NCBI GenBank assembly: GCA_947184155.2
Contig: CAMXCT020006756.1
Coordinates: 379,001 to 443,000, forward strand
DNA: 64,000 nt
Source of the DNA: Cladocopium goreaui
Lineage: Eukaryota > Sar > Dinophyceae > Suessiales > Symbiodiniaceae
Direction of reading: 5' to 3'
Below are positions 1 through 64,000 of this stretch, piece after piece. The notes under the pieces are model-generated. The model saw nothing but the letters and a program-made list of their open reading frames with translations. It ran no database searches and was not told the DNA's origin. The position numbers and the translations under genes were made by a program. Position 1 is the stretch's first letter. Each line of letters opens with the position of its first letter.

Positions 1-435
1 CTTGTAATCAACCAGATTTGCATCACATAGCACGCTATCACATCAGATCGATCAACATTATATTTCAAAGGAAGAATAACATTGACTAGGTGAAAAACCA
101 TTGTAGAACCTTATGGGTGGAAAAAGGTATTGTTGATTATCACCCACCCAAAATACCCAACAATCCCCAGAAGCAGTGGGTTGAACACCACACAAGGTCT
201 AAAATCATGTCCTTCATGACATGCCTGAAAAAATCATTGGTCCAATATGGGGTAAACCATTTAAGAACCTCATAAATACTATAAATTCCAAAAAGCCCTG
301 TAATCAACCAGATTTGCATCACATAGCACGCTATCACATCACCTCGATCAACATTATATTTCAAAGAAAAATAGATTTGATTAGGTGAAAACCATTCTGC
401 AATGACCATTGTAGAACCTTATGGGTGGAAAAAGG
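1..435. repeat. Direct repeat pair, ~130 bp, 297 bp apart
   Basis: Positions 3-127 and 300-435 are near copies: both run from TGTAATCAACCAGATTTGCA through a shared stretch to CTTATGGGTGGAAAAAGG. The second copy has a short insertion before the shared end. The spacer (128-299) is not repeated. No gene is seen here. Confidence 0.85.
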
Positions 436-700
436 CTTTGGATGGTTTCGGTTTGTATTTTGTGAAGGTAGCATAGGGCTAAGTGATCTATAGTGATCTC
501 ACATATCATCACCGGTTACCATTAATTATGACAAAAAAACATAGGGTTTGAGATATGATTTTAGACCCGTGCACGTGGGTGTCTGAAGGTTTTCTCCTGG
601 CAATTGGTGGTTTTCCACAAGAATACCATCTTAGACCCAGTCCTGGGGGTCTAATATCTAGTCTTCAGGGTGCCTGGATAGTACTTGATGGTATCATTTT
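436..700. other. Unassigned stretch before the satellite
   Basis: No coding pattern is visible. Two similar short segments that include TTAGACCC (near 563 and 630) suggest decayed repeat sequence. Confidence 0.4.
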
Positions 701-3700
701 CATACATGTTCCCTCAGTTCTTGACCTGTGTGTGAATTTTTCTGTTGTCGCTCAGGCGTTCCTTGCACTGTTTTTATGAAGACAAGTGCGCACATTTGTG
801 GCGCATGCGCTGCCATGCATGCAGCGTTTCAGCGCCTTCTTCAGGCCTCTGCTTTAGTTTCCTAGCTCTTTAAAGTACACAACGAAAGGAAGCACAACGC
901 GCAAGGCAAACAGAAACAAACCAGCTTGTGGTGACCCATGGCGGAGTGACTCATAAGCATGCTCCGTGCAAAGGCCCTTCAACAAAATTCGTTGGAAATG
1001 ACAGTATGTAGATGACCATGACCATCCATCACCGTCCCACAACTGCCACAGGGCGAGACTGACGGCGCGCAAAGCGCCCTTATAAAATGAAAATTCACAC
1101 GCTGCAAGATGCCTTTACATCTTGGGACAAGCATTTCATAAGGCATTCTCCTCGCCAACGTGTCCCCGACGCACCCCCAGCAAAAATTGAAAGAGCACAT
1201 TGGATAATGATAGCTTTCTTTGGCTGTGATGCTGTGGTTGTTGAAGAGAGGTTTCTGCACCCGGCCCTCGCCTTCTTTTGTTTGGCTTCCTCCAATGAGC
1301 ACCATTGCTCAATGACGATATCCATCCAGCGCCGTTGCTTAATGACGATCTCCATCCAGCGGTTCTTGCTACAATATTCATCAGTATTTTTGCACCTGGT
1401 TCTTTATATTCCTGTTGTCGCTCATTGATGTTTGCTGTCTTGTGCTTGTGAAGTCTAGCTTGCGGGCGTGTGTGGCAGGTTGCTGTCATCTTCTGTGGCA
1501 TTTTTTCTGTGTCTGCTCGTATGCATGCTGTCTTTCTCCGCGCCTTCGCCACCTTCTTGAGTTTCCCCGTTCTTTGCCAAATACAAAACGAAAGGAAAGA
1601 TAACATGCACAGCCACCACAGAAACAAACCAACTTGGCGCAAGCCAGAGTCAGCCAGAGAAGCCCCAGCGAAAATAAAGCATCCTTTTCAGCGGACTTGC
1701 GTTCTCCTTGCCATACGCCGTTCAGCAAGAATATCAGACAACACCATGGAGAGCACCATCATCAGACACCATCCGTCAGCTCCAACACCTGCTACAGGCC
1801 GAGACTGAAGGTGCACGAAGCACAACCATAAATGAAGGCCCACATGCCGCTACACGCAGCACACCATGGGACTCGCAACTCAGAGGTCTGCCCTCGGCCA
1901 TTGCGTGCAGAATGAGCTCCACAAGGAAACAAGGAAGAAAATAAATCAGATAACATCTGTCTTTTGACTTTTAATGCTGTGCTTGTTCGCAAGAGGTTTT
2001 GTCATTTTCTTGATTTTGGCTTGTATTTCTTTTCCATTTTTGATGCTGTTCAATGCTTTTCGGTTAGTGGCTGCTCCTTTTCATACATGTTCCGTCAGTT
2101 CTTGACCTGTGTGTGAATTTTTCTGTTGTCGCTCAGGCGTTCCTTGCACTGTTTTTTATGAAGACAAGAGTGCGCACATGTGAGGCGCGGTTGCTTTCAT
2201 CTCAGAGGGCTTGTTTCCTCATGCGCTGCCATGCATGCAGCGTTTCAGCGCCTTCTTCAGGCCTCTGCTTTAGTTTCCTAGCTCTTTAAAGTACACAACG
2301 AAATGAAGCACAACGCGCAAGGCAAAAGAAACAAACCAGCTTGTGGTGACCCATGGCGGAGTGACTCATAAGCATGCTCCGTGCAAAGGCCCTTCAACAA
2401 AATTCCTTGGAAATGACAGTACAGTATGTAGATGACCATAACTATCCATCACCATCCCACCACTGCCACAGGGCGAGACTGACGGCGCGCAAAGCGCTCT
2501 TATAAAATGACAATTCACACGCTGCAAGATGCCTTTACATCTTGGGACAAGCATTTCATAAGGCATTCTCCTCGCCAACGTGTCCCCGACGCACCCCCAG
2601 CAAAAATTGAAAGAGCACATTGGATAATGTCAGCTTTCTTTGGCTGTGATGCTGTGGTTGTTGAAGAGAGGTTTCTGCACCCGGCCCTCGCCTTCTTTTG
2701 TTTGGCTTCCTCCAATGAGCACTATTGCTCAATGACGATATCCATCCAGCGCCTTGGCTCAATGACGATCTCCATCCAGCGGTTCTTGCTACAATATTCA
2801 TCAGTATTTTTGCACCTGGTTCTTTATGTTCCTGTTGTCTCTCATTGATGTTTGCTGTCTTGTGCTTGTGAAGTCTAGCTTGCGGGCGTGTGTGGCAGGT
2901 TGCTGTCATCTTCTGTGGCATTTTTTCTGTGTCTGCTCGTATGCATGCTGTCTTTCTCCGCGCCTTCGCCACCTTCTTGAGTTCCCCCGTTCTTTCCCAA
3001 ATACAAAACGAAAGGAAAGATAACATGCACAGCCACCACAGAAACAAACCAACTTGGAGCAAGCCAGAGTCAGCCAGAGAAGCCCCAGCGAAAATAAAGC
3101 ATCCTTTTCAGCGGACTTGCGTTCTCCTTGCCATACGCCGTTCAGCAAGAATATCAGACAACACCATGTAGAGCACCATCATCAGACACCATCCATCAGC
3201 ATCCAACACCTGCTACAGGCCGAGACTGAAGGTGCACGAAAAACAGCCACAAATGAAGACTCACATGCCGCTACACGCAGCACACCCTGGGACTCGCAAC
3301 TCAGAGGTCTGCCCTTGGCCATTGCGTGCAGAATGAGCTCCACAGGGAAACAAAGAAGAACATACATCAGCAGTACATCAGATAACATCTGTCTTTTGAC
3401 TTTTAATGCTGTGCTTGTTCGCAAGAGGTTTTGTCATTTTCTTGATTTTGGCCTGTATTTCTTTTCCATTTTTGATGCTGTTCAATGCTTTTCTGTTCGT
3501 GGCTGCTCATTTTCATACATGTTCCGTCAGTTCTTGACCTGTGTGTGAATTTTTCTGTTGTCGCTCAGGCGTTCCTTGCACTGTTTTTTATGAAGACAAG
3601 AGTGCGCACATTGAGGCGCGGTTGCTTTCATCTCAGAGGGCTTGTTTCCTCATGCGCTGCCATGCATGCAGCGTTTCAGCGCCTTCTTCAGGCCTCTGCT

Positions 3701-6700
3701 TTAGTTTCCTAGCTCTTTAAAGTACACAACGAAAGGAAGCACAACGCGCAAGGCAAACAGAAACAAACCAGCTTGTGGTGACCCATGGCGGAGTGACTCA
3801 TAAGCATGCTCCGTGCAAAGGCCCTTCAACAAAATTCCTTGGAAATGACAGTACAGTATGTAGATGACCATAACTATCCATCACCATCCCACCACTGCCA
3901 CAGGGCGAGACTGACGGCGCGCAAAGCGCCCTTATGAAATGACAATTCACACGCTGCAAGATGCCTTTACATCTTGGGACAAGCATTTCATAAGGCATTC
4001 TCCTCGCCAACGTGTCCCCGACGCACCCCCAGCAAAAATTGAAAGAGCACATTGGATAATGTCAGCTTTCTTTGGCTGTGATGCTGTGGTTGTTGAAGAG
4101 AGGTTTCTGCACCCGGCCCTCGCCTTCTTTTGTTTGGCTTCCTCCAATGAGCGCCATTGCTCAATGACGATATCCATCCAGCGCCGTTGCTCAAAGACTA
4201 TCTCCATCCAGCGGTTCTTGCCTCAATATTCATCAGTATTTTTGCACCTGGTTCTTTATGTTCCTGCTGTCGCTCATTGATGCCTGCTGCCTTGTACTTG
4301 TGATGGCTAGCTTGCGGGCGTGTGTGGCAGGTTGCTGCCATCTTCTGTGGCATTTTTTCTGTGTCTGCTCGTATGCATGCTGTCTTTCTCCGCGCCTTCG
4401 CCACCTTCTCGCTTGAGTTTCCCCGTTCTTTGCCAAGTACAAAACGAAAGGAAAGATAACATGCACAGCCACCACAGAAACAAACCAACTTGGCGCAAGC
4501 CAGAGTCAGCCAGAGAAGCCCCAGTGAAAGTAAAGCATCCTTTTCAGCGGACTTGCGTTCTCCTTGCCATACGCCGTTCAGCAAGAATATCAGACAACAC
4601 CATGTAGAGCACCATCATCAGACACCATCCATCAGCATCCAACACCTGCTACAGGCCGAGACTGAAGGTGCACGAAGCACAACCATAAATGAAGGCCCAC
4701 ATGCCGCTACACGCAGCACACCCTGGGACTCGCAACTCAGAGGTCTGCCCTTGGCCAATGCGTGCAGAATGAGCTCCACAAGGAAACAAGGAAGAAAATA
4801 AATCAGATAACATCTGTCTTTTGACTTTTAATGCTGTGCTTGTTCGCAAGAGGTTTTGTCACTTTCTTGATTTTGGCTTGTATTTCTTTTCCATTTTTGA
4901 TGCTGTTCAATGCTTTTCGGTTAGTGGCTGCTCATTTTCATACATGTTCCGTCAGTTCTTGACCTGTGTGTGAATTTTTCTGTTGTCGCTCAGGCGTTTC
5001 TTGCAGTGTTTCTTATGAAGACAAGAGTGCGCACATTTGAGGCGCGGTTGCTTTCATCTCAGAGGGCTTGTTTCCTCATGCGCTGCCGTGCATGCAGCGT
5101 TTCAGCACCTTCTTCACGCCTCTGCTTTAGTTTCCCAGCTCTTTAAAGTACACAACGAAAGGAAGCACAACGCGCAAGGCAAACAGAAACAAACCAGCTT
5201 GTGGCGACCCATGGGGGAGTGACTCATAAGCATGCTCCGTGCAAAGGCCCTTCAACAAAATTCTTTGGAAATGACAGTATGTAGATGACCATGACCATCC
5301 ATCACCGTCCCACAACTGCCACAGGGCGAGACTGACGGCGCGCAAAGCGCCCTTATAAAATGAAAATTCACACGCTGCAAGGCTGCAAGATGCCTTTACA
5401 TCTTGGGACAAGCATTTCATAAGGCATTCTCCTCGCCAACGTGTCCCCGACGCACCCCCAGCAAAAATTGAAAGAGCACATTGGATAATGATAGCTTTCT
5501 TTGGCTGTGATGCTGTGGTTGTTGAAGAGAGGTTTCTGCACCCGGCCCTCGCCTTCTTTTGTTTGGCTTCCTCCAATGAGCGCCATTGCTCAATGACGAT
5601 ATCCATCCAGCGCCGTTGCTCAAAGACGATCTCCATCCAGCGGTTCTTGCCTCAATATTCATCAGTATTTTTGCACCTGGTTCTTTATGTTCCTGCTGTC
5701 GCTCATTGATGCCTGCTGCCTTGTACTTGTGATGGCTAGCTTGCGGGCGTGTGTGGCAGGTTGCTGTCATCTTCTGTGGCATTTTTTCTGTGTCTGCTCG
5801 TATGCATGCTGTCTTTCTCCGCGCCTTCGCCACCTTCTCGCTTGAGTTCCCCCGTTCTTTCCCAAATAAAAAACGAAAGGAAAGATAACATGCACAGCCA
5901 CCACAGAAATAAACCAACTTTAAAGCAAGCCAGAGTCAGCCAGAGAAGCCCCAGCGAAAATAAAGCATCGTTTGCAGCGGACTTGCGTTCTCCTTGCCAT
6001 ACGCCGTTCAGCAAGAATATCAGACAACACAATGTAGAGCACCATCATCAGACACCATCCATCAGCATCCAACATCTGCCACAGGCCGAGACTGAAGGTG
6101 CACGAAGCACAGCCATAAATGAAGGCTCACATGCCGCTACACGCAGCACACCCTGGGACTCGCAACTCAGAGGTTTGCCCTTGGCCATTGCGTGCAGAAT
6201 GAGCTCCACAAGGACAGATAACATCTGTCTTTTGACTTTTAATGCTGTGCTTGTTCGCAAGAGGTTTTGTCATTTTCTTGATTTTGGCTTGTATTTCTTT
6301 TCCATTTTTGATGCTGTTCAATGCTTTTCGGTTAGTGGCTGCTCATTTTCATACATGTTCCGTCAGTTCTTGACCTGTGTGTGAATTTTTCTGTTGTCGC
6401 TCAGGCGTTCCTTGCACTGTTTTTTATGAAGACAAGAGTGCGCACATGTGAGGCGCGGTTGCTTTCATCTCAGAGGGCTTGTTTCCTCATGCGCTGCCGT
6501 GCATGCAGCGTTTCAGCGCCGTCCTTCACGCCTCTGCTTTAGTTTCCTAGCTCTTTAAAGTACACAACGAAATGAAGCACAACGCGCAAGGCAAAAGAAA
6601 CAAACCAGCTTGTGGCGACCCATGGCAGAGTGACTCATAAGCATGCTCCGTGCAAAGGCCCTTCAACAAAATTCTTTGGAAATGACAGTATGTAGATGAC

Positions 6701-7490
6701 CATGACCATTCATCACCGTCCCACAACTGCCACAGGGCGAGACTGACGGCGCGCAAAGCGCCCTTATACAATGAAAATTCACACATTGCAAGATGCCTTT
6801 ACATCTTGGGACAAGCATTTCATAAGGCATTCTCCTCGCCAACGTGTCCCCGACGCACCCCCAGCAAAAATTGAAAGAGCACATTGGATAATGATAATGT
6901 CAGCTTTCTTTGGCTGTGATGCTGTGGTTGTTGAAGAGAGGTTTCTGCACCCGGCCCTCGCCTTCTTTTGTTTGGCTTCCTCCAATGAGCGCCATTGCTC
7001 AATGACGATATCCATCCAGCGCCGTTGCTCAAAGACGATCTCCATCCAGCGGTTCTTGCCTCAATATTCATCAGTATTTTTGCACCTGGTTCTTTATGTT
7101 CCTGCTGTCGCTCATTGATGCCTGCTGCCTTGTACTTGTGATGGCTAGCTTGCGGGCGTGTGTGGCAGGTTGCTGTCATCTTCTGTGGCATTTTTTCTTT
7201 GTCTGCTCGTACGCATGCTGTCTTTCTCCGCGCCTTCGCCACCTTCTCGCTTGAGTTCCCCCGTTCTTTCCCAAATACAAAACGAAAGGAAAGATAACAT
7301 GCACAGCCACCACAGAAACAAACCAACTTGGAGCAAGCCAGAGTCAGCCAGAGAAGCCCCAGTGAAAGTAAAGCATCCTTTTCAGCGGACTTGCGTTCTC
7401 CTTGCCATACGCCGTTCAGCAAGAATATCAGACAACACCATGTAGAGCACCATCATCAGACACCATCCATCAGCATCCAACATCTGCCAC
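701..7490. repeat. Higher-order satellite, ~1.4 kb unit, five copies
   Basis: Units start at the landmark CATACATGTTCC at 701, 2082, 3514, 4939 and 6350, giving periods of 1381, 1432, 1425 and 1411 bp. The fifth copy stops matching near 7490. Copies differ by scattered substitutions and small indels, for example a duplicated GGCTGCAA near 5375. Each unit itself holds two distantly related halves: the block around 1023-1290 and the block around 1767-2030 share the order CTGCCACAGG..GAGACTGA, AAATGAA, a CTGGGACTCGCA-like box and a GTGTCCCC/GTGCAGAA-like box. Open frames of up to 211 codons on both strands recur in each unit, but they shift and break between copies, so I treat the array as noncoding. 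Confidence 0.9.
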
Positions 7491-8790
7491 GGGGCGAGAG
7501 GCATTCGAAAATCTCGAAAGGAAGCAGGATGTACAGCAAACCCAAAAAAAACACTGACTTCTTTGTAACCCATGGCAAGCGCGTTTGGACCCACATCGCG
7601 CGATATGCTAAGGCAACTTGCGTTCCCAGTGCGAGTCATGCCGTTGCCAACCAGATCAAAAACGCCATGTACATGGATTAGATGGTCACGATCACCATCT
7701 GCCACAACTTGCCACAGGCCGAAGCTGAAGGTGCACACAAGGCCCTTACAAAATGAAGATTCGCACGCTGCTACATCCTGCACACCCTGGGGCTGGCATT
7801 TCATAACTGCTGCCCTTGGCCAGTGCGTGACCATTATCCAAAAGCAAGACAACTTCGGATGCTTATTGGCTTTCATGTTGTCCTTGTTGAGGATTGGTTT
7901 CTGCGCCTTGTTACGTTTAGTTTGCTTGTGCTATGCCGCGCGGCAAACAGAATAAAACCGACCTAAAGTCATGCGCTTGTCAGCAGACATGGCAAACATC
8001 GCCCCAGGAAACACCGACCATCCATTGCCATCTATCACCTTCCGCCACCATCCGTCGTGCCAGTTACCACCACCAAGGGGCACGCAGAGGCTGGAGGCGC
8101 ACAAAGGGCCGTTCGAAAATGAAGATTCGCTTGCAGCAGTACCACTCCATCGGACTAAAGCATATGATATATGGCCAAGCGAAGCCATTTCGGATGCTTC
8201 TTGGCTTTCATGTTTCTCTTGCGCACGACATATGAATGTCTGGATCTTATCCTAATCTGTTGTGGCTCATGGTTTCCCCCTGCTCTTTGCACACCGTAAC
8301 AGGATTGCAAAAATGTGCGGCACGTTTGCTTTTATGTCAGGTGGGGTCTTTGTTTTGCTGCTATGCATGCTGTCTTCTAGCAACTCCGGAACATCTGCGC
8401 TTGAATTTTCACGTTCTGCCCCGCACTCAAAAATGAACGAAAGAAAGCATGAATTCGCACGGCAAACAGAAACAAGTCACCTTCTGGCAACACCCATGGC
8501 AAGCCGCACAAATTCCCATACCTCTCCCCAGACGCTGCAAGAATTGGTCAAGGCGACTCAGAAGCGTGCCCGCTTCAACACATATTTTCTGAAGGTAACA
8601 GTGTGCATGACCACCATCTATCACCATTTATCACCGATCACCATCCACTACCATCCATGACCGTCCGTGACCAGCCACGACCATCCATGAACATCCAACA
8701 AGAGGCAAAGACTGAAGGTCTTTTGAAAAACACCATTATGAAATGACAATTTGCACGCTGTAATGTTGGTTCCTGATTAGTGTGAGGCCC
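7491..8790. repeat. Decayed relatives of the 1.4 kb satellite
   Basis: Blocks at about 7690-7920, 8030-8240 and 8610-8770 keep the landmark order of the satellite half-unit (runs of CCATC, a GCCACAGGCCGA-like box, GCTGAAGGTGCAC, AAATGAAGATTCGCACGCTG, then a TTTCATGTT..TTGTTGAGG-like region) but with much more divergence and a shorter spacing than the main array. The array therefore ends in degenerate monomers. Confidence 0.65.
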
Positions 8791-8936
8791 CTCCCTCCCC
8801 CACACAATATATAGACTCTCTTTAAGGTGGAAAGTCAAAAATTTTCTTCCCAAGAGAAAAGCAAATCCTCACTTAAGTAAGGATTTCAATTGGCTACAAT
8901 TGAAATCTAATTAAAACTGTTTTTTGCCGATGAACT
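8791..8936. other. Spacer, nothing recognised
   Basis: AT-rich unique sequence between the satellite relatives and the 9-bp array. Confidence 0.4.
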
Positions 8937-9288
8937 TGTGGTACTTGTAGTACTTGTAGTACTGGTAGTACCTGTAGTACTTGTAGTACTTGTAGTACTT
9001 GTAGTACTTGTAGTACGTGTAGTACTTGTAATACTTGTAGTATTTGTAGTACCTGTAGTACTTGTAGTACTTGTAGTACCTGTAGCACTTGTAGTACCTG
9101 TAGTACTTGCAGTACTTGTAGTACTGGTAGCACTTGTAGTACTTGTAGTACTTGCAGTTGTAGTACCTGTAGTACTTGTTGTACTTGTAGTACCTGTAGT
9201 ACTTGTAGTACTTGTAGTACTTGTAGTACCTGTAGTACCTGTAGTACTTGTAGTACCTGTAGTACTTGTAGTACTTGTAGTACCCACA
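8937..9288. repeat. 9-bp minisatellite (GTAGTACTT)n
   Basis: About 39 imperfect copies of GTAGTACTT, with variants GTAGTACCT and GTAGTACTG. Because 9 is a multiple of three, several reading frames stay open and give Tyr/Lys, Thr/Ser or Val/Leu repeats. These are not genes. Confidence 0.95.
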
Positions 9289-9296
9289 GCTTGCAC

Positions 9297-9965
9297 AGCT
9301 TGCTACAATAGTGAACCCAGCAAACAAACCTACTAAAGTGAAATGGAGCCTCTCCGGGTCCAGGGCCTTGGAAAATTATGAAAAAGCTGTTCTTTAATAA
9401 GGGTTTAACAAGGGATTTGCTCCTTTGGGAAAGGCTTGGAGTTCGAATTTGGCAATTGCTTTTGGAAAAGGCTTGCTTCTCTTTTGGGCTTCCAGGAGCT
9501 GCTCTGGCACAGCTTGCCAATAGTGAACCCAGCAAACAAACCTACTAAAGTGAAATGGAGCCTCTCCTGGTCCAGGGCCTTGGAAAATTGTGGAAAAGTT
9601 GTTCTTTAATAAGGGTTTAATAAGGGATTGGCCCCTTTGGGAAAGGCTTGGGGTTTTAATTTGGCAATTGCTTTTGGAAAAGGCTTGCTTCTCTTTTGGG
9701 CTTCCAGGAGCTGCTCTGGCACAGCTTGCTACAATAGTGAGCCCAGCAAACAAACCTTCTAAAGTGAAATGGAGCCTCTCCTGGTCCAGGGCCTTGGAAA
9801 ATTGTGGAAAAGCTGTTCTTTAATAAGGGTTTAATAAGGGATTTGCTCCTTTGGGAAAGGCTTGGAGTTCGAATTTGGCAATTGCTTTTGGAAAAAACGT
9901 CTTCCTCTTCGCAATTACAGGTTGTTTTTTTCCAAAAAAAATCTACCATTTTTTTTTCCACAAAA
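9297..9965. repeat. ~213-bp tandem repeat, about three copies
   Basis: Copies begin with AGCTTGC at 9297, 9511 and 9723 (periods 214 and 212). Each carries CAGCAAACAAACC, GGAGCCTCTCC, TCCAGGGCCTTGGAAAATT and GGCAATTGCTTTTGG. The third copy breaks off after about 9895, and a small piece resembling the unit start recurs at about 9966. Confidence 0.92.
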
Positions 9966-10062
9966 GTGAGCCCTCCAAACAATACATGGGTTTCAGAATA
10001 ATTTGGAGAAAATTTGCCACAATAGCGAACCTAGCTACTAATCAGGAGCCAACATTAAGATA

Positions 10063-10140
10063 CCTACGCAGCTTGGGACTAGCATTTCAGAAGGGCTGCC
10101 CCTGGCCAATGTGTCCCCGACGAACCCCCAGCAGACATTA
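10063..10140. repeat. Stray fragment of the 1.4 kb satellite
   Basis: This piece holds TTGGGACTAGCATTTCA and then CCAATGTGTCCCCGACGAAC, which match the satellite segment near 1125-1185 at most positions. It lies about 2.6 kb beyond the end of the array. Confidence 0.7.
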
Positions 10141-10149
10141 TATAAACGA

Positions 10150-10575
10150 TTAAACGACACTCTAAAGAAACCTTTAAAAAAACACAAAAAAAAACAAAGA
10201 AAACCTAAATGAAACCTTAAAATAACACCGAAAGAAAACCGTAAAGGAACCCGAAATGAAACCCTAAATAAAACTTAAAAAAACCCTACAGAAACCCTAA
10301 AGCCGAAAGAAACCCTAAATAGAACTTTAAAACCTAAAGAAACCTTAGATGTCTGAAACCTTCAAAAAAAATAGATTAAATTTTAAAGAAACCTTAAAGA
10401 GACCTCAAAAGACATTCCAGAGAAACCAAAAACGACACCCTAAAAAAACCCTAAATGAAACCCTAAAGAAACCCTGAATCAAACGCTAAAGAAACCCTAA
10501 ATAAAACTTTCATAATGAAACCCTAAACCCTCAAGAACCCTACAAGAAACCCTAAAGAATCTTTGAAACCACGGA
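10150..10575. repeat. Degenerate telomere-like array (GAAACCCTAAA)n
   Basis: Dozens of imperfect GAAACCCTAAA units, the complement of the TTTAGGG type, with spacing of 11-14 bp rather than 7. This looks like interstitial repeat, not a chromosome end, because unique sequence and genes continue on the right. Confidence 0.8.
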
Positions 10576-10689
10576 AAGACCATTGAAGACGATCAAAAAA
10601 ACGATGAAAACCATCCAGACATCGTTGAAAACCCATGGGAAAATGGGCGAAACTAAAATGTTGCAATTATCGGGCAAATTTACGATTTA

Positions 10690-10870
10690 TTTACCCAAGT
10701 TTGCGACTTCAGTTCCGAAATGCTGCAAATAGCATGCAGAATGAGAGATGTTAGTTCAAAAACGCAGCAAATAGCACGCAAATCAGAGAGATTTTGGTTC
10801 CAAAATGCAGCAAATAGCACGCAAATCAGAGATTTTAGCCCCAAAATGTAGCAAATAGCAAGGAAAACTG
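10690..10870. repeat. ~43-bp repeat, four copies
   Basis: GCAAATAGCA recurs at 10724, 10767, 10810 and 10851, each copy with a TTCCAAAATGCA-like box upstream and ATCAGAGA-like sequence downstream. It follows the telomere-like array directly. Confidence 0.85.
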
Positions 10871-10904
10871 CCCCAGACTGAAAACAAAATAAAAAAATCA
10901 TCGC

Positions 10905-11280
10905 CCCTTAAATTCTATGTATGTAGTTCTGCAAGGAATTGAGTCTCTTACATGTATAAGGGTATATATTACATACATCATTCCCTTTGGAGGGAGGCAA
11001 CCCTGGATGTCTGAAGCTCCTGAACTGGAAAATAAAGAAAAAAAACGGGTCCCCCGAAATGATCAATTTATTTTGATTTTGTATTGAAAAAAATAGTTTT
11101 TCAAACTCACCTAAGGGTACGTACCCCCATGACTGGTCCCGTAGAAAAATGATAAATTCTATTTGGCAATGAAAACCAATGCAATTAGGTGGTGTTCCTC
11201 GGATGAATCTTCCCTTGGGACTTCTATTCTATGTATGAAGTTTTGCAAAGAAGTGAGTGTCTTACATGTCTTAGGGTGTC
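10905..11280. repeat. Direct repeat pair ATTCTATGTATG..CTTACATGT
   Basis: About 60 bp at 10912-10975 recurs at 11228-11285: ATTCTATGTATG, then a GTTNTGCAA box, then GAGTNTCTTACATGTNTNAGGGT. The second copy forms the inner edge of the foldback arm listed next. Confidence 0.65.
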
Positions 11281-12145
11281 TATGAGAACGGGGGGATGCA
11301 TAAAAGCAAAATTCTATACAGAAATGTTGGGAGTGTTCGCATAAAAAATGGTATAAAAAACTGTTAGGAGTGTTCCCATGAAAGTTGGTTGGGTCAGCAA
11401 ATACGATACATCAATGATTCAATGTTTGTGTTTTTTTTTGTTCTGGGGTTGGCGGCAGGGACGGGAACCCTTAAGGACATGAGGTGTAAATTTGATGTAA
11501 ATTTGCATCAAAGTTGCACTTTTTGATGTGTAAGTTTACATCAAATTTACACTAACACTAAACTTACACATCATAAATCATAAGTATAAGTATAAATTTA
11601 CATCAAACTTACATGTCAACACTGTAAATTTATATCAAACTTACACGCAAAAGTGTAAACTTATACTTGTAAATGTAAGTTTGGTGTAAGCTGACACCTC
11701 AAACATGTAAGTGTTCATCAAATTTACACTTGTGCATGTAAGTTTACATCAAAGTTACACTCCTGATATGTAAATTTAGTGTAGGTTTGATGTAAACTCA
11801 CACCTCAAAACTGTAAGTTTGATAAAAACTTACACCTCATGTCCTTAAACATCACTGAAAATCAGAATGTGTTCACAGCAAATTGTTTTTTTTCACGGAA
11901 AAAATGTTTTTATACACAAAAGATGATTATTTTCAACTGCCCAATTTAGATGTATAGCTATGGAGGTGGCCTTGCTGGGCCTCCTCAAAGTTTGGGAAGG
12001 CACTCAGCGCCAATGACGTAGCCAAATGCAGCCACTACATACATAGAATATCATAGAATATAGGTCCCCAGTGAAAATATTCATCCATTTTTTCAGGAAC
12101 ACCGCCTAATTCCATTGGTTTTCATTATTTTCCATTGCAAAATAG
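11155..12145. mobile_element. Foldback element with ~85-bp inverted arms
   Basis: The left arm (11155-11236) holds CAATGAAAACCAATGCAATT and AGGTGGTGTTCC. The right arm (12038-12145) holds their reverse complement, GGAACACCGCCTAATTCCATT followed by GGTTTTCATT. The arms are diverged but collinear. The interior contains no recognisable coding sequence and carries a second, smaller inverted element. Confidence 0.7.
11471..11848. mobile_element. TTAA-ended inverted-repeat element (MITE-like), 378 bp
   Basis: The left end TTAAGGACATGAGGTGTAAA is matched by the right end CTTACACCTCATGTCCTTAA with 19 of 20 positions complementary. The interior is filled with back-and-forth TGTAAGTTTGATGTAAA / CATCAAATTTACAC motifs, so the whole element could fold into a long hairpin. 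TTAA at both outer ends fits an insertion at TTAA, as piggyBac-type elements make; this assignment is inference because TTAA could simply be part of the terminal repeat. Confidence 0.75.
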
Positions 12146-12238
12146 TTTCTTTTTAATAGTCCTTCGACACCGGTCGTGGGGGGCACCCTTCGGTGAGCTT
12201 GAACAATTTTGTGAGGGATTCTATTGTGTTCTGGTGGA

Positions 12239-12570
12239 TTTTAGTGGGGTGAAAAATTTGAAAAATATCCATTTATGACCATTTATGCTGCAGCACGGGT
12301 TATATGTTGATAATTCAAACAATTTTAGTGGGGTGAAAGTTAAAAAATGATCATTTATGTCCATTTAGGCCGCAGCACGGATGATATTTTGATAATTCAA
12401 AGGATTTTGGCGTGGTGAAAATTTGAAAACTGTTCATTTATGTCCATTTATGCTGCAGTATGAGTGATATTTTGATAATCCAAAGGATTTTAGTGAGATG
12501 ACAATTTGAACAATGTCCACTTATGTCCATTTATGCTACAGTACGGGTGAAAATTTGATAATTAAAAAAA
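12239..12570. repeat. ~83-bp tandem repeat, four copies
   Basis: TTTTAGTG-like starts at 12239, 12323, 12405 and 12488. Each unit carries CCATTTATG, a GCTGCAGCACGG-like box and TTGATAATTCAAA. Confidence 0.9.
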
Positions 12571-13382
12571 AAACAAAAAAAACATCTTCCAGAATTAAAA
12601 TTATTCTATGTACACTCCTGGGATATTCTATGTACACCGTTTTTTTTCCAATTATGGAAGATGCCCCAAAACCTGTTTTTCAAAATTCTGTATTCTATGT
12701 TCTCGTACTTTCTTTTATATATATTAGATGTCTATTAGATGTATAAAGGTGTTAAACATGTATAATATACATGTATCTAGATGCACAACGATGCATATAG
12801 ATGTATATAGTAGTTATATGTAGTATTATGCAACTATAAAATGACAATAATGTCATATCTTCCTTACCACAAAGTACGATTATCATTTTATAACAGGCAG
12901 GCCGCCTGCAGGTAGTAAGTTGTTTTGGTTTCTTATATTATGCCTATTGTTGTAGCAGTGACCTGAATCACTATTTGCCATTTTATAATGTTTCAAAAGC
13001 TTATTGCATGCGTGCAAGATTCATGTTTGTTTTTATTGAATATCCATTATATAAGGTACACTTACTTTGCAAATCTTTGCAATATAAACAATTTCTTTTG
13101 ATAATTACAGGTTTTACCAGCACAAACTGAGAAAAACATACCCGGAGAATCCCGGAGAAATCAGGTTTGCACAGTTTTTGTTCTTATAAGATGCCCTGGA
13201 GGTGCCTTATAGAATGACAGTTTGTCACTTTCAGTATAAATCTCTGATAATTTGTGAAATTTCCACTCCCACCTTATAAAATGTATATCGGGTAATCACC
13301 AAAAAAGTAAATTGTCTGGGCCACGATCTATAAGCCGTTTTTTTGGACTCTGGTCTGTCATATTATAAGAATGCGTTTTTTC
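12571..13382. other. AT-rich intergenic DNA, no gene seen
   Basis: Stop codons are frequent in every frame. The only patterns are several scattered TTATAAAATG-like decamers and a short GGCAGGCCGCCTGC palindrome near 12897. Confidence 0.5.
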
Positions 13383-13480
13383 TTATAAAATGCTAATTGG
13401 AGTTCCCTATATTGCTTCTCCTGAATTATATGCATTCTATAAGGAATTTTTCCCGTGGAACTCCCATTTCATAAGGAATT
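13383..13480. repeat. Short foldback hairpin
   Basis: TTATAAAATGCTAATTGGAG at about 13384 is roughly mirrored by GGAACTCCCATTTCATAAG at 13461-13479. The loop is AT-rich. Confidence 0.5.
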
Positions 13481-13777
13481 TCTTATAAAATGGCGCCCCC
13501 CGGGTTCAACTTAATATTATAAGGGGGATCATGTAAATATACGGATATGATTTTCCAGAATTTTCCAGAATATGAATGAGTATGGATGTATTTGCCAATG
13601 GATTGGGAACATCTATAGGAAACCCATGGTTTTTGTCATCCAACAGACGGATTTCCTGCTGAGGATCCGGTGGGCAGACCCTACACGGTCATTGGGGAGG
13701 CAGGGGTCTGGAATCTTTGGCACTGCTTGGTGGCTGGAAGTTTTCTAACTTCGTTTTTTTTGGAATGATGAACCCAG

Positions 13778-13833
13778 TTGAATATATATATATATTATAG
13801 TATAGTATATTATATTATATTATATTATATGAT
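13778..13833. repeat. AT-rich microsatellite (AT, ATATT)
   Basis: A run of AT dinucleotides followed by TATATTATATT units. Confidence 0.9.
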
Positions 13834-14602
13834 GTTTGAAGTCTCGGATTTTTTTTCATAGGAATGATCTGTTTTTGCATATTTGGGGGACAACTTGAGG
13901 GCACCAGCCAAGGACAGGAGACTAAACACATGTGACAACTTATGTATCCTCAGTAGCCCAGTAGCTGCATTTGGACCAAAACCCATAAAGCATCATCAAA
14001 CACGGGTTCAATACCCAGTATGTGTGCTCATTATAGTTGGTTAATGTTGCTGATCTTGCATGCTCCATTGATTTGTTTCAACTGTTTGAGACCTCAGAAT
14101 ACATAAGGTACCCTGTATGTATAACCATTGTAGTTGGTAATATGTCTAGGTCATATTTCCAATTATTTCCTCATATTTCCCCAATAATATAACTATTAAA
14201 TGTTGTTATGTCAATCTTTTCAGGGGAGAAAAACATCAAAACCACCTCCAAGCGTTAGGCGGAACTGCTGCGTTTGGGCGCGCCGGAGTTGGCAGAACGT
14301 CTCAGTCTGGTGGTGAAGGTACCTTGGTCCATCTTACCAGCACTGATGGTTTCTTCAGATTGCGGAAAGCATCAGATTCATTACTTTATCAGTTGAATTA
14401 TTGAGACCAATGGGCCTCAAAGATGCTTAAGTAGATTTGACTAGCGTTTTCAGGTGCGTGGTTCTGATGCTGTGATATGGCCCAAATCGATTGCATTTTC
14501 TGCTGATTTGATTTGCGTTGCCTTTCATATGGCCAGTGGGTCTTTGATGGTCCTGCTGGTGAGAATTTCCTAGACCAACCAGTGAGAAACTTGATGGGGC
14601 AG
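13834..14602. other. Upstream flank of the 14.6-21.2 kb gene
   Basis: No exon is firmly supported. A GC-richer island at 14245-14330 is open in one frame and ends in a possible GT donor (GTGAAG|GTACC), and 14527-14551 may be a small exon encoding WVFDGPA. Either could be an upstream exon of the next gene. Confidence 0.3.
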
Positions 14603-17600
14603 GCCAACGAAATTCGCTTCATCAAAGACAACGTGGAAGAGGGCAAGAAGGACCAGCCTCACCGGAAAACGCTACGGGTGCACGGTCAGATTGCCCCTAA
14701 TAAATGATCCCCTTGAAGGGAAAACATGGACTGACCCAGCAGTCAAGGATTATTCGCCACCAATAGGGGAACTCTCTTCCTGATGGCCCATATGGTGGCC
14801 CGTCTTTCAGGACATTTTGAACATCAAAAGGGCATGGAAGAGCATGGTGGTGATGCAGCGGAAGGCCCTGAAATTCACGGGCCTCTCCAGTTGCTTGGTA
14901 TACAGATGGGCCCAGGTCGTGGGCCCCTGGGCGGCTCACGGAATACATCGGATATGTGCTACTTATAGCGATATCAAGAAAAGGTATCCTTCACCAGGGG
15001 CTAGCCATCCTGAAGGACCACAACATGGTCAACATGGTGGATTTTGGGGTCGCAAAAAGTGTTGACCCCACACAGTGATCCACCGGATGCAGTTCCTCCT
15101 GAGGATTTGCCAAGACTCGTCCAGATGAAGAGCAGGGAACCGATACCAAAGCCGAGGCCTGTCACCTTTGTTGGCTGCTCTTGGTGGGGACAGAACGGTC
15201 ATACTCAACTGAGATCCGCATGGTGCTGAGCATTGTTTATGTTTGATTATGTGTTTGATTTGTGGTACGCGAAGAGGGAATAATGATGAATTAGTTTTAT
15301 GAGTGCAAAGTATGTGTGTTTGATATGTGTTCTTTCTCCTGGATATATTCAACCCATCCAAATCCCGTGTTGCGAACCGCCCAGGCCGAGATTCTGGCAA
15401 TGCCAGCCATGGAGGAAAGGGAGAAACTCGAGTCCTTCTGGTTCAAGTTTCAGCTTTTTGGCTGATGGCGGACCATGGGGATCCATGGGGGTCCAAAGTT
15501 TTTGAAGCAAAAATGGAGTGAGATACCCATGACATCCCATGACCCATGACCATCCGGTTGCATTGAGGTACCAGGTGAGATGCTGGTAATCAAATTGCTC
15601 CACATGGGCCCGTTTTCAATCCTACTTGGCTCCAGGTTTGTGCAGCACTGTAGAATTTGGCATGATATGGCATGATGAAAAATCGTTTGGCTTGAACCCA
15701 TGGCCAACAGGGATTTCTATGTGCGTTTGTATATACTGGGCGATTGCCAAAAACAGTGACTCATGGCTTCTCTACCTCTCACAGCTACACGGCCTGGGTG
15801 TTGGAAGCAAACCGCCAGGCTGGGTGTTGGCTGTGGCGTGGAAGTGGGTGAGGATGAGGATCGCTTCCCCGTGCGCTTCAGATGTCGCTGGGATTGGAGC
15901 GCCGCTTGTGACACCATTGGAGCGGGTAATGAGTTCCTGTACTGCCAAAGTTTGCGAGCAATCCCATGCGCTTTCAGTTGTTGCCTTTGATTACTGGTAC
16001 TGCAGCAAGTAAGTTTGGCAACATGGGTGAATTGGGTGAATCGCATGATGAATTTAAAAGCTTGACAAACTGCAGAAATTATTCCTCCAGATTCACCAGT
16101 TTCTGTTGGCCAGAAATCGCTTGAGAATGGGGGCCCAAGGGAAGCTAAGCTGCCTGGTGCTGAGGTTTGCTGTTGATTTTCATCCTCCTATCACCAGAGC
16201 ATTGCTCACTGTTGGGCTCTCAGGGTTTAGAAGCGACCGGACCCAGCGGGCAGAATGGTGGCTGCGGTTTTCCCTAGTATCGATCCATGAACACCATAGT
16301 ATTTAGTCATATTTGGCATATATCAATATCTAATAATATCTATATGTATATATATATATGGATATATATATATCCCATTCAATGAGCTCATAACTATACA
16401 ATATATACAATGACCTCACCACAATGTGATGGTGGGGGGAAATCATCCCAACAAATGGCTGATTTCAGGGAATGACACGCATGTGTGGCCCCTTAGCTAG
16501 CGGGCCGGTGGTATTCTCCCTGTTCTTCAAGCAAATATATAGGTCTATTTCAAGGGCGCGAATATCTGTATATATCTTTGAGTACTATATCCGCGAAGGC
16601 TCCGCAAAAGTGAATTTCCGACACATGGATTCCGCAAAAGCAAAATGCACACCGCGAAAGTTTCGCGAAAGAGATTTCGATAGAGAAGAGCGCATAGAAC
16701 AAAAGTTGTGAAGGTTTCGGACATGCCTGAGATGAATCTTTGGATGATAAAGAAGCCATAGGCCCATAGGCAAGCTGGGTAATTTTCTGCATTATTTGCG
16801 AAAGAAATGAATTTAGTGACTTGGTCCAGAGGCTGCTGAGTTTCTTCTTCAGCCTAGTGTTCGTCACTTTGAATGTCCTCCTCAGCCGGGGATCCCAGCT
16901 CTGGGATTCCATCTGAACCTGCTGCTTTTGGGGACCATTTTATACCATTTTTTGGGAGTAATCAACAGGTCTAAACAGACTTTCCATAGGCAAACTAAAC
17001 CTCAGATGGTGAGCAGAGCTCCGGTTCTGAGGGCGGTGCCCTGGACCTAGAGCCTGAAACTGACCCATTGCCAGAAGGTTTGTGATGAAGAAACAGACGG
17101 CAGCGGCGGTTTCAAATTGAGCATTCTTAGTGATCTTAGTGTTCTTGTGCGGGTGTATGATCTTGGGGTGTTGGGGGGTCAGACCTGGAAAAGAACAGAG
17201 TTGCTCATGTTGCTCTCACATCTATCGTGTTCTATGCATTACTAGAGCCGATCGGTTTGCCCAATACCAGTCCCTGCCAGCCAACCCAAAGTGTGGTTGA
17301 CACTGCCAGGTGATCCTTCTCACGTTCCTCAGATCTGGAAAATGGGCAGTTGGGAACTATATAATCTTAACCAAAAGAGATGAGATGCAATGATTTCTAA
17401 GATCTAGCCATTGCCTATAATCTGGTCATCGGTTGTGGATGATTGTGGATGATTGTGGCACCAAAATGGTTGTAGATGATGTGCGTTAACGATGCAGCTC
17501 TTTTGTCATGTCTCCGGCATTGGTTGCTGTCATGGTGATTGATAGCCGCTGGCCACTACTACATGCCACTACACTATTCGGTACTCCGGGATGCTCCGAG

Positions 17601-20600
17601 TGATTGAATGATTGAATATGGGTTTGTCTGAAAATAGTGTACCCCTACACCCAATGGTTAGTGATCATTATCCCTACTAAATGGCTATAATTGGGGGTAT
17701 ACCCCATTTTCAGACATACCCATATGATTGAATATGATTGAATCCTATTTTTGTTTCCTTTTGTTTCCTAGGATGATGCCCCTCAGATGCAAATCATTCC
17801 ATTGAACCCTCCCGGAATTTGCAGTCATTGGAGATCCGACTGAACCCTGGGCTCCCAACCTGACCTAGACTTCATTCTTCCAAGCTAAGCCAAACTGTAC
17901 GCCCCTGAGCCAATTTGATGCTCAACCCCCTTGTCTTGGGAATTGATCATCCCAAAACAATAATGACCGCCCTAAGTTCAAATGCAAACGAACCGCCAAG
18001 GTATTGGTTTGATCCATTTTGATCCTCTAGTAGTTCCATCCTCTGTGGCATCCACCATTTGGTTCTACGAGTTCCACGAGTTCCATGTCCGTCAGGTGAT
18101 CATTGCGAGTTTGTCGGTCAGTAGCTGCTGCTTAGCCTTCGTCCTCTACGACTTTCTGGACATCGACCCTCGGCGACGAACGAAACTAGCTGCAGCTGGG
18201 GCTTGGTTGGAAGCTGGTTGATATCCATTGGACCACAGCTACAAACCATCCCCAAAATCACCATAAATGGGTGCTACAAACCATCCCCAAATGCTACAGT
18301 AGCTTTATGGCTTTGGGTTTCCCACATTCATGTAATGATTCCTTATTATCCAGGATGAACATGGATGAACACCAAAGTTGCATGTGCACAAGGCCTTCCA
18401 ACAAAGAAATGGCCGTCTAATGGTACCCCCAACCGATGCAAGGACAGCGTGCAGCGCCTTGAACAGCAGATTGCAGAGATGAAGGCGCAATCCTGGCTGA
18501 TATTGGCTGATTGGACCTTGGAAAGTGTTGTAATTTGGCCCGAAATTCTATGCCGTACATGCTTGATGATTATTGATGATTAGATGTGCATGAGCAGAAT
18601 TTGTCCTGAAATGCCTGAAATTCCAAAAAGTACTTAGGAGGTGCAATCGGCCACTAGCCTTGTGCCAACTGCTTTGCCAAACATGCTAAACATTTTATAA
18701 CCCAAAATTCATCTTGTGACCCTGTGACGTGCAGGCAACGACCCAACGGGTGGAACGTCGTCGGCAAGACTTGCAGGCAAAGGGTATGGGCCTGGCATAT
18801 GATGTTTTGGAACAAAATAACTTGACAAAACCACTTACATGTAATGATTTTTCTGATTTTTCTGATTCGTTTGGGACATATATGGAAATATTGAGTCACT
18901 AGCGGCCAGAATCAATTGTCATCAAATATCATGTCACAATTGTCGTGCCACTGAGTCTGTGGGCCACCACCTGTGCCGAAAGAATTGTGGACCTCCAAAA
19001 TCCAAGAATATCCCAATAATATCCAATTAATAACCTCCAAGACCCCAAAAGTCACTAGGATGCATTAGGCCCTGTCAAACTTATCAGGCCATCTTAGGGG
19101 TACTTGGGGCCAGGCCTTCTTTGCGCGTGTGCACCTGCTGATGTCACTGTGGCAGATGAGGACCTTGCCACGATTGGAGATGTTCCTTGGACTGGGCTTG
19201 AAGCGCAACAACCTCCAAGTAGGTGATGGTTTCGTGCTAGAACCTATTTGGCACGTTTTTATAGGTGTCTCGGTGTCTCTCTATCGTGTTGTCAGCAGAC
19301 CTGGGTTTTAGATGGTTTCAGGTTGAAGCAGCTGGGCATCATGCTGGAAGATGAGGAAGTCAGCGCCTGGCCTGACATCTTTGACCGTCCCAGGGCTCTG
19401 ATAGTGTTAGTTGTATTGTGGAAGCCGTTGGAACGCATTATGATATATTATATAATATATGATATAATTACATTAAATGATGTTCCATGTTGAAGTTCGG
19501 TAGCAGTACATTTTTTACCGGAGGTTTTCCAAGTCAAGGATCTGTTTGAAAGCCTTTGGCTGCATCCAATTCTTGATCCTTTGGCCATCAGAGATGCGTT
19601 TGATGTATAATTATATGTTCTTCATAGTTCTTCATATAATAATCCATATACTCATCGACGTAATTGGCGTCACAGTGCAGATCTATTCCATCCTATTCCT
19701 TCATCCATTGTCCATCTATCCGCAGCCTCGGAGGGGCCCTGGGGTCGGCTGAGGTGCCATGCAAGCCGTGCTGCATGTGCCTCGGCTGCAGGATTTTCAG
19801 CCCTTTTTGTCCCTGATGGATCGAACTGGAACCACAGGATTTGCCACAGAGATTGGTGAGGCATCCCATGTGCCAGGCCAGACTCAGTCAGTAGGAAAAA
19901 AAGATGATGACACACCGGAACATGATGGATTGACGCTTCCATCACTAGGCATGTAATTGTGTAGTGCTTCCAAGACATTGCCCCTCCAATTTTCGAAGAT
20001 GTATGACCCTCCCTGGGATGCTGCTAGGAAATGGTGGACAAGTTGAGGGCTTTGGAAAGCACCATGCTGCCTTTGCCATTGTGGCAAGAGGATGGTGCCT
20101 TGAGTCCCCTGGACTAGAACTGGAACCTGGAAAATCTATCGGGGCTTAATGGGGCTTAAGAGAGTTTACGGAAATTTGATGGGATTTTGGATGGATCTTC
20201 AGAGAATTTGACAGAGGTCTCAGGATGTCAACTCCGTGGCCTTGCGTGGCTAGATAAGTTTGCTGAGTCCAACAGACCACATGCAGGTCATGGTTGGAAT
20301 ATGCATGAATATTCCACATAGATAAAGTAATAAAATAATATAAAAATATATAAAATATATAAAGTGCATTGTTTCCTTCCTCATCCTTTATTACAAACAT
20401 TTACAAACACATGTTATAATACGGCTGCTAAAGCCGCTCAACAGGTCCATCTCAGATTGATGCGCTGAGGTCCATCGCAGAAGTACGACTTCTTGCAGCT
20501 CCTCCAGCCGTTAAGCACATCCACTGGCAAGGCCTGACGTTCGAATCGTTCATCGATTTGGAGGATTGATTTCCACATTTCTATAGCAACCTGCTGTAGT

Positions 20601-21170
20601 GGGTTACATATGGGTTACATATGGTTTTCCAGCAGAGCGCAAATCATGTATGTATCGTGTATATAGTATATATATATAGTATATATATATAGTATATATA
20701 TATATATATAGTATATATATATAGTATATATATATATGTATCTCTGTGTGTGTGTTGGTTTGGTAGATGACTGCCATTAACCAAATGTGGTGATGTGTTG
20801 GTATCGGCCATGCCCTTACCGTAACCCCCAGGAGTTGATGGTGCGCTTGCCGGACGCCACAGTGGCCCTGAGGGAACTGATGAATCAAATTCTGGATTCG
20901 CGTGCGCCTGCCTGAACTCATACATCAAGATGAAAACTATAGTAGTTATAGAGATCTGTAGAATCTGCGACACCTAGAAGGGGCTGAAAAGATCTGAAAA
21001 GACTAATTAGTATCCTGCCTATGTAGGTGGGATCTGATCCTTTGTTGTATTGAATATTTACGAGGAAAGCCCACAGGTATCCTCCAACCAATTTTTTCTC
21101 CTTTCAACACTATAGAGAGGCCATGGCACACCGACTCTTGACTGCTCGACTTGAGAAAAAGCGTCGATAG
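14603..21170 (+). CDS. Many-exon protein of unknown family, one TM segment and coiled coil
   Basis: I do not recognise the family. The last eleven exons form one phase-consistent chain: 18096-18158, 18443-18484, 18735-18776, 19114-19218, 19299-19403, 19524-19592, 19792-19848, 20028-20094, 20445-20563, 20832-20903, 21120-21170 (792 nt, 263 residues plus TAG). It begins with a hydrophobic stretch (VIIASLSVSSCCLAFVLYD), then a charged coiled coil (DSVQRLEQQIAEMK, then ATTQRVERRRQDLQ), and ends in LTARLEKKRR. Donors in this chain are GA, GC, GC, GT, GT, GA, GA, GT, GA, GC. Weaker upstream exons are 14603-14677 (with FIKDNVEEGKKDQPHRKTLR), 14811-14886, 14998-15058, 15104-15156, 15385-15446 (with ILAMPAMEEREKLESFWF), 15785-15818, 15859-15925 and 17006-17077. 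The true 5' end is unknown, and the 45-nt intron at 15059 is suspiciously short. Confidence 0.6.
16326..16376. repeat. AT microsatellite in intron
   Basis: (TA)n with a GGATATATATATATCC palindrome inside a large intron of the unknown gene. Confidence 0.8.
17616..17725. mobile_element. Hairpin MITE, ~110 bp
   Basis: The left arm ATATGGGTTTGTCTGAAAAT (17616 on) pairs with the right arm ATTTTCAGACATACCCATAT (ending 17725), with one mismatch in 20. ATGATTGAAT-like sequence lies on both outer sides and could be a target duplication. The element sits in an intron. Confidence 0.75.
18232..18298. repeat. Dispersed repeat containing CTACAAACCATCCCCAAA
   Basis: CTACAAACCATCCCCAAA occurs twice (18238 and 18274) around AATCACCATAAATGGGTG. 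A diverged relative lies at 56702-56770. Confidence 0.6.
20655..20738. repeat. (TATATAG/TA)n microsatellite in intron
   Basis: AGTATATATATATAG units repeat between exons 20445-20563 and 20832-20903. Confidence 0.9.
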
Positions 21171-21977
21171 TGCTCCCATGTTTTGTTGCAGTGATGACCT
21201 GATTGACATATCAGAAAGACCGAACGAAAACAAATGCACATGTTTCTTGGCGGTTTCCAGATTGGGGTTCCACCCAAATGTCCAGTGGCGGAGTGGTCCC
21301 GAGGTTACAACACCCCCCTGGTCGGCTTGGGCACTGGGCCTGGATTCTCAGGAAACTGCCATCACCCAAGGGACTGGCCCCAAGAACCGTGGAAATGTTG
21401 GCATGTTTACCCCCCAGAAACAAAAACAGTTTGTTGACCTCTTTGAGCAGCTTCTGCCGCGCTCCCGTTTTCACTTTAGGTTGGTCATCATTCTGGCACT
21501 CAGCAGTTCCGACTTCGTTTCCATTGTAGTGCCTCGGGCAGCATCTAGACTTCAGATGCCAATGGATGGTTCTGGATGGTGGTAGGTGCCTCCGAAGGTG
21601 CCTCGGAATACTTCCAGAGTTCTGTCACTGTCCCAGTACATATCAAAGTAATTATATCTAAGGTTCTACGTCTAGAAACTCCTCCTCATTCCTTTTGGAT
21701 CTGCATTCGGGAGTGTTCGGCCCGTGGTCCATAGTGTCCTTTGTTGGGTGCTCCTCTCAATCAACGAGGGTGCATCACTTTGTGGGAAAAAAATGTTGGC
21801 TGCACCGGTATTCGGTATGGGTCAATATGTTGCTACCCCAAACACTTGGACAGTTTTTGGGGACACTAATGGAGAAAATGCAAATCCCTGATTTTGATTG
21901 ATTTTGGTCATATGACTAGAGGGTCAATTGACGCAGATGTAATGAAGAGTCGCATCAAAGTTTTACATTTGATATAA

Positions 21978-22010
<33 letters not shown>

Positions 22011-22341
22011 TTCTCTATATGTTATATATATATATGCAAAAAACAATTCCCTATATAGTATGTGACTTCCCCAGAGTGACTGCCAAGAGTGCAAACCGCA
22101 CACTCCCAGCTTAAGGACTTGCTCAACGGCAGCTTGGCACAAACACTTGGTGGCTGGTGGTGTCATTTTTCAACATCCCATTTCAGTGGTACCAAATGTG
22201 GAAGTTTGGGATGGTGAGAAATGGGAAGAATGGAAAATCCATCCATATCAGCCTACAGTTCCGCAGTTCATGGACTAACTTGGGAACGAAGCTCCCGGTG
22301 GCTCGAGCAACCCATAGAAATCGGGCCGCATCATTGCTCTG
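21171..22341. other. Intergenic spacer between the unknown gene and RPL23
   Basis: Several short frames are open (for example 21203-21529), but none shows a family pattern or a consistent exon chain. The spacer contains a CT microsatellite at 21979-22013. The transcription start and 5' leader of RPL23 should lie here; I see no recognisable promoter element. Confidence 0.4.
21979..22013. repeat. (CT)n microsatellite
   Basis: An interrupted run of CT dinucleotides followed by a short TATATA run at 22018-22035. Confidence 0.9.
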
Positions 22342-25300
22342 ATGAAGAAGGGACGTGCGGCCAAGCAATGCCACTCGGATTCAGCGCGGGATCTCGGGAC
22401 TTTGAAATTTCGAGGTTCGGGCACAGCTAAAACTTTAGAGAAGCAAGTGGCCCCCCAAACGAAGGTTGGATGTACAAGATGAATCAAGATGACCTGTTGG
22501 TTTCTTTGGTACTCTTGCCCTAAGCTGTGCCCTCCGGCCTTGAAATTGTTGGATACTTGAGACTTGAGACTCATGTACTTCAACCTTGGTGACCCGTTGT
22601 TTATTCTTTTTAGGCATTGAATGGAGCAACAGCACACATCACCAAAACGTCTGAGACTGATTGAACATAGCCAGTTTATTGATGGTATATATATAGTCGA
22701 CATCAATAAGTAGCCACAGTTACGTCATAGTTCCTGCCATCTGGACTGCAGCCGGTGGAAGTTCCAGTGTAATGAGTCAGGTAAGATGCGCATGGCGCAG
22801 GGTTGCAGCGTGGCCTCCCTGTTGAACTGTGCTGACAACAGTGGAGCCAAGTGACCCGTCTATAGCTGGATGGTTTCGACTGGAAATGAATGGAACATCC
22901 CTACGATGGATGATCTGGATTGATTTGGAGGTACCCCAATTTTAGGAAACCTCCAATTTGTTTTTAATTTTTTTAAAGGAATCTTTGAAGTTTAGAGCTA
23001 CTTTTCGTATTTACCACCCCCATGACTGTTCGGAACAGTTGAATTTTTATCCGACTGTTCAAAATGTTTGCCGTGGAACACCATGGATCTACAGTACCCT
23101 TCTTGGTCCAGCCATCGTTTTAGTGGTCCCAACTGGGTTCTTTGCTTGAAAGATTATGAGTTAAATTATCAATGTATACCATTGGTGAGGTATTTGCGGG
23201 GACGGGTTCCTGGCTATACCTGAACTTGGAAGGAACCTCTACATCTTTGCGGTGATTGGCATCGGCGGGCGCTTGAACAAGCTTCCGAACTTTGCCAGAA
23301 ATAATACTTTGAGATTGCAAATCTTAATTGTATGAGATTATATGCATAATAGGTGCTGGTGGTCTCCCAAATCAATCCGAAAGAACCGCCCTTCAAGACT
23401 GGTAAGGAACATTGGCATCCATGTCCATCAATTTTGGGGCGATTCAGGGTCCATTTAGTTTGGTGACACGGTAGTGACATCATATCCATACAAATTCCAT
23501 GAGTTTATGGACAACTGCAACCTTCATAGCATCCATTTCCCCCGCTGTGTCTTTTTCTGCCAGGAACTGCTCCCCTGGGGATCTGGTCCTCTGCAGCGTC
23601 AAGAAGGGCAAGCCCGAGCTGCGCAAGAAGGTCCTGAAGGGCGTGGTGATCCGCCAGAAGAAGGCACGGCAGCCACGTGGAGGAAACAAGCGGCTTATGT
23701 ATCATTGTGATACTTCGTCTATCACTGGATAAGATATATGAATTATAATTGAATAATATATATATATAACATAGACCCGGGCAAGCCGGCGGCGGAAGTT
23801 TCCCAAGAATAAATGACCTATAGTTCAAGGCCAGCCTGTCCCGAGCGTGTCCTTCCCTGGACAAGCGGTTTTTTTTTTCAGCGAGAGACGAAGCAAAGTC
23901 TTCACACTCCACACTTCACACTTCACTCTTCGCACTCCAAACTTCACACTCCACAGTCCACACTTCACACTTCTCACTTCTCACTGCTTCCTTCACAATC
24001 CAAACTTCACACTCCACACTTCACACTTCGCACTTCACAGTCCACACTTCTCACTTCTCACTGCTTCCTTCACACTCCAAACTTCACACTTCACACTTCT
24101 CACTTCGCACTTCACACTCCACACTTCACACTCCACACTTCACAGTCCACACTTCACACTTCTCACTTCGCACTGCTTCCTTCACACTCCAAACCTCACA
24201 CTTCACACTTCTCACTTTGCACTTCACACTCCACACTTCACACTTCACACTTCTCACTTCGCACTTCACACTCCACATTTCACACTTCACACTTCACAGT
24301 CCACACTTCACACTTCTCACTGCTCACTGCTCACTGCTTCCTTCACACTCCAAACTTCACACTTCACACTCACTTCGCACTTCACATTCCACATTTCACA
24401 CTTCACACTTCACAGTCCACACTTCACACTTCTTACTGCTCACTGCTTCCTTCACACTCCAAACTTCACACTTCACACTCCACACTCCACACTTCACACT
24501 GCACTCTTTGCACTCCAAACTTCACACTCCACACTTCACAGTCCACACTTCACTTTCTAGTCATTTATTCTTGGGACACTAATGCCGTCACTTCTACTTC
24601 CCACTGTCATTACCTAAAAAGGGGCCAGTCCAAACAGTTACAATACTCATTGTCACTACAGTTACAGCCACAACGGTCATTGTCAAAGTAGTCTTTGTCA
24701 TAGTATCTATGGTCACAGTAGTCATGATCAGAATAGTCACAGTCACAGTCACATCAGGTATGGTCACACTAATCAAAGTCACGGTGGTCATTTTATGGAG
24801 GTTATCAACATACAACCGCACGAACGATGGAATTACTTCACACTCCACACTTGTCACTTCTCACTGCTTCCTTCACACTCCAAACTTAAACTTCACACTC
24901 CACACTTCACACTTCTCACTTCCCACTGCTTCCTTCACACTGCACACTTCACACTGCACTCTTCACGCCCCACACTTCACTGCTCTAAACCTACGTGCAA
25001 CGGCGTCGGAAAATTGTAGCTCCAAAACCGGATCTCGACGCCAGAGCGAAAAAAAAGACGATTTTGAAGCACTTTTTAAAAGGATTTTTAAAAGGAAAAT
25101 TACTAGCGCCAAAATGGAGGAAATCTGCTGACAAATCACTGTCGCAGCCTTCATGCAGCCACTCCAATACGATTTACGAAGTTCAGCTGCAAAAGACAAT
25201 AGTATTACGCATGCAGCCTCAGCATGAAGCAACCTTGACGCAGCTATTACAATGCGATCTGCGGAGACTGAGTTGCAAAACACAATAGAACTACGCGCAA

Positions 25301-28300
25301 CTGGGTCGGAAATTGCAGGTCCAAAACCGGATCTCGACGCCAGAGCGAAAAAAAAGACGATTTTGAAGCACTTTTTAAAAGGATTTTTAAAAGGAAAATT
25401 ACTAGCGCCAAAATGGAGAAAATCTGCTGACAAATCACTGTCGCAGCCTTCATGCAGCCACTCCAATACGATTTACGAAGTCCAGCTGCAAAAAACAATA
25501 GTATTACGCATGCAGCCGCGGCACCAAGCAACCTTGACGCAGCCATTACAATGCGATCTGCAAAGACTGAGTTGCAAAGCACAATAGAACTACGCGCAAC
25601 TGGGTCGGAAATTGCAGCTCCAAAACCGGATCTCGACGCCAAAGCGAAAAAAAGACGATTTTGAAGCACTTTTTAAAAGGATTTTTAAAAGGAAAATTAC
25701 TAGCCCCAAAATGGAGAAAATCTGCTGACAAATCACTGTCGCAGCCTTCATGCAGCCACTCCAATACGATTTACGAAGTCCAGCTGCAAAAGACAATAGT
25801 ATTACGCATGCAGCCGTGGCAAGAAGCAACCTTGACGCAGCCATTACTATGCGATCTGCAGAGACTGAGTTGCAAAACACAATAGAACTACGCGCAACTG
25901 GGTCGGAAATTGTAGCTCCAAAACCGGATCTCGACGCCAGAGCGAAAAAAAAACGATTTTGAAGCACTTTTTAAAAGGATTTTTAGAAGGAAAATCACTA
26001 GCGCCAAAATGGAGAAAATCTGCTGACAAATCACTGTCGCAGCCTTCATGCAGCCACTCCAATACGATTTATGAAGTCCAGCTGCAAAAGACAATAGTAT
26101 TACGCATGCAGCCAAAAGAGGAAGCAACACTTGCAATCCCATTTACATTGCGGGAACGATCCTACAGTTGCAAAGCGCAATGGAATTCCATCGGCAACTC
26201 ATCCAGGAGCACCACTTGCAATCCCATTTACATTGCGGGAACGATCCTACAGTTGCAAATCACAATGGAATTTCATCGGCAACTCATCCAGGAGCACCAC
26301 TTGCAATCCCATTTACATTGCGGGAACGATCCTACAGTTGCAAATCACAATGGAATTCCATCAGCAACTCATCCACGCAGCAACCACTTGCAATCCCATT
26401 TACATTGCGGGAACGATCCTACAGTTGCAAATCACAAATGGAATTCTGTCGACCGCACATGCACGAAACACAGTTGAAACCCCATTTACAATGCGGAACC
26501 GATCCGACCATATCCGAACATGATCCGAACATGATCCGACCACACACGAGACCGTCTCGCACCCGTCGCACCGCAGAGGTAGATCATCGAGGTTCGGGGA
26601 CGGACTTTGTATGGAAAAACATAGGGTTTCGTGCATCTGCTATCTCTCAAAAACGCATTTCGTGCGAGACTTCCTCCAAAACTCCATCGGCAACTCCTCC
26701 ACCAGTACCACTTGCAATGCCATTTACAGTGAGGGAACGATCCTAGAGTTGCAAATCACAATGGACTTCCATCAGCAACTCATCCACCAGCACCACTTGC
26801 AACCCCATGTTGAAACCCCATTTACAATGCGGAACCGATCCGACCATGATCCGAACATATCCGAGCATGATCCGACCACACACGAGACCGTCTCGCACCC
26901 GTCGCACCGCCGAGGTAGATCATCGAGGTTCGGGGACGCACTTTGTATGGAAAAACATAGGGTTTCGTGCATCTGCTATCTCTCAAAAACGCATTTCGTG
27001 CGAGACTTCCTTCAAAACTCCATCGGCAACTCATCCAGCAGCACCACTTGCAATGCCATTTACAGTGAGGGAAACGATCCTAGAGTTTGCAATCACAATG
27101 ACTTCCATCGCAACTCATCCACCAGCACCACTTGCAACCCCATTTACAATGCGGGAACGATCCTACAGTTGCAAACCACAATGGAATTCTGTCGACCACA
27201 CATGCACGAAAAACATTTGAAACCCCATTTACAATGCGGAACCGATCCGACCATGATCCGAACATATCCGAGCATGATCCGACCACACACGAGACCGTCT
27301 CCGCACCCACACGAGACCGTCTCGCACCCGTCGCACAGCAGAGGTAGATCATCGAGGTTCGGGGACGACTTTGTATGGAAAAACATAGGCTTTCGTGCAT
27401 CTGCTATCTCTCAAAAACGCATTTCGTGCGAGACTTCCTTCAAAACTCCATCGGCAACTCCTCCACCAGCACCACTTGCAATGCCATTTGCAGTGAGGGA
27501 ACGATCCTAGAGTTTTAACTCTTTCTTTGACTAACTCTTTCCCTGACTAACTGTTTCTTTGACTAACTCTTTCCCTGACTAACTGTTTCTTTGCTAACCC
27601 TCACTAACTCTTTCTTTGACTAACTCTTTCCCTGACTATCTGTTTCTTTGACTAACTCTTTGTTTGACTAACTCTTTCTTGACTAACTCTTGACTAACTC
27701 TTTCTTTGACTAACTCTTTCCCTCACTAACTCTTTCTTTGACTAACTCTTTCCCTGACTAACTGTTTCTTTGACTAACTCTTTGTTTGACTAACTCTTTC
27801 TTTGACTAACTCTTCCCCTGACTAACTCTTTGCTACTACTAACTCTTTCTTTGACTAACTCTTTCCCTGACTAACTGTTTCTTTGACTAACTCTTTCTTT
27901 GACTAACTCTTTCCTAACTCTTTCCCTGACTAACTCTTTCTTTGACTAACTCTTTCCCTGACTAACTGTTTCTTTGACTAACTCTTTCTTTGACTAACTC
28001 TTTCTTTGACTAACTCTTTCCTTGACTAACTCTTTCTTTGACTAACTCTTTCCCTGACTAACTGTTTCTTTGACTAACTCTTTCTTTGACTAACTCTTTC
28101 TTTAACTAACTCTTTCCCTGACTAACTGTTTCTTTGACTAACTCTTTCTTTGACTAACTGTTTCTTTGCTAACTCTTTCCCTCACTAACTCTTTCTTTGA
28201 CTAACTCTTTCCCTGACTAACTGTTTCTTTGACTACCTCTTTGTTTGACTAACTCTTTCCCTCACTAACTCTTTCTTTGACTAACTCTTTCCCTGACATT

Positions 28301-29518
28301 CCTAAAAGTCCGTAACACGGAAGTTTCTCCCCCTAAACTTCCTTTGATTATATTCTGATAGGATAGGGTACAGTACTTGTGCCAATCATGGACATGTAAT
28401 GATCAGCTTGGCACTCTCAAGAACGCTATGACTACTGTCAGGCCTGGCGCCGCCGTGAGGGAGTCTTCGTATACTTCGAGGACAATGCCGGGGTCATCGT
28501 CAACGACAAGGGTGAGATGAAACTTGGATGATTTAGTAACAGTTAGTTGTGAGCCAACGCCATGGTGCCATGAATGGTGCGCCATAGTGCTATGGATCCA
28601 ATGGATGGTGCCATGGAGGATGCATTGGCCACTTAGTTCTATTTGATGGTGCTTTGTTTCTGGAAAACAAATGTTCAGCTCTGAAGGAGAGTTTCAAGGG
28701 GCTTCCCACTTTTTGCAGTTTAAGTTGGGGGGTGCTGTAGGATGTAGTCAAGTTAATCCACGTTTTCAGCTGCAAGCAGCCATGAATGCAATATTCCAAA
28801 ATGGTTTTGAACACGGCCGCTCTGTTAATACAACCTGCAGAGAACCTCCAGGTCAATTCTCTGCATGGAAAGTGGATTTGAGTTCATCACAATCACAATC
28901 ACAGACGACACACACACACACACGTAAGTGCCTCAGATAGGTTTGTTAGTGCTTGTGAGGGTCAGGGTATCCAGTGCCGCTTTTGACAGATGATGTGAGT
29001 GAACCAGTGTCTTCACCCTTTTCTTGATTTTCCCCTCAGCTGATCCTAAGTGGGCCCCCAAAATAAACAGATCCGATACTTGGCCCTTGTGCCTGGGTGG
29101 ATATTTGATGCAGTGGCAAAACTGTACACCATCATGTTCTCCATAAAACAATGTAATTTCACATGTCTGGATTAGTCCAGAGGGGACTGATGCTTGCAGT
29201 TTTTAATCCGCTTGGAGCTTGGCTCAGGAAGGGTTCGGCAATTCAGGGCCCTGTGGCCAAGGAGAGGGGCGGATGAGTGGTTCAGACCATGCCTAAATGA
29301 CCTAGAACATTGGAAAATTGCAACAAAGTCTCGGGAATGACGTAGAAACTAGCTTGAAATGCAAGCCCTCAAGACTAAACAAATGGCTTTGGACAATAGG
29401 CAAACAATTTCCAACTCACGTCTTGGCATGCTATTTTTAGCTTGTTTTCCTTGTGAGCCCGAAGGAGTGCGCAGAGCTTTGGCCCAAGATCGCATCTTGC
29501 GCACCTGCCATTTGCTGA
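22342..29518 (+). CDS. RPL23: 60S ribosomal protein L23 (uL14), seven exons
   Basis: Core 60S protein of the uL14 family, which lies at the subunit interface near the factor-binding site. Exons: 22342-22354 (tentative start), 22781-22850, 23233-23286, 23564-23663, 28442-28518, 29228-29261, 29465-29518. They join in frame to 133 residues plus TGA; the family is usually about 140. Diagnostic stretches appear in family order: [103 protein letters not shown]. Donors are GT, GT, GA, GC, GA, GA; acceptors are all AG|G. No frame break is seen, so the gene looks functional. The start exon (MKKGR) is the weakest part: it fits the phase and the basic N-terminus, but the Gly/Ser-rich segment usual before KxRI/M is missing. 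Confidence 0.9.
22925..22956. repeat. Small hairpin, partial MITE relative
   Basis: TTGGAGGT and ACCTCCAA are exact inverted 8-mers. The right part, read on the minus strand, contains TGGAGGTTTCCTAAAATTGG, nearly identical to the left arm at 36017. Confidence 0.65.
23903..24553. repeat. 7-bp minisatellite (CACTTCA/CACTCCA)n in RPL23 intron 4
   Basis: Over 90 imperfect heptamers (CACTTCA, CACTCCA, AACTTCA, CAGTCCA), interrupted several times by CTGCTTCCTTCACA, so a longer superunit of roughly 80-130 bp is also visible. The large Ser/His/Thr frames here follow from the repeat and are not genes. Confidence 0.95.
24630..24800. repeat. Degenerate GTCA/GTCACA-rich block
   Basis: Loose repeats of the type GTCACAGTAGTCATGGTCA between the two heptamer blocks. 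Confidence 0.6.
24838..24985. repeat. Second block of the 7-bp minisatellite
   Basis: The same CACTTCA/CACTCCA heptamers resume, with CTGCTTCCTTCACACT interruptions. Confidence 0.9.
25014..26125. repeat. ~299-bp tandem repeat, 3.7 copies
   Basis: CCAAAACCGGATCTCGACGC starts at 25022, 25321, 25620 and 25918. Each unit contains CACTTTTTAAAAGGATTTTT, ACAAATCACTGTCGCAGCC and a TACGCATGCAGCC box. Copies are highly similar. Open frames that repeat in step with the unit are by-products. Confidence 0.95.
26127..26460. repeat. ~85-bp tandem repeat, four copies
   Basis: TTGCAATCCCATTTACATTG starts at 26131, 26216, 26301 and 26388. Each unit ends with a CAACTCATCCAGGAGCACCA-like box. Confidence 0.95.
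26461..27512. repeat. ~340-410-bp tandem repeat, three copies, built on the 85-bp unit
   Basis: Copies restart with GAAACCCCATTTACAATGCG near 26475, 26813 and 27219. Each has the unit GATCCGACCA..ACACGAGACCGTCTCGCACC, ATCATCGAGGTTCGGGGACG and CATTTCGTGCGAGACTTCC, then a variant of the 85-bp repeat. The array therefore looks like the 85-bp unit with a block inserted and amplified. Confidence 0.9.
27513..28298. repeat. 16-bp minisatellite (GACTAACTCTTTCTTT)n
   Basis: About 48 units alternating GACTAACTCTTTCTTT, GACTAACTCTTTCCCT and GACTAACTGTTTCTTT, with a few shortened units. It ends about 145 bp before the exon that starts at 28442. Confidence 0.95.
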
Positions 29519-29552
29519 GAATGCTGAGAGCCAGTGGAGCTGTTGGGCAAAG

Positions 29553-31588
29553 ATGGCACGGCGTAGGAAAAGTGGCGGTGTTGGGTCGGAGGTGACGAAG
29601 TGAGGATAGCTGGGGATGACTGAGGGCCAATACAAAATATCTGGAGTAAATTACAGTAGTGGAAAGGGAATAGATGAAGTCACAACATAGATAGTCAGTC
29701 TATTCTGTGCATTTCTTTGACGTGAGTACTTTGGCGCCGGGGTGCAAGTGGTGAAATGACCGATGCCCACGAAACGACACTGAACGGGATCCAGAGGCTC
29801 CTAGTTTGTTGTCTTTGAGGACCTTTCAGTGGTGCAGTGCCAACTCCCAAGTGGGTACAATTGGGACTCTGTGCTCAGCTGGGTGCCAAGGAATCTATTG
29901 CCAGGCACAGCTCTTGGAATTCTTGGTGTCTTGGATGAAGATGGAGGGAAGAACTGAGTGTCAGAGAGCATTTGGCTGGCAGGACAGGAGTTCCATGTCA
30001 TCTCTAATCTCTATGGGTGGCTCATGGTGAATCATCATATTATTAAAGAACTCACAAATGTGTCAAAGGTGCATGCAATTGATTGCTTTTGCCAGATGGG
30101 CTGACATCACCAAACATCCCCTTTCGTGTGACTGCAGCAGCTGCTGGTGACAAATACAGTACACAATCTTACTGGCAGCTGCCATCTTCAGAGCTGCTGA
30201 ACGTTAGGGGATGAAACGGCACCAGGTACTACAATTTTAGAAACCCCGAAAGAAAAGGGAAAAGAACCCTGCTCAAACTATTTCCGCCGTCCATCTTGTG
30301 TACAATGGATCCGGACTGGTACCCACCCTCAACTGGTGCAGCAACTAGTTGATGGCCGAGGCATTTCTGCAGCTACGTCGGGCCCATCCCAAGTTACCAC
30401 GGCCCTTCCGAGTTCCGTGCGGTTCCCAGTGGTTCCCAGTGGTTCCCAGTGGTTCCCAGCATCCTTTGATGGGATCATCCCCTACCTGAGGTTGACGTCC
30501 CTCAGCAGCTGCATTGCCATGCTTTTCTTGCCCATTGTGCTGCCTGGCGAAGCTGCGGTGTCCAGGAAATCCAGGGCACAATTTGAATCTGTAGAGGGAC
30601 GGTGACCAAAAATGGGGCACGGATGGGTCCATAGATTTGGCCATGATTCAAAACCACACAAAGAAATTGCTTCGGATTCTTCTTTTGGGCCCTCATTCCA
30701 CGGACACGCCCAAGTCCACAAAAAGCAATGACCAACGCCGAGTAGGGGAACAGCTCGACCTCATTGGTCAAAATGCAACCCAATAAGTAGTGGCTTTGGG
30801 TCCCCATGGTGGGCTATGCTGCCATGATTTCATTTCCTGAATTCCAGAAAGAGGAGTCGTGGACATTGCCTGTGGAAAGGATAGAAACACCAACATCATT
30901 GGGTTCTTGCCGCAAATCCACCAATCCTCTGGTTTCCGTGGCATCCGAGGTGGGATCTGAGTATAGGCTATACGGGCTATACGGTACTATACGGGTAAAA
31001 TATGGTAAAATTAAGCCACGATTGAGCCTATATACAATCTAGAACATGGCTCATCTGAGGTTTTGCTTCGTGCTATTAGCATTGCCTTTCATCCGGGGCG
31101 ACTGGCGGCAGATGACTTGCCTCATTGCCGCTCCCGTGCCTCTGGCAGATGGGGGAGATGAGATGGTATATCAAGGCAAGTTGCCAAGTCAACATTCTGT
31201 TCCGGATTCTTTCTGTGCAAAAAGGCTGCCCATATTTCCAATTAATTATATATGTATTATATATGCCCTTATATATGTGTTGTATAGATCATTTGTTTTC
31301 CTTTGAATCTGGTTTTGCTGCATAACGGTTGCAATTGTTTCAGCACGCAATTCCGCAAAGTTGTGACTTCAGATTGGGAGACACACATGGAAGAATTGTT
31401 GTGTCCCTCTAAAACTAGGCAGTTAATGATCATTTGGGAGTATACTAACCACTACAATTTCTAGACAAACCCACCTTGGACTCGCAGGTGCTGGGGGTTG
31501 GTCTTCATGGGCTTCTGGCTGTGTGCCGTCGTCGCGGTTGGCTCACCTTTGCACGTAGCTTGGATCGATTCGAAGAGAAAATCTATAG
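29553..31588 (+). CDS. 5' part of an unknown multi-exon gene with a CDCSSC motif
   Basis: It starts 34 bp after the RPL23 stop with ATG (MARRRKSGGVGSEVTK). A phase-consistent chain follows: 29553-29599 (GT), 30096-30146 (WADITKHPLSCDCSSCW; GT), 30226-30335 (includes LLKLFPPSILCTMDPDWYPP; GT), 30848-30949 (ERGVVDIACGKDRNTNIIGF and more; G|GT), then tentatively 31149-31175 (DGGDEMVYQ; GC) and 31465-31588 (includes LGVGLHGLLAVCRRRGWLTF). The CDCSSC cluster could bind metal. I do not recognise the family. The gene probably continues to the right, possibly as far as the stop at 53666, but the links are not resolved. The reading frames are supported by splice phase only, not by homology. Confidence 0.45.
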
Positions 31589-33186
31589 GAAAATGACTGG
31601 CTGGTCTCCCAATTTGGTCAGGAGTTCCCGCAGATTTCCTTGAAATCCTGAAATACCAATTCGCTGCAAAACACTGGATCTCACACAAATTAGTGTATCG
31701 AATGGAGAACGAATGGGGGAGAACCCAGGTGATTTTGGGACTAAATACTTCCATGTCTGACATGGCGTTTCGGTAGTGCAATCCGTGTTTCTTTATGTAT
31801 GACCGTATGACTTACAGTACCCATACGTTCGATTTTGTGGCAAGTACGAAAGCATAAGCATGAAGCAACAGCAGTAGAGCACATGATATTCCCACTGGCT
31901 TGCCACGGTGTCCGATCATATATATATATATAATTATATTTGTTTAATTTATATTATATATATATACATATATTTGAGTGAAGAATCTTTGCTCCAGCAA
32001 CTATCGAAGGTGGAATCTGAGTTATGTATGATTCCCTGGTGTCCTTCTTCATGACTGACTCTGGTCATTGAACATGGGGCAAAGTCTGGTTCTCTCTGGT
32101 GTTTCTCCCTGTTGTGAGCATTGGTAGGAGTTTCCCCATTGCACAGTGGAATGGGATTTGAATTAAGCAGTATGGATCAATATGGTGTCATCGTATGAAA
32201 CGGTCAATAAAAATAAGAACAGTATATAATCAAAGGATATCAAAGGAAGTTTAGTTTGAAAACTTCCGAGTTACGGACGATGGTCATGGTTAGCATTCAT
32301 ACCGTCATGTCAACCACATCATCATGTCAACCACCTAAGTAGTTGGGAAGTGTAACAGTTCGGAAGCGTGCGAATTCACGGGTGAAAGCACTCTCGGGCG
32401 CGAAACCCTGCGTTTTTAATGTGGCTTCTGGGGTCGCCGAAGTAGGGTATCTGTTTCCGCGGTTGCGGGCCTCGATTGGGGAAATTTGTTGACAAAAGGT
32501 GCGCAGCACTGTAGCGAGAGCTCGATTTGCACTTCAAAACGTTAACAACTGGCGGTGTCGGCGCACTTTGGTAAGACGAGGTCAGAAAAAAGTGTACGAG
32601 ACTGTAGCGAGAGCTCGGTTTCACGAAAAAATCGTAAAGAAAGGCAATGCACTGAGTATTGTAGCATGGAGTCCTCCCCGATTATGCGGGTTTGCAGCTG
32701 GCTATGACAAAACGCATTGGCACGGCTGCGCGCAGCAAAGCGTTCAGATCATTCAGTGATGCCGCGGCGCTCCTGGCAAGCGGGATTGCAGCTGGAGGTT
32801 GCTAAACGCAAGTGTAACAGCCACGCGAATTGAAGAATTGGGTTGCAGAAGCTATACAGAAGCGCTAGCTCAGAGGCAGCTCGCTAGCAGGTTCAGAGAA
32901 GTGAAGAAGTGGCCCAGATAATAGGCTGCTCAAAGAAGAAGTAGCTGAGACAAGAGGTCCATGCCTCCAGGCAGATGATCGCATTTCACCTTGTATTCCT
33001 TCATTTTGTTCAGCTTCATACCTTGCAGTTGGCCTGGGCTGAAGTGCCTTGATCTCTAGTTCACCGGGCGCCTCTGTGAAGCGATCAGATAGACAGGTAC
33101 GCCCAGCGAGGGGAGAGAGAGAGAGAGGTACCTCAGCGAAGAGGTTGCTCAGTGAAGAAGTAGCTCAACAAAGAAGTAGCTCACTC
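31589..33186. other. Likely intron, mostly featureless
   Basis: Contains an AT microsatellite at 31918-31970, two copies of ACTGTAGCGAGAGCTCG (from about 32508 and 32602), and GAAGAAGTAGCTCA-type imperfect repeats at 32860-33186 leading into the 9-bp array. No supported exon. Confidence 0.45.
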
Positions 33187-34545
33187 CTCCTTCCATCTAT
33201 CTATCCATCCATCCATCCATCCATTCATGCATTCATTCATTCATTCATTCATTCATTCAATTCATTCATTTCATTCATTTCATTCATTTCATTCATTTCA
33301 TTCATTTCATTCATTTCATTCATTTCATTCATTTCATTCATTTCATTCATTTCATTCATTTCATCATTTCATTCATCATTCATTTCATTCATTTCATTCA
33401 TTTCATTCATCATTCATTCATTCATTTCATTCATTTCATTCATTCATTCATCATTCATCATTCATTCATCATCATTCATCTCATTCATCTCATTCATCTC
33501 ATTCATCTCATTCATCTCATTCATCTCATTCATCTCATTCATCTGCGTTCATTGCATTCATTGCATTCATTGCATTCATCTCATTCATTGCATTCATTGC
33601 ATTCATTGCATTCATTGCATTCATTGCATTCATTTCATTCATCTCATTCATTGCATTCATTGCATTCATTGCATTCATTGCATTCATTGCATTCATTTCA
33701 TGCATTCATTGCATTCATTGCATTCATTGCATTCATTGCATTCATTGCATTCATTGCATTCATTGCATTCATTGCATTCATTGCATTCATTGCATTCATT
33801 TCATTCATTCATTGCATTCATTGCATTCATTCATTCATTTCATTCATTTCATTCATTTCATTCATTTCATTCTCATTCATTCATTCATTCATTCATTGAT
33901 TCATTCATTCATTCATTCATTCATTTCATTCTTTCATTCATTCATTCGTTCATTCATTTCATTCATTTCATTCATTTCATTCATTTCATTCATTTCATTC
34001 ATTTCATTCATTTCATTCATTCATTCATTCATTCATTTCATTCATTTCATTCATTCATTTCATGCATTTCATTCATTCATTCATTCATTCATTTCATTCA
34101 TTTCATTCATTTCATTCATTTCATTCATTTCATTCATTTCATTCATTTCATTCATTTCATTCATTTCATTCATTTCATTCATTTCTTTCATTTCATTCAT
34201 TTCATTCATTTCATTCATTTCATTCATTTCATTCATTTCATTCATTTCATTCATTGCATTCATTTCATTCAATTCATTCATTTCATTCATTTCATTCATT
34301 TCATTCATTTCATTCATTTCATTCATTTCATTCATTTCATTCATTTCATTCATTTCATTCATTTCATTCATTTCATTCATTTCATTCAGTCCATTCAGTC
34401 CATTCATTTCATTCATTCCATTCATTTCATTCATTCCATTCATTCCATTCATTTCATTCATTCCATTCATTCATTCATTCCATTCATTCCATTCATTCCA
34501 TCATTCCTTCATTCATTCATTCATTCATTCATTCATATTGTCATT
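33187..34545. repeat. 9-bp minisatellite (TTTCATTCA)n, 1.36 kb
   Basis: It begins as CCAT/CATT tetramers, then runs mainly as a 9-bp unit TTTCATTCA, with blocks of the variants ATCTCATTC (33478-33545) and TTGCATTCA (33549-33830) and short reversions to (ATTC)n. The 515- and 453-codon frames across it are products of the period. Confidence 0.97.
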
Positions 34546-35561
34546 TTCATTTCTATTTTATTTGTTCATTCATTCACTGACTCGTTGATTCATTGATTCA
34601 TCGTCTGACTATTTCACATTCACATGGTTCATTGATTCATTGGTTCATCCGGTCAGTTGTGCATGGATTCTTTCACGTCATTTCATTCGCATCTCAACCC
34701 CATTTGCTCATTCCTTGATGCACGCCACGACGTCAACAATTCATTACTTCTGCATCTCAAAAACGTTCCTATAGGCCAGGAGTTTTCGTATATAGTTATT
34801 GCAAATTGTCGAAACTTTCGCCGCGGCATGGGCTGGGTATTTGGTATGAACGTTTGGAGATGCTAAATAGATGACTGACTTATAATAATTAATAAATAAA
34901 TAAAGATATATATATACATACATATATTCAATTAACATCAATTAACCCATTTGGGATCCACCAAAGGGGCAACTCCGATCTTGCAACTGCTGAGGTGATC
35001 CACCCAGAGGTGTGGAGGAACTGTTGGCAATGCAAACTCCTATGACGGGATGTCATCATCACGAGGCACGGGCCACGGTATCCTCATAACTCAAAATGAT
35101 TATGGATTGTATGCACATGCATCTGAACACATCCATGAAACATATAGACATTTTTAGTAATTATAGACAATCACCATCAATCAACGGTTCTCTTGGCGCA
35201 GTTCTGAGATGTTCAGAGTATGTCCCTCATATTTCTGTGAAGGTAGGGGCCATTTTGTTGGGACCACGGGTGAAGATTCATGCTGGGGTTCCGATCCTGA
35301 AATGTTTCCAAGGCACAGTCTTATCAGTCTTGGATTTGCACCATTCACGATTCGTGTTCAACAAGAAACCACAAATCTGCCCATTTTTTACGCAGTCAAC
35401 AAAGCATCATTTTTTTGGGATTAATAAAGGTGGACGGTAAATTATTGGATGTAACTGCATTTCCAAAAATGATAAATCATCACAGTTTCTTTCTTAACCG
35501 GCATTGCAAGTTGGACCAAAGGGGCCCTGAAAACCTCACCAGGTGGCAGGGTTCTTTCCAG
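34546..35561. other. Probable intron, one weak exon candidate
   Basis: 35000-35060 (after CTGAG) is open and could encode VIHPEVWRNCWQCKLL or an equally open alternative frame. The rest is AT-rich with no pattern. Confidence 0.3.
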
Positions 35562-35654
35562 AACCTTTCGACCTACCTGCTGCGGCAGAAGAGCCAGAAC
35601 ATCTGTGAGGGGCGGGAGATTCAGCAGCCCTGTGACTTTCCTTGCCATTCTTAA
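35562..35654 (+). CDS. Candidate exon, unknown gene
   Basis: Follows TTTCCAG. Reads NLSTYLLRQKSQNICEGREI and ends at TAA 35652 unless spliced earlier. Base composition is richer in GC than its flanks. No family recognised. Confidence 0.35.
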   Translation, partial: NLSTYLLRQKSQNICEGREIQQPCDFPCHS

Positions 35655-35900
35655 AGTTTTGGATGGTTTAATTATGTTTAATTATTCCTTACTATTCATT
35701 ATATTCATTACTGCGCTGGAAATTTGAACCATTTTTGGGGGGGCAAACTCAATGAATCTAAATTATCGACCGCTCCCTCTCGAATCTTCGTATCTCGTTT
35801 ATTCCGCGAAAATGAACTGTTATAAATAGTGAATTCTAACATTTCTCAAATGGGTGAACACCGCAAGAATGGTTATTGTTTGTTCCCCAACGATTTGCAG

Positions 35901-35970
35901 TTGGTTGTACCACCCGTCGATGGCGCAAAGATGGTGGCAAAGCCGGCCACCCTGCCGTCGCAGCGTGCAG
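35901..35970 (+). CDS. Candidate exon, unknown gene
   Basis: Between TTTGCAG and a GTGAAA donor. Reads LVVPPVDGAKMVAKPATLPS then QRA. Length 70, so it leaves phase 1. Confidence 0.4.
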
Positions 35971-36013
35971 GTGAAAAGGAGGAATTTTGGAGAATGGAAT
36001 GATTTTGAATGGG

Positions 36014-36127
36014 TATATGGAGGTTTCCTAAAATGGGGGCACCCCCAAATCATCCAAATTAGACCATTTTGGTATTGAAACCCATTGTTTTGGGGATAAT
36101 TGTCCCATTTTAGGAAAGCCACCCTAT
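36014..36127. mobile_element. Hairpin MITE, ~114 bp
   Basis: The left arm, with GGTTTCCTAAAATGGGGGCA, pairs with the right arm TCCCATTTTAGGAAAGCC. Its left arm is nearly identical to the small hairpin at 22925-22956. Confidence 0.75.
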
Positions 36128-36577
36128 AGTAAAACCATGTGATGCCGGTTCTTTTAATCCGTTGGTTCAATTTATTGACCCAGACATATCCATATTGCAT
36201 CCTAATTCGATCTAATTCGTCTTGATTGACAGGAATCAAATCTGGTGAGTTAGTAGGAACAGCACTGCATTTCTTTTGCTCAACACATCCCGGAAACCAG
36301 CAAGCATTGCACATCAGCAAGGCAAAGACTGGCACATGGCAGGGTGATGATATTCATTCACATCCTATCCTGGCAGGGTGTGAATAGTGGGGTGCCTGTT
36401 GCGTACCCAGAAAATCTAAATCGTTTAAGTAGGATCATATCAGATCACAGTGTCCCTAGTTACTTGATATTTTCATATATTTTCTGTACCCATTTTGCAT
36501 CTTTTTTGCCAGGAAAACCTAGCTGTATCTTCCTGTGCCCAGCAACATAGATCCCACCTGGATCCGAGTGCCGACAG

Positions 36578-36653
36578 GTTTGAAATTGGCTGCAAGGTTT
36601 GCCTTACCGAAGGCACCTTCCGGGACATCAGCGAAGGGTTTCAGACCAAACCG
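36578..36653 (+). CDS. Candidate exon, frame ambiguous
   Basis: After GACAG. One frame reads FEIGCKVCLTEGTFRDISEG, another reads LKLAARFALPKAPSGTSAKG. Both lack stops, so only the presence of coding-like sequence is claimed. Confidence 0.3.
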
Positions 36654-37109
36654 GATCAATCCCTGCCATGTCCATCACACCTACCCAGTTGAATTGCTTT
36701 CATGCTTACTTTGAGGGGAAATACATCTTGCAATCATCGCAATCCCCTATGTGTATATATATATATATATATTTGGCATGATCTATGTTGCTTGGGTGGA
36801 TGGTAAGTCTCGTTTTAGGGTCCCCTGAGGAACACCGCTTGTACCCCAGAATTACCGGGCATCGTATGGAACTGAGTTAGGTTCTCTTGATGCGGCCCAT
36901 AATAGTTGGGCTGGTCCAAAAAAGGGGGATACAACCAAAATGACCCTTTCAATGGGAACATAATCATTTGCCATGAGATTCTTGAGATTCTGGGTTACCC
37001 TATGGCCCTATGTTCGGACAAACTCGGTTATTGCTTGGGTATGCCTGGGTATAGCTATGTTCCAGTGGCCATGACATCACCTTCAGCCCCCTGGGTATGG
37101 CTCTTGCAG

Positions 37110-37158
37110 CGGCACCCAGATGGTGAAGCAGCTCAACGAGATCTTGCTTGGCATCGAG
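37110..37158 (+). CDS. Candidate exon, unknown gene
   Basis: Between CTTGCAG and a GTGGGA donor. Reads GTQMVKQLNEILLGIE. The spacing of Gly, Lys, Asn and Leu resembles the substrate-side helix of beta-hydroxyacid dehydrogenases (GxxxxKxxNxxLxxI), but no Rossmann exon was found nearby, so this is only a hint. Confidence 0.4.
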
Positions 37159-37382
37159 GTGGGAGGCATACTGTGAAACCCACTGGCTGAAAGGTACCCC
37201 CATATCTTCCAAGAGATAGGGAACAGCAGAGATGCCGCAGTTCCAACAAGTTGGCGAAGCAAAGGTTGGAGATGGTTGGAGAGTTTGGCCGCGGGCAGGT
37301 TTTTTTCAAGGGAGAATCCGCCCCTGCTTAATTCTGCTGTTGGTCATTTGTCCCCAGGGACGGGGCTAAGCTATAAATAAAA

Positions 37383-37445
37383 GAGCAGCAACTGATTAAA
37401 CCACCACCACCAACAACAACAACCACAACCACAACCACCACCAGA
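37383..37445. repeat. ACC/AAC trinucleotide-rich run
   Basis: CCACCACCACCAACAACAAC followed by CCACAA hexamers. Confidence 0.85.
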
Positions 37446-38545
37446 AGAATATCGAAAAGATGATGACAAGAGTAATTAGCAAAATCTCGTAAGATAAGAA
37501 CAGGAAGACACACAACAGCAACAACAGTATTTCTCAGTAATAAGTTGAAGTAAGAACCGCCACCCCCTCCTGGCTGCGCTGGTTCCCCAGGTGCAAAAGT
37601 CGGCAAAAATAGCTGAGCTTCGCGAGGAGAAAATGCGGTGTTCGTGGCTGTCCCCCCCGGTTTGGGATTGCATTGGCCGGCCCAGATTTACCCAGATATC
37701 ACTAAGTATATCCCCAAGTGCACAGAAACAACATGTGGTTAGATGTGGTTGCATTATATAATTATTCTCCATCCCTGAATTTTGTTACTGCAATTTGGAT
37801 CAATTTGGATCAGTTGTTTTCCATCTTTTTCCCATGCAACATCCACCAAATCCATTGTTTAATTCGAAACAGCCGAGGCCCAGCGATGGTGAAACAGTCC
37901 CTTTGGACAGCCGAGGTGTGAGGATGGTGAGGTGATGTAATGTTTGGAGTTTGGATACTACAACCATTCTAGGTCATTCTAGATTTGGAATGCGCATATA
38001 TAATATATAATTTCTATATATTTATACATACATATATATATATATAATTAACAATAATCAGGTGCATATAGAATCATACAAAGGATCTCATTGCATAGAT
38101 CTCTACAGAGGGATTTGGCTGGTGAGTTTCTACATGCTGTATCTGTATAAGTTGCTCTTTTTTTTTCTCCGCTTCAGATGCTGCCAGTTCTATGTCGCTG
38201 ATTTGACATGATTTGAAGGTTTGGGATGTTCGAACCAGCTGCTCACACACACACATATATGTATATATATATATATATGTATGTATGTAGTCCAAAAGAG
38301 ATCAAACGGTCTGTTCGTGGCTGAACGGTTGCCCTGGGGGCTGTTTGCCATTTAAAATTTAAGTGTTCGTAGAACCGGCTGAGTTCCGCAGGGAAAGCGC
38401 TGGAAAAGTGAAAGGGGCCGGTTTAAAGAAAACCCTAGGCACACTCAAAATTCATCAAAATGCCACAGTCCTTCCATTGTCGGATTTTCACTCTAGTGCC
38501 AAAGATTGATCATGTGTAGGATACATTTAGGATATCTCCCGCCAG

Positions 38546-38640
38546 GAGTGGGGACTGGCGAAGCTGAGGACGAGGTGGGAGAAATTGTCGAAAGTGGCAA
38601 CACCTTGGTTGCCTTGGCTGGCGATTCAAAAATGCTGTTA
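38546..38640 (+). CDS. Candidate exon, unknown gene
   Basis: After CGCCAG. Reads VGTGEAEDEVGEIVESGNTL and VALAGDSKMLLNAV. The donor is not certain. No family recognised. Confidence 0.4.
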
Positions 38641-38824
38641 AATGCTGTGACAATTTTGAAACAAATGACAAAGTTGATTTCCAACTTGCAAGTTGATTTC
38701 AAGTACAGTGCTAGAAATGATTCCCATTTCATTTCCAGTTTCCCTCACTCCTTTCAAATTGGGACACTGGACACCGTGGCAATCCGTGGCACCTTCCCCC
38801 AGCTTCCAACTGAGGCCACTCAGC

Positions 38825-38913
38825 CAGAACAAAGTCGCCCGCTTGGAGGCGCCGAACATATGCAAATCCCATGCTTCGAGGTTGTTGGATGCGGATGGTG
38901 CTGTAGCCCCTTC
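38825..38913 (+). CDS. Candidate exon, unknown gene
   Basis: Reads NKVARLEAPNICKSHASRLL then DADGAVAPS. It probably ends at a GT donor in CTTCG|TAAG or one base away. Unknown family. Confidence 0.35.
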
Positions 38914-39012
38914 GTAAGGGAATTTCGAATATTACAAGTGTATACATGGTTGGATATGATATGATTCTTATCATTTTTCAAATTATATATATACATATCT
39001 CTATGCGTGTGT

Positions 39013-39420
39013 GTGTGTGTACACTGCTATTCACATGCAGAAAACTACAACTGGACATTTGATGACTATGCACGTTATGTTTTCCGAATTCATGCGCCAA
39101 AGACTATGCACGTTATGTTTTCCGAAGTCATGCGCCAAAGACTACTTAACAGCAGGGGGCTGCAGGGAATGTCATAGTTCTGCAGCCAACGAAGACGGCT
39201 ATGACATTCTGTGATATCGATCCGGGACGCTGGATCGACGTACCTGCCTAATCATGTCTTTCCATTTCCGCGATGGGATGTGGCTAACCCAAGAACCACC
39301 TTGCCGATTAATGATTTGGACCTGGTTTCACCTGTTTATCAAGGATGATGGACTCAGGATTCTACCAGGCATGTACAACCACATCGTCATTGCAGTTCAC
39401 TTCCAAAAATCAACAGTGTG
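39013..39420. repeat. Duplicated block X, left copy
   Basis: Matches 43388-43795 at a constant offset of 4375 bp. One substitution was noticed (39302 G against 43677 A). Inside is a 32-bp tandem duplication beginning ACTATGCACGTTATGTTTTC. The block has coding-like stretches such as TTLPINDLDLVSPVYQ and TAMTFCDIDPGRWID, so it may carry host-gene exons. Confidence 0.9.
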
Positions 39421-39610
39421 CATTAGTCATGTGTCCTATACAGACCATGACCTCATCATCCCTAATGGGGAAGAACAATCTTGGCATAGTGTGCCGAATC
39501 CGCCCTCTACGGAGGCAGAAGTTGAGCGAGTAGCCATAGGGGCTGCTAGAAGTGATGGCAATAGCCGAAGGGGGGTCAAGGACAATTGAAGGGTGGCATA
39601 AGCCGAAGGA
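39421..39610. other. Unique junction between block X and block R
   Basis: Ends with short degenerate GCCGAAGG-containing repeats that continue into block R. It has no counterpart at the right end of the duplication. Confidence 0.6.
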
Positions 39611-39958
39611 GTGCCCAACGGGCGAATGGTGCCCATAGGGCGAAGGTGGCCATGTGCCGAAGGATTTTATTGGCCGGGAACCCTACTTCTTACTGTCATT
39701 TTATGAGTTTCCACCTTCTCTTTCAAATCAATTTACAATTGTGAGGACAAGAGATCAATTTGAAGAGATCTAGAATATAGGAAGACCTATCACAAAAGTG
39801 TGCGGACACACATAGTTTGTGATGCTCGAACCAAGCAGAATGTCAAACACGGTAGGGACCTTATCGCTGCAGATGTGTGTACGATCTTGATTCATGTTTT
39901 CGAGGTTTTCTACTGAGCGAACACTTCAAACCAATCCAATAATTGAGACCATAGTCTT

Positions 39959-40576
39959 GTGAAGTACCTCCTTCGCCATAGCTTATTTTCACTGGGATGT
40001 GTTAGCTACCGACAGATACAAGGCGCATCTATGGGCTCACAGTGGGCCCCAGTTGTATGTTCACTAGTTGCCCTACATCGAGAGCACACCTACAGCATGC
40101 CTTTTGGACAAGCCATTTTTTCTGGAAAACTTTTTAGTTCCTTTCGTTATGTTGACAACCGTCTGCTTTTGGGTCCACAACAACTCACTGATCGCCTTCG
40201 ACAAACTTGCTTTTGGAATTTAGACTTCTACACCTCGCCCATTCTTTTGGAAGAAGTACAGGGTTTTGATGCACTTGGATTCAACATCAATCCACATCAA
40301 CGTACCATTACATCGGTATTGCCTTGGGACACAGTGATACGCACTTCCGCTGGTTTTGGACCTAGAAGCTCCATGTATACAGGTCTCATTGCTCGAACAC
40401 GTCTAATTTTACAAAATACTTTTCCTCGTGAACTTCAACTTCCTCAAGTTCAAGACCTGCTCGCCCTTCATACCCTTCAGGAACCTAGATACCGCGAATG
40501 CATTCCTCAGATCATTTCGATTGCCCGCAGTTTTGGACACAAATGGACCAGACAACAATTGACACCGTTTGACTGA
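39959..40576 (+). CDS. Reverse transcriptase domain fragment, copy 1
   Basis: 205 codons to TGA with no in-frame ATG at the start; the frame opens just after an upstream stop, so it is a truncated or spliced-in piece. YRQIQGASMGSQWAPVVCS matches the QxxGxxMGSxxAP motif of reverse transcriptases. FRYVDNRLLL occupies the catalytic-box position, normally YVDD, so the second aspartate is replaced by Asn. LGFNI follows, as in the usual thumb-side motif. The element type is inferred. Confidence 0.75.
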   Translation: MKYLLRHSLFSLGCVSYRQIQGASMGSQWAPVVCSLVALHREHTYSMPFGQAIFSGKLFSSFRYVDNRLLLGPQQLTDRLRQTCFWNLDFYTSPILLEEVQGFDALGFNINPHQRTITSVLPWDTVIRTSAGFGPRSSMYTGLIARTRLILQNTFPRELQLPQVQDLLALHTLQEPRYRECIPQIISIARSFGHKWTRQQLTPFD

Positions 40577-40964
40577 AAAGAAGCCGTTGTAGCTGCATTT
40601 TGGTTTTTGTGCTTTTCATTCCAATTGCAACTTTGCAACTGTTGCAACTGTTCAAACGTTTTTCTGCAACATCCCACCCAAAACGCCTGGCTCGCAGTGT
40701 GATATTTGTTTTTCCGTAATTGATTATATTCAGTTCTCCAGCTTAGTTTACGTCCGTTGTTCTACTCTATATGGTTCACGGTACTGCAACACACTGGCTT
40801 AAGTGTTATATAACTGTGATTTAATCAATCCATTTACTGTTTTTCATCACTGCGTTCTATCTCAACCACCTGACCTACGTGTTCTACGCGTCGGAATCTC
40901 AGTTTTTGGCGAATTCTGCCCTTCGTCCATAGACAACTAATAAACGTTCATTTTAAACGGATTT

Positions 40965-41258
40965 GTGGAAGAACAAGAATACAATCGATTTGTGTCCATT
41001 TCATTTCGTGGTATCCATGTTTCAATTGAAGTGCAGTTCTCTTCACTTTTTAACACTCCAAAGTCATACTGTCCTTGCTCTATTTGTTCCACGCGTCGGC
41101 AACCCAGAAGTGTCACCTTCCTTATGAAGACATATGTATATATGTGTATACCGCTCTCCACACGCAAAGTGTTGCGCAATCTGCAACAAACAATTGATGT
41201 TCGTGAGGGACAAGGGCACGATAACTTTGGATTGCATCATATTCAATTATTTCGCTAA
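40965..41258 (+). CDS. Second open frame in the retroelement, copy 1
   Basis: 97 codons, with CPCSICSTRRQPRSVTF. The frame is the same in the second copy, but the copies are too alike for that to show selection. Function unknown; may be noncoding tail. Confidence 0.25.
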   Translation: MEEQEYNRFVSISFRGIHVSIEVQFSSLFNTPKSYCPCSICSTRRQPRSVTFLMKTYVYMCIPLSTRKVLRNLQQTIDVREGQGHDNFGLHHIQLFR

Positions 41259-41775
41259 TACAAACTTTGGATTGCATCATATTCAATCATTTCGCCAATA
41301 ACAATTAACACCTTTTAATCTAACCATGTCCTTTCCATTTCGACTTTATTTATCGCGATTTCTTTGATCTACGTGGTCTACTTGCTCTACACGCAGTCTT
41401 TCAGAATTTGCCTTCCATGTGAAGGGGGTGCCCAACGGGCGAATGGTGCCCATAGGGCGAAGGTGGCCATGTGCCGAAGGATTTTATTGGCCGGGAACCC
41501 TACTTCTTACTGTCATTTTATGAGTTTTCACCTTCTCTTTCAAATCAATTTACAATTGTGAGGACAAGAGATCAATTTGAAGAGATCTAGAATATAGGAA
41601 GACCTATCACAAAAGTGTGCGGACACACATAGTTTGTGATGCTCGAACCAAGCAGAATGTCAAACACGGTAGGGACCTTATCGCTGCAGATGTGTGTACG
41701 ATCTTGATTCATGTTTTCGAGGTTTTCTACTGAGCGAACACTTCAAACCAATCCAATAATTGAGACCATAGTCTT

Positions 41776-42393
41776 GTGAAGTACCTCCTTCGCCATAGCT
41801 TATTTTCACTGGGATGTGTTAGCTACCGACAGATACAAGGCGCATCTATGGGCTCACAGTGGGCCCCAGTTGTATGTTCACTAGTTGCCCTACATCGAGA
41901 GCACACCTACAGCATGCTTTTTGGACAAGCCATTTTTTCTGAAAAACTTTTTAGTTCCTTTCGTTATGTTGACAACCGTCTGCTTTTGGGTCCACAACAA
42001 CTCACTGATCGCCTTCGACAAACTTGCTTTTGGAATTTAGACTTCTACACCTCGCCCATTCTTTTGGAAGAAGTACAGGGTTTTGATGCACTTGGATTCA
42101 ACATCAATCCACATCAACGTACCATTACATCGGTATTGCCTTGGGACACAGTGATACGCACTTCCGCTGGTTTTGGACCTAGAAGCTCCATGTATACAGG
42201 TCTCATTGCTCGAACACGTCTAATTTTACAAAATACTTTTCCTCGTGAACTTCAACTTCCTCAAGTTCAAGACCTGCTCGCCCTTCATACCCTTCAGAAA
42301 CCTAGATACCGCGAATGCATTCCTCAGATCATTTCGATTGCCCGCAGTTTTGGACACAAATGGACCAGACAACAATTGACACCGTTTGACTGA
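41776..42393 (+). CDS. Reverse transcriptase domain fragment, copy 2
   Basis: As copy 1 with three amino-acid changes (Pro to Leu after TYSM, Gly to Glu before KLFSS, Glu to Lys in LQxPRY). It keeps MGSQWAP and the same YVDN box, so the Asn predates the duplication. Confidence 0.75.
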   Translation: MKYLLRHSLFSLGCVSYRQIQGASMGSQWAPVVCSLVALHREHTYSMLFGQAIFSEKLFSSFRYVDNRLLLGPQQLTDRLRQTCFWNLDFYTSPILLEEVQGFDALGFNINPHQRTITSVLPWDTVIRTSAGFGPRSSMYTGLIARTRLILQNTFPRELQLPQVQDLLALHTLQKPRYRECIPQIISIARSFGHKWTRQQLTPFD

Positions 42394-42780
42394 AAAGAAG
42401 CCGTTGTAGCTGCATTTTGGTTTTGTGCTTTTCATTCCAATTGCAACTTTGCAACTGTTGCAACTGTTCAAACGTTTTTCTGCAACATCCCACCCAAAAC
42501 GCCTGGCTCGCAGTGTGATATTTGTTTTTCCGTAATTGATTATATTCAGTTCTCCAGCTTAGTTTACGTCCGTTGTTCTACTCTATATGGTTCACGGTAC
42601 TGCAACACACTGGCTTAAGTGTTATATAACTGTGATTTAATCAATCCATTTACTGTTTTTCATCACTGCGTTCTATCTCAACCACCTGACCTACGTGTTC
42701 TACGCGTCGGAATCTCAGTTTTTGGCGAATTCTGCCCTTCGTCCATAGACAACTAATAAACGTTCATTTTAAACGGATTT

Positions 42781-43074
42781 GTGGAAGAACAAGAATACAA
42801 TCGATTTGTGTCCATTTCATTTCGTGGTATCCATGTTTCAATTGAAGTGCAGTTCTCTTCACTTTTTAACACTCCAAAGTCATACTGTCCTTGCTCTATT
42901 TGTTCCACGCGTCGGCAACCCAGAAGTGTCACCTTCCTTATGAAGACATATGTATATATGTGTATACCGCTCTCCACACGCAAAGTGTTGCGCAATCTGC
43001 AACAAACAATTGATGTTCGTGAGGGACAAGGGCACGATAACTTTGGATTGCATCATATTCAATTATTTCGCTAA
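42781..43074 (+). CDS. Second open frame in the retroelement, copy 2
   Basis: The same 97-codon frame as at 40965. Same caution applies. Confidence 0.25.
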   Translation: MEEQEYNRFVSISFRGIHVSIEVQFSSLFNTPKSYCPCSICSTRRQPRSVTFLMKTYVYMCIPLSTRKVLRNLQQTIDVREGQGHDNFGLHHIQLFR

Positions 43075-43210
43075 TACAAACTTTGGATTGCATCATATTC
43101 AATCATTTCGCCAATAACAATTAACACCTTTTAATCTAACCATGTCCTTTCCATTTCGACTTTATTTATCGCGATTTCTTTGATCTACGTGGTCTACTTG
43201 CTCTACACGC

Positions 43211-43387
43211 CGCTACCTCAGAGTGCCTTCTTTGGAAAGACCTGTCCATGAAGATGCAGGTGCGTATACACCTAATCCCAAGCATGAATTTCATTTTCGA
43301 ATGAGTTCAACGTTGCTTATATTGACGTGATCTGCTTGCTTCATTAGGCAGTCTTTCAGAATTTGCCTTCCATGTGAAGGCCTTTGT
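43211..43387. other. Junction between R' and X'
   Basis: About 138 unique bases, then the segment CAGTCTTTCAGAATTTGCCT and its continuation (43349-43380), which is shared with the R/R' junction at 41394-41425. Confidence 0.6.
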
Positions 43388-43795
43388 GTGTGTGTACACT
43401 GCTATTCACATGCAGAAAACTACAACTGGACATTTGATGACTATGCACGTTATGTTTTCCGAATTCATGCGCCAAAGACTATGCACGTTATGTTTTCCGA
43501 AGTCATGCGCCAAAGACTACTTAACAGCAGGGGGCTGCAGGGAATGTCATAGTTCTGCAGCCAACGAAGACGGCTATGACATTCTGTGATATCGATCCGG
43601 GACGCTGGATCGACGTACCTGCCTAATCATGTCTTTCCATTTCCGCGATGGGATGTGGCTAACCCAAGAACCACCTTACCGATTAATGATTTGGACCTGG
43701 TTTCACCTGTTTATCAAGGATGATGGACTCAGGATTCTACCAGGCATGTACAACCACATCGTCATTGCAGTTCACTTCCAAAAATCAACAGTGTG
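43388..43795. repeat. Duplicated block X', right copy
   Basis: Partner of 39013-39420. This copy lies next to a supported downstream exon (43912), so it may be the one still used by the host gene. Confidence 0.9.
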
Positions 43796-43802
43796 TGTTA
43801 GT

Positions 43803-43884
43803 ATAATGGTATAATATATACATACATATATATACATATATAAGTTTGCACGCAAGTAAATGTACAATATATATATATATATAT
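43803..43884. repeat. AT/ATGC microsatellite
   Basis: TATACATACA units, then (AT)n and GCATGCGTGCGTGCGTG. Confidence 0.85.
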
Positions 43885-43911
43885 GCATGCGTGCGTGCGT
43901 GACACTGCCAG

Positions 43912-44007
43912 TGGTCTTTCACGTATCACTGGATGTTGGCCTGGGTCAAGGGGATGGAACTGATGGGGAACCGATAAAGAACGCCACCGTGCGAATCAAT
44001 GCATCAG
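43912..44007 (+). CDS. Candidate exon, unknown gene
   Basis: Between CTGCCAG and a GTGTGC donor. Reads VFHVSLDVGLGQGDGTDGEP then IKNATVRINAS. It joins in phase to a PINDLDLVSPVYQ exon in block X' if a GA donor is used there. Confidence 0.5.
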
Positions 44008-44446
44008 GTGTGCGTTGGTGCTTGGGTTCGATCGTAGTGGCCTCAGACTGGGACCCTGGGATGTTCACAGAATGATATATGAAACCAATATGAAACCACA
44101 AAACAGCGATCTCTGTATTCACCCTGACATTCTGAACATACACAGTAGCATGCCAAATTGCTGCAATCAAACGTAAATAGCAAGGACATCCGCTTGAGAC
44201 AGAAATCTATCTCTGTTGTTGTCATCCTCTATGATCACGCGCGAAAAAGGTCACACCTTGCACCTCCTTGCGCAGTCAGGCCACTCAGTTGTCCCAGGCC
44301 GGGTCCCAGGCCACTGGATCGGTTGGAGCCCACATGGTCCACTGACTAGGTGCAAGCCAAACCATGTCAGGATGTCCATTATCAGCTAGGAAAAACTGTG
44401 GAAATCTTAACGGCCTCACGGGCAGACCTCAGTGGAAATCATGGTA

Positions 44447-44649
44447 TCCCTAATTTGCCCACGGGGTCCGGTATTAGCTCAGTGGTTATGGCGGCGTCCC
44501 TCTTCCGACCGGTCCTGGGCTCGATACCCGGGAGCAACACTGAGTTAGACAGGCGGTCAGTTAATCCCTCTCTGCAGTCCGGAAACGGAGAGCCAGGCTC
44601 AGAGTAAGCCAGGTTGCTGATCGATAACCGAAAGTCCCTAATTTGCCCA
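44447..44649 (+). mobile_element. tRNA-derived SINE with 15-bp target-site duplication
   Basis: TCCCTAATTTGCCCA is repeated exactly at 44447-44461 and 44635-44649. Between them lies a 173-bp body. Its head has an A-box-like TTAGCTCAGTGGTTATGG and a B-box-like GGGCTCGATACCC; CTGGG/CCCGG can form the T-arm. The anticodon arm does not fold well, so it is not a working tRNA. A unique tail follows the tRNA-like head and ends in GATAACCGAAAG. The perfect duplication shows retroposition. Confidence 0.88.
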
Positions 44650-44678
44650 GAACAGAAATCCAACAAAAAATCACTCAG

Positions 44679-44780
44679 TCGAAAAATGTCGCTGGCGCTA
44701 AGGACTTCTCCGTCGATTGGTGCCTGTCTAGAGGCAGCAACCACAGGAGCATGGCTGACCGCGGCTGCAGTGATCAAGTG
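44679..44780 (+). CDS. Candidate exon just after the SINE
   Basis: After CACTCAG. Two frames are open: one reads MSLALRTSPSIGACLEAATT, the other SKNVAGAKDFSVDWCLSRGS. Coding is likely but the frame is undecided. The SINE inserted 30 bp upstream. Confidence 0.35.
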
Positions 44781-45174
44781 GGGTTGGCGAGATGATATGA
44801 GATGATATGAGATGATCTAAGGGGGATTCATGTCATATATCCCGAATTCAAAAACCTCCGAATGGGTTTTCTTTGGGCTGTGGTGTTTTTGCTCAGGAGC
44901 TGTGTCAGCTTACCGTTGTGTAGAAATTTGTTCCCTTTCAGGATGGGTTTTCGTCCACCCAGGGTTCAAATTTTGGCCCGATCCCGCATGATTTTGGTGC
45001 TGTTTGGCCAAGTTTTGTGGCCATCCCAAACCACACGTTGATTTCTATCTACTTTTCTCATTTTTTCTCCCTCTTCCAGGATCGACTCGAGGTTGTGAGT
45101 CAAGATTCCTTGGAACCCTTCGCAGCCCATTTGATTTGGAGTTCAGAACCTTCGAGTCTCCCAGTAGTTTGCAG

Positions 45175-45410
45175 TTCAAAAAGGCTGTGGCTGCAGAGGG
45201 TTCCAGACATCACCCTCTGCAGTTTGACATGACAAAGTGACGGAGAGGGATTCTTCCATCCTCTTCGCTCGCTTTCCGAAAGCATTAAACAGATGTGAAA
45301 CTGCCACTGGGTGGTTACCTTTAACTCTGCGTCCCGTGCCTGGTGCGGTGCCCGTCTTGTACATAGCAGCCACGGTTGGTAGAAGACTGGAGGCCCAAAA
45401 AGATTACAAC
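45175..45410 (+). CDS. Two linked candidate exons, unknown gene
   Basis: 45175-45236 reads FKKAVAAEGSRHHPLQFDMT; a GT donor then an AG acceptor at 45291-45292 would remove 56 bp. 45293-45410 continues in phase with CETATGWLPLTLRPVPGAVP, then VLYIAATVGRRLEAQKDYN, ending at a consensus GTGAGT donor. Alternatively the first exon ends at TGA 45238. Confidence 0.45.
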
Positions 45411-46310
45411 GTGAGTGAGTACAGTTTATTCTTTATCAATCATCATTGATAGAAAAGGGTAGGGAATGTGCCTGGTTTATCCTGGTTTCTTAAATTCTTG
45501 GGTTTTGAGTTTTTGACTTGTCCTTTCTTGCCCTTCTATTCGAAAGCCACAGTACCCAAAGTGGCTGGGTAGCCTGAGAATCACTGGCAAGTTTGCCATG
45601 TTCAGGTCACCAGGTGCTTTTTGGAAGGGATGTAACCGGGATGTATTTACTTTGCCAGGCTGGAGTGAAGGAACATGTTGAAAATGTTGCAGAATCCATA
45701 AAAATCAACGAAAACCCAGAAAATTTATTGAAAATCCATGAAGATCCTCGTATGAGGATGGGGTTTCACCATGGCTTCAACCCCAACCAAGTTTTCCCCA
45801 ACGGCCACAGCAACGGCGGATCGGCCACCAGCTCTGCCGTAGTAGCGGTGCATGTCCCAGCAACAAGTCTGGACCCAACCCATGGAGCTTTTGGGGCTTG
45901 CTGACCTGGTGACCTGGTGTTGTTGTGTCCCTCAGACATGTTCCGTTGGTTGGAACGGTTGATAAAAAACAATTTTATCAATCCTCTTAAAATACCATGG
46001 ATGTACCAGTTATATACTTATTGTATGCCTATAGTAGGCCATTGGTGTTTCTTGAGCAGAAGAATCAGATAGTTTCCTAGAGTCTTCATTCAAATCACTG
46101 AACAGAACTTATCGCAGACCGACACATTCAGCAGGGCAATCCCCGCTTCAGGGTGTTTAGATCGACACACTGCGACTGGTCTCGGTGCGAAGCTTGTTGT
46201 CTCCCTGAATGACTTGTGACTATCGCCATGCCGTGCCTTATGACACTATAAGGGGATGGACCATAGGGGGTTCTCCAATACCCTTCAATCCCTCACAAGG
46301 CACTAACAAG
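45411..46310. other. Probable intron with a weak coding patch
   Basis: 45593-45904 is open; its end reads QVFPNGHSNGGSATSSAVVA. No splice chain could be fixed. The remainder is AT-rich. Confidence 0.3.
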
Positions 46311-46448
46311 CGGACCATAAGCGACCCTGTGCCTGACTTGCCTGTGAATTGGGAGGTGGTCCTCAACAGGGGCACATGCCATATCATCCGCAACTCAGAC
46401 ATGACTGCTGCGTATGGTGATGGCTGGCAATGGATGGTTTGCGTGAAG
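46311..46448 (+). CDS. Candidate exon, unknown gene
   Basis: Between TAACAAG and a GTTATT donor, 138 nt, phase 0 at both ends. Reads RTISDPVPDLPVNWEVVLNR and later NSDMTAAYGDGWQWMVCVK. No family recognised. Confidence 0.45.
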
Positions 46449-48563
46449 GTTATTTCACTAAATACTTGGGCGTTCTCTTTTGTAGCCGAATTCTCAATCC
46501 GCAGGGCACATTCCTATGATACACCAGTGCAATTCTCAGCTTTGTCTAAAACAGCATGTGGCAACATTTTGAAGCCACCTCCACGATCCATGTGACTACC
46601 CTAATAGCAGTAGCATTTGCGACAGAATTGGGAGATATACAGCCGCACCACAAAACTTGCAGGATGCGGATCCACTGGGCTGGAACATCAGTGGTAGCGG
46701 ATGCCGATGGATGCCGGCACTGAACCGACTTGAACCGACTTTCTGTCCAGGTCAGATAGGAGATGAACCAACCAGCGCGAGTGAGCAGCGCTTGTTTTTT
46801 TTTGGGGGGGACAAGCGCATATTGTTGGATGGAACGTAGTTTGAAAGATGTTTGTTTGAATGGTTGATATTGGCTGATAGTTGGACATCATGTTCACTTT
46901 CCCCTGTACCTTGGCCACCATCCTAAATTGACTTTCAAGTTTGGGGCATGGCTCAATCACTCATAGATATCTTGTGTTCTAGTTGGGGGCAGCCATGTTT
47001 GTATAGGTGGAGCAGGATCCCAGGTCGGGTCCGCTGCCCATCAGCCGGTGGCTGCGATCAATTTTGTGCCCAGTTGCGGGACACTGCAGTTCCCTTGGTT
47101 TTTTCCAGCCAAGCGGCAGTTTCTATGGCATCTTGATTGTCTTTTGCACTTTGAAGGGTCCATTGTCACAATGATTTATGTATCCAAGGACCGAACCAAA
47201 AGCACTGACATTGATCCTCATAGCTTTGTGAGTTGCCCTCAAAGGCAGAGTCAGCTCGGGCCCAGCGCTGGGCAAGCGATGGTCTTGTATAGATTAGAGA
47301 TTACAATGTTTTGGCTCCTTTGGACTGCAATGTGGGCCAGTTCCTCCCACCTGTCTCGTCAAGCTCCTTATGAACTTCTCATTATCAGTGCATATCAGTG
47401 CAGTGTGTTTGTTGAAGTCTGGCTGATGTATTTGTAGGCTGTCATATAGCAGCAACATGCAGCAACCCTTTCAAATCCTTTCAAGCTTGTGGCCTAAATA
47501 TGTTTCAATATGTTTCAACCTCGATTTTTAATCTGGGAGGATTTACTCCCAGTGACTTTCACATTGGAAGTCCAGCAGTCCAGCAGTCGAGGCAACAGAG
47601 CCCATGACCTGATCCTGTCAAGTTCCCGCGACAGCCCCTCGGCCCCATTCCGACCAGGTCAACGTCCCGCGCCTGGCGCGTCGCAACCATATGTAATCGC
47701 AAAAGGCAGAGCCTGCGGCAAACTTTTAACCATTTTTAACCCACATAATTTATCATAATACTCTTCGTTATTAGCAAATTTAGCAAGCTCCAAAAGAGAT
47801 AGAGAAGTTGGAAACCTCGAAATTATGGAGGAAATATCATCTATACTCGTCATCTGTAGCAACGTGGAAAAACATACGTAGTTCCCGAATTCCATTCCGT
47901 TCAGACCGGGGCAATAAGGAGAAATGTCAGGAAAGTTTTCCGTAGTTTTCCTGTTGGCATTCGTTGCGGCCAGGAGAGTGTTGACCAAGACCAGTGCCGT
48001 CCTTCAACTTGAAGAACAATCCCTTCAATAGTTCGTCCAATAAACCACAGATATTGGTGCGTTTCTTGCTGGTGTTTGCTGAAGTACATGGGGGTATACT
48101 TCAACTTTAAAGCTATCAGACAGTTGTATTATGGCCAGCTTAAAAGCACCTCCCTTCTTTTGGGTTATAACCCATCTGCATTGAAAAAAGAACTGACTTA
48201 CTGCATTCATGTCAAAAACCAGACTAATCTTCCACAAGTTTGCGCCCCCGTGCTTTGCATTTTGCGCTTTGTGCATAGCTGGCATAGCTTGGCAGCTGAC
48301 ACCTGGACAGTTCGCGAAATCTTCCAGCTGAAGCTGTAGCAACGCATGACCAGGCCGAGCCTGCTGGGAGCTCAACCCAGAATACGGACCTTGAAGATTC
48401 TTGAAGTAGTTTGCTCATGTTTGCTCCAGCAACTATCATTGGATTTTCTTGAATTTTCGACTTATATAATATTAAAATACAATAAAATTGATTGGATGCT
48501 TATGGAAAATTCATGCGAATCTCTGCGAATTCAAAACCATTTCGGAAGATAGGAACTGCCCAG
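46449..48563. other. Probable intron, two weak coding patches
   Basis: 46994-47090 (GGAGSQVGSAAHQPVAAINF) and 47580-47660 (RGNRAHDLILSSSRDSPSAP) are open and GC-richer than their surroundings, without resolved splice sites. 48295-48339 could encode ADTWTVREIFQLKL before TAG. Confidence 0.3.
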
Positions 48564-48653
48564 CTGGGCTGCATCTGCCACTGCGCCTCCGTGGCATGGC
48601 TTGAGTACCGCTACGGCCACTTGTTGGAGCCTGCATCTAAGGATGCCACGTGG
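48564..48653 (+). CDS. Candidate exon, unknown gene
   Basis: 90 nt, phase 0 at both ends, between CTGCCCAG and a GTTCGT donor. Reads LGCICHCASVAWLEYRYGHL then LEPASKDATW. Only one frame is open and natural-looking. Confidence 0.5.
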
Positions 48654-48963
48654 GTTCGTTGCACTTGTCATTGGACCCATTGATTATGATCGGTTTCAGG
48701 GAAAGTTTATAGGAGCCCGCCATGGAAAAAAACAGGCGTGGTTTTCTGCAGATTCTCGCCTATCCCAGTGAACTTGGGCACTTCACCTCATTTCTGCAAG
48801 TATCGGGTCATGACGGCAAAACTGAAAAAAATGGATTGGGCAGTGATTTTGAGATATTTTGAGTACCAGAAGTCAGAAATAACTAATAACAGCTAAAGAA
48901 AATCGCATCAGAAATTTGATGATTTCTTGGAAGTCGGATTTCCCGGGCTTGTTTTTTCGTCAG

Positions 48964-49034
48964 TCACCTCTGGAGATGGCATTGGCCGTGTCGGTGGTCC
49001 GCCTGCTTAAACTGGTGGCTCCTTCGCTTGTGAA
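48964..49034 (+). CDS. Candidate exon, unknown gene
   Basis: After TCGTCAG. Reads SPLEMALAVSVVRLLKLVAP then SLVK; amphipathic helix-like. Donor not fixed. Confidence 0.4.
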
Positions 49035-49970
49035 AAGCCATGAAAAGCCCCTTGGATATATTGACTATTGCATACATATATGCTCTTATATGGTCACATA
49101 TATATATATATATATATGCATAAATTACATACTATTTCTGATTTCTTCCAGCTGAGATATGGTCATGGCATGTCATGGCCATGGACGATGGGTATACACA
49201 CAACAGCCATGCAAAGACTGTATCACGCCAAGTTATGCTGTGGCATGTCTGACAGAGATAGTTCTGTTAGCAGGCAACACCAGTCACCAGTACATATTTT
49301 GTTCACTGGTAACCCGCGTGCTACTAATACTGCTGACAAACATGCAATCTGCCCTCCGGTACTCATACATTACAGCAACATACTGTATGTTTCAAAGGAA
49401 CACTTGTTGATCAATTTCATTGAGATGTTTGATTGCCAGGGGGGCATTTAGCGTAGTTTTTGCACCTGGGAACTCTTTGATCGCTAATTTGTTCGTTGGG
49501 CTGGCTTTGAAACGAAGCTTCGCGCAAGGCATTTGACGGTTCTTGCCAATACCGCCACTGGTTGCCTGTCTTCCCCTGGCAGCGGTGATCACAGCAATTT
49601 GAAGCCCAAAATGAAGGCTGATGGCAGGGACGTTTGCCCGGGCTCTTGCTGAAACAGACTTGAAGATGCCCAAGCACTGAAGACTAGTTTTTAATCAACA
49701 TAATGAACATTGAGTAGCATTGAACAACGCCCCCAGATTCCAGCTTAGATTATACAACGGGTATGAAACCTTGTTGGGGCTCGAGGCCGTACAGTGCAGA
49801 CCGGCACCAACCACCCAACCATCCGAAAAATGCAGAGCGGGAGAACACCCCATCAAAATATTCAGGAATCAATTTATTAGCATCCATGAACAAATCAACA
49901 TCCACCAATATGCATAAGTATTCATTGATACCCATCAAGATACATCGCATTACACATGGCGTTACATTGC

Positions 49971-50060
49971 TTGCATTACATTGCATTACATTGCATTACA
50001 TTGCATTACATTGCTTTGCATTGTGTTGCATTGTGTTGCATTACATATCATTACATACAT
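49971..50060. repeat. 10-bp repeat (TTGCATTACA)n
   Basis: TTGCATTACA units drift into TTGTGTTGCA. Confidence 0.85.
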
Positions 50061-50644
50061 AGATTCATTACGTTACGCCACGTTACGCTACGTTACATTA
50101 CATGGCAATATGTATGTTAGTATATATTATACAATAATACAATGACCCATGCCTTAAGAAATTATTCCAGGGTATCAACTAGGTTATGGAATAATTTCTT
50201 GTGGAATAATTTTCAAGGAATAATTTTTGAGGGGGGTAGGTATACGATTATGCATGTTGGAATTTGAAAATCATGATCCAGCCCGTCAAGATACCCCGGA
50301 ATAATTAGGTTTTGGAATATTTTTTGGTAATTAAAAACATCTTAAAACATCTTGAAGCAGCCTATACTTCCTACATTTGGCCTGGCCTTTCCAAAAGCCA
50401 TTCCTAGCTTGGCGGTGTTTGCCTGATTTTTTTTTGCTGGAAATGCCAATTGCAGTTATTTAAGGCATCATGCAATTTGGGCAATTGCTTCCAACCTTTT
50501 TTTGCAGCGTACTTGCACACACAACTAGTGTCGACCGGACCACCTTTCTCTCACGGTACTTTCTCTCGAGAGCCCTTTGGGTGGCAATGAATGGGGAATG
50601 TTAGGAAAATACCTAGGAAAAGGCCAGGTTGAGTGCCATTGTGT

Positions 50645-51085
50645 GGGCTTTCCCCAGGGGGGAAATTATTCTAGGGGTATTGGAGATGCCTGGTACCCCT
50701 CAAAAATGAAAGCGGACAGCTAATCACCAAATTAGCCCAGAAATTGGCAAGAATTGTCAAAAAAACAAATGAAGCCCCACACATTTCCCACCCATTCCCA
50801 CTATGGCCAACGGGAGTTTTTTGGAAGGAAATGAAGGGAATATGGAAGAAATAGGGGGGCGGACGCAAAGTTGGGAAAACCTCTAGAAGAGAGCCAAGTT
50901 GTTTTTTTTTTCCGGGCTTTCCCCAGGGGAGAAATTATTCTGGAGGTATTGGAGATGCCTGGCACCCCTGAAAAACAAAAGGGGGCAGCTGCTACAATCA
51001 CAAAACAAATCCAGAAATTGGCAAAAAAATTAACCAGTGACAACCAAATATTTTGCTTTTCCCACTCATTCCCACTAAGGCCAGA
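50645..51085. repeat. Diverged direct repeat, ~170 bp, 270 bp apart
   Basis: GGCTTTCCCCAGGGGNGAAA, GGTATTGGAGATGCCTGG and CCCAYTCATTCCCACTA-like boxes occur in the same order from 50647 and again from 50916. Confidence 0.8.
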
Positions 51086-51800
51086 ACCACCAAACTAGCC
51101 CAGAAACTGGAAAACACCCAAAACCAACTAAAACCATGTTCAGCCAGTGGGTTGCTGAGAGGAAATTTGTTTAAAGATACTATTCTGACTCTTCTTGATC
51201 CAATCTGAGTATGTTGAAAATTGTTTAAATTTGTGCCCCAGCTCTGCAAGAAGGGAAACCGTTTTCGGCCGTTTGCGCGCAGCTGCTTACGATCACTTGC
51301 GTTTGGCTAGAAATAGACTATACCGGTATCATTTTGATGGAAATTATTCCATTTTTCCATATGAACCCATGAGTTCTTAATATTTTTTTTTAAAACTCAA
51401 CGGGTGCCGGAATAATATTATAATTATTCTGAGGTATGTTGACGGGGGTATCCCCTTAAGGCATCCCTCATATAATACATATCACTGTATACATATATAT
51501 ATATATATGATGTGTGTGTGTTGCTACATTCTTTTGGGGGACGTTAGGATGTTCTTCAGTGCACCATGGTGTTGACATGTGTTGACCCAACTTTAGGATG
51601 CCGTTAATAGGGTTCTTTTTGACCATGCCACCCCTGCATGAAGTTGCCTGGCTCAAGGATGAACTTCTGCAATTAAGGGTGAGATTGCAAGGGCGCACTC
51701 AAAAATATCCCCAAGTCAGATGAATCCATGTTTGATAAAGTTTAATTTTTGCAAGCTGATTTCGGCAAGATTTTGTTGGTGGTAGATTTTCCATGTCCAG

Positions 51801-51887
51801 AACCTACAGCTCAGTTGGCAAGAAAACCCAGAAGGGACAACTCGACAACTCGAGGGGAGCCCAGTTGGTGGCCTGCCATGGCTGGCG
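51801..51887 (+). CDS. Candidate exon, unknown gene
   Basis: 87 nt, phase 0 at both ends, between CATGTCCAG and a GTGCCC donor. Reads NLQLSWQENPEGTTRQLEGS then PVGGLPWLA. Confidence 0.5.
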
Positions 51888-52636
51888 GTGCCCTGAGAAA
51901 AGGGTGGCCTCCTTTCCCAAGTGAAAAGCATAAAGCGGGACCTTTTTATTGAGTTAATGATATTGGGATATAATTTGAATGTATAATGGGAATGGGTTGG
52001 GGATACCATTGTTCACATTATTTCACGCAAAAGACGGCAAGGACACTAAGCGAAAAATCTACGGTGAACAATGAATTATCTGTGGAATCCTTTGCGCATA
52101 GTTTGTATTGTCATGGTAAAGCTGTTCAAGGCAAATTCTGATGTCATCTGAAGGTTATGGCTATGAAGCTGTGCCTGCCTCAGAAAAGACGCCGGGTCCA
52201 CTGTAGAAAAGACGCCTGGTCCACTGTGAAGATGACGTGCTTGGTGAATTACCGTCAACCGGAGGGCTGGCGTCATCCTGGGTCTTATGATAAAACTACC
52301 ACTGTCACTGATTTGATGCCTGTTTTGGCTGGTCAACCATCCTCATTTTGCCAGTGTCCATCCACATATTTCTGTGAAGGCTGTTGGGTCACCATTAGTT
52401 GTGTATTGGTTGTGCCGGTGTCGCTCCTAGATTTTTTGACTGATTTGTACTGATCCACATGTTTACTCCGCACACACACCAGCATTGCGTTGGACACATG
52501 CCATTTGCCCATCCAGGTGGGTCCCCGAGAAGGCTGCTGCACCTTGTTCTCCAGGTCGGACGGCAGGTTCCAAGTTGCCCAAAATGTTCGTGGGATATGA
52601 CAACCATTAACTCACAACTTCAGTGGAGACCTTAAA

Positions 52637-53146
52637 ATGTTGTTGACTTTTTTTGTCATTGTTTCAATTTGTTTCCCCCAACTCCAGGCCAGATTCTTCA
52701 TGGTATCTTGGCTGCACTGGGGCGCTGGCGTTTTGCCGATCAGCTACCGCAGCCAAGTCATATGTACAGTACCCGTGTTGCTGCAGAGAGTTGTCAAATT
52801 GCCTGTGTGGTTCTCGGATGCTCGTGGTGGGCACTTGACAGTGGCATTCAGATGTGGAGAAGCTTTTTCCTCCTCATGTTTGCCAGGTGGAATCCTTGTT
52901 GTTTCGGCTTCTCAGGTGGTTTTCTGTATGCTGGCTGCCCTGATGGTTGCTGCAGTGACTTGGACTATGATCAGGGTGAAGCTGGTCCCAAGGGGCCTTT
53001 TCGACAAGCCAAGCTCCGAGGCTGTGATGCTCCATTTGGCACCTCGAGAAATGCATGATGCCCGCGGTTGGGTTTGGGCCCCCAGAGTTTTGGCGTATGG
53101 GATGGGGGCGTGTGAGATCAGATGGATTGAACTGTCCAACTACTGA
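52637..53146 (+). CDS. Long open region, frame undecided, unknown gene
   Basis: A 170-codon open frame ends at TGA 53144; its end reads MLHLAPREMHDARGWVWAPR and later ACEIRWIELSNY. A second frame (52669-53058) is open with QILHGILAALGRWRFADQLP. An acceptor CTCCAG precedes 52689. One or both probably contain spliced exons of the gene that ends at 53666. No family recognised. Confidence 0.35.
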   Translation: MLLTFFVIVSICFPQLQARFFMVSWLHWGAGVLPISYRSQVICTVPVLLQRVVKLPVWFSDARGGHLTVAFRCGEAFSSSCLPGGILVVSASQVVFCMLAALMVAAVTWTMIRVKLVPRGLFDKPSSEAVMLHLAPREMHDARGWVWAPRVLAYGMGACEIRWIELSNY

Positions 53147-53296
53147 AAAGTTGGAAACCCCTCAGGCGTACACGTTTTTTGGGGGGTTGAATTCTGCGCC
53201 CAGTCAGCAAAGACACTTGCAGCTCTTCCATCTCCTGGATCATGAGGGCCAAAGGTCGGACTGAACCGACCGGGGTGGTTTCTGGAGCTGACTGAG

Positions 53297-53666
53297 GCTG
53301 CAACGCACTATGAGAATCACCTGCAGCCGCACATGAACGCTCTGGGTCAGCCTGGCGCCCGGTGAGACATTTCTTCGCATTCTTCCTTTACCTGCGGGTG
53401 CGGCATGTCGGCATGTGTTTATCAACATTCCAGGACATGCAAGAAGCCACCGGGTCCAATTATATACTTGGAACTACTTAGGAATCAGGCTTCTTTACCA
53501 GATCATTGGAATCATGATTACTCTTTTTGGTGCTTTTGAACATTTTTGAACGCCAATGACCCCTAAGATCTCTGAAGTGATGTTGGCTGCTCGAGGCACG
53601 CAGAACCAGCAGCTGGTTGGGTTCGGAGCTCAGATGGAGATTCTTCCGTTGAAGGAGTTCCACTAA
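53297..53666 (+). CDS. 3' end of an unknown gene, three exons
   Basis: 53297-53361 (AATHYENHLQPHMNALGQPG; GT donor), 53434-53488 (TCKKPPGPIIYLELLRNQ; GC donor), 53568-53666 (ISEVMLAARGTQNQQLVGFG, then AQMEILPLKEFH and TAA). Phases agree across both introns. The first exon resembles exons at 55153, 56921 and 57396. The last intron is short (79 bp). Probably the end of the gene whose candidate exons lie to the left. Confidence 0.55.
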
Positions 53667-54681
53667 GAATTGGATCAAGCTTAGTCCAACTTAAGTATTA
53701 TACTGAAACTTAGTCCATCTTGATGCCTTTTCCCATCTCAATTTTTGGGAAGGTCATTCAAAAAAAATGCAATGTTGTCTAGAATCAGACTTGTCGGATT
53801 TTCATTCAAGAAAATGCTTCTAGTGACACTACTGCGACAGTTGCCATCCCAAGGTGCATGGTCAATACCAGCAGCACCTTCAGGGGTGGCCTCGGGGAAT
53901 GGTGGGATGGTGGTCACGGGGTGTTTTTCCCCTTGCGAAGTAACGAACTGGAACATCTCAAACCATCTCAAACCTGCATAAACCTAGCAGATTTGAAGAG
54001 GTTGAAGTGGGTGAAGTGGATTTTTTGAGATATCTACTTCCCAATTTCATTGCGATGATTGGCTCTCGGATCTTTGGGAGAAACCGGCACCATTCTCAAC
54101 TCTTGACATCTAACCCAAGGCGGCCTTGGAAGTCGATGGTTAGATTCTGTCTGAAAATAGGGCACCCCCAAATGAAATGGTATTCCAATGGCCTATCCGA
54201 TTTATCATCATATCATCATTTTCAAGTTTCCCAATTCAACTTGACAGAAGTTCGGGGTAATCAGGTAATTATTATCTTTTTGGGAAAAAACAATATGGAT
54301 TACATGGATTCTGGTGGTGTGACCACAAAAGACTGGTTTGGAGGAAACATGGTGCAGGCACTTTGATGCCGCAGGGCGATGGGTGCCCTTGGCAGATGAA
54401 GCTGGTTGTGGTCGGAAGGGGGGCCACAGATACAAACAGCAATAGTTGAGGGCACCATGGTGTACCTATGAACAGATGTATTTGAATATATGATATTTAA
54501 TATTATTTAATTGTATTTACTACATATTTATAATATACACATATATGTATATTTACTGTACTGTACATGTTTTTATACGATAAATTATGCATGAAAATAT
54601 CTATACATGAATGTACGTTTCACTTCTTGATTTCTTGTGGGTGGTCAACACATCATATATACATTTGCGCATATGATGCAT

Positions 54682-54712
<31 letters not shown>

Positions 54713-54781
54713 GTATATACGCCTCGAAATTGTTTGCAATCCAGAAAGCTATTATAATCCGGGTTTGTTTATCCCAATCAG
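53667..54781. other. Spacer before the next gene
   Basis: 54007-54366 is a 119-codon open frame, and 53826-53920 is open in two frames; neither shows a firm exon chain. 54148-54173 resembles the arms of the hairpin MITEs. AT microsatellite at 54690-54716. Confidence 0.35.
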
Positions 54782-57700
54782 GAGCACTGAGCACAGTTCT
54801 AGGTCGGTTGGAAGCCAAGGATTTGTCTTGCAAAACCAGCCCATTCAATGCTTGGATCCTCCGGTTTTCTTCAGACTCCATACCTTTAGGTTTGAAGTTC
54901 GTTGGATGAGGAATGTTGCCAGTAGAACAGCGCCATATATCCTTGGCAGAGGTCAAAAATGATTCCTCAATCCCAGATAGTTTACTACATTCATGGCTCC
55001 GCACCACTTCCAACCGGGTCCATTCAGAATCTCAGTTCCTTGGAAGAAAACCTTAAAGATTGGGACAGTTCTCTTGCATTTAACCCATTAAAACATGACC
55101 ATTAAAAACCACTCAAAAACACCCCTGGGAGTAGGGCCTATCCTTCCTTGAGGTGGCTGATGCCTACCAGCAGCATGCCCAGCAGCGGCCCGGCGGAAAT
55201 GATGCGTTTCTTATTGCAGGGCTATTTATTTTTTATTTTTGGATTCTGTTTTTTCTGCTTTTCCTGCTTTTCCTGCTTCTGCTTCCGTGCTTCTCTGCTT
55301 TTCCGTTTTTTTGCTTTTCGTGCTTCTCTGCTTTTCTGCTTTCAACTCTTTTGCTTTTCTGCTTTTCTTGCCTCTCTTTTTTCAGCCCCTCTGCTGCCTC
55401 TGCTTTTCCGTTTTTGTTTGCCTTTCGTACATCTCTGCTTTTCCGCTTTTCTGCTTCTGCGCCTTTCTACTTCTACTGGTTTTTCTGCAGTCACGCGCTT
55501 TTGCTGCTCTACTTCTTCCTGCTCCTCTGCTTCTTTGCTTCCTTCATTTACTGTCTCTCTGCTTTTCTGCTTCCTTTGCTTTATTCTTTCCTGCTTGTAT
55601 ACTTACCTCTTTGCTTTCGTGCTTCTAATTCCTATTCTTTTGGACATTTGTGTTCTTTGCTAAAACCCTAAATGAATCCCTAAAGAAACCCTGAATGAAG
55701 CCCTAAATGAAACCGTTCAAATTTCCCTTCAGCCTCGCAGTAATGAAACCCCAAAGAATCCTTAAATGAAACTTTAAAAGAAACTCAGAAACTCCCAAGT
55801 AAAACCGTAAATGAAACCTTGCAGAAACCCGAAAGAAACCCTAAACGAAACCCTAAAGAAACGTTACATGAAACCCTAAAAGAAACTCTATAAAGAAAGC
55901 GTATTTTTGTTGCCACAATGTAGAGGTTCTAGTTCCAAACTGTTGCGAATACAAGGCAAATGGATGCAAATGGTACCAGGCAAGAAATCATCAAAGAAAC
56001 TGACCCCTCAAAAAAAACAACAACAAAAACTATTCTTCACCCGTCTTCGCCCTTTCTTATTTAGCTCTTTAAATCGTTGATGTATACATGCGCATACACA
56101 CAAATTGTGTAAATAATGTATGAGTATACACTATATTTAAACACGCACACACACACATATATATAATGTATACACACACACGCATATTTTTGTAGTATTT
56201 GTGTATTTGTTTGAATGTTTTCGAGTTTTTGCAGGGGCCCTAGCAGATGAGAGGTTTGGGGCAATCTCTTGACAGGCATGTGACAGCTGCAGGCAACTGG
56301 GCTTGGCACCTCAGAAGAGCAAAGATGCCATTCCTGTGGGTTGGAAAGTCATATCATACAAACCCAAAAAAGATAGAACCGTGATATATCACCATTTTAG
56401 TAGGATTGCGCATTTCTATCTTTTTGGGGTTTACTACATATTGTATAGTTGGGAATGATCTGAAACCAATTGGATATTTGGGAATGGATTGAAATCGGGG
56501 ATTGCTAAGCCATTCTCTAGGAAAGGGTATGATGATGGATGAAATGGAAAACCAATCTTCATTGGGGATGATTTGGACGTCTGATTCTACTACATTCTCC
56601 TTAGAAAAACACATTTTAGTTGGCGATGATTTCATTCCTTCCTTTCGAAAATGGATCATGATGATGGTCCTCGGTTGGCTCATTTGTAACGTGGTCAACC
56701 CAATGAGAAATCATCCCCAAAATTACCATATATAAATATTAAATGGGTGCCATGAACCACCCCAAATGGTAGGTTCATTTCTGGGTTTCGTACATTGCAT
56801 GGGAACCAGACACACCAAAAAATGCTGTCCTCCCATAAATATCATGCGGATGTTTTGTTTTGCCATTAGGCTGCCAGGAGTGTGCAGCCCCTTGCCATGA
56901 TTCCTTCTTCGGTACCTAAGGCGCACGGTGTGTACCAGCAGCATCTACAACAGTCTGGTCTTCTCAGAGGTTTGCAGTTGTGATCATAGATGGATGTGAG
57001 AATTTCTAATGGCGAACGCCATGCCTGTTGAATTCCAATTGGATTTCTAAGGGACATGCAATGATATACGTGTTGCTCGTATTTTTTTAAGAGATGGCAA
57101 GGGTAAATCTATCCATGTTCTGATTGGCAATATCATCCAAGGCTTGCAGGTCATCCATCATCAATTTCCCTCTAAGAGTGGCAATAAATTGGGATACTCC
57201 CAACTTTGGACAAACGCAATTACCTAGCAGACACACACAATTTGCCATAAGATCCATGTTTGGCTGAGGCACATTGACCCAGCACACCAATGGGCCAGGG
57301 TCCTCGGGATTGCCCGGGTGGTTTCCATGACACGTCTACTGGGCTGCTTGGGGAGCCGGCTTTGATCCAGGTCAAGATTGCATTCGTGTGCTGAGGCGTC
57401 AGATGCCTACCATCAGCATCTCGCTCCACACGTCAACAACGTTCATCGCTATTTTGCCGGTCATTCCCCTGGGTAGACGACTTAGCACAGACTATGCAGG
57501 TGGACAACTACTGATGATGATGGTCGTGATGCTCGTGATGAGGATGCCAATGTCAATGCCAACGCGCACGTGATTTGTTACCCCTATTTCTGATTATGAT
57601 GTTGAACATGTCCACGTCAACTGCCTCTACCATTTCCATCCCTTTCCTTGTTGTTTTGTGTGTTTCCTGGTTGCTGTCCATCATTTCCCCGTGCTCAGGC

Positions 57701-58591
57701 ACGATCAGATTCTGACGCCCTACGACTGCTCGGGCAATCTGAAGTCCTGGTGTGGGCACTCTGGGGATCTTATGCTCTACACAAAGGGTTTACTGTAAAA
57801 AAAACCTAAAAATTAAAGATTGGAAACTTGGAATCAATTTCTCGCTTTTAACTCAGCTGAACTCCTGGGATGGCAATGGCGAGAGAGAGAGAGAGATGGA
57901 AATTCAATGGTGCCTGATTTTAGATCATGTTTACTCTATCCAACAAATATGGAGATTTTACCTGATTGGCTGGAAGAACAAAATGATGGCCATTGTACGT
58001 TTCAGGGGTTTTCCTTTACATCCAGCGCGATTTAAAGGATGTGTTTCGGCCAAGACGCGCCAGACAATCAGTGTTACCTCCTTTGAAATTTTAGTTGGCT
58101 TTGTTGTTACTTGTGTCTTGAAGAAAATTGCTGCAAAGTTGACATTGCACCGGTTGAGAAGAATTTGCTTTGCTAGAATTCTGGCTCTGGCCATGTGCAA
58201 TGCTCCAGACCCTTAAATCCGTTGCGGCTCAAGACGTATTGACACGACCCGGTTGCGGGCCGCCAGAAAGCTGGTGGGGATGAAGCAGCTTGGTGGAAAC
58301 CAACCCTCCAAGATATCCAGGATGGGTCGACATGGAGGATATGCAGGATGGAACCTCAATTTTAGATATTTTCATGGGGAACTGATTGCTATCAGTGGGA
58401 TTTTGGGGTGCGATACAGACAAAAGCAGATGTTGGGAAATTTTGGATCAGAAGATTTGGGGTGCAGATTGGTCGGCGGATGTGGAGTGAGAGTATGTTCT
58501 TGTTGCCTACGTAGTGGTATATCAGGAACCATGCAGGCAGATGCCAGTTCCGAGCCCAAATTGCTTTTCAATGTTGAGGACAATTTGGTCT
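54782..58591 (+). CDS. Unknown multi-exon gene with paralogous YxxH exons
   Basis: Candidate exons: 54782-54863 (ALSTVLGRLEAKDLSCKTSP; GT), 55153-55195 (VADAYQQHAQQRPG; GA), 56921-56969 (AHGVYQQHLQQSGLLR; GT), 57396-57459 (ASDAYHQHLAPHVNNVHRYF; GT), 57699-57787 (includes LRLLGQSEVLVWALWGSYAL), 58234-58292 (RIDTTRLRAARKLVGMKQL; GT), 58535-58591 (ADASSEPKLLFNVEDNLV and TGA). The three middle exons all start phase 0 after AG and share Y-x-Q-H, likely a helical repeat made by exon duplication. The family is not recognised, the start is not identified, and not all junction phases could be tested because further exons may be missing. Confidence 0.45.
55228..55642. repeat. C/T-rich degenerate 9-bp repeat (TTCTGCTTT)n
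   Basis: Imperfect TTCTGCTTT / TCCTGCTTT units on the + strand, in an intron. The 171-codon Phe/Leu/Cys-rich frame across it is a by-product. Confidence 0.85.
55660..55900. repeat. Degenerate telomere-like array, second locus
   Basis: AAACCCTAAATGAA / GAAACCCTAAA units as at 10150-10575. Downstream at 55920-55990 come GTTCCAAA and GCAAAT boxes like those after the first array. Confidence 0.8.
56354..56437. mobile_element. Short inverted-repeat element
   Basis: AAACCCAAAAAAGATAGAA at 56359 pairs with TTCTATCTTTTTGGGGTTT ending near 56433. Confidence 0.65.
56702..56770. repeat. Relative of the 18232 dispersed repeat
   Basis: CATCCCCAAAATTACCATA, AAATGGGTGC and CCACCCCAAATGG occur in the same order and spacing type as at 18238-18297. 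Confidence 0.55.
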
Positions 58592-59024
58592 GAAATGGTA
58601 CCAAGCCCAAACAATGCAAGTTCTAATGATGTTCACTTATTTTCTGCATCGGAACTCTTTCTCCTGTCAGCTGCATAGCCTGCTCATGGTTGTACAAGGT
58701 ATAATTGATTATATAATTGATTTTTGGCACACAGGACAGTGCAATAATTAGTTCCTAAAACAACAATCTGATCCAGTGGCGACATGCACCCAAGAAACAC
58801 GTGTGAGAGCATGATGAGCAAAGGAACCAACAAAACATGGCCTGAACTATATCTGACAGTCCGTTTCAAACCAATTGGTTCCATCCCGATCCCTTTCGGG
58901 ATGATCTCCCGAAACGGATTTTATACCAAATATATATATATATATATGTACATATAGATATGTAACATATACATGTGTGTGTATACGTATGTATTTTGGT
59001 GCTTAAGAACCCATCTAAGGTCAG
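58592..59024. other. Short intergenic spacer
   Basis: Contains a small ATCCCGA..TCGGGAT palindrome near 58884 and an AT microsatellite at 58928-58948. No exon seen, although the true first exon of the next gene could lie here. Confidence 0.4.
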
Positions 59025-62000
59025 ATGGTTGGGCCGCCAAATGCCTGGCCGGCGCCGGGCTTGGCCTGGTGGCGGCAGCGGGTCTTCGCGCGTACCTCAC
59101 ACGGAGGCGGGCTTCGGCAGTGAGCTTCGCTAGGATCAGTCGCAAATTTTGGGAGAAAAGTTGGGTGTATTTTTAGGATGTTTGAGATAAACTATCACCA
59201 AATATGCAAATTTGAGTTGATGTCCCGGTGAAAAAAAGTCTGAAAGTTGAGAAAATCGTGCCAAACAAATACAAGCCATCTAGAAATTAAGTTTGAATAT
59301 CACTCATCTACTGATCCACTAGTTTGATGATTTTGATGTAGCACCAGATCATACCAGATCATATCAGAATCATCTAGGAACCTTGGGCCTTTTGATGGCC
59401 TTTTCCCATCTTATCCCATCTTATCCCATCTCCACAGTCTCCACAGTCTCCACAGTCTCCAAGGCCCAAGGGCTATCGCCGACCAAAGTGGCGTGCGCTT
59501 CCTGAGGGCGATCTCTTGCAGCAAGGCTTCAAGATGAGCCGAGTCCCAGAGGACACATGGAAGCCAGGTGACGTGATCTTAGGATATTTTAGGGGACTGT
59601 GGAAATCTATTGGGTGTGTATAGCGCATTTTGAATTTTGTAGTAGATGAATGTGGATGAGGTGTATGTTCTTTACTTTCAAGTTTCAAGTCAACACTTGC
59701 AGTTTCATGATGTACCCATATGTGTAGTATGGTTGTGTCACGTTGATTATGAGCCCGAGTCAAATGCCCAACCGGAGTGACCGGTTTAAGCACGAAAGAT
59801 TAGGTAAGTAAGTGGATATAGAAGGCGGTCAGCATGAACGGCGAGCTGCCTCCTGTCCGGAAGCAAGATTAAGTAATTAGCAAAAATTGAGGGGCCACCG
59901 AACCGGGCTGAAATAATTTCGTGAGTTTATGAGTTTAACTGTCCGGACTCACCAACACGTAGACGCAACAACATGGCCAAGAGCTGTTTTGCATGAATCA
60001 TTGAGAAGGTAACATCATGATCATCGTGGCCATGACCGGACCAATTTTGTTGTCGACCCTGGCAGATGAGCGGAGGACTTGGATTTCATCGTCATTGGAA
60101 GTGGCATGGGCGGCCTCTGGTTGTCAGCTGCGCTCACGAAGTGTGGCTACAAAGTCTTGGTCCTTGAGCAGTTTCTTGGTGGCGAGATCTAGGAGCCAAG
60201 ACTAAACGGCTCTGAAGTAGTGAGTATAGTGAGTATTTTCATCATTTTCAATACTTTCAATCTCAATAATTTTCAGTAATTACTGGTGAGATGAAACCGG
60301 TTGAGCCCAGGCACTACATCGCTGGGGGATGCTGCCATGCCTTCAGTCAGAATGGTGTGGAGTTCACACCAGGCCACGCCAAATGGATCTAAGTGGTGGC
60401 TGTTTATATCGATGTTGATTTCATTTATTGCAGTATATTGCAGTGTATTCAGCAAATGGCATTGGAAGCTGATGTTCTGAGACTTTTCAAGATGGACAAT
60501 TTTTCGGCAGATTTATGTTGAAATAAGTTGAATATGGTCGCCGTGTGTCGCTGTGCAGGGCATTGGCTGATAGTTGTGACATGCCGGAACCACGAATCAT
60601 GGGGATGCATCCAGCAAACTGGGATAATGGAACTGGTGACAGTATGATAGAACCCCCTATGGCATAGATATGCTGTTTTGGGGTCAACATTCTAGGAAGT
60701 CATTTAATGACTTCCTAGAATGTTGGCCGGAGGAGTAATAGAACTTCCAGCAACGATCCCATTTTGTTTGCACCCAAGTGTGCACATTCTGGTAGCAACT
60801 TGCATGTCAAGGGCCAAAACATGCCATAACCACTCATGTGGAAGACCAGGTGCAGCAAGCCTGTAGTCACAGACAAATTTCACAGCATTTCATAGCCCAA
60901 ATGCAGCGGAAAAATGCCCAGGCATTCATTACATTGGAGACATCGACATGGCGAAAGGATTGCTGGGAGCGGTAGGTGATCCTGAGTTCAAGGCAGCTGG
61001 TGCTGGGAATAGATGTTCTCCATGATCATCGGCCAATGACTGGGTTATATACGGATTTTTATTGAAATCTGACCAGCTGGAAATAAATAGCAAAGAGACA
61101 GAAATTCACTGAATCCGACCAGCCCGTACCAGGTGGACTGGCATCAGTTAGGAAGTTCGGAAGATGGAGGTCTCTACGACAAGGCCTTGTTTGGTGATCG
61201 AGAGCCTATCCTCCTGCGCCAGGTCGTAGGGGTTAGGGGTTTGTCTCGGGGGATGGGTTCCAAGGCCTTGACAATGGGGAAAATATGGGAAAATGCTGTC
61301 CGAAATTTTAAGGCCATGGGATGGTATGGGGTTTCAACACGTTTCAACATTTTGGAGACAACCCTGTAGGGTTGATATTGTTTTGCCATCAACGGATGGA
61401 ATGATGAGTTTTTTTCCTGGGTGGTTGTGGGGAGTGCAAGCCCTTTGACCCTCAATGGAGTTCATGGAGCATGCCAATGGGGTAATCCTCGAAGTGTTTT
61501 GATGCATCGACGCGTCAGCTCAGATCCCAGTTATGAGCTGGTCAAGACATGTCGAGAATCCTGTTACGACGTGCATGCGATTGTCCTATCTGGGGTTATC
61601 TGTTTGGAAGTTGATCTACCTATATAATTAATTATAATTATAGTCATAGTGAATAATTATTAGTGTGTGTATATATATATATCATATATATATATATATT
61701 GTATATAAAACCCAAGCAATACATGGGAATGTCCCACTTCCATGGTGGTCCTCGATAGACACTGGGCCACAGGGACGCGATGCATGGTATGCCGAGATGT
61801 GCAAACACATGCCCGGCAAGGAGAGCAACTGGATGGGAGCTTCGGGGCAAGTGATCCCTGGATGGATTGCAAAATGGCTCGGGAAAGGTGATTTAAGTGA
61901 TGCAACCAGCATGTTTCGCTTTTTTTTGTACGACGTTTAGGGGATACTGAGACTGTTTGAAAGGAAGGAATCTTGAACTAGACGCTTGAAAGACCTGTTT

Positions 62001-64000
62001 TTACACTATTTGATGCTGAACGTGTTTCTTTTCGCTTCCCAGCTTTACTTCGATGATTTGATATCATATAATAGCATAGCTAGTGACACCGCAAAGGAAA
62101 GATAATTGCTTCATCAAGATGATACTGCGGATGGAAGAAATCCTGCACCAGTCGGTAAATGGTTTATCCATCTTTATCCTATTAGAACTCTTTATTTACA
62201 GTGATTCATCGTTACCAATAGTTACCAACTGGTGATGAATCACCGAGCTCTCGGCAGGAGAAGCTGTTGAAAGGCTGGTTGGCTGCGCTTGACGAGGCGA
62301 GATATGGAAAACCCATGGTTTCCTTAGGAAAATGATGTAAAATGATTTGCACATAGTGGGTTCTCCACATCTTTAGATTACAGGAGGAAATTTGTGTTTG
62401 TATGGGTTAATGTCTTAGACTCTGACTTTGGAATCAGGGTGATCTTAATGGATTGCCAGAGCACAAACTGTTATAATGTTTGGTGACACCTCACAGAAGT
62501 GCGCCCAGTAGCCCTTGAAGCCAGTCTGGGGTACACAGGTGCACTGTCAATCCTATAATCTTATTTAGTGAAAAACATATCGTCAGACTCACAAATTATG
62601 TGAAGGTAAAGGGGTCATCAACACTGAGCCGACGTCTTCATTCCTCAGCCCCGCAGAAATCATCAACTGAGTATCGACCACGATGCTACATGGCATGAGC
62701 ACACATAGCACCCTATCTTCCCTCGCAGCTCAGAAATAAGTATCAACATCAAAATGAGTTTTCCGGAGAACCGTTCCATTTTTTCTATTCTACCGGTAAT
62801 GTTTCGTCAGGTCAAGGAGTTCCCTGCCTTTGTTTCAAAAAGCACGCTAGTTTCAAACGCAGTTCCCAATTTTGTTTGTGTATAATCCATTATAATCCTC
62901 TCCTCCTAATACTAAACCCCCCTCCCCAAATAACAAACACCTCAGGTAGTTTTTATTATTAATTAGGGTGGTATTTATTTTTAGGGAACCAAAGCGGACC
63001 CTAATAATGAATTTATGCTCTTGAAAAAAAACTATTTTTTCGATTTCAAAATCAATTAAATTTCCTTTTATAACGCAATATTAAAATATTGCCAAAAATT
63101 GGATTTCGAAGCTTCCCCCTAATATTAAATTCAAAACCTTATCATAAAAAACAATAAAAATCGGACGGACCCTAAAAAAACACACCGGGGTTGACTAGTT
63201 GTTATTATTAGGGGGTAAAACCCACAAATAGTAGCTTTATGTGTATTATTCTTTTTGAAGGGGATCAATTAAAAGTCAAATTGGCCAACCTGAAGTTTTC
63301 CAAAATTGGAGATGGATCCTAGTTTTTATTATTCGGGGTTGGTTAGTAATAGGGGGAATGGATTATCTATCCAAATCCTGGATTTCTTCATTATTAGTCT
63401 CTCAACTTCATCTTTTTTTCAAGTTCCATCCTCCCATCTTTGACATCTTCGATTTGCCAGGCCAAGAAGGCCTTCATGCCGCTGTTCTTCGCCAAAGCAT
63501 GGCAGCCCTGCACCCAGTGGTGCTGGCTGCGGCTTTGCTGCCGCCCTGGGCTGAAGTGGGCGGGGAAGACGGTGCACCAGGCCGGTGCTGGTTCCTAAAA
63601 ATGGCCATGGAAAAACGTGGTGAAATCTCCCCACCTTTGGTAATTTAGCCATGGAAAATCACCATTTGAGATTTAAAAAAAGGTGAATCCATGATTTCCA
63701 TGTCTAAATGAATGATTATCACCATGATTTAACAATGATTTAACCATGGTTATCACCATGATTATCACCATTTGGAAAATCACCATTTGAATCATCTATG
63801 ATGGTTTGGTTTGGTACACTGTCAGTCCCAATTGTGGAAAAACTTCCGGTGGCTGACATATTCGATTCAGCAAAACTGCTACTAATTAATCTTCAGGTCC
63901 GAGTACTTGTGCTGTACCAGGGGCCGCTCAAACAGACATTTCTGACGATAGGGTACAACAACAATGGAGTTGAAGGAAATTGAAGACAGCAAAGAATGAG
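59025..64000 (+). CDS. RETSAT: Retinol saturase / carotenoid isomerase-like FAD oxidoreductase (3' incomplete)
   Basis: Family role: FAD-dependent saturation or isomerisation of polyenes, in the membrane. Exons: 59025-59121 (hydrophobic LAGAGLGLVAAAGLRAYL then Arg-rich, a likely membrane anchor or targeting segment), 59464-59569 (QQGFKMSRVPEDTWKPG), 60076-60170 (dinucleotide fold: FIVIGSGMGGLWLSAALTKC then GYKVLVLE), 60311-60372 (AGGCCHAFSQNGVEFTP), 60922-60971 (IHYIGDIDMAKGLLG), 61133-61222 (VDWHQLGSSEDGGLYDKALF), 61773-~61830 (RDAWYAEMCKHMPGKE), ~62101-62154 (FIKMILRMEEILHQS), 63461-63571 (AKKAFMPLFFAKAW and KWAGKT), 63897 on. The GGCCHxFxxNGxEF and GIHYIG blocks are typical of this family. 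Donors seen include GA (59122 and 59570), GT (60171) and GC (60373). The segment around 60971-61132 and the ends of 61773/62101 are uncertain. The C-terminal half lies beyond the window. Confidence 0.75.
60685..60725. repeat. Perfect 41-nt palindrome
   Basis: CAACATTCTAGGAAGTCATT, one T, then its exact reverse complement. It lies in an intron of the oxidoreductase gene. Confidence 0.95.
61660..61702. repeat. (AT)n microsatellite
   Basis: Intronic TATATATATATATCATATAT run. Confidence 0.9.
62201..62246. repeat. Short hairpin
   Basis: GTGATTCATC at 62201 is mirrored by GATGAATCAC ending at 62244. Intronic. Confidence 0.6.
62881..63370. mobile_element. Foldback element ~490 bp in an intron
   Basis: The left end ATAATCCATT..CCTCCTAATACTAAACC and the right end GGTTAGTAATAGGGGGAATG then GATTAT are approximate inverted copies. 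The AT-rich interior repeats CCTAATAAT/ATTATTAGG motifs in both directions. No coding. Confidence 0.6.
63695..63800. repeat. ATTATCACCATG-type imperfect repeat
   Basis: Several GATTATCACCAT, GATTTAACCATG and AAATCACCATTTGA units in the last full intron of the window. Confidence 0.7.

Follow-up and report, generated by a model that had tools for sequence, protein, structure and literature searches.

Intron boundary repeats that arise by insertion have already been published for dinoflagellates. Introners of Symbiodinium microadriaticum duplicate four base pairs of their target, the donor deriving from the duplication and the acceptor lying in the element (Gozashti et al. 2022, PMC9860276, legend to Fig. 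2), and the same survey includes introner families with GC and GA donors (PMC9860276). Introners of Polarella and other dinoflagellates likewise represent insertional gain in intron-rich genes, and they are recent and numerous (Roy et al. 2023, as summarised in the review PMC11453091). Introner elements of Amoebophrya carry direct repeats of 3-5 nt across exon/intron borders, as well as inverted repeats of 8-20 nt, and their splice motifs vary greatly (Farhat et al. 2021, PMC7789003). Mendez et al. (2015), as cited in PMC7789003, described intron boundaries with identical repeats in a tandem array of a dinoflagellate, the same observation of repeated boundary bases that we make here. Below, we discuss a 64,000-nucleotide stretch of the Cladocopium goreaui genome (the window), whose pattern fits old introner-type insertions in which a target copy gave the donor, as published for Symbiodinium.

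The window holds a real RPL23 (uL14) gene on the forward strand, in which six introns were placed by homology, the guide for spliced alignment being the protein of an intronless copy in the same genome (L036), supplemented by paralogues. Exon 1 runs from the ATG (22342..22369), and the last exon, with the stop, spans 29465..29518. The match between intron start and following exon reaches beyond the G in four of the six introns: 23287..23563 (GA donor, five bases, GAACT), 23664..28441 (GC donor, two bases, GC, or AGGC with the leftward bases), 28519..29227 (GA donor, three bases, GAA) and 29262..29464 (GA donor, three bases, GAG, or AAGGAG with the leftward bases). A single base is common in 22370..22780, where a GC donor precedes an exon beginning GT, and in 22851..23232, where a GT donor precedes an exon beginning GA. 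The preliminary description had listed GT, GAAC, GC, GAA and GAG as repeats for this gene; the last four stand, as does AAGGAG at 29259 and 29462, and the first, at 22370, proves to be GC against an exon GT. Because the intronless copy and C1771 both read GC at this junction, the exon base after intron 22370..22780 seems to have been altered in the window copy, the donor GC matching the exon GC kept in those two copies. Among three RPL23 copies, three of 12 fixed intron positions are common to two copies and nine occur in a single copy, a comparison in which residues 1-12 of C2491 fall outside the alignment and in which single-copy positions do not separate gain from loss. Intron 28519..29227 opens GAAA-CTTGGA.

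A domain search identifies a second gene, an FAD oxidoreductase on the same strand, with five introns whose ends were set by hand. Matches beyond the G occur in the GA intron 59867..60075 (two bases, GA) and in the GC intron 60373..60921 (two bases, GC, or CCAGGC with the leftward bases), and the GT introns 59573..59824, 60171..60310 and 61223..61772 each share one base. Of the repeats first reported for this gene (GAC, GC and GT), GC is retained, and GAC had overlooked a short exon at 59825-59866, the hand-set junction sharing GA; the third match, near 61000-61130, corresponds to no intron fixed here. Intron 59573..59824 also permits an alternative GA cut three bases upstream, in frame and likewise with one base common, and intron 60171..60310 opens GTTT-CTTGGT.

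In a third, multi-exon gene (14531..21170, forward strand), exon cores are visible, a Pfam search returned no convincing domain, and a genome search returned no second copy or paralogue. Ten consecutive pairs of its 11 exon cores were tested, two of which bypass less certain exons, with every in-frame AG|G cut permitted and with decoy pairings that correct for this free choice. The summed common length was 24 compared with 22.3 after re-pairing (p 0.34). The ten junctions initially put forward as repeats in this gene are thus no evidence, since its exon ends cannot be fixed and the test that controls for free choice gives no excess. An ab initio gene search based on a codon model lacked the power to define exon boundaries, and its output did not enter the counts.

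Across the 11 homology-fixed introns of the window (six RPL23, five oxidoreductase), at least two bases are common in six, with 3.3 expected (p 0.068), and the summed common length is 22 compared with 15.6 when donors and acceptors are re-paired (p 0.013). A first set of 10 introns had given p 0.005-0.011 before the non-matching first RPL23 intron joined it. Boundary repeats in the window are therefore above chance in summed length, and weaker and more selective than was claimed.

We enlarged the sample by collecting introns of this genome in chaperonin genes and in paralogues of RPL23. A filter on flank score and AG|G passed 120 of 143 introns and dropped 23; nine of the 120 were removed afterwards (six from HSP60, for which the reference gave a meaningless alignment with a score of 80, and three from CCT5 beyond residue 98), and the remaining 111 were joined with 20 curated introns to give 131. 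These cuts rest on homology under constraints: the aligner accepted only acceptors ending in AG, favoured AG|G and penalised GG donors, and AG|G junctions were then the ones kept. Part of the AG|G rule is therefore built in, as some dropped introns had good flanks and no G after the AG (for example, CCT1 residues 115 and 194, and CCT6 residues 94 and 260). The donor counts (GC 63, GT 38, GA 30) are likewise only a partly free result of these requirements; when GG was permitted, it was the donor in three of 129 introns.

In this sample, target site duplication beyond the consensus appears as a statistical excess at offsets +1 to +3 (intron bases 2-4), where 152 of 393 comparisons match, compared with 104 after re-pairing (z 5.4, n=131). 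The excess is present at each offset (+1, 61 compared with 37.5; +2, 45 compared with 33.4; +3, 46 compared with 33.3) and is absent from intron base 5 onward (+4, 21 compared with 30.2; +4 to +6, 96 compared with 96.7; +7 to +9, 95 compared with 95.7). It amounts to a four-base-pair GNNN duplication. The proposal that the common bases are longer than AG|G predicts is thereby borne out, in agreement with the summed length in the window. At least two bases are common in 61 of the 131 introns (37 expected), and the repeat does not recur at intron after intron, as an earlier list containing matches only had implied. Leftward extension of the match, also proposed earlier, does not exceed the consensus: at offsets -3 to -5, 107/393 match compared with 102, and offsets -1 and -2 are uninformative because every acceptor ends in AG. 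At offset +4 (intron base 5), 19 of 131 introns carry a CTTGGC-like motif (at least five of six letters), compared with 0-4 at 14 other offsets tried; this motif could be an element end or a splicing signal.

An exon beginning GA follows 26 of the 30 GA donors (p 1.5e-10), whereas the corresponding exon base is A in 22 of the 101 introns with other donors, and GT donors have no significant link to the exon start (n=131). When GA was penalised by 14 (CCT and RPL23 introns, n=122), 18 of 19 GA donors were still mirrored. GA donors make up four of the 70 introns that share one base and 26 of the 61 that share two or more. At +2 and +3, GA introns match no more often (23/60) than GT introns do (31/76), which lends no support to the view that introns with GA donors are just the youngest.

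We assign a probability of roughly 0.68 to the reading that the majority of these introns originated as insertions with a duplicated four-base target (GNNN). Under this reading, an insertion would duplicate four target bases starting with G; the left copy would become intron bases 1-4, and thus the donor, and the right copy would open the next exon. Inserted sequence would begin directly after the left copy and bring its own AG acceptor. The two copies would later drift apart, so that the match survives in part; a GA donor would be the unchanged birth state at a GA target, and GC and GT donors would be either the birth state or a later improvement. Such a target duplication predicts an excess over AG|G, a stop after four bases and differing positions among RPL23 copies. 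The excess match, its confinement to bases 1-4, the motif from base 5, the GA rule and the differing RPL23 positions are observed; that insertions took place, that they were gains and not losses, and how donors changed over time are what we infer. The four-base duplication further appears to account for the unusual GA donors found here. Whether it does so for dinoflagellates in general is a proposition to which we give even odds: GA donors would be the unaltered left copy of a four-base-pair duplication and no separate splice signal, intron GA would stand almost only before GA exons, donor type would record change since birth, and annotated GA would mostly mark cuts placeable in more than one register.

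The proposed layout of duplication, donor and acceptor would be that of the S. microadriaticum introners (PMC9860276), which, unlike the introns tested here, have terminal inverted repeats and form a family of similar introns. An all-against-all comparison of 110 introns (30 later introns lie outside this set, and the three CCT5 introns are still within it) found no two alike end to end. No terminal inverted repeats, which only some of the known introner families possess, were detected at intron ends (z 1.4 at best; 4.8 compared with 4.6 bases in the strict set). When genome DNA was searched with two window introns and 40 of 174 candidate matches were scored, none of the 40, apart from the window itself and a few exon-adjacent bases, reached past roughly base 143 of the first query intron or fell on the second. 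Relatives sought in viral and prokaryotic collections were likewise not found. The introner-type reading offered by the preliminary description thus keeps the match beyond consensus, its sharp end after four bases and the differing RPL23 positions, and lacks an end-to-end family and inverted repeats. Compared with the recent insertions of Polarella and other dinoflagellates (review PMC11453091), those of C. goreaui would be decayed traces; compared with the variable splice motifs of Amoebophrya (PMC7789003), the introns here have GC, GT or GA donors and an AG that is imposed by the aligner.

Short duplications without inverted repeats or end-to-end families, as seen here, are also what insertion without a transposable element predicts: staggered double-strand breaks are filled in and capture DNA, and the resulting short duplications happen to carry splice signals. 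Break-repair insertion is proposed in general in a survey of 213 introns (PMC11782384). In the present data, however, the sharp stop after base 4 and a motif at a fixed distance favour an element whose ends are defined and whose stagger is constant, and we regard this explanation as unlikely. A slightly poorer prospect is functional mirroring, in which imprecise cleavage at a weak GA is harmless only before a GA exon, so that selection keeps mirrored GA whatever the origin of the intron. The rarity of GA at unambiguous cuts (4/70 compared with 26/61) and the mirroring of 18/19 GA donors under the strictest scoring are consistent with such selection, which nevertheless leaves the excess at +2 and +3 unexplained (91/262 compared with 66.7, p 0.0007, donor dinucleotide excluded).

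The splice consensus, with AG|G on both sides mimicking a repeat and junction choice by eye adding the rest, suffices for the leftward matches, for the first G and for the junction list of gene 14531..21170. As the only cause it is refuted, for the cuts as placed here, by re-pairing, which retains the consensus yet falls short of the observed match (z 5.4 for the 131 introns of the genome sample, p 0.013 for the 11 of the window), and we consider it very improbable. An artefact of spliced alignment is conceivable in that cuts were placed from protein homology rather than from transcripts, with human reference proteins among the guides. When donor 13-mers were permuted among introns and the full procedure was rerun, however, no comparable signal arose: eight reruns gave z values of 1.8, -0.9, -1.5, -0.2, 0.1, -0.3, -0.1 and -0.5, compared with a real value of 4.24 (CCT introns, n=90) and of 3.9-5.0 under five other settings, in a control set that still contained the three CCT5 introns. 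One of the eight reruns reached z 3.0 at offsets +4 to +6, and GA was mirrored in only 4-8 of 17-21 cases in the permuted reruns. The RPL23 exons, moreover, were delimited with the protein that an intronless copy encodes, and an artefact thus appears the least credible account.

If most of these introns do descend from four-base duplications, the GC and GA donor oddity of dinoflagellates would become a by-product of intron origin. Gene models alone suffice for the test, in which intron bases 1-4 are set against the following exon and against re-paired controls. Should the GA mirror rule hold across the group, splice-site variety would not require GA to be recognised separately, and the type of donor could be of use in dating introns.

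Repeats of other kinds are also present. Three matches to a spliced-leader sequence in the window, each with two mismatches, lie inside a tandem array and were judged to be chance, and several tandem arrays lie inside RPL23 intron 23664..28441. Among the 110 introns compared, 36 pairs have common stretches, about 115 bp at the longest, internal and in either orientation, and a dispersed repeat of ~100 bp occupies RPL23 intron 22851..23232 from intron base 12 to about base 124.

Among 131 introns of the Cladocopium goreaui genome, the first bases of the intron recur at the start of the next exon more often than chance pairing predicts, and this excess breaks off after the fourth base, counting from the G that starts every selected exon. 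Intron base k was compared with next-exon base k (offset 0 being this G), and the null was obtained by re-pairing donors with the acceptors of other introns. At offsets +1, +2 and +3 there were 61, 45 and 46 matches against 37.5, 33.4 and 33.3 in the null; pooled, these give 152/393 against 104.3 (sd 8.8, z 5.4), a value reached in 0 of 20,000 permutations. The shared length therefore exceeds the splice consensus, as the preliminary description had held for three window genes. At least two bases are shared in 61/131 introns (37.3 expected) and at least four in 11 (3.0 expected). Offset +4 gave 21 matches against 30.2, and offsets beyond it lie close to the null. The proposed leftward extension of the match was not borne out, offsets -3 to -5 being close to the null in the same sample; offsets -2 and -1 are uninformative because acceptors always end in AG, so a duplication of as many as six bases is possible. 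At offset +4, 19 of the 131 introns carry a CTTGGC-like motif, against 0-4 introns at each of 14 further offsets. Inserted DNA starting at this base would give such a pattern; the motif possibly has a role in splicing.

The genome searched comprises 1.166 Gb in 6202 contigs, with the window at C6115:379001-443000. Chaperonin loci were found with PF00118, and six CCT loci were aligned to human CCT proteins (CCT5 in part only) using a custom spliced aligner that treats GT, GC and GA donors as equal, penalises GG, requires AG, prefers AG followed by G, and is blind to repeats. An HSP60 alignment was meaningless and was dropped. After filters, the sample contained 111 CCT introns, 15 from three RPL23 copies and 5 from the window oxidoreductase, not all fully independent since three RPL23 positions each occur in two copies. 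An earlier set of 110 introns gave a similar picture (offsets +1 to +3, 128/330 against 87.7, z 5.1). In eight reruns of the pipeline with donor sides permuted, z ranged from -1.5 to 1.8, whereas the unpermuted CCT set had given 4.24; one of the eight reruns reached z 3.0 at offsets +4 to +6, so a single z near 3 should not be over-read. Separately, contigs C1 and C2380 each carry three full-length intronless chaperonin genes, look bacterial and probably represent companion bacteria in the assembly.

Mirroring of the donor dinucleotide is strongest for GA. The next exon starts with GA after 26 of 30 such donors, while A stands there after 22/101 other donors (p 1.5e-10). GC donors are mirrored in 21/63 cases against 10/68 after others (p 0.014), and GT donors in 14/38 against 26/93, which is not significant (n=131). 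In the permuted-donor reruns, GA was mirrored in 4-8 of 17-21 cases; with GA penalised by 14 half-bits, 18 of the 19 remaining GA donors were mirrored (n=122, oxidoreductase excluded). Introns sharing one base only have GC (42), GT (24) or GA (4) donors. Most simply, GA is read as the state at birth, later giving way to GC or GT and rarely restored; the main rival is that GA donors survive only where imprecise cutting does no harm. We found no statement of the GA rule in the literature searched, which stops short of the two most relevant studies (Roy 2023; Mendez 2015), and because that search was limited we claim no novelty.

Within the window, the three genes fared differently. Human RPL23 matched exons at 22771-22851, 23231-23287 and 23577-23684, and the C-terminal exons matched solved uL14 chains (E 1e-23). 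The genome search found an intronless copy (C5938:86297-86680) whose protein is identical to that of the window gene, and alignment to this protein fixed six window introns. Four of the six repeat two or more of their first bases at the start of the following exon (GAACT, GC, GAA, GAG), in line with the earlier claim. In the first intron the donor is GC, and the exon after it opens with GT. The exon reads GC at this point in the intronless copy and in the copy on C1771, so the intron side seems to have retained the older letters. The 4.8-kb RPL23 intron contains tandem arrays with 7-, 298-, 85-, 336- and 16-bp units (23900-28291). In the oxidoreductase, five junctions were set by hand against homologues; matching extends beyond the G in two (GA, GC) but not in three GT introns, the earlier list having given matches only and left out the non-matching introns. 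A Pfam NAD_binding_8 match (E 1.9e-6) and weak carotenoid desaturase and isomerase matches, far below cut-off, support its putative assignment as a FAD enzyme, which we take to be retinol-saturase-like. Exon cores are visible in the remaining gene (14531-21170), and neither Pfam nor the genome search provided a homologue or paralogue to fix its exon ends. Allowing every in-frame cut between AG and G, its ten true core pairs matched no better than re-paired downstream cores (24 against 22.3, p 0.34), so the ten repeats reported there are evidence neither way. A MITE-like stretch with facing ends GTCTGAAAAT...ATTTTCAGAC lies within this gene at 17626-17715.

Introned RPL23 copies also occur on C1771, whose introns recur on a second contig (C5260), and on C2491; C2146 carries a partial duplicate of the window gene's 3' end. 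Relative to the intronless-copy protein, 138 residues are identical in the window and C1771 copies, as are the 121 aligned residues of C2491, while third codon positions differ by 37-41% in every pair of the four copies compared. The window, C1771 and C2491 copies have six, four and five fixed introns at 12 positions, three of them common to two copies each. Recycled cDNA could have produced copies with differing intron positions, since an intronless copy exists and a stretch 5' of its start resembles, by eye, a relic spliced leader. Intron gain has been reported in another Symbiodinium gene family (PMC4201569), and intron loss in some RPL23 copies is a possible alternative.

Boundary repeats and unusual donors are already known in dinoflagellates: GT, GC and GA donors have long been described (PMC5177918; PMC11453091), and direct repeats are reported to border Amoebophrya introns (PMC7789003, where Mendez 2015 is also cited for such repeats). 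In S. microadriaticum introners, a 4-bp duplication is reported to supply the donor (PMC9860276). The proposed introner origin stands in part: the introns behave like products of introner insertion, but no pair among 110 was alike end to end and no inverted repeats were found at the ends of the introns tested, so in this sample they fall short of introners in the strict sense. Repeats shared between some of these 110 introns, up to ~115 bp, are internal and occur in both orientations, including a family of ~110-bp repeats in several CCT genes (L028-L035), at most 98% alike. The RPL23 intron at 22851 holds a dispersed ~100-bp repeat (22862-22974), of which ten copies were aligned; blocks resembling GGGGTACCCC lie close to each of its ends. 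In one genome DNA search with 174 candidates it accounts for 36 of the 40 matches scored, and eight of these 36 begin at intron base 12. This repeat may be a remnant of the intron's founder or a later insertion.

Window gene content and GC (~45%) fit a Symbiodiniaceae dinoflagellate, as do the lengths of the 131 sampled introns, with a median of 288 and a mean of 544; published mean lengths are 388-658 in four Symbiodiniaceae species and 1296-1408 in Polarella (PMC7245778). A near-identical pair of 209-aa open frames (39947-40576, 41764-42393) contains an FRYVDN stretch reminiscent of reverse transcriptases, and a Pfam scan of the first gave no match. At 1136-7452, a ~1.4-kb unit is present in copies, visible as similar minus-strand open frames, with a 30-bp tandem duplication at four places. 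Two internal runs of degenerate CCCTAAA repeats (10162-10559, 55663-55890) resemble telomere repeats.
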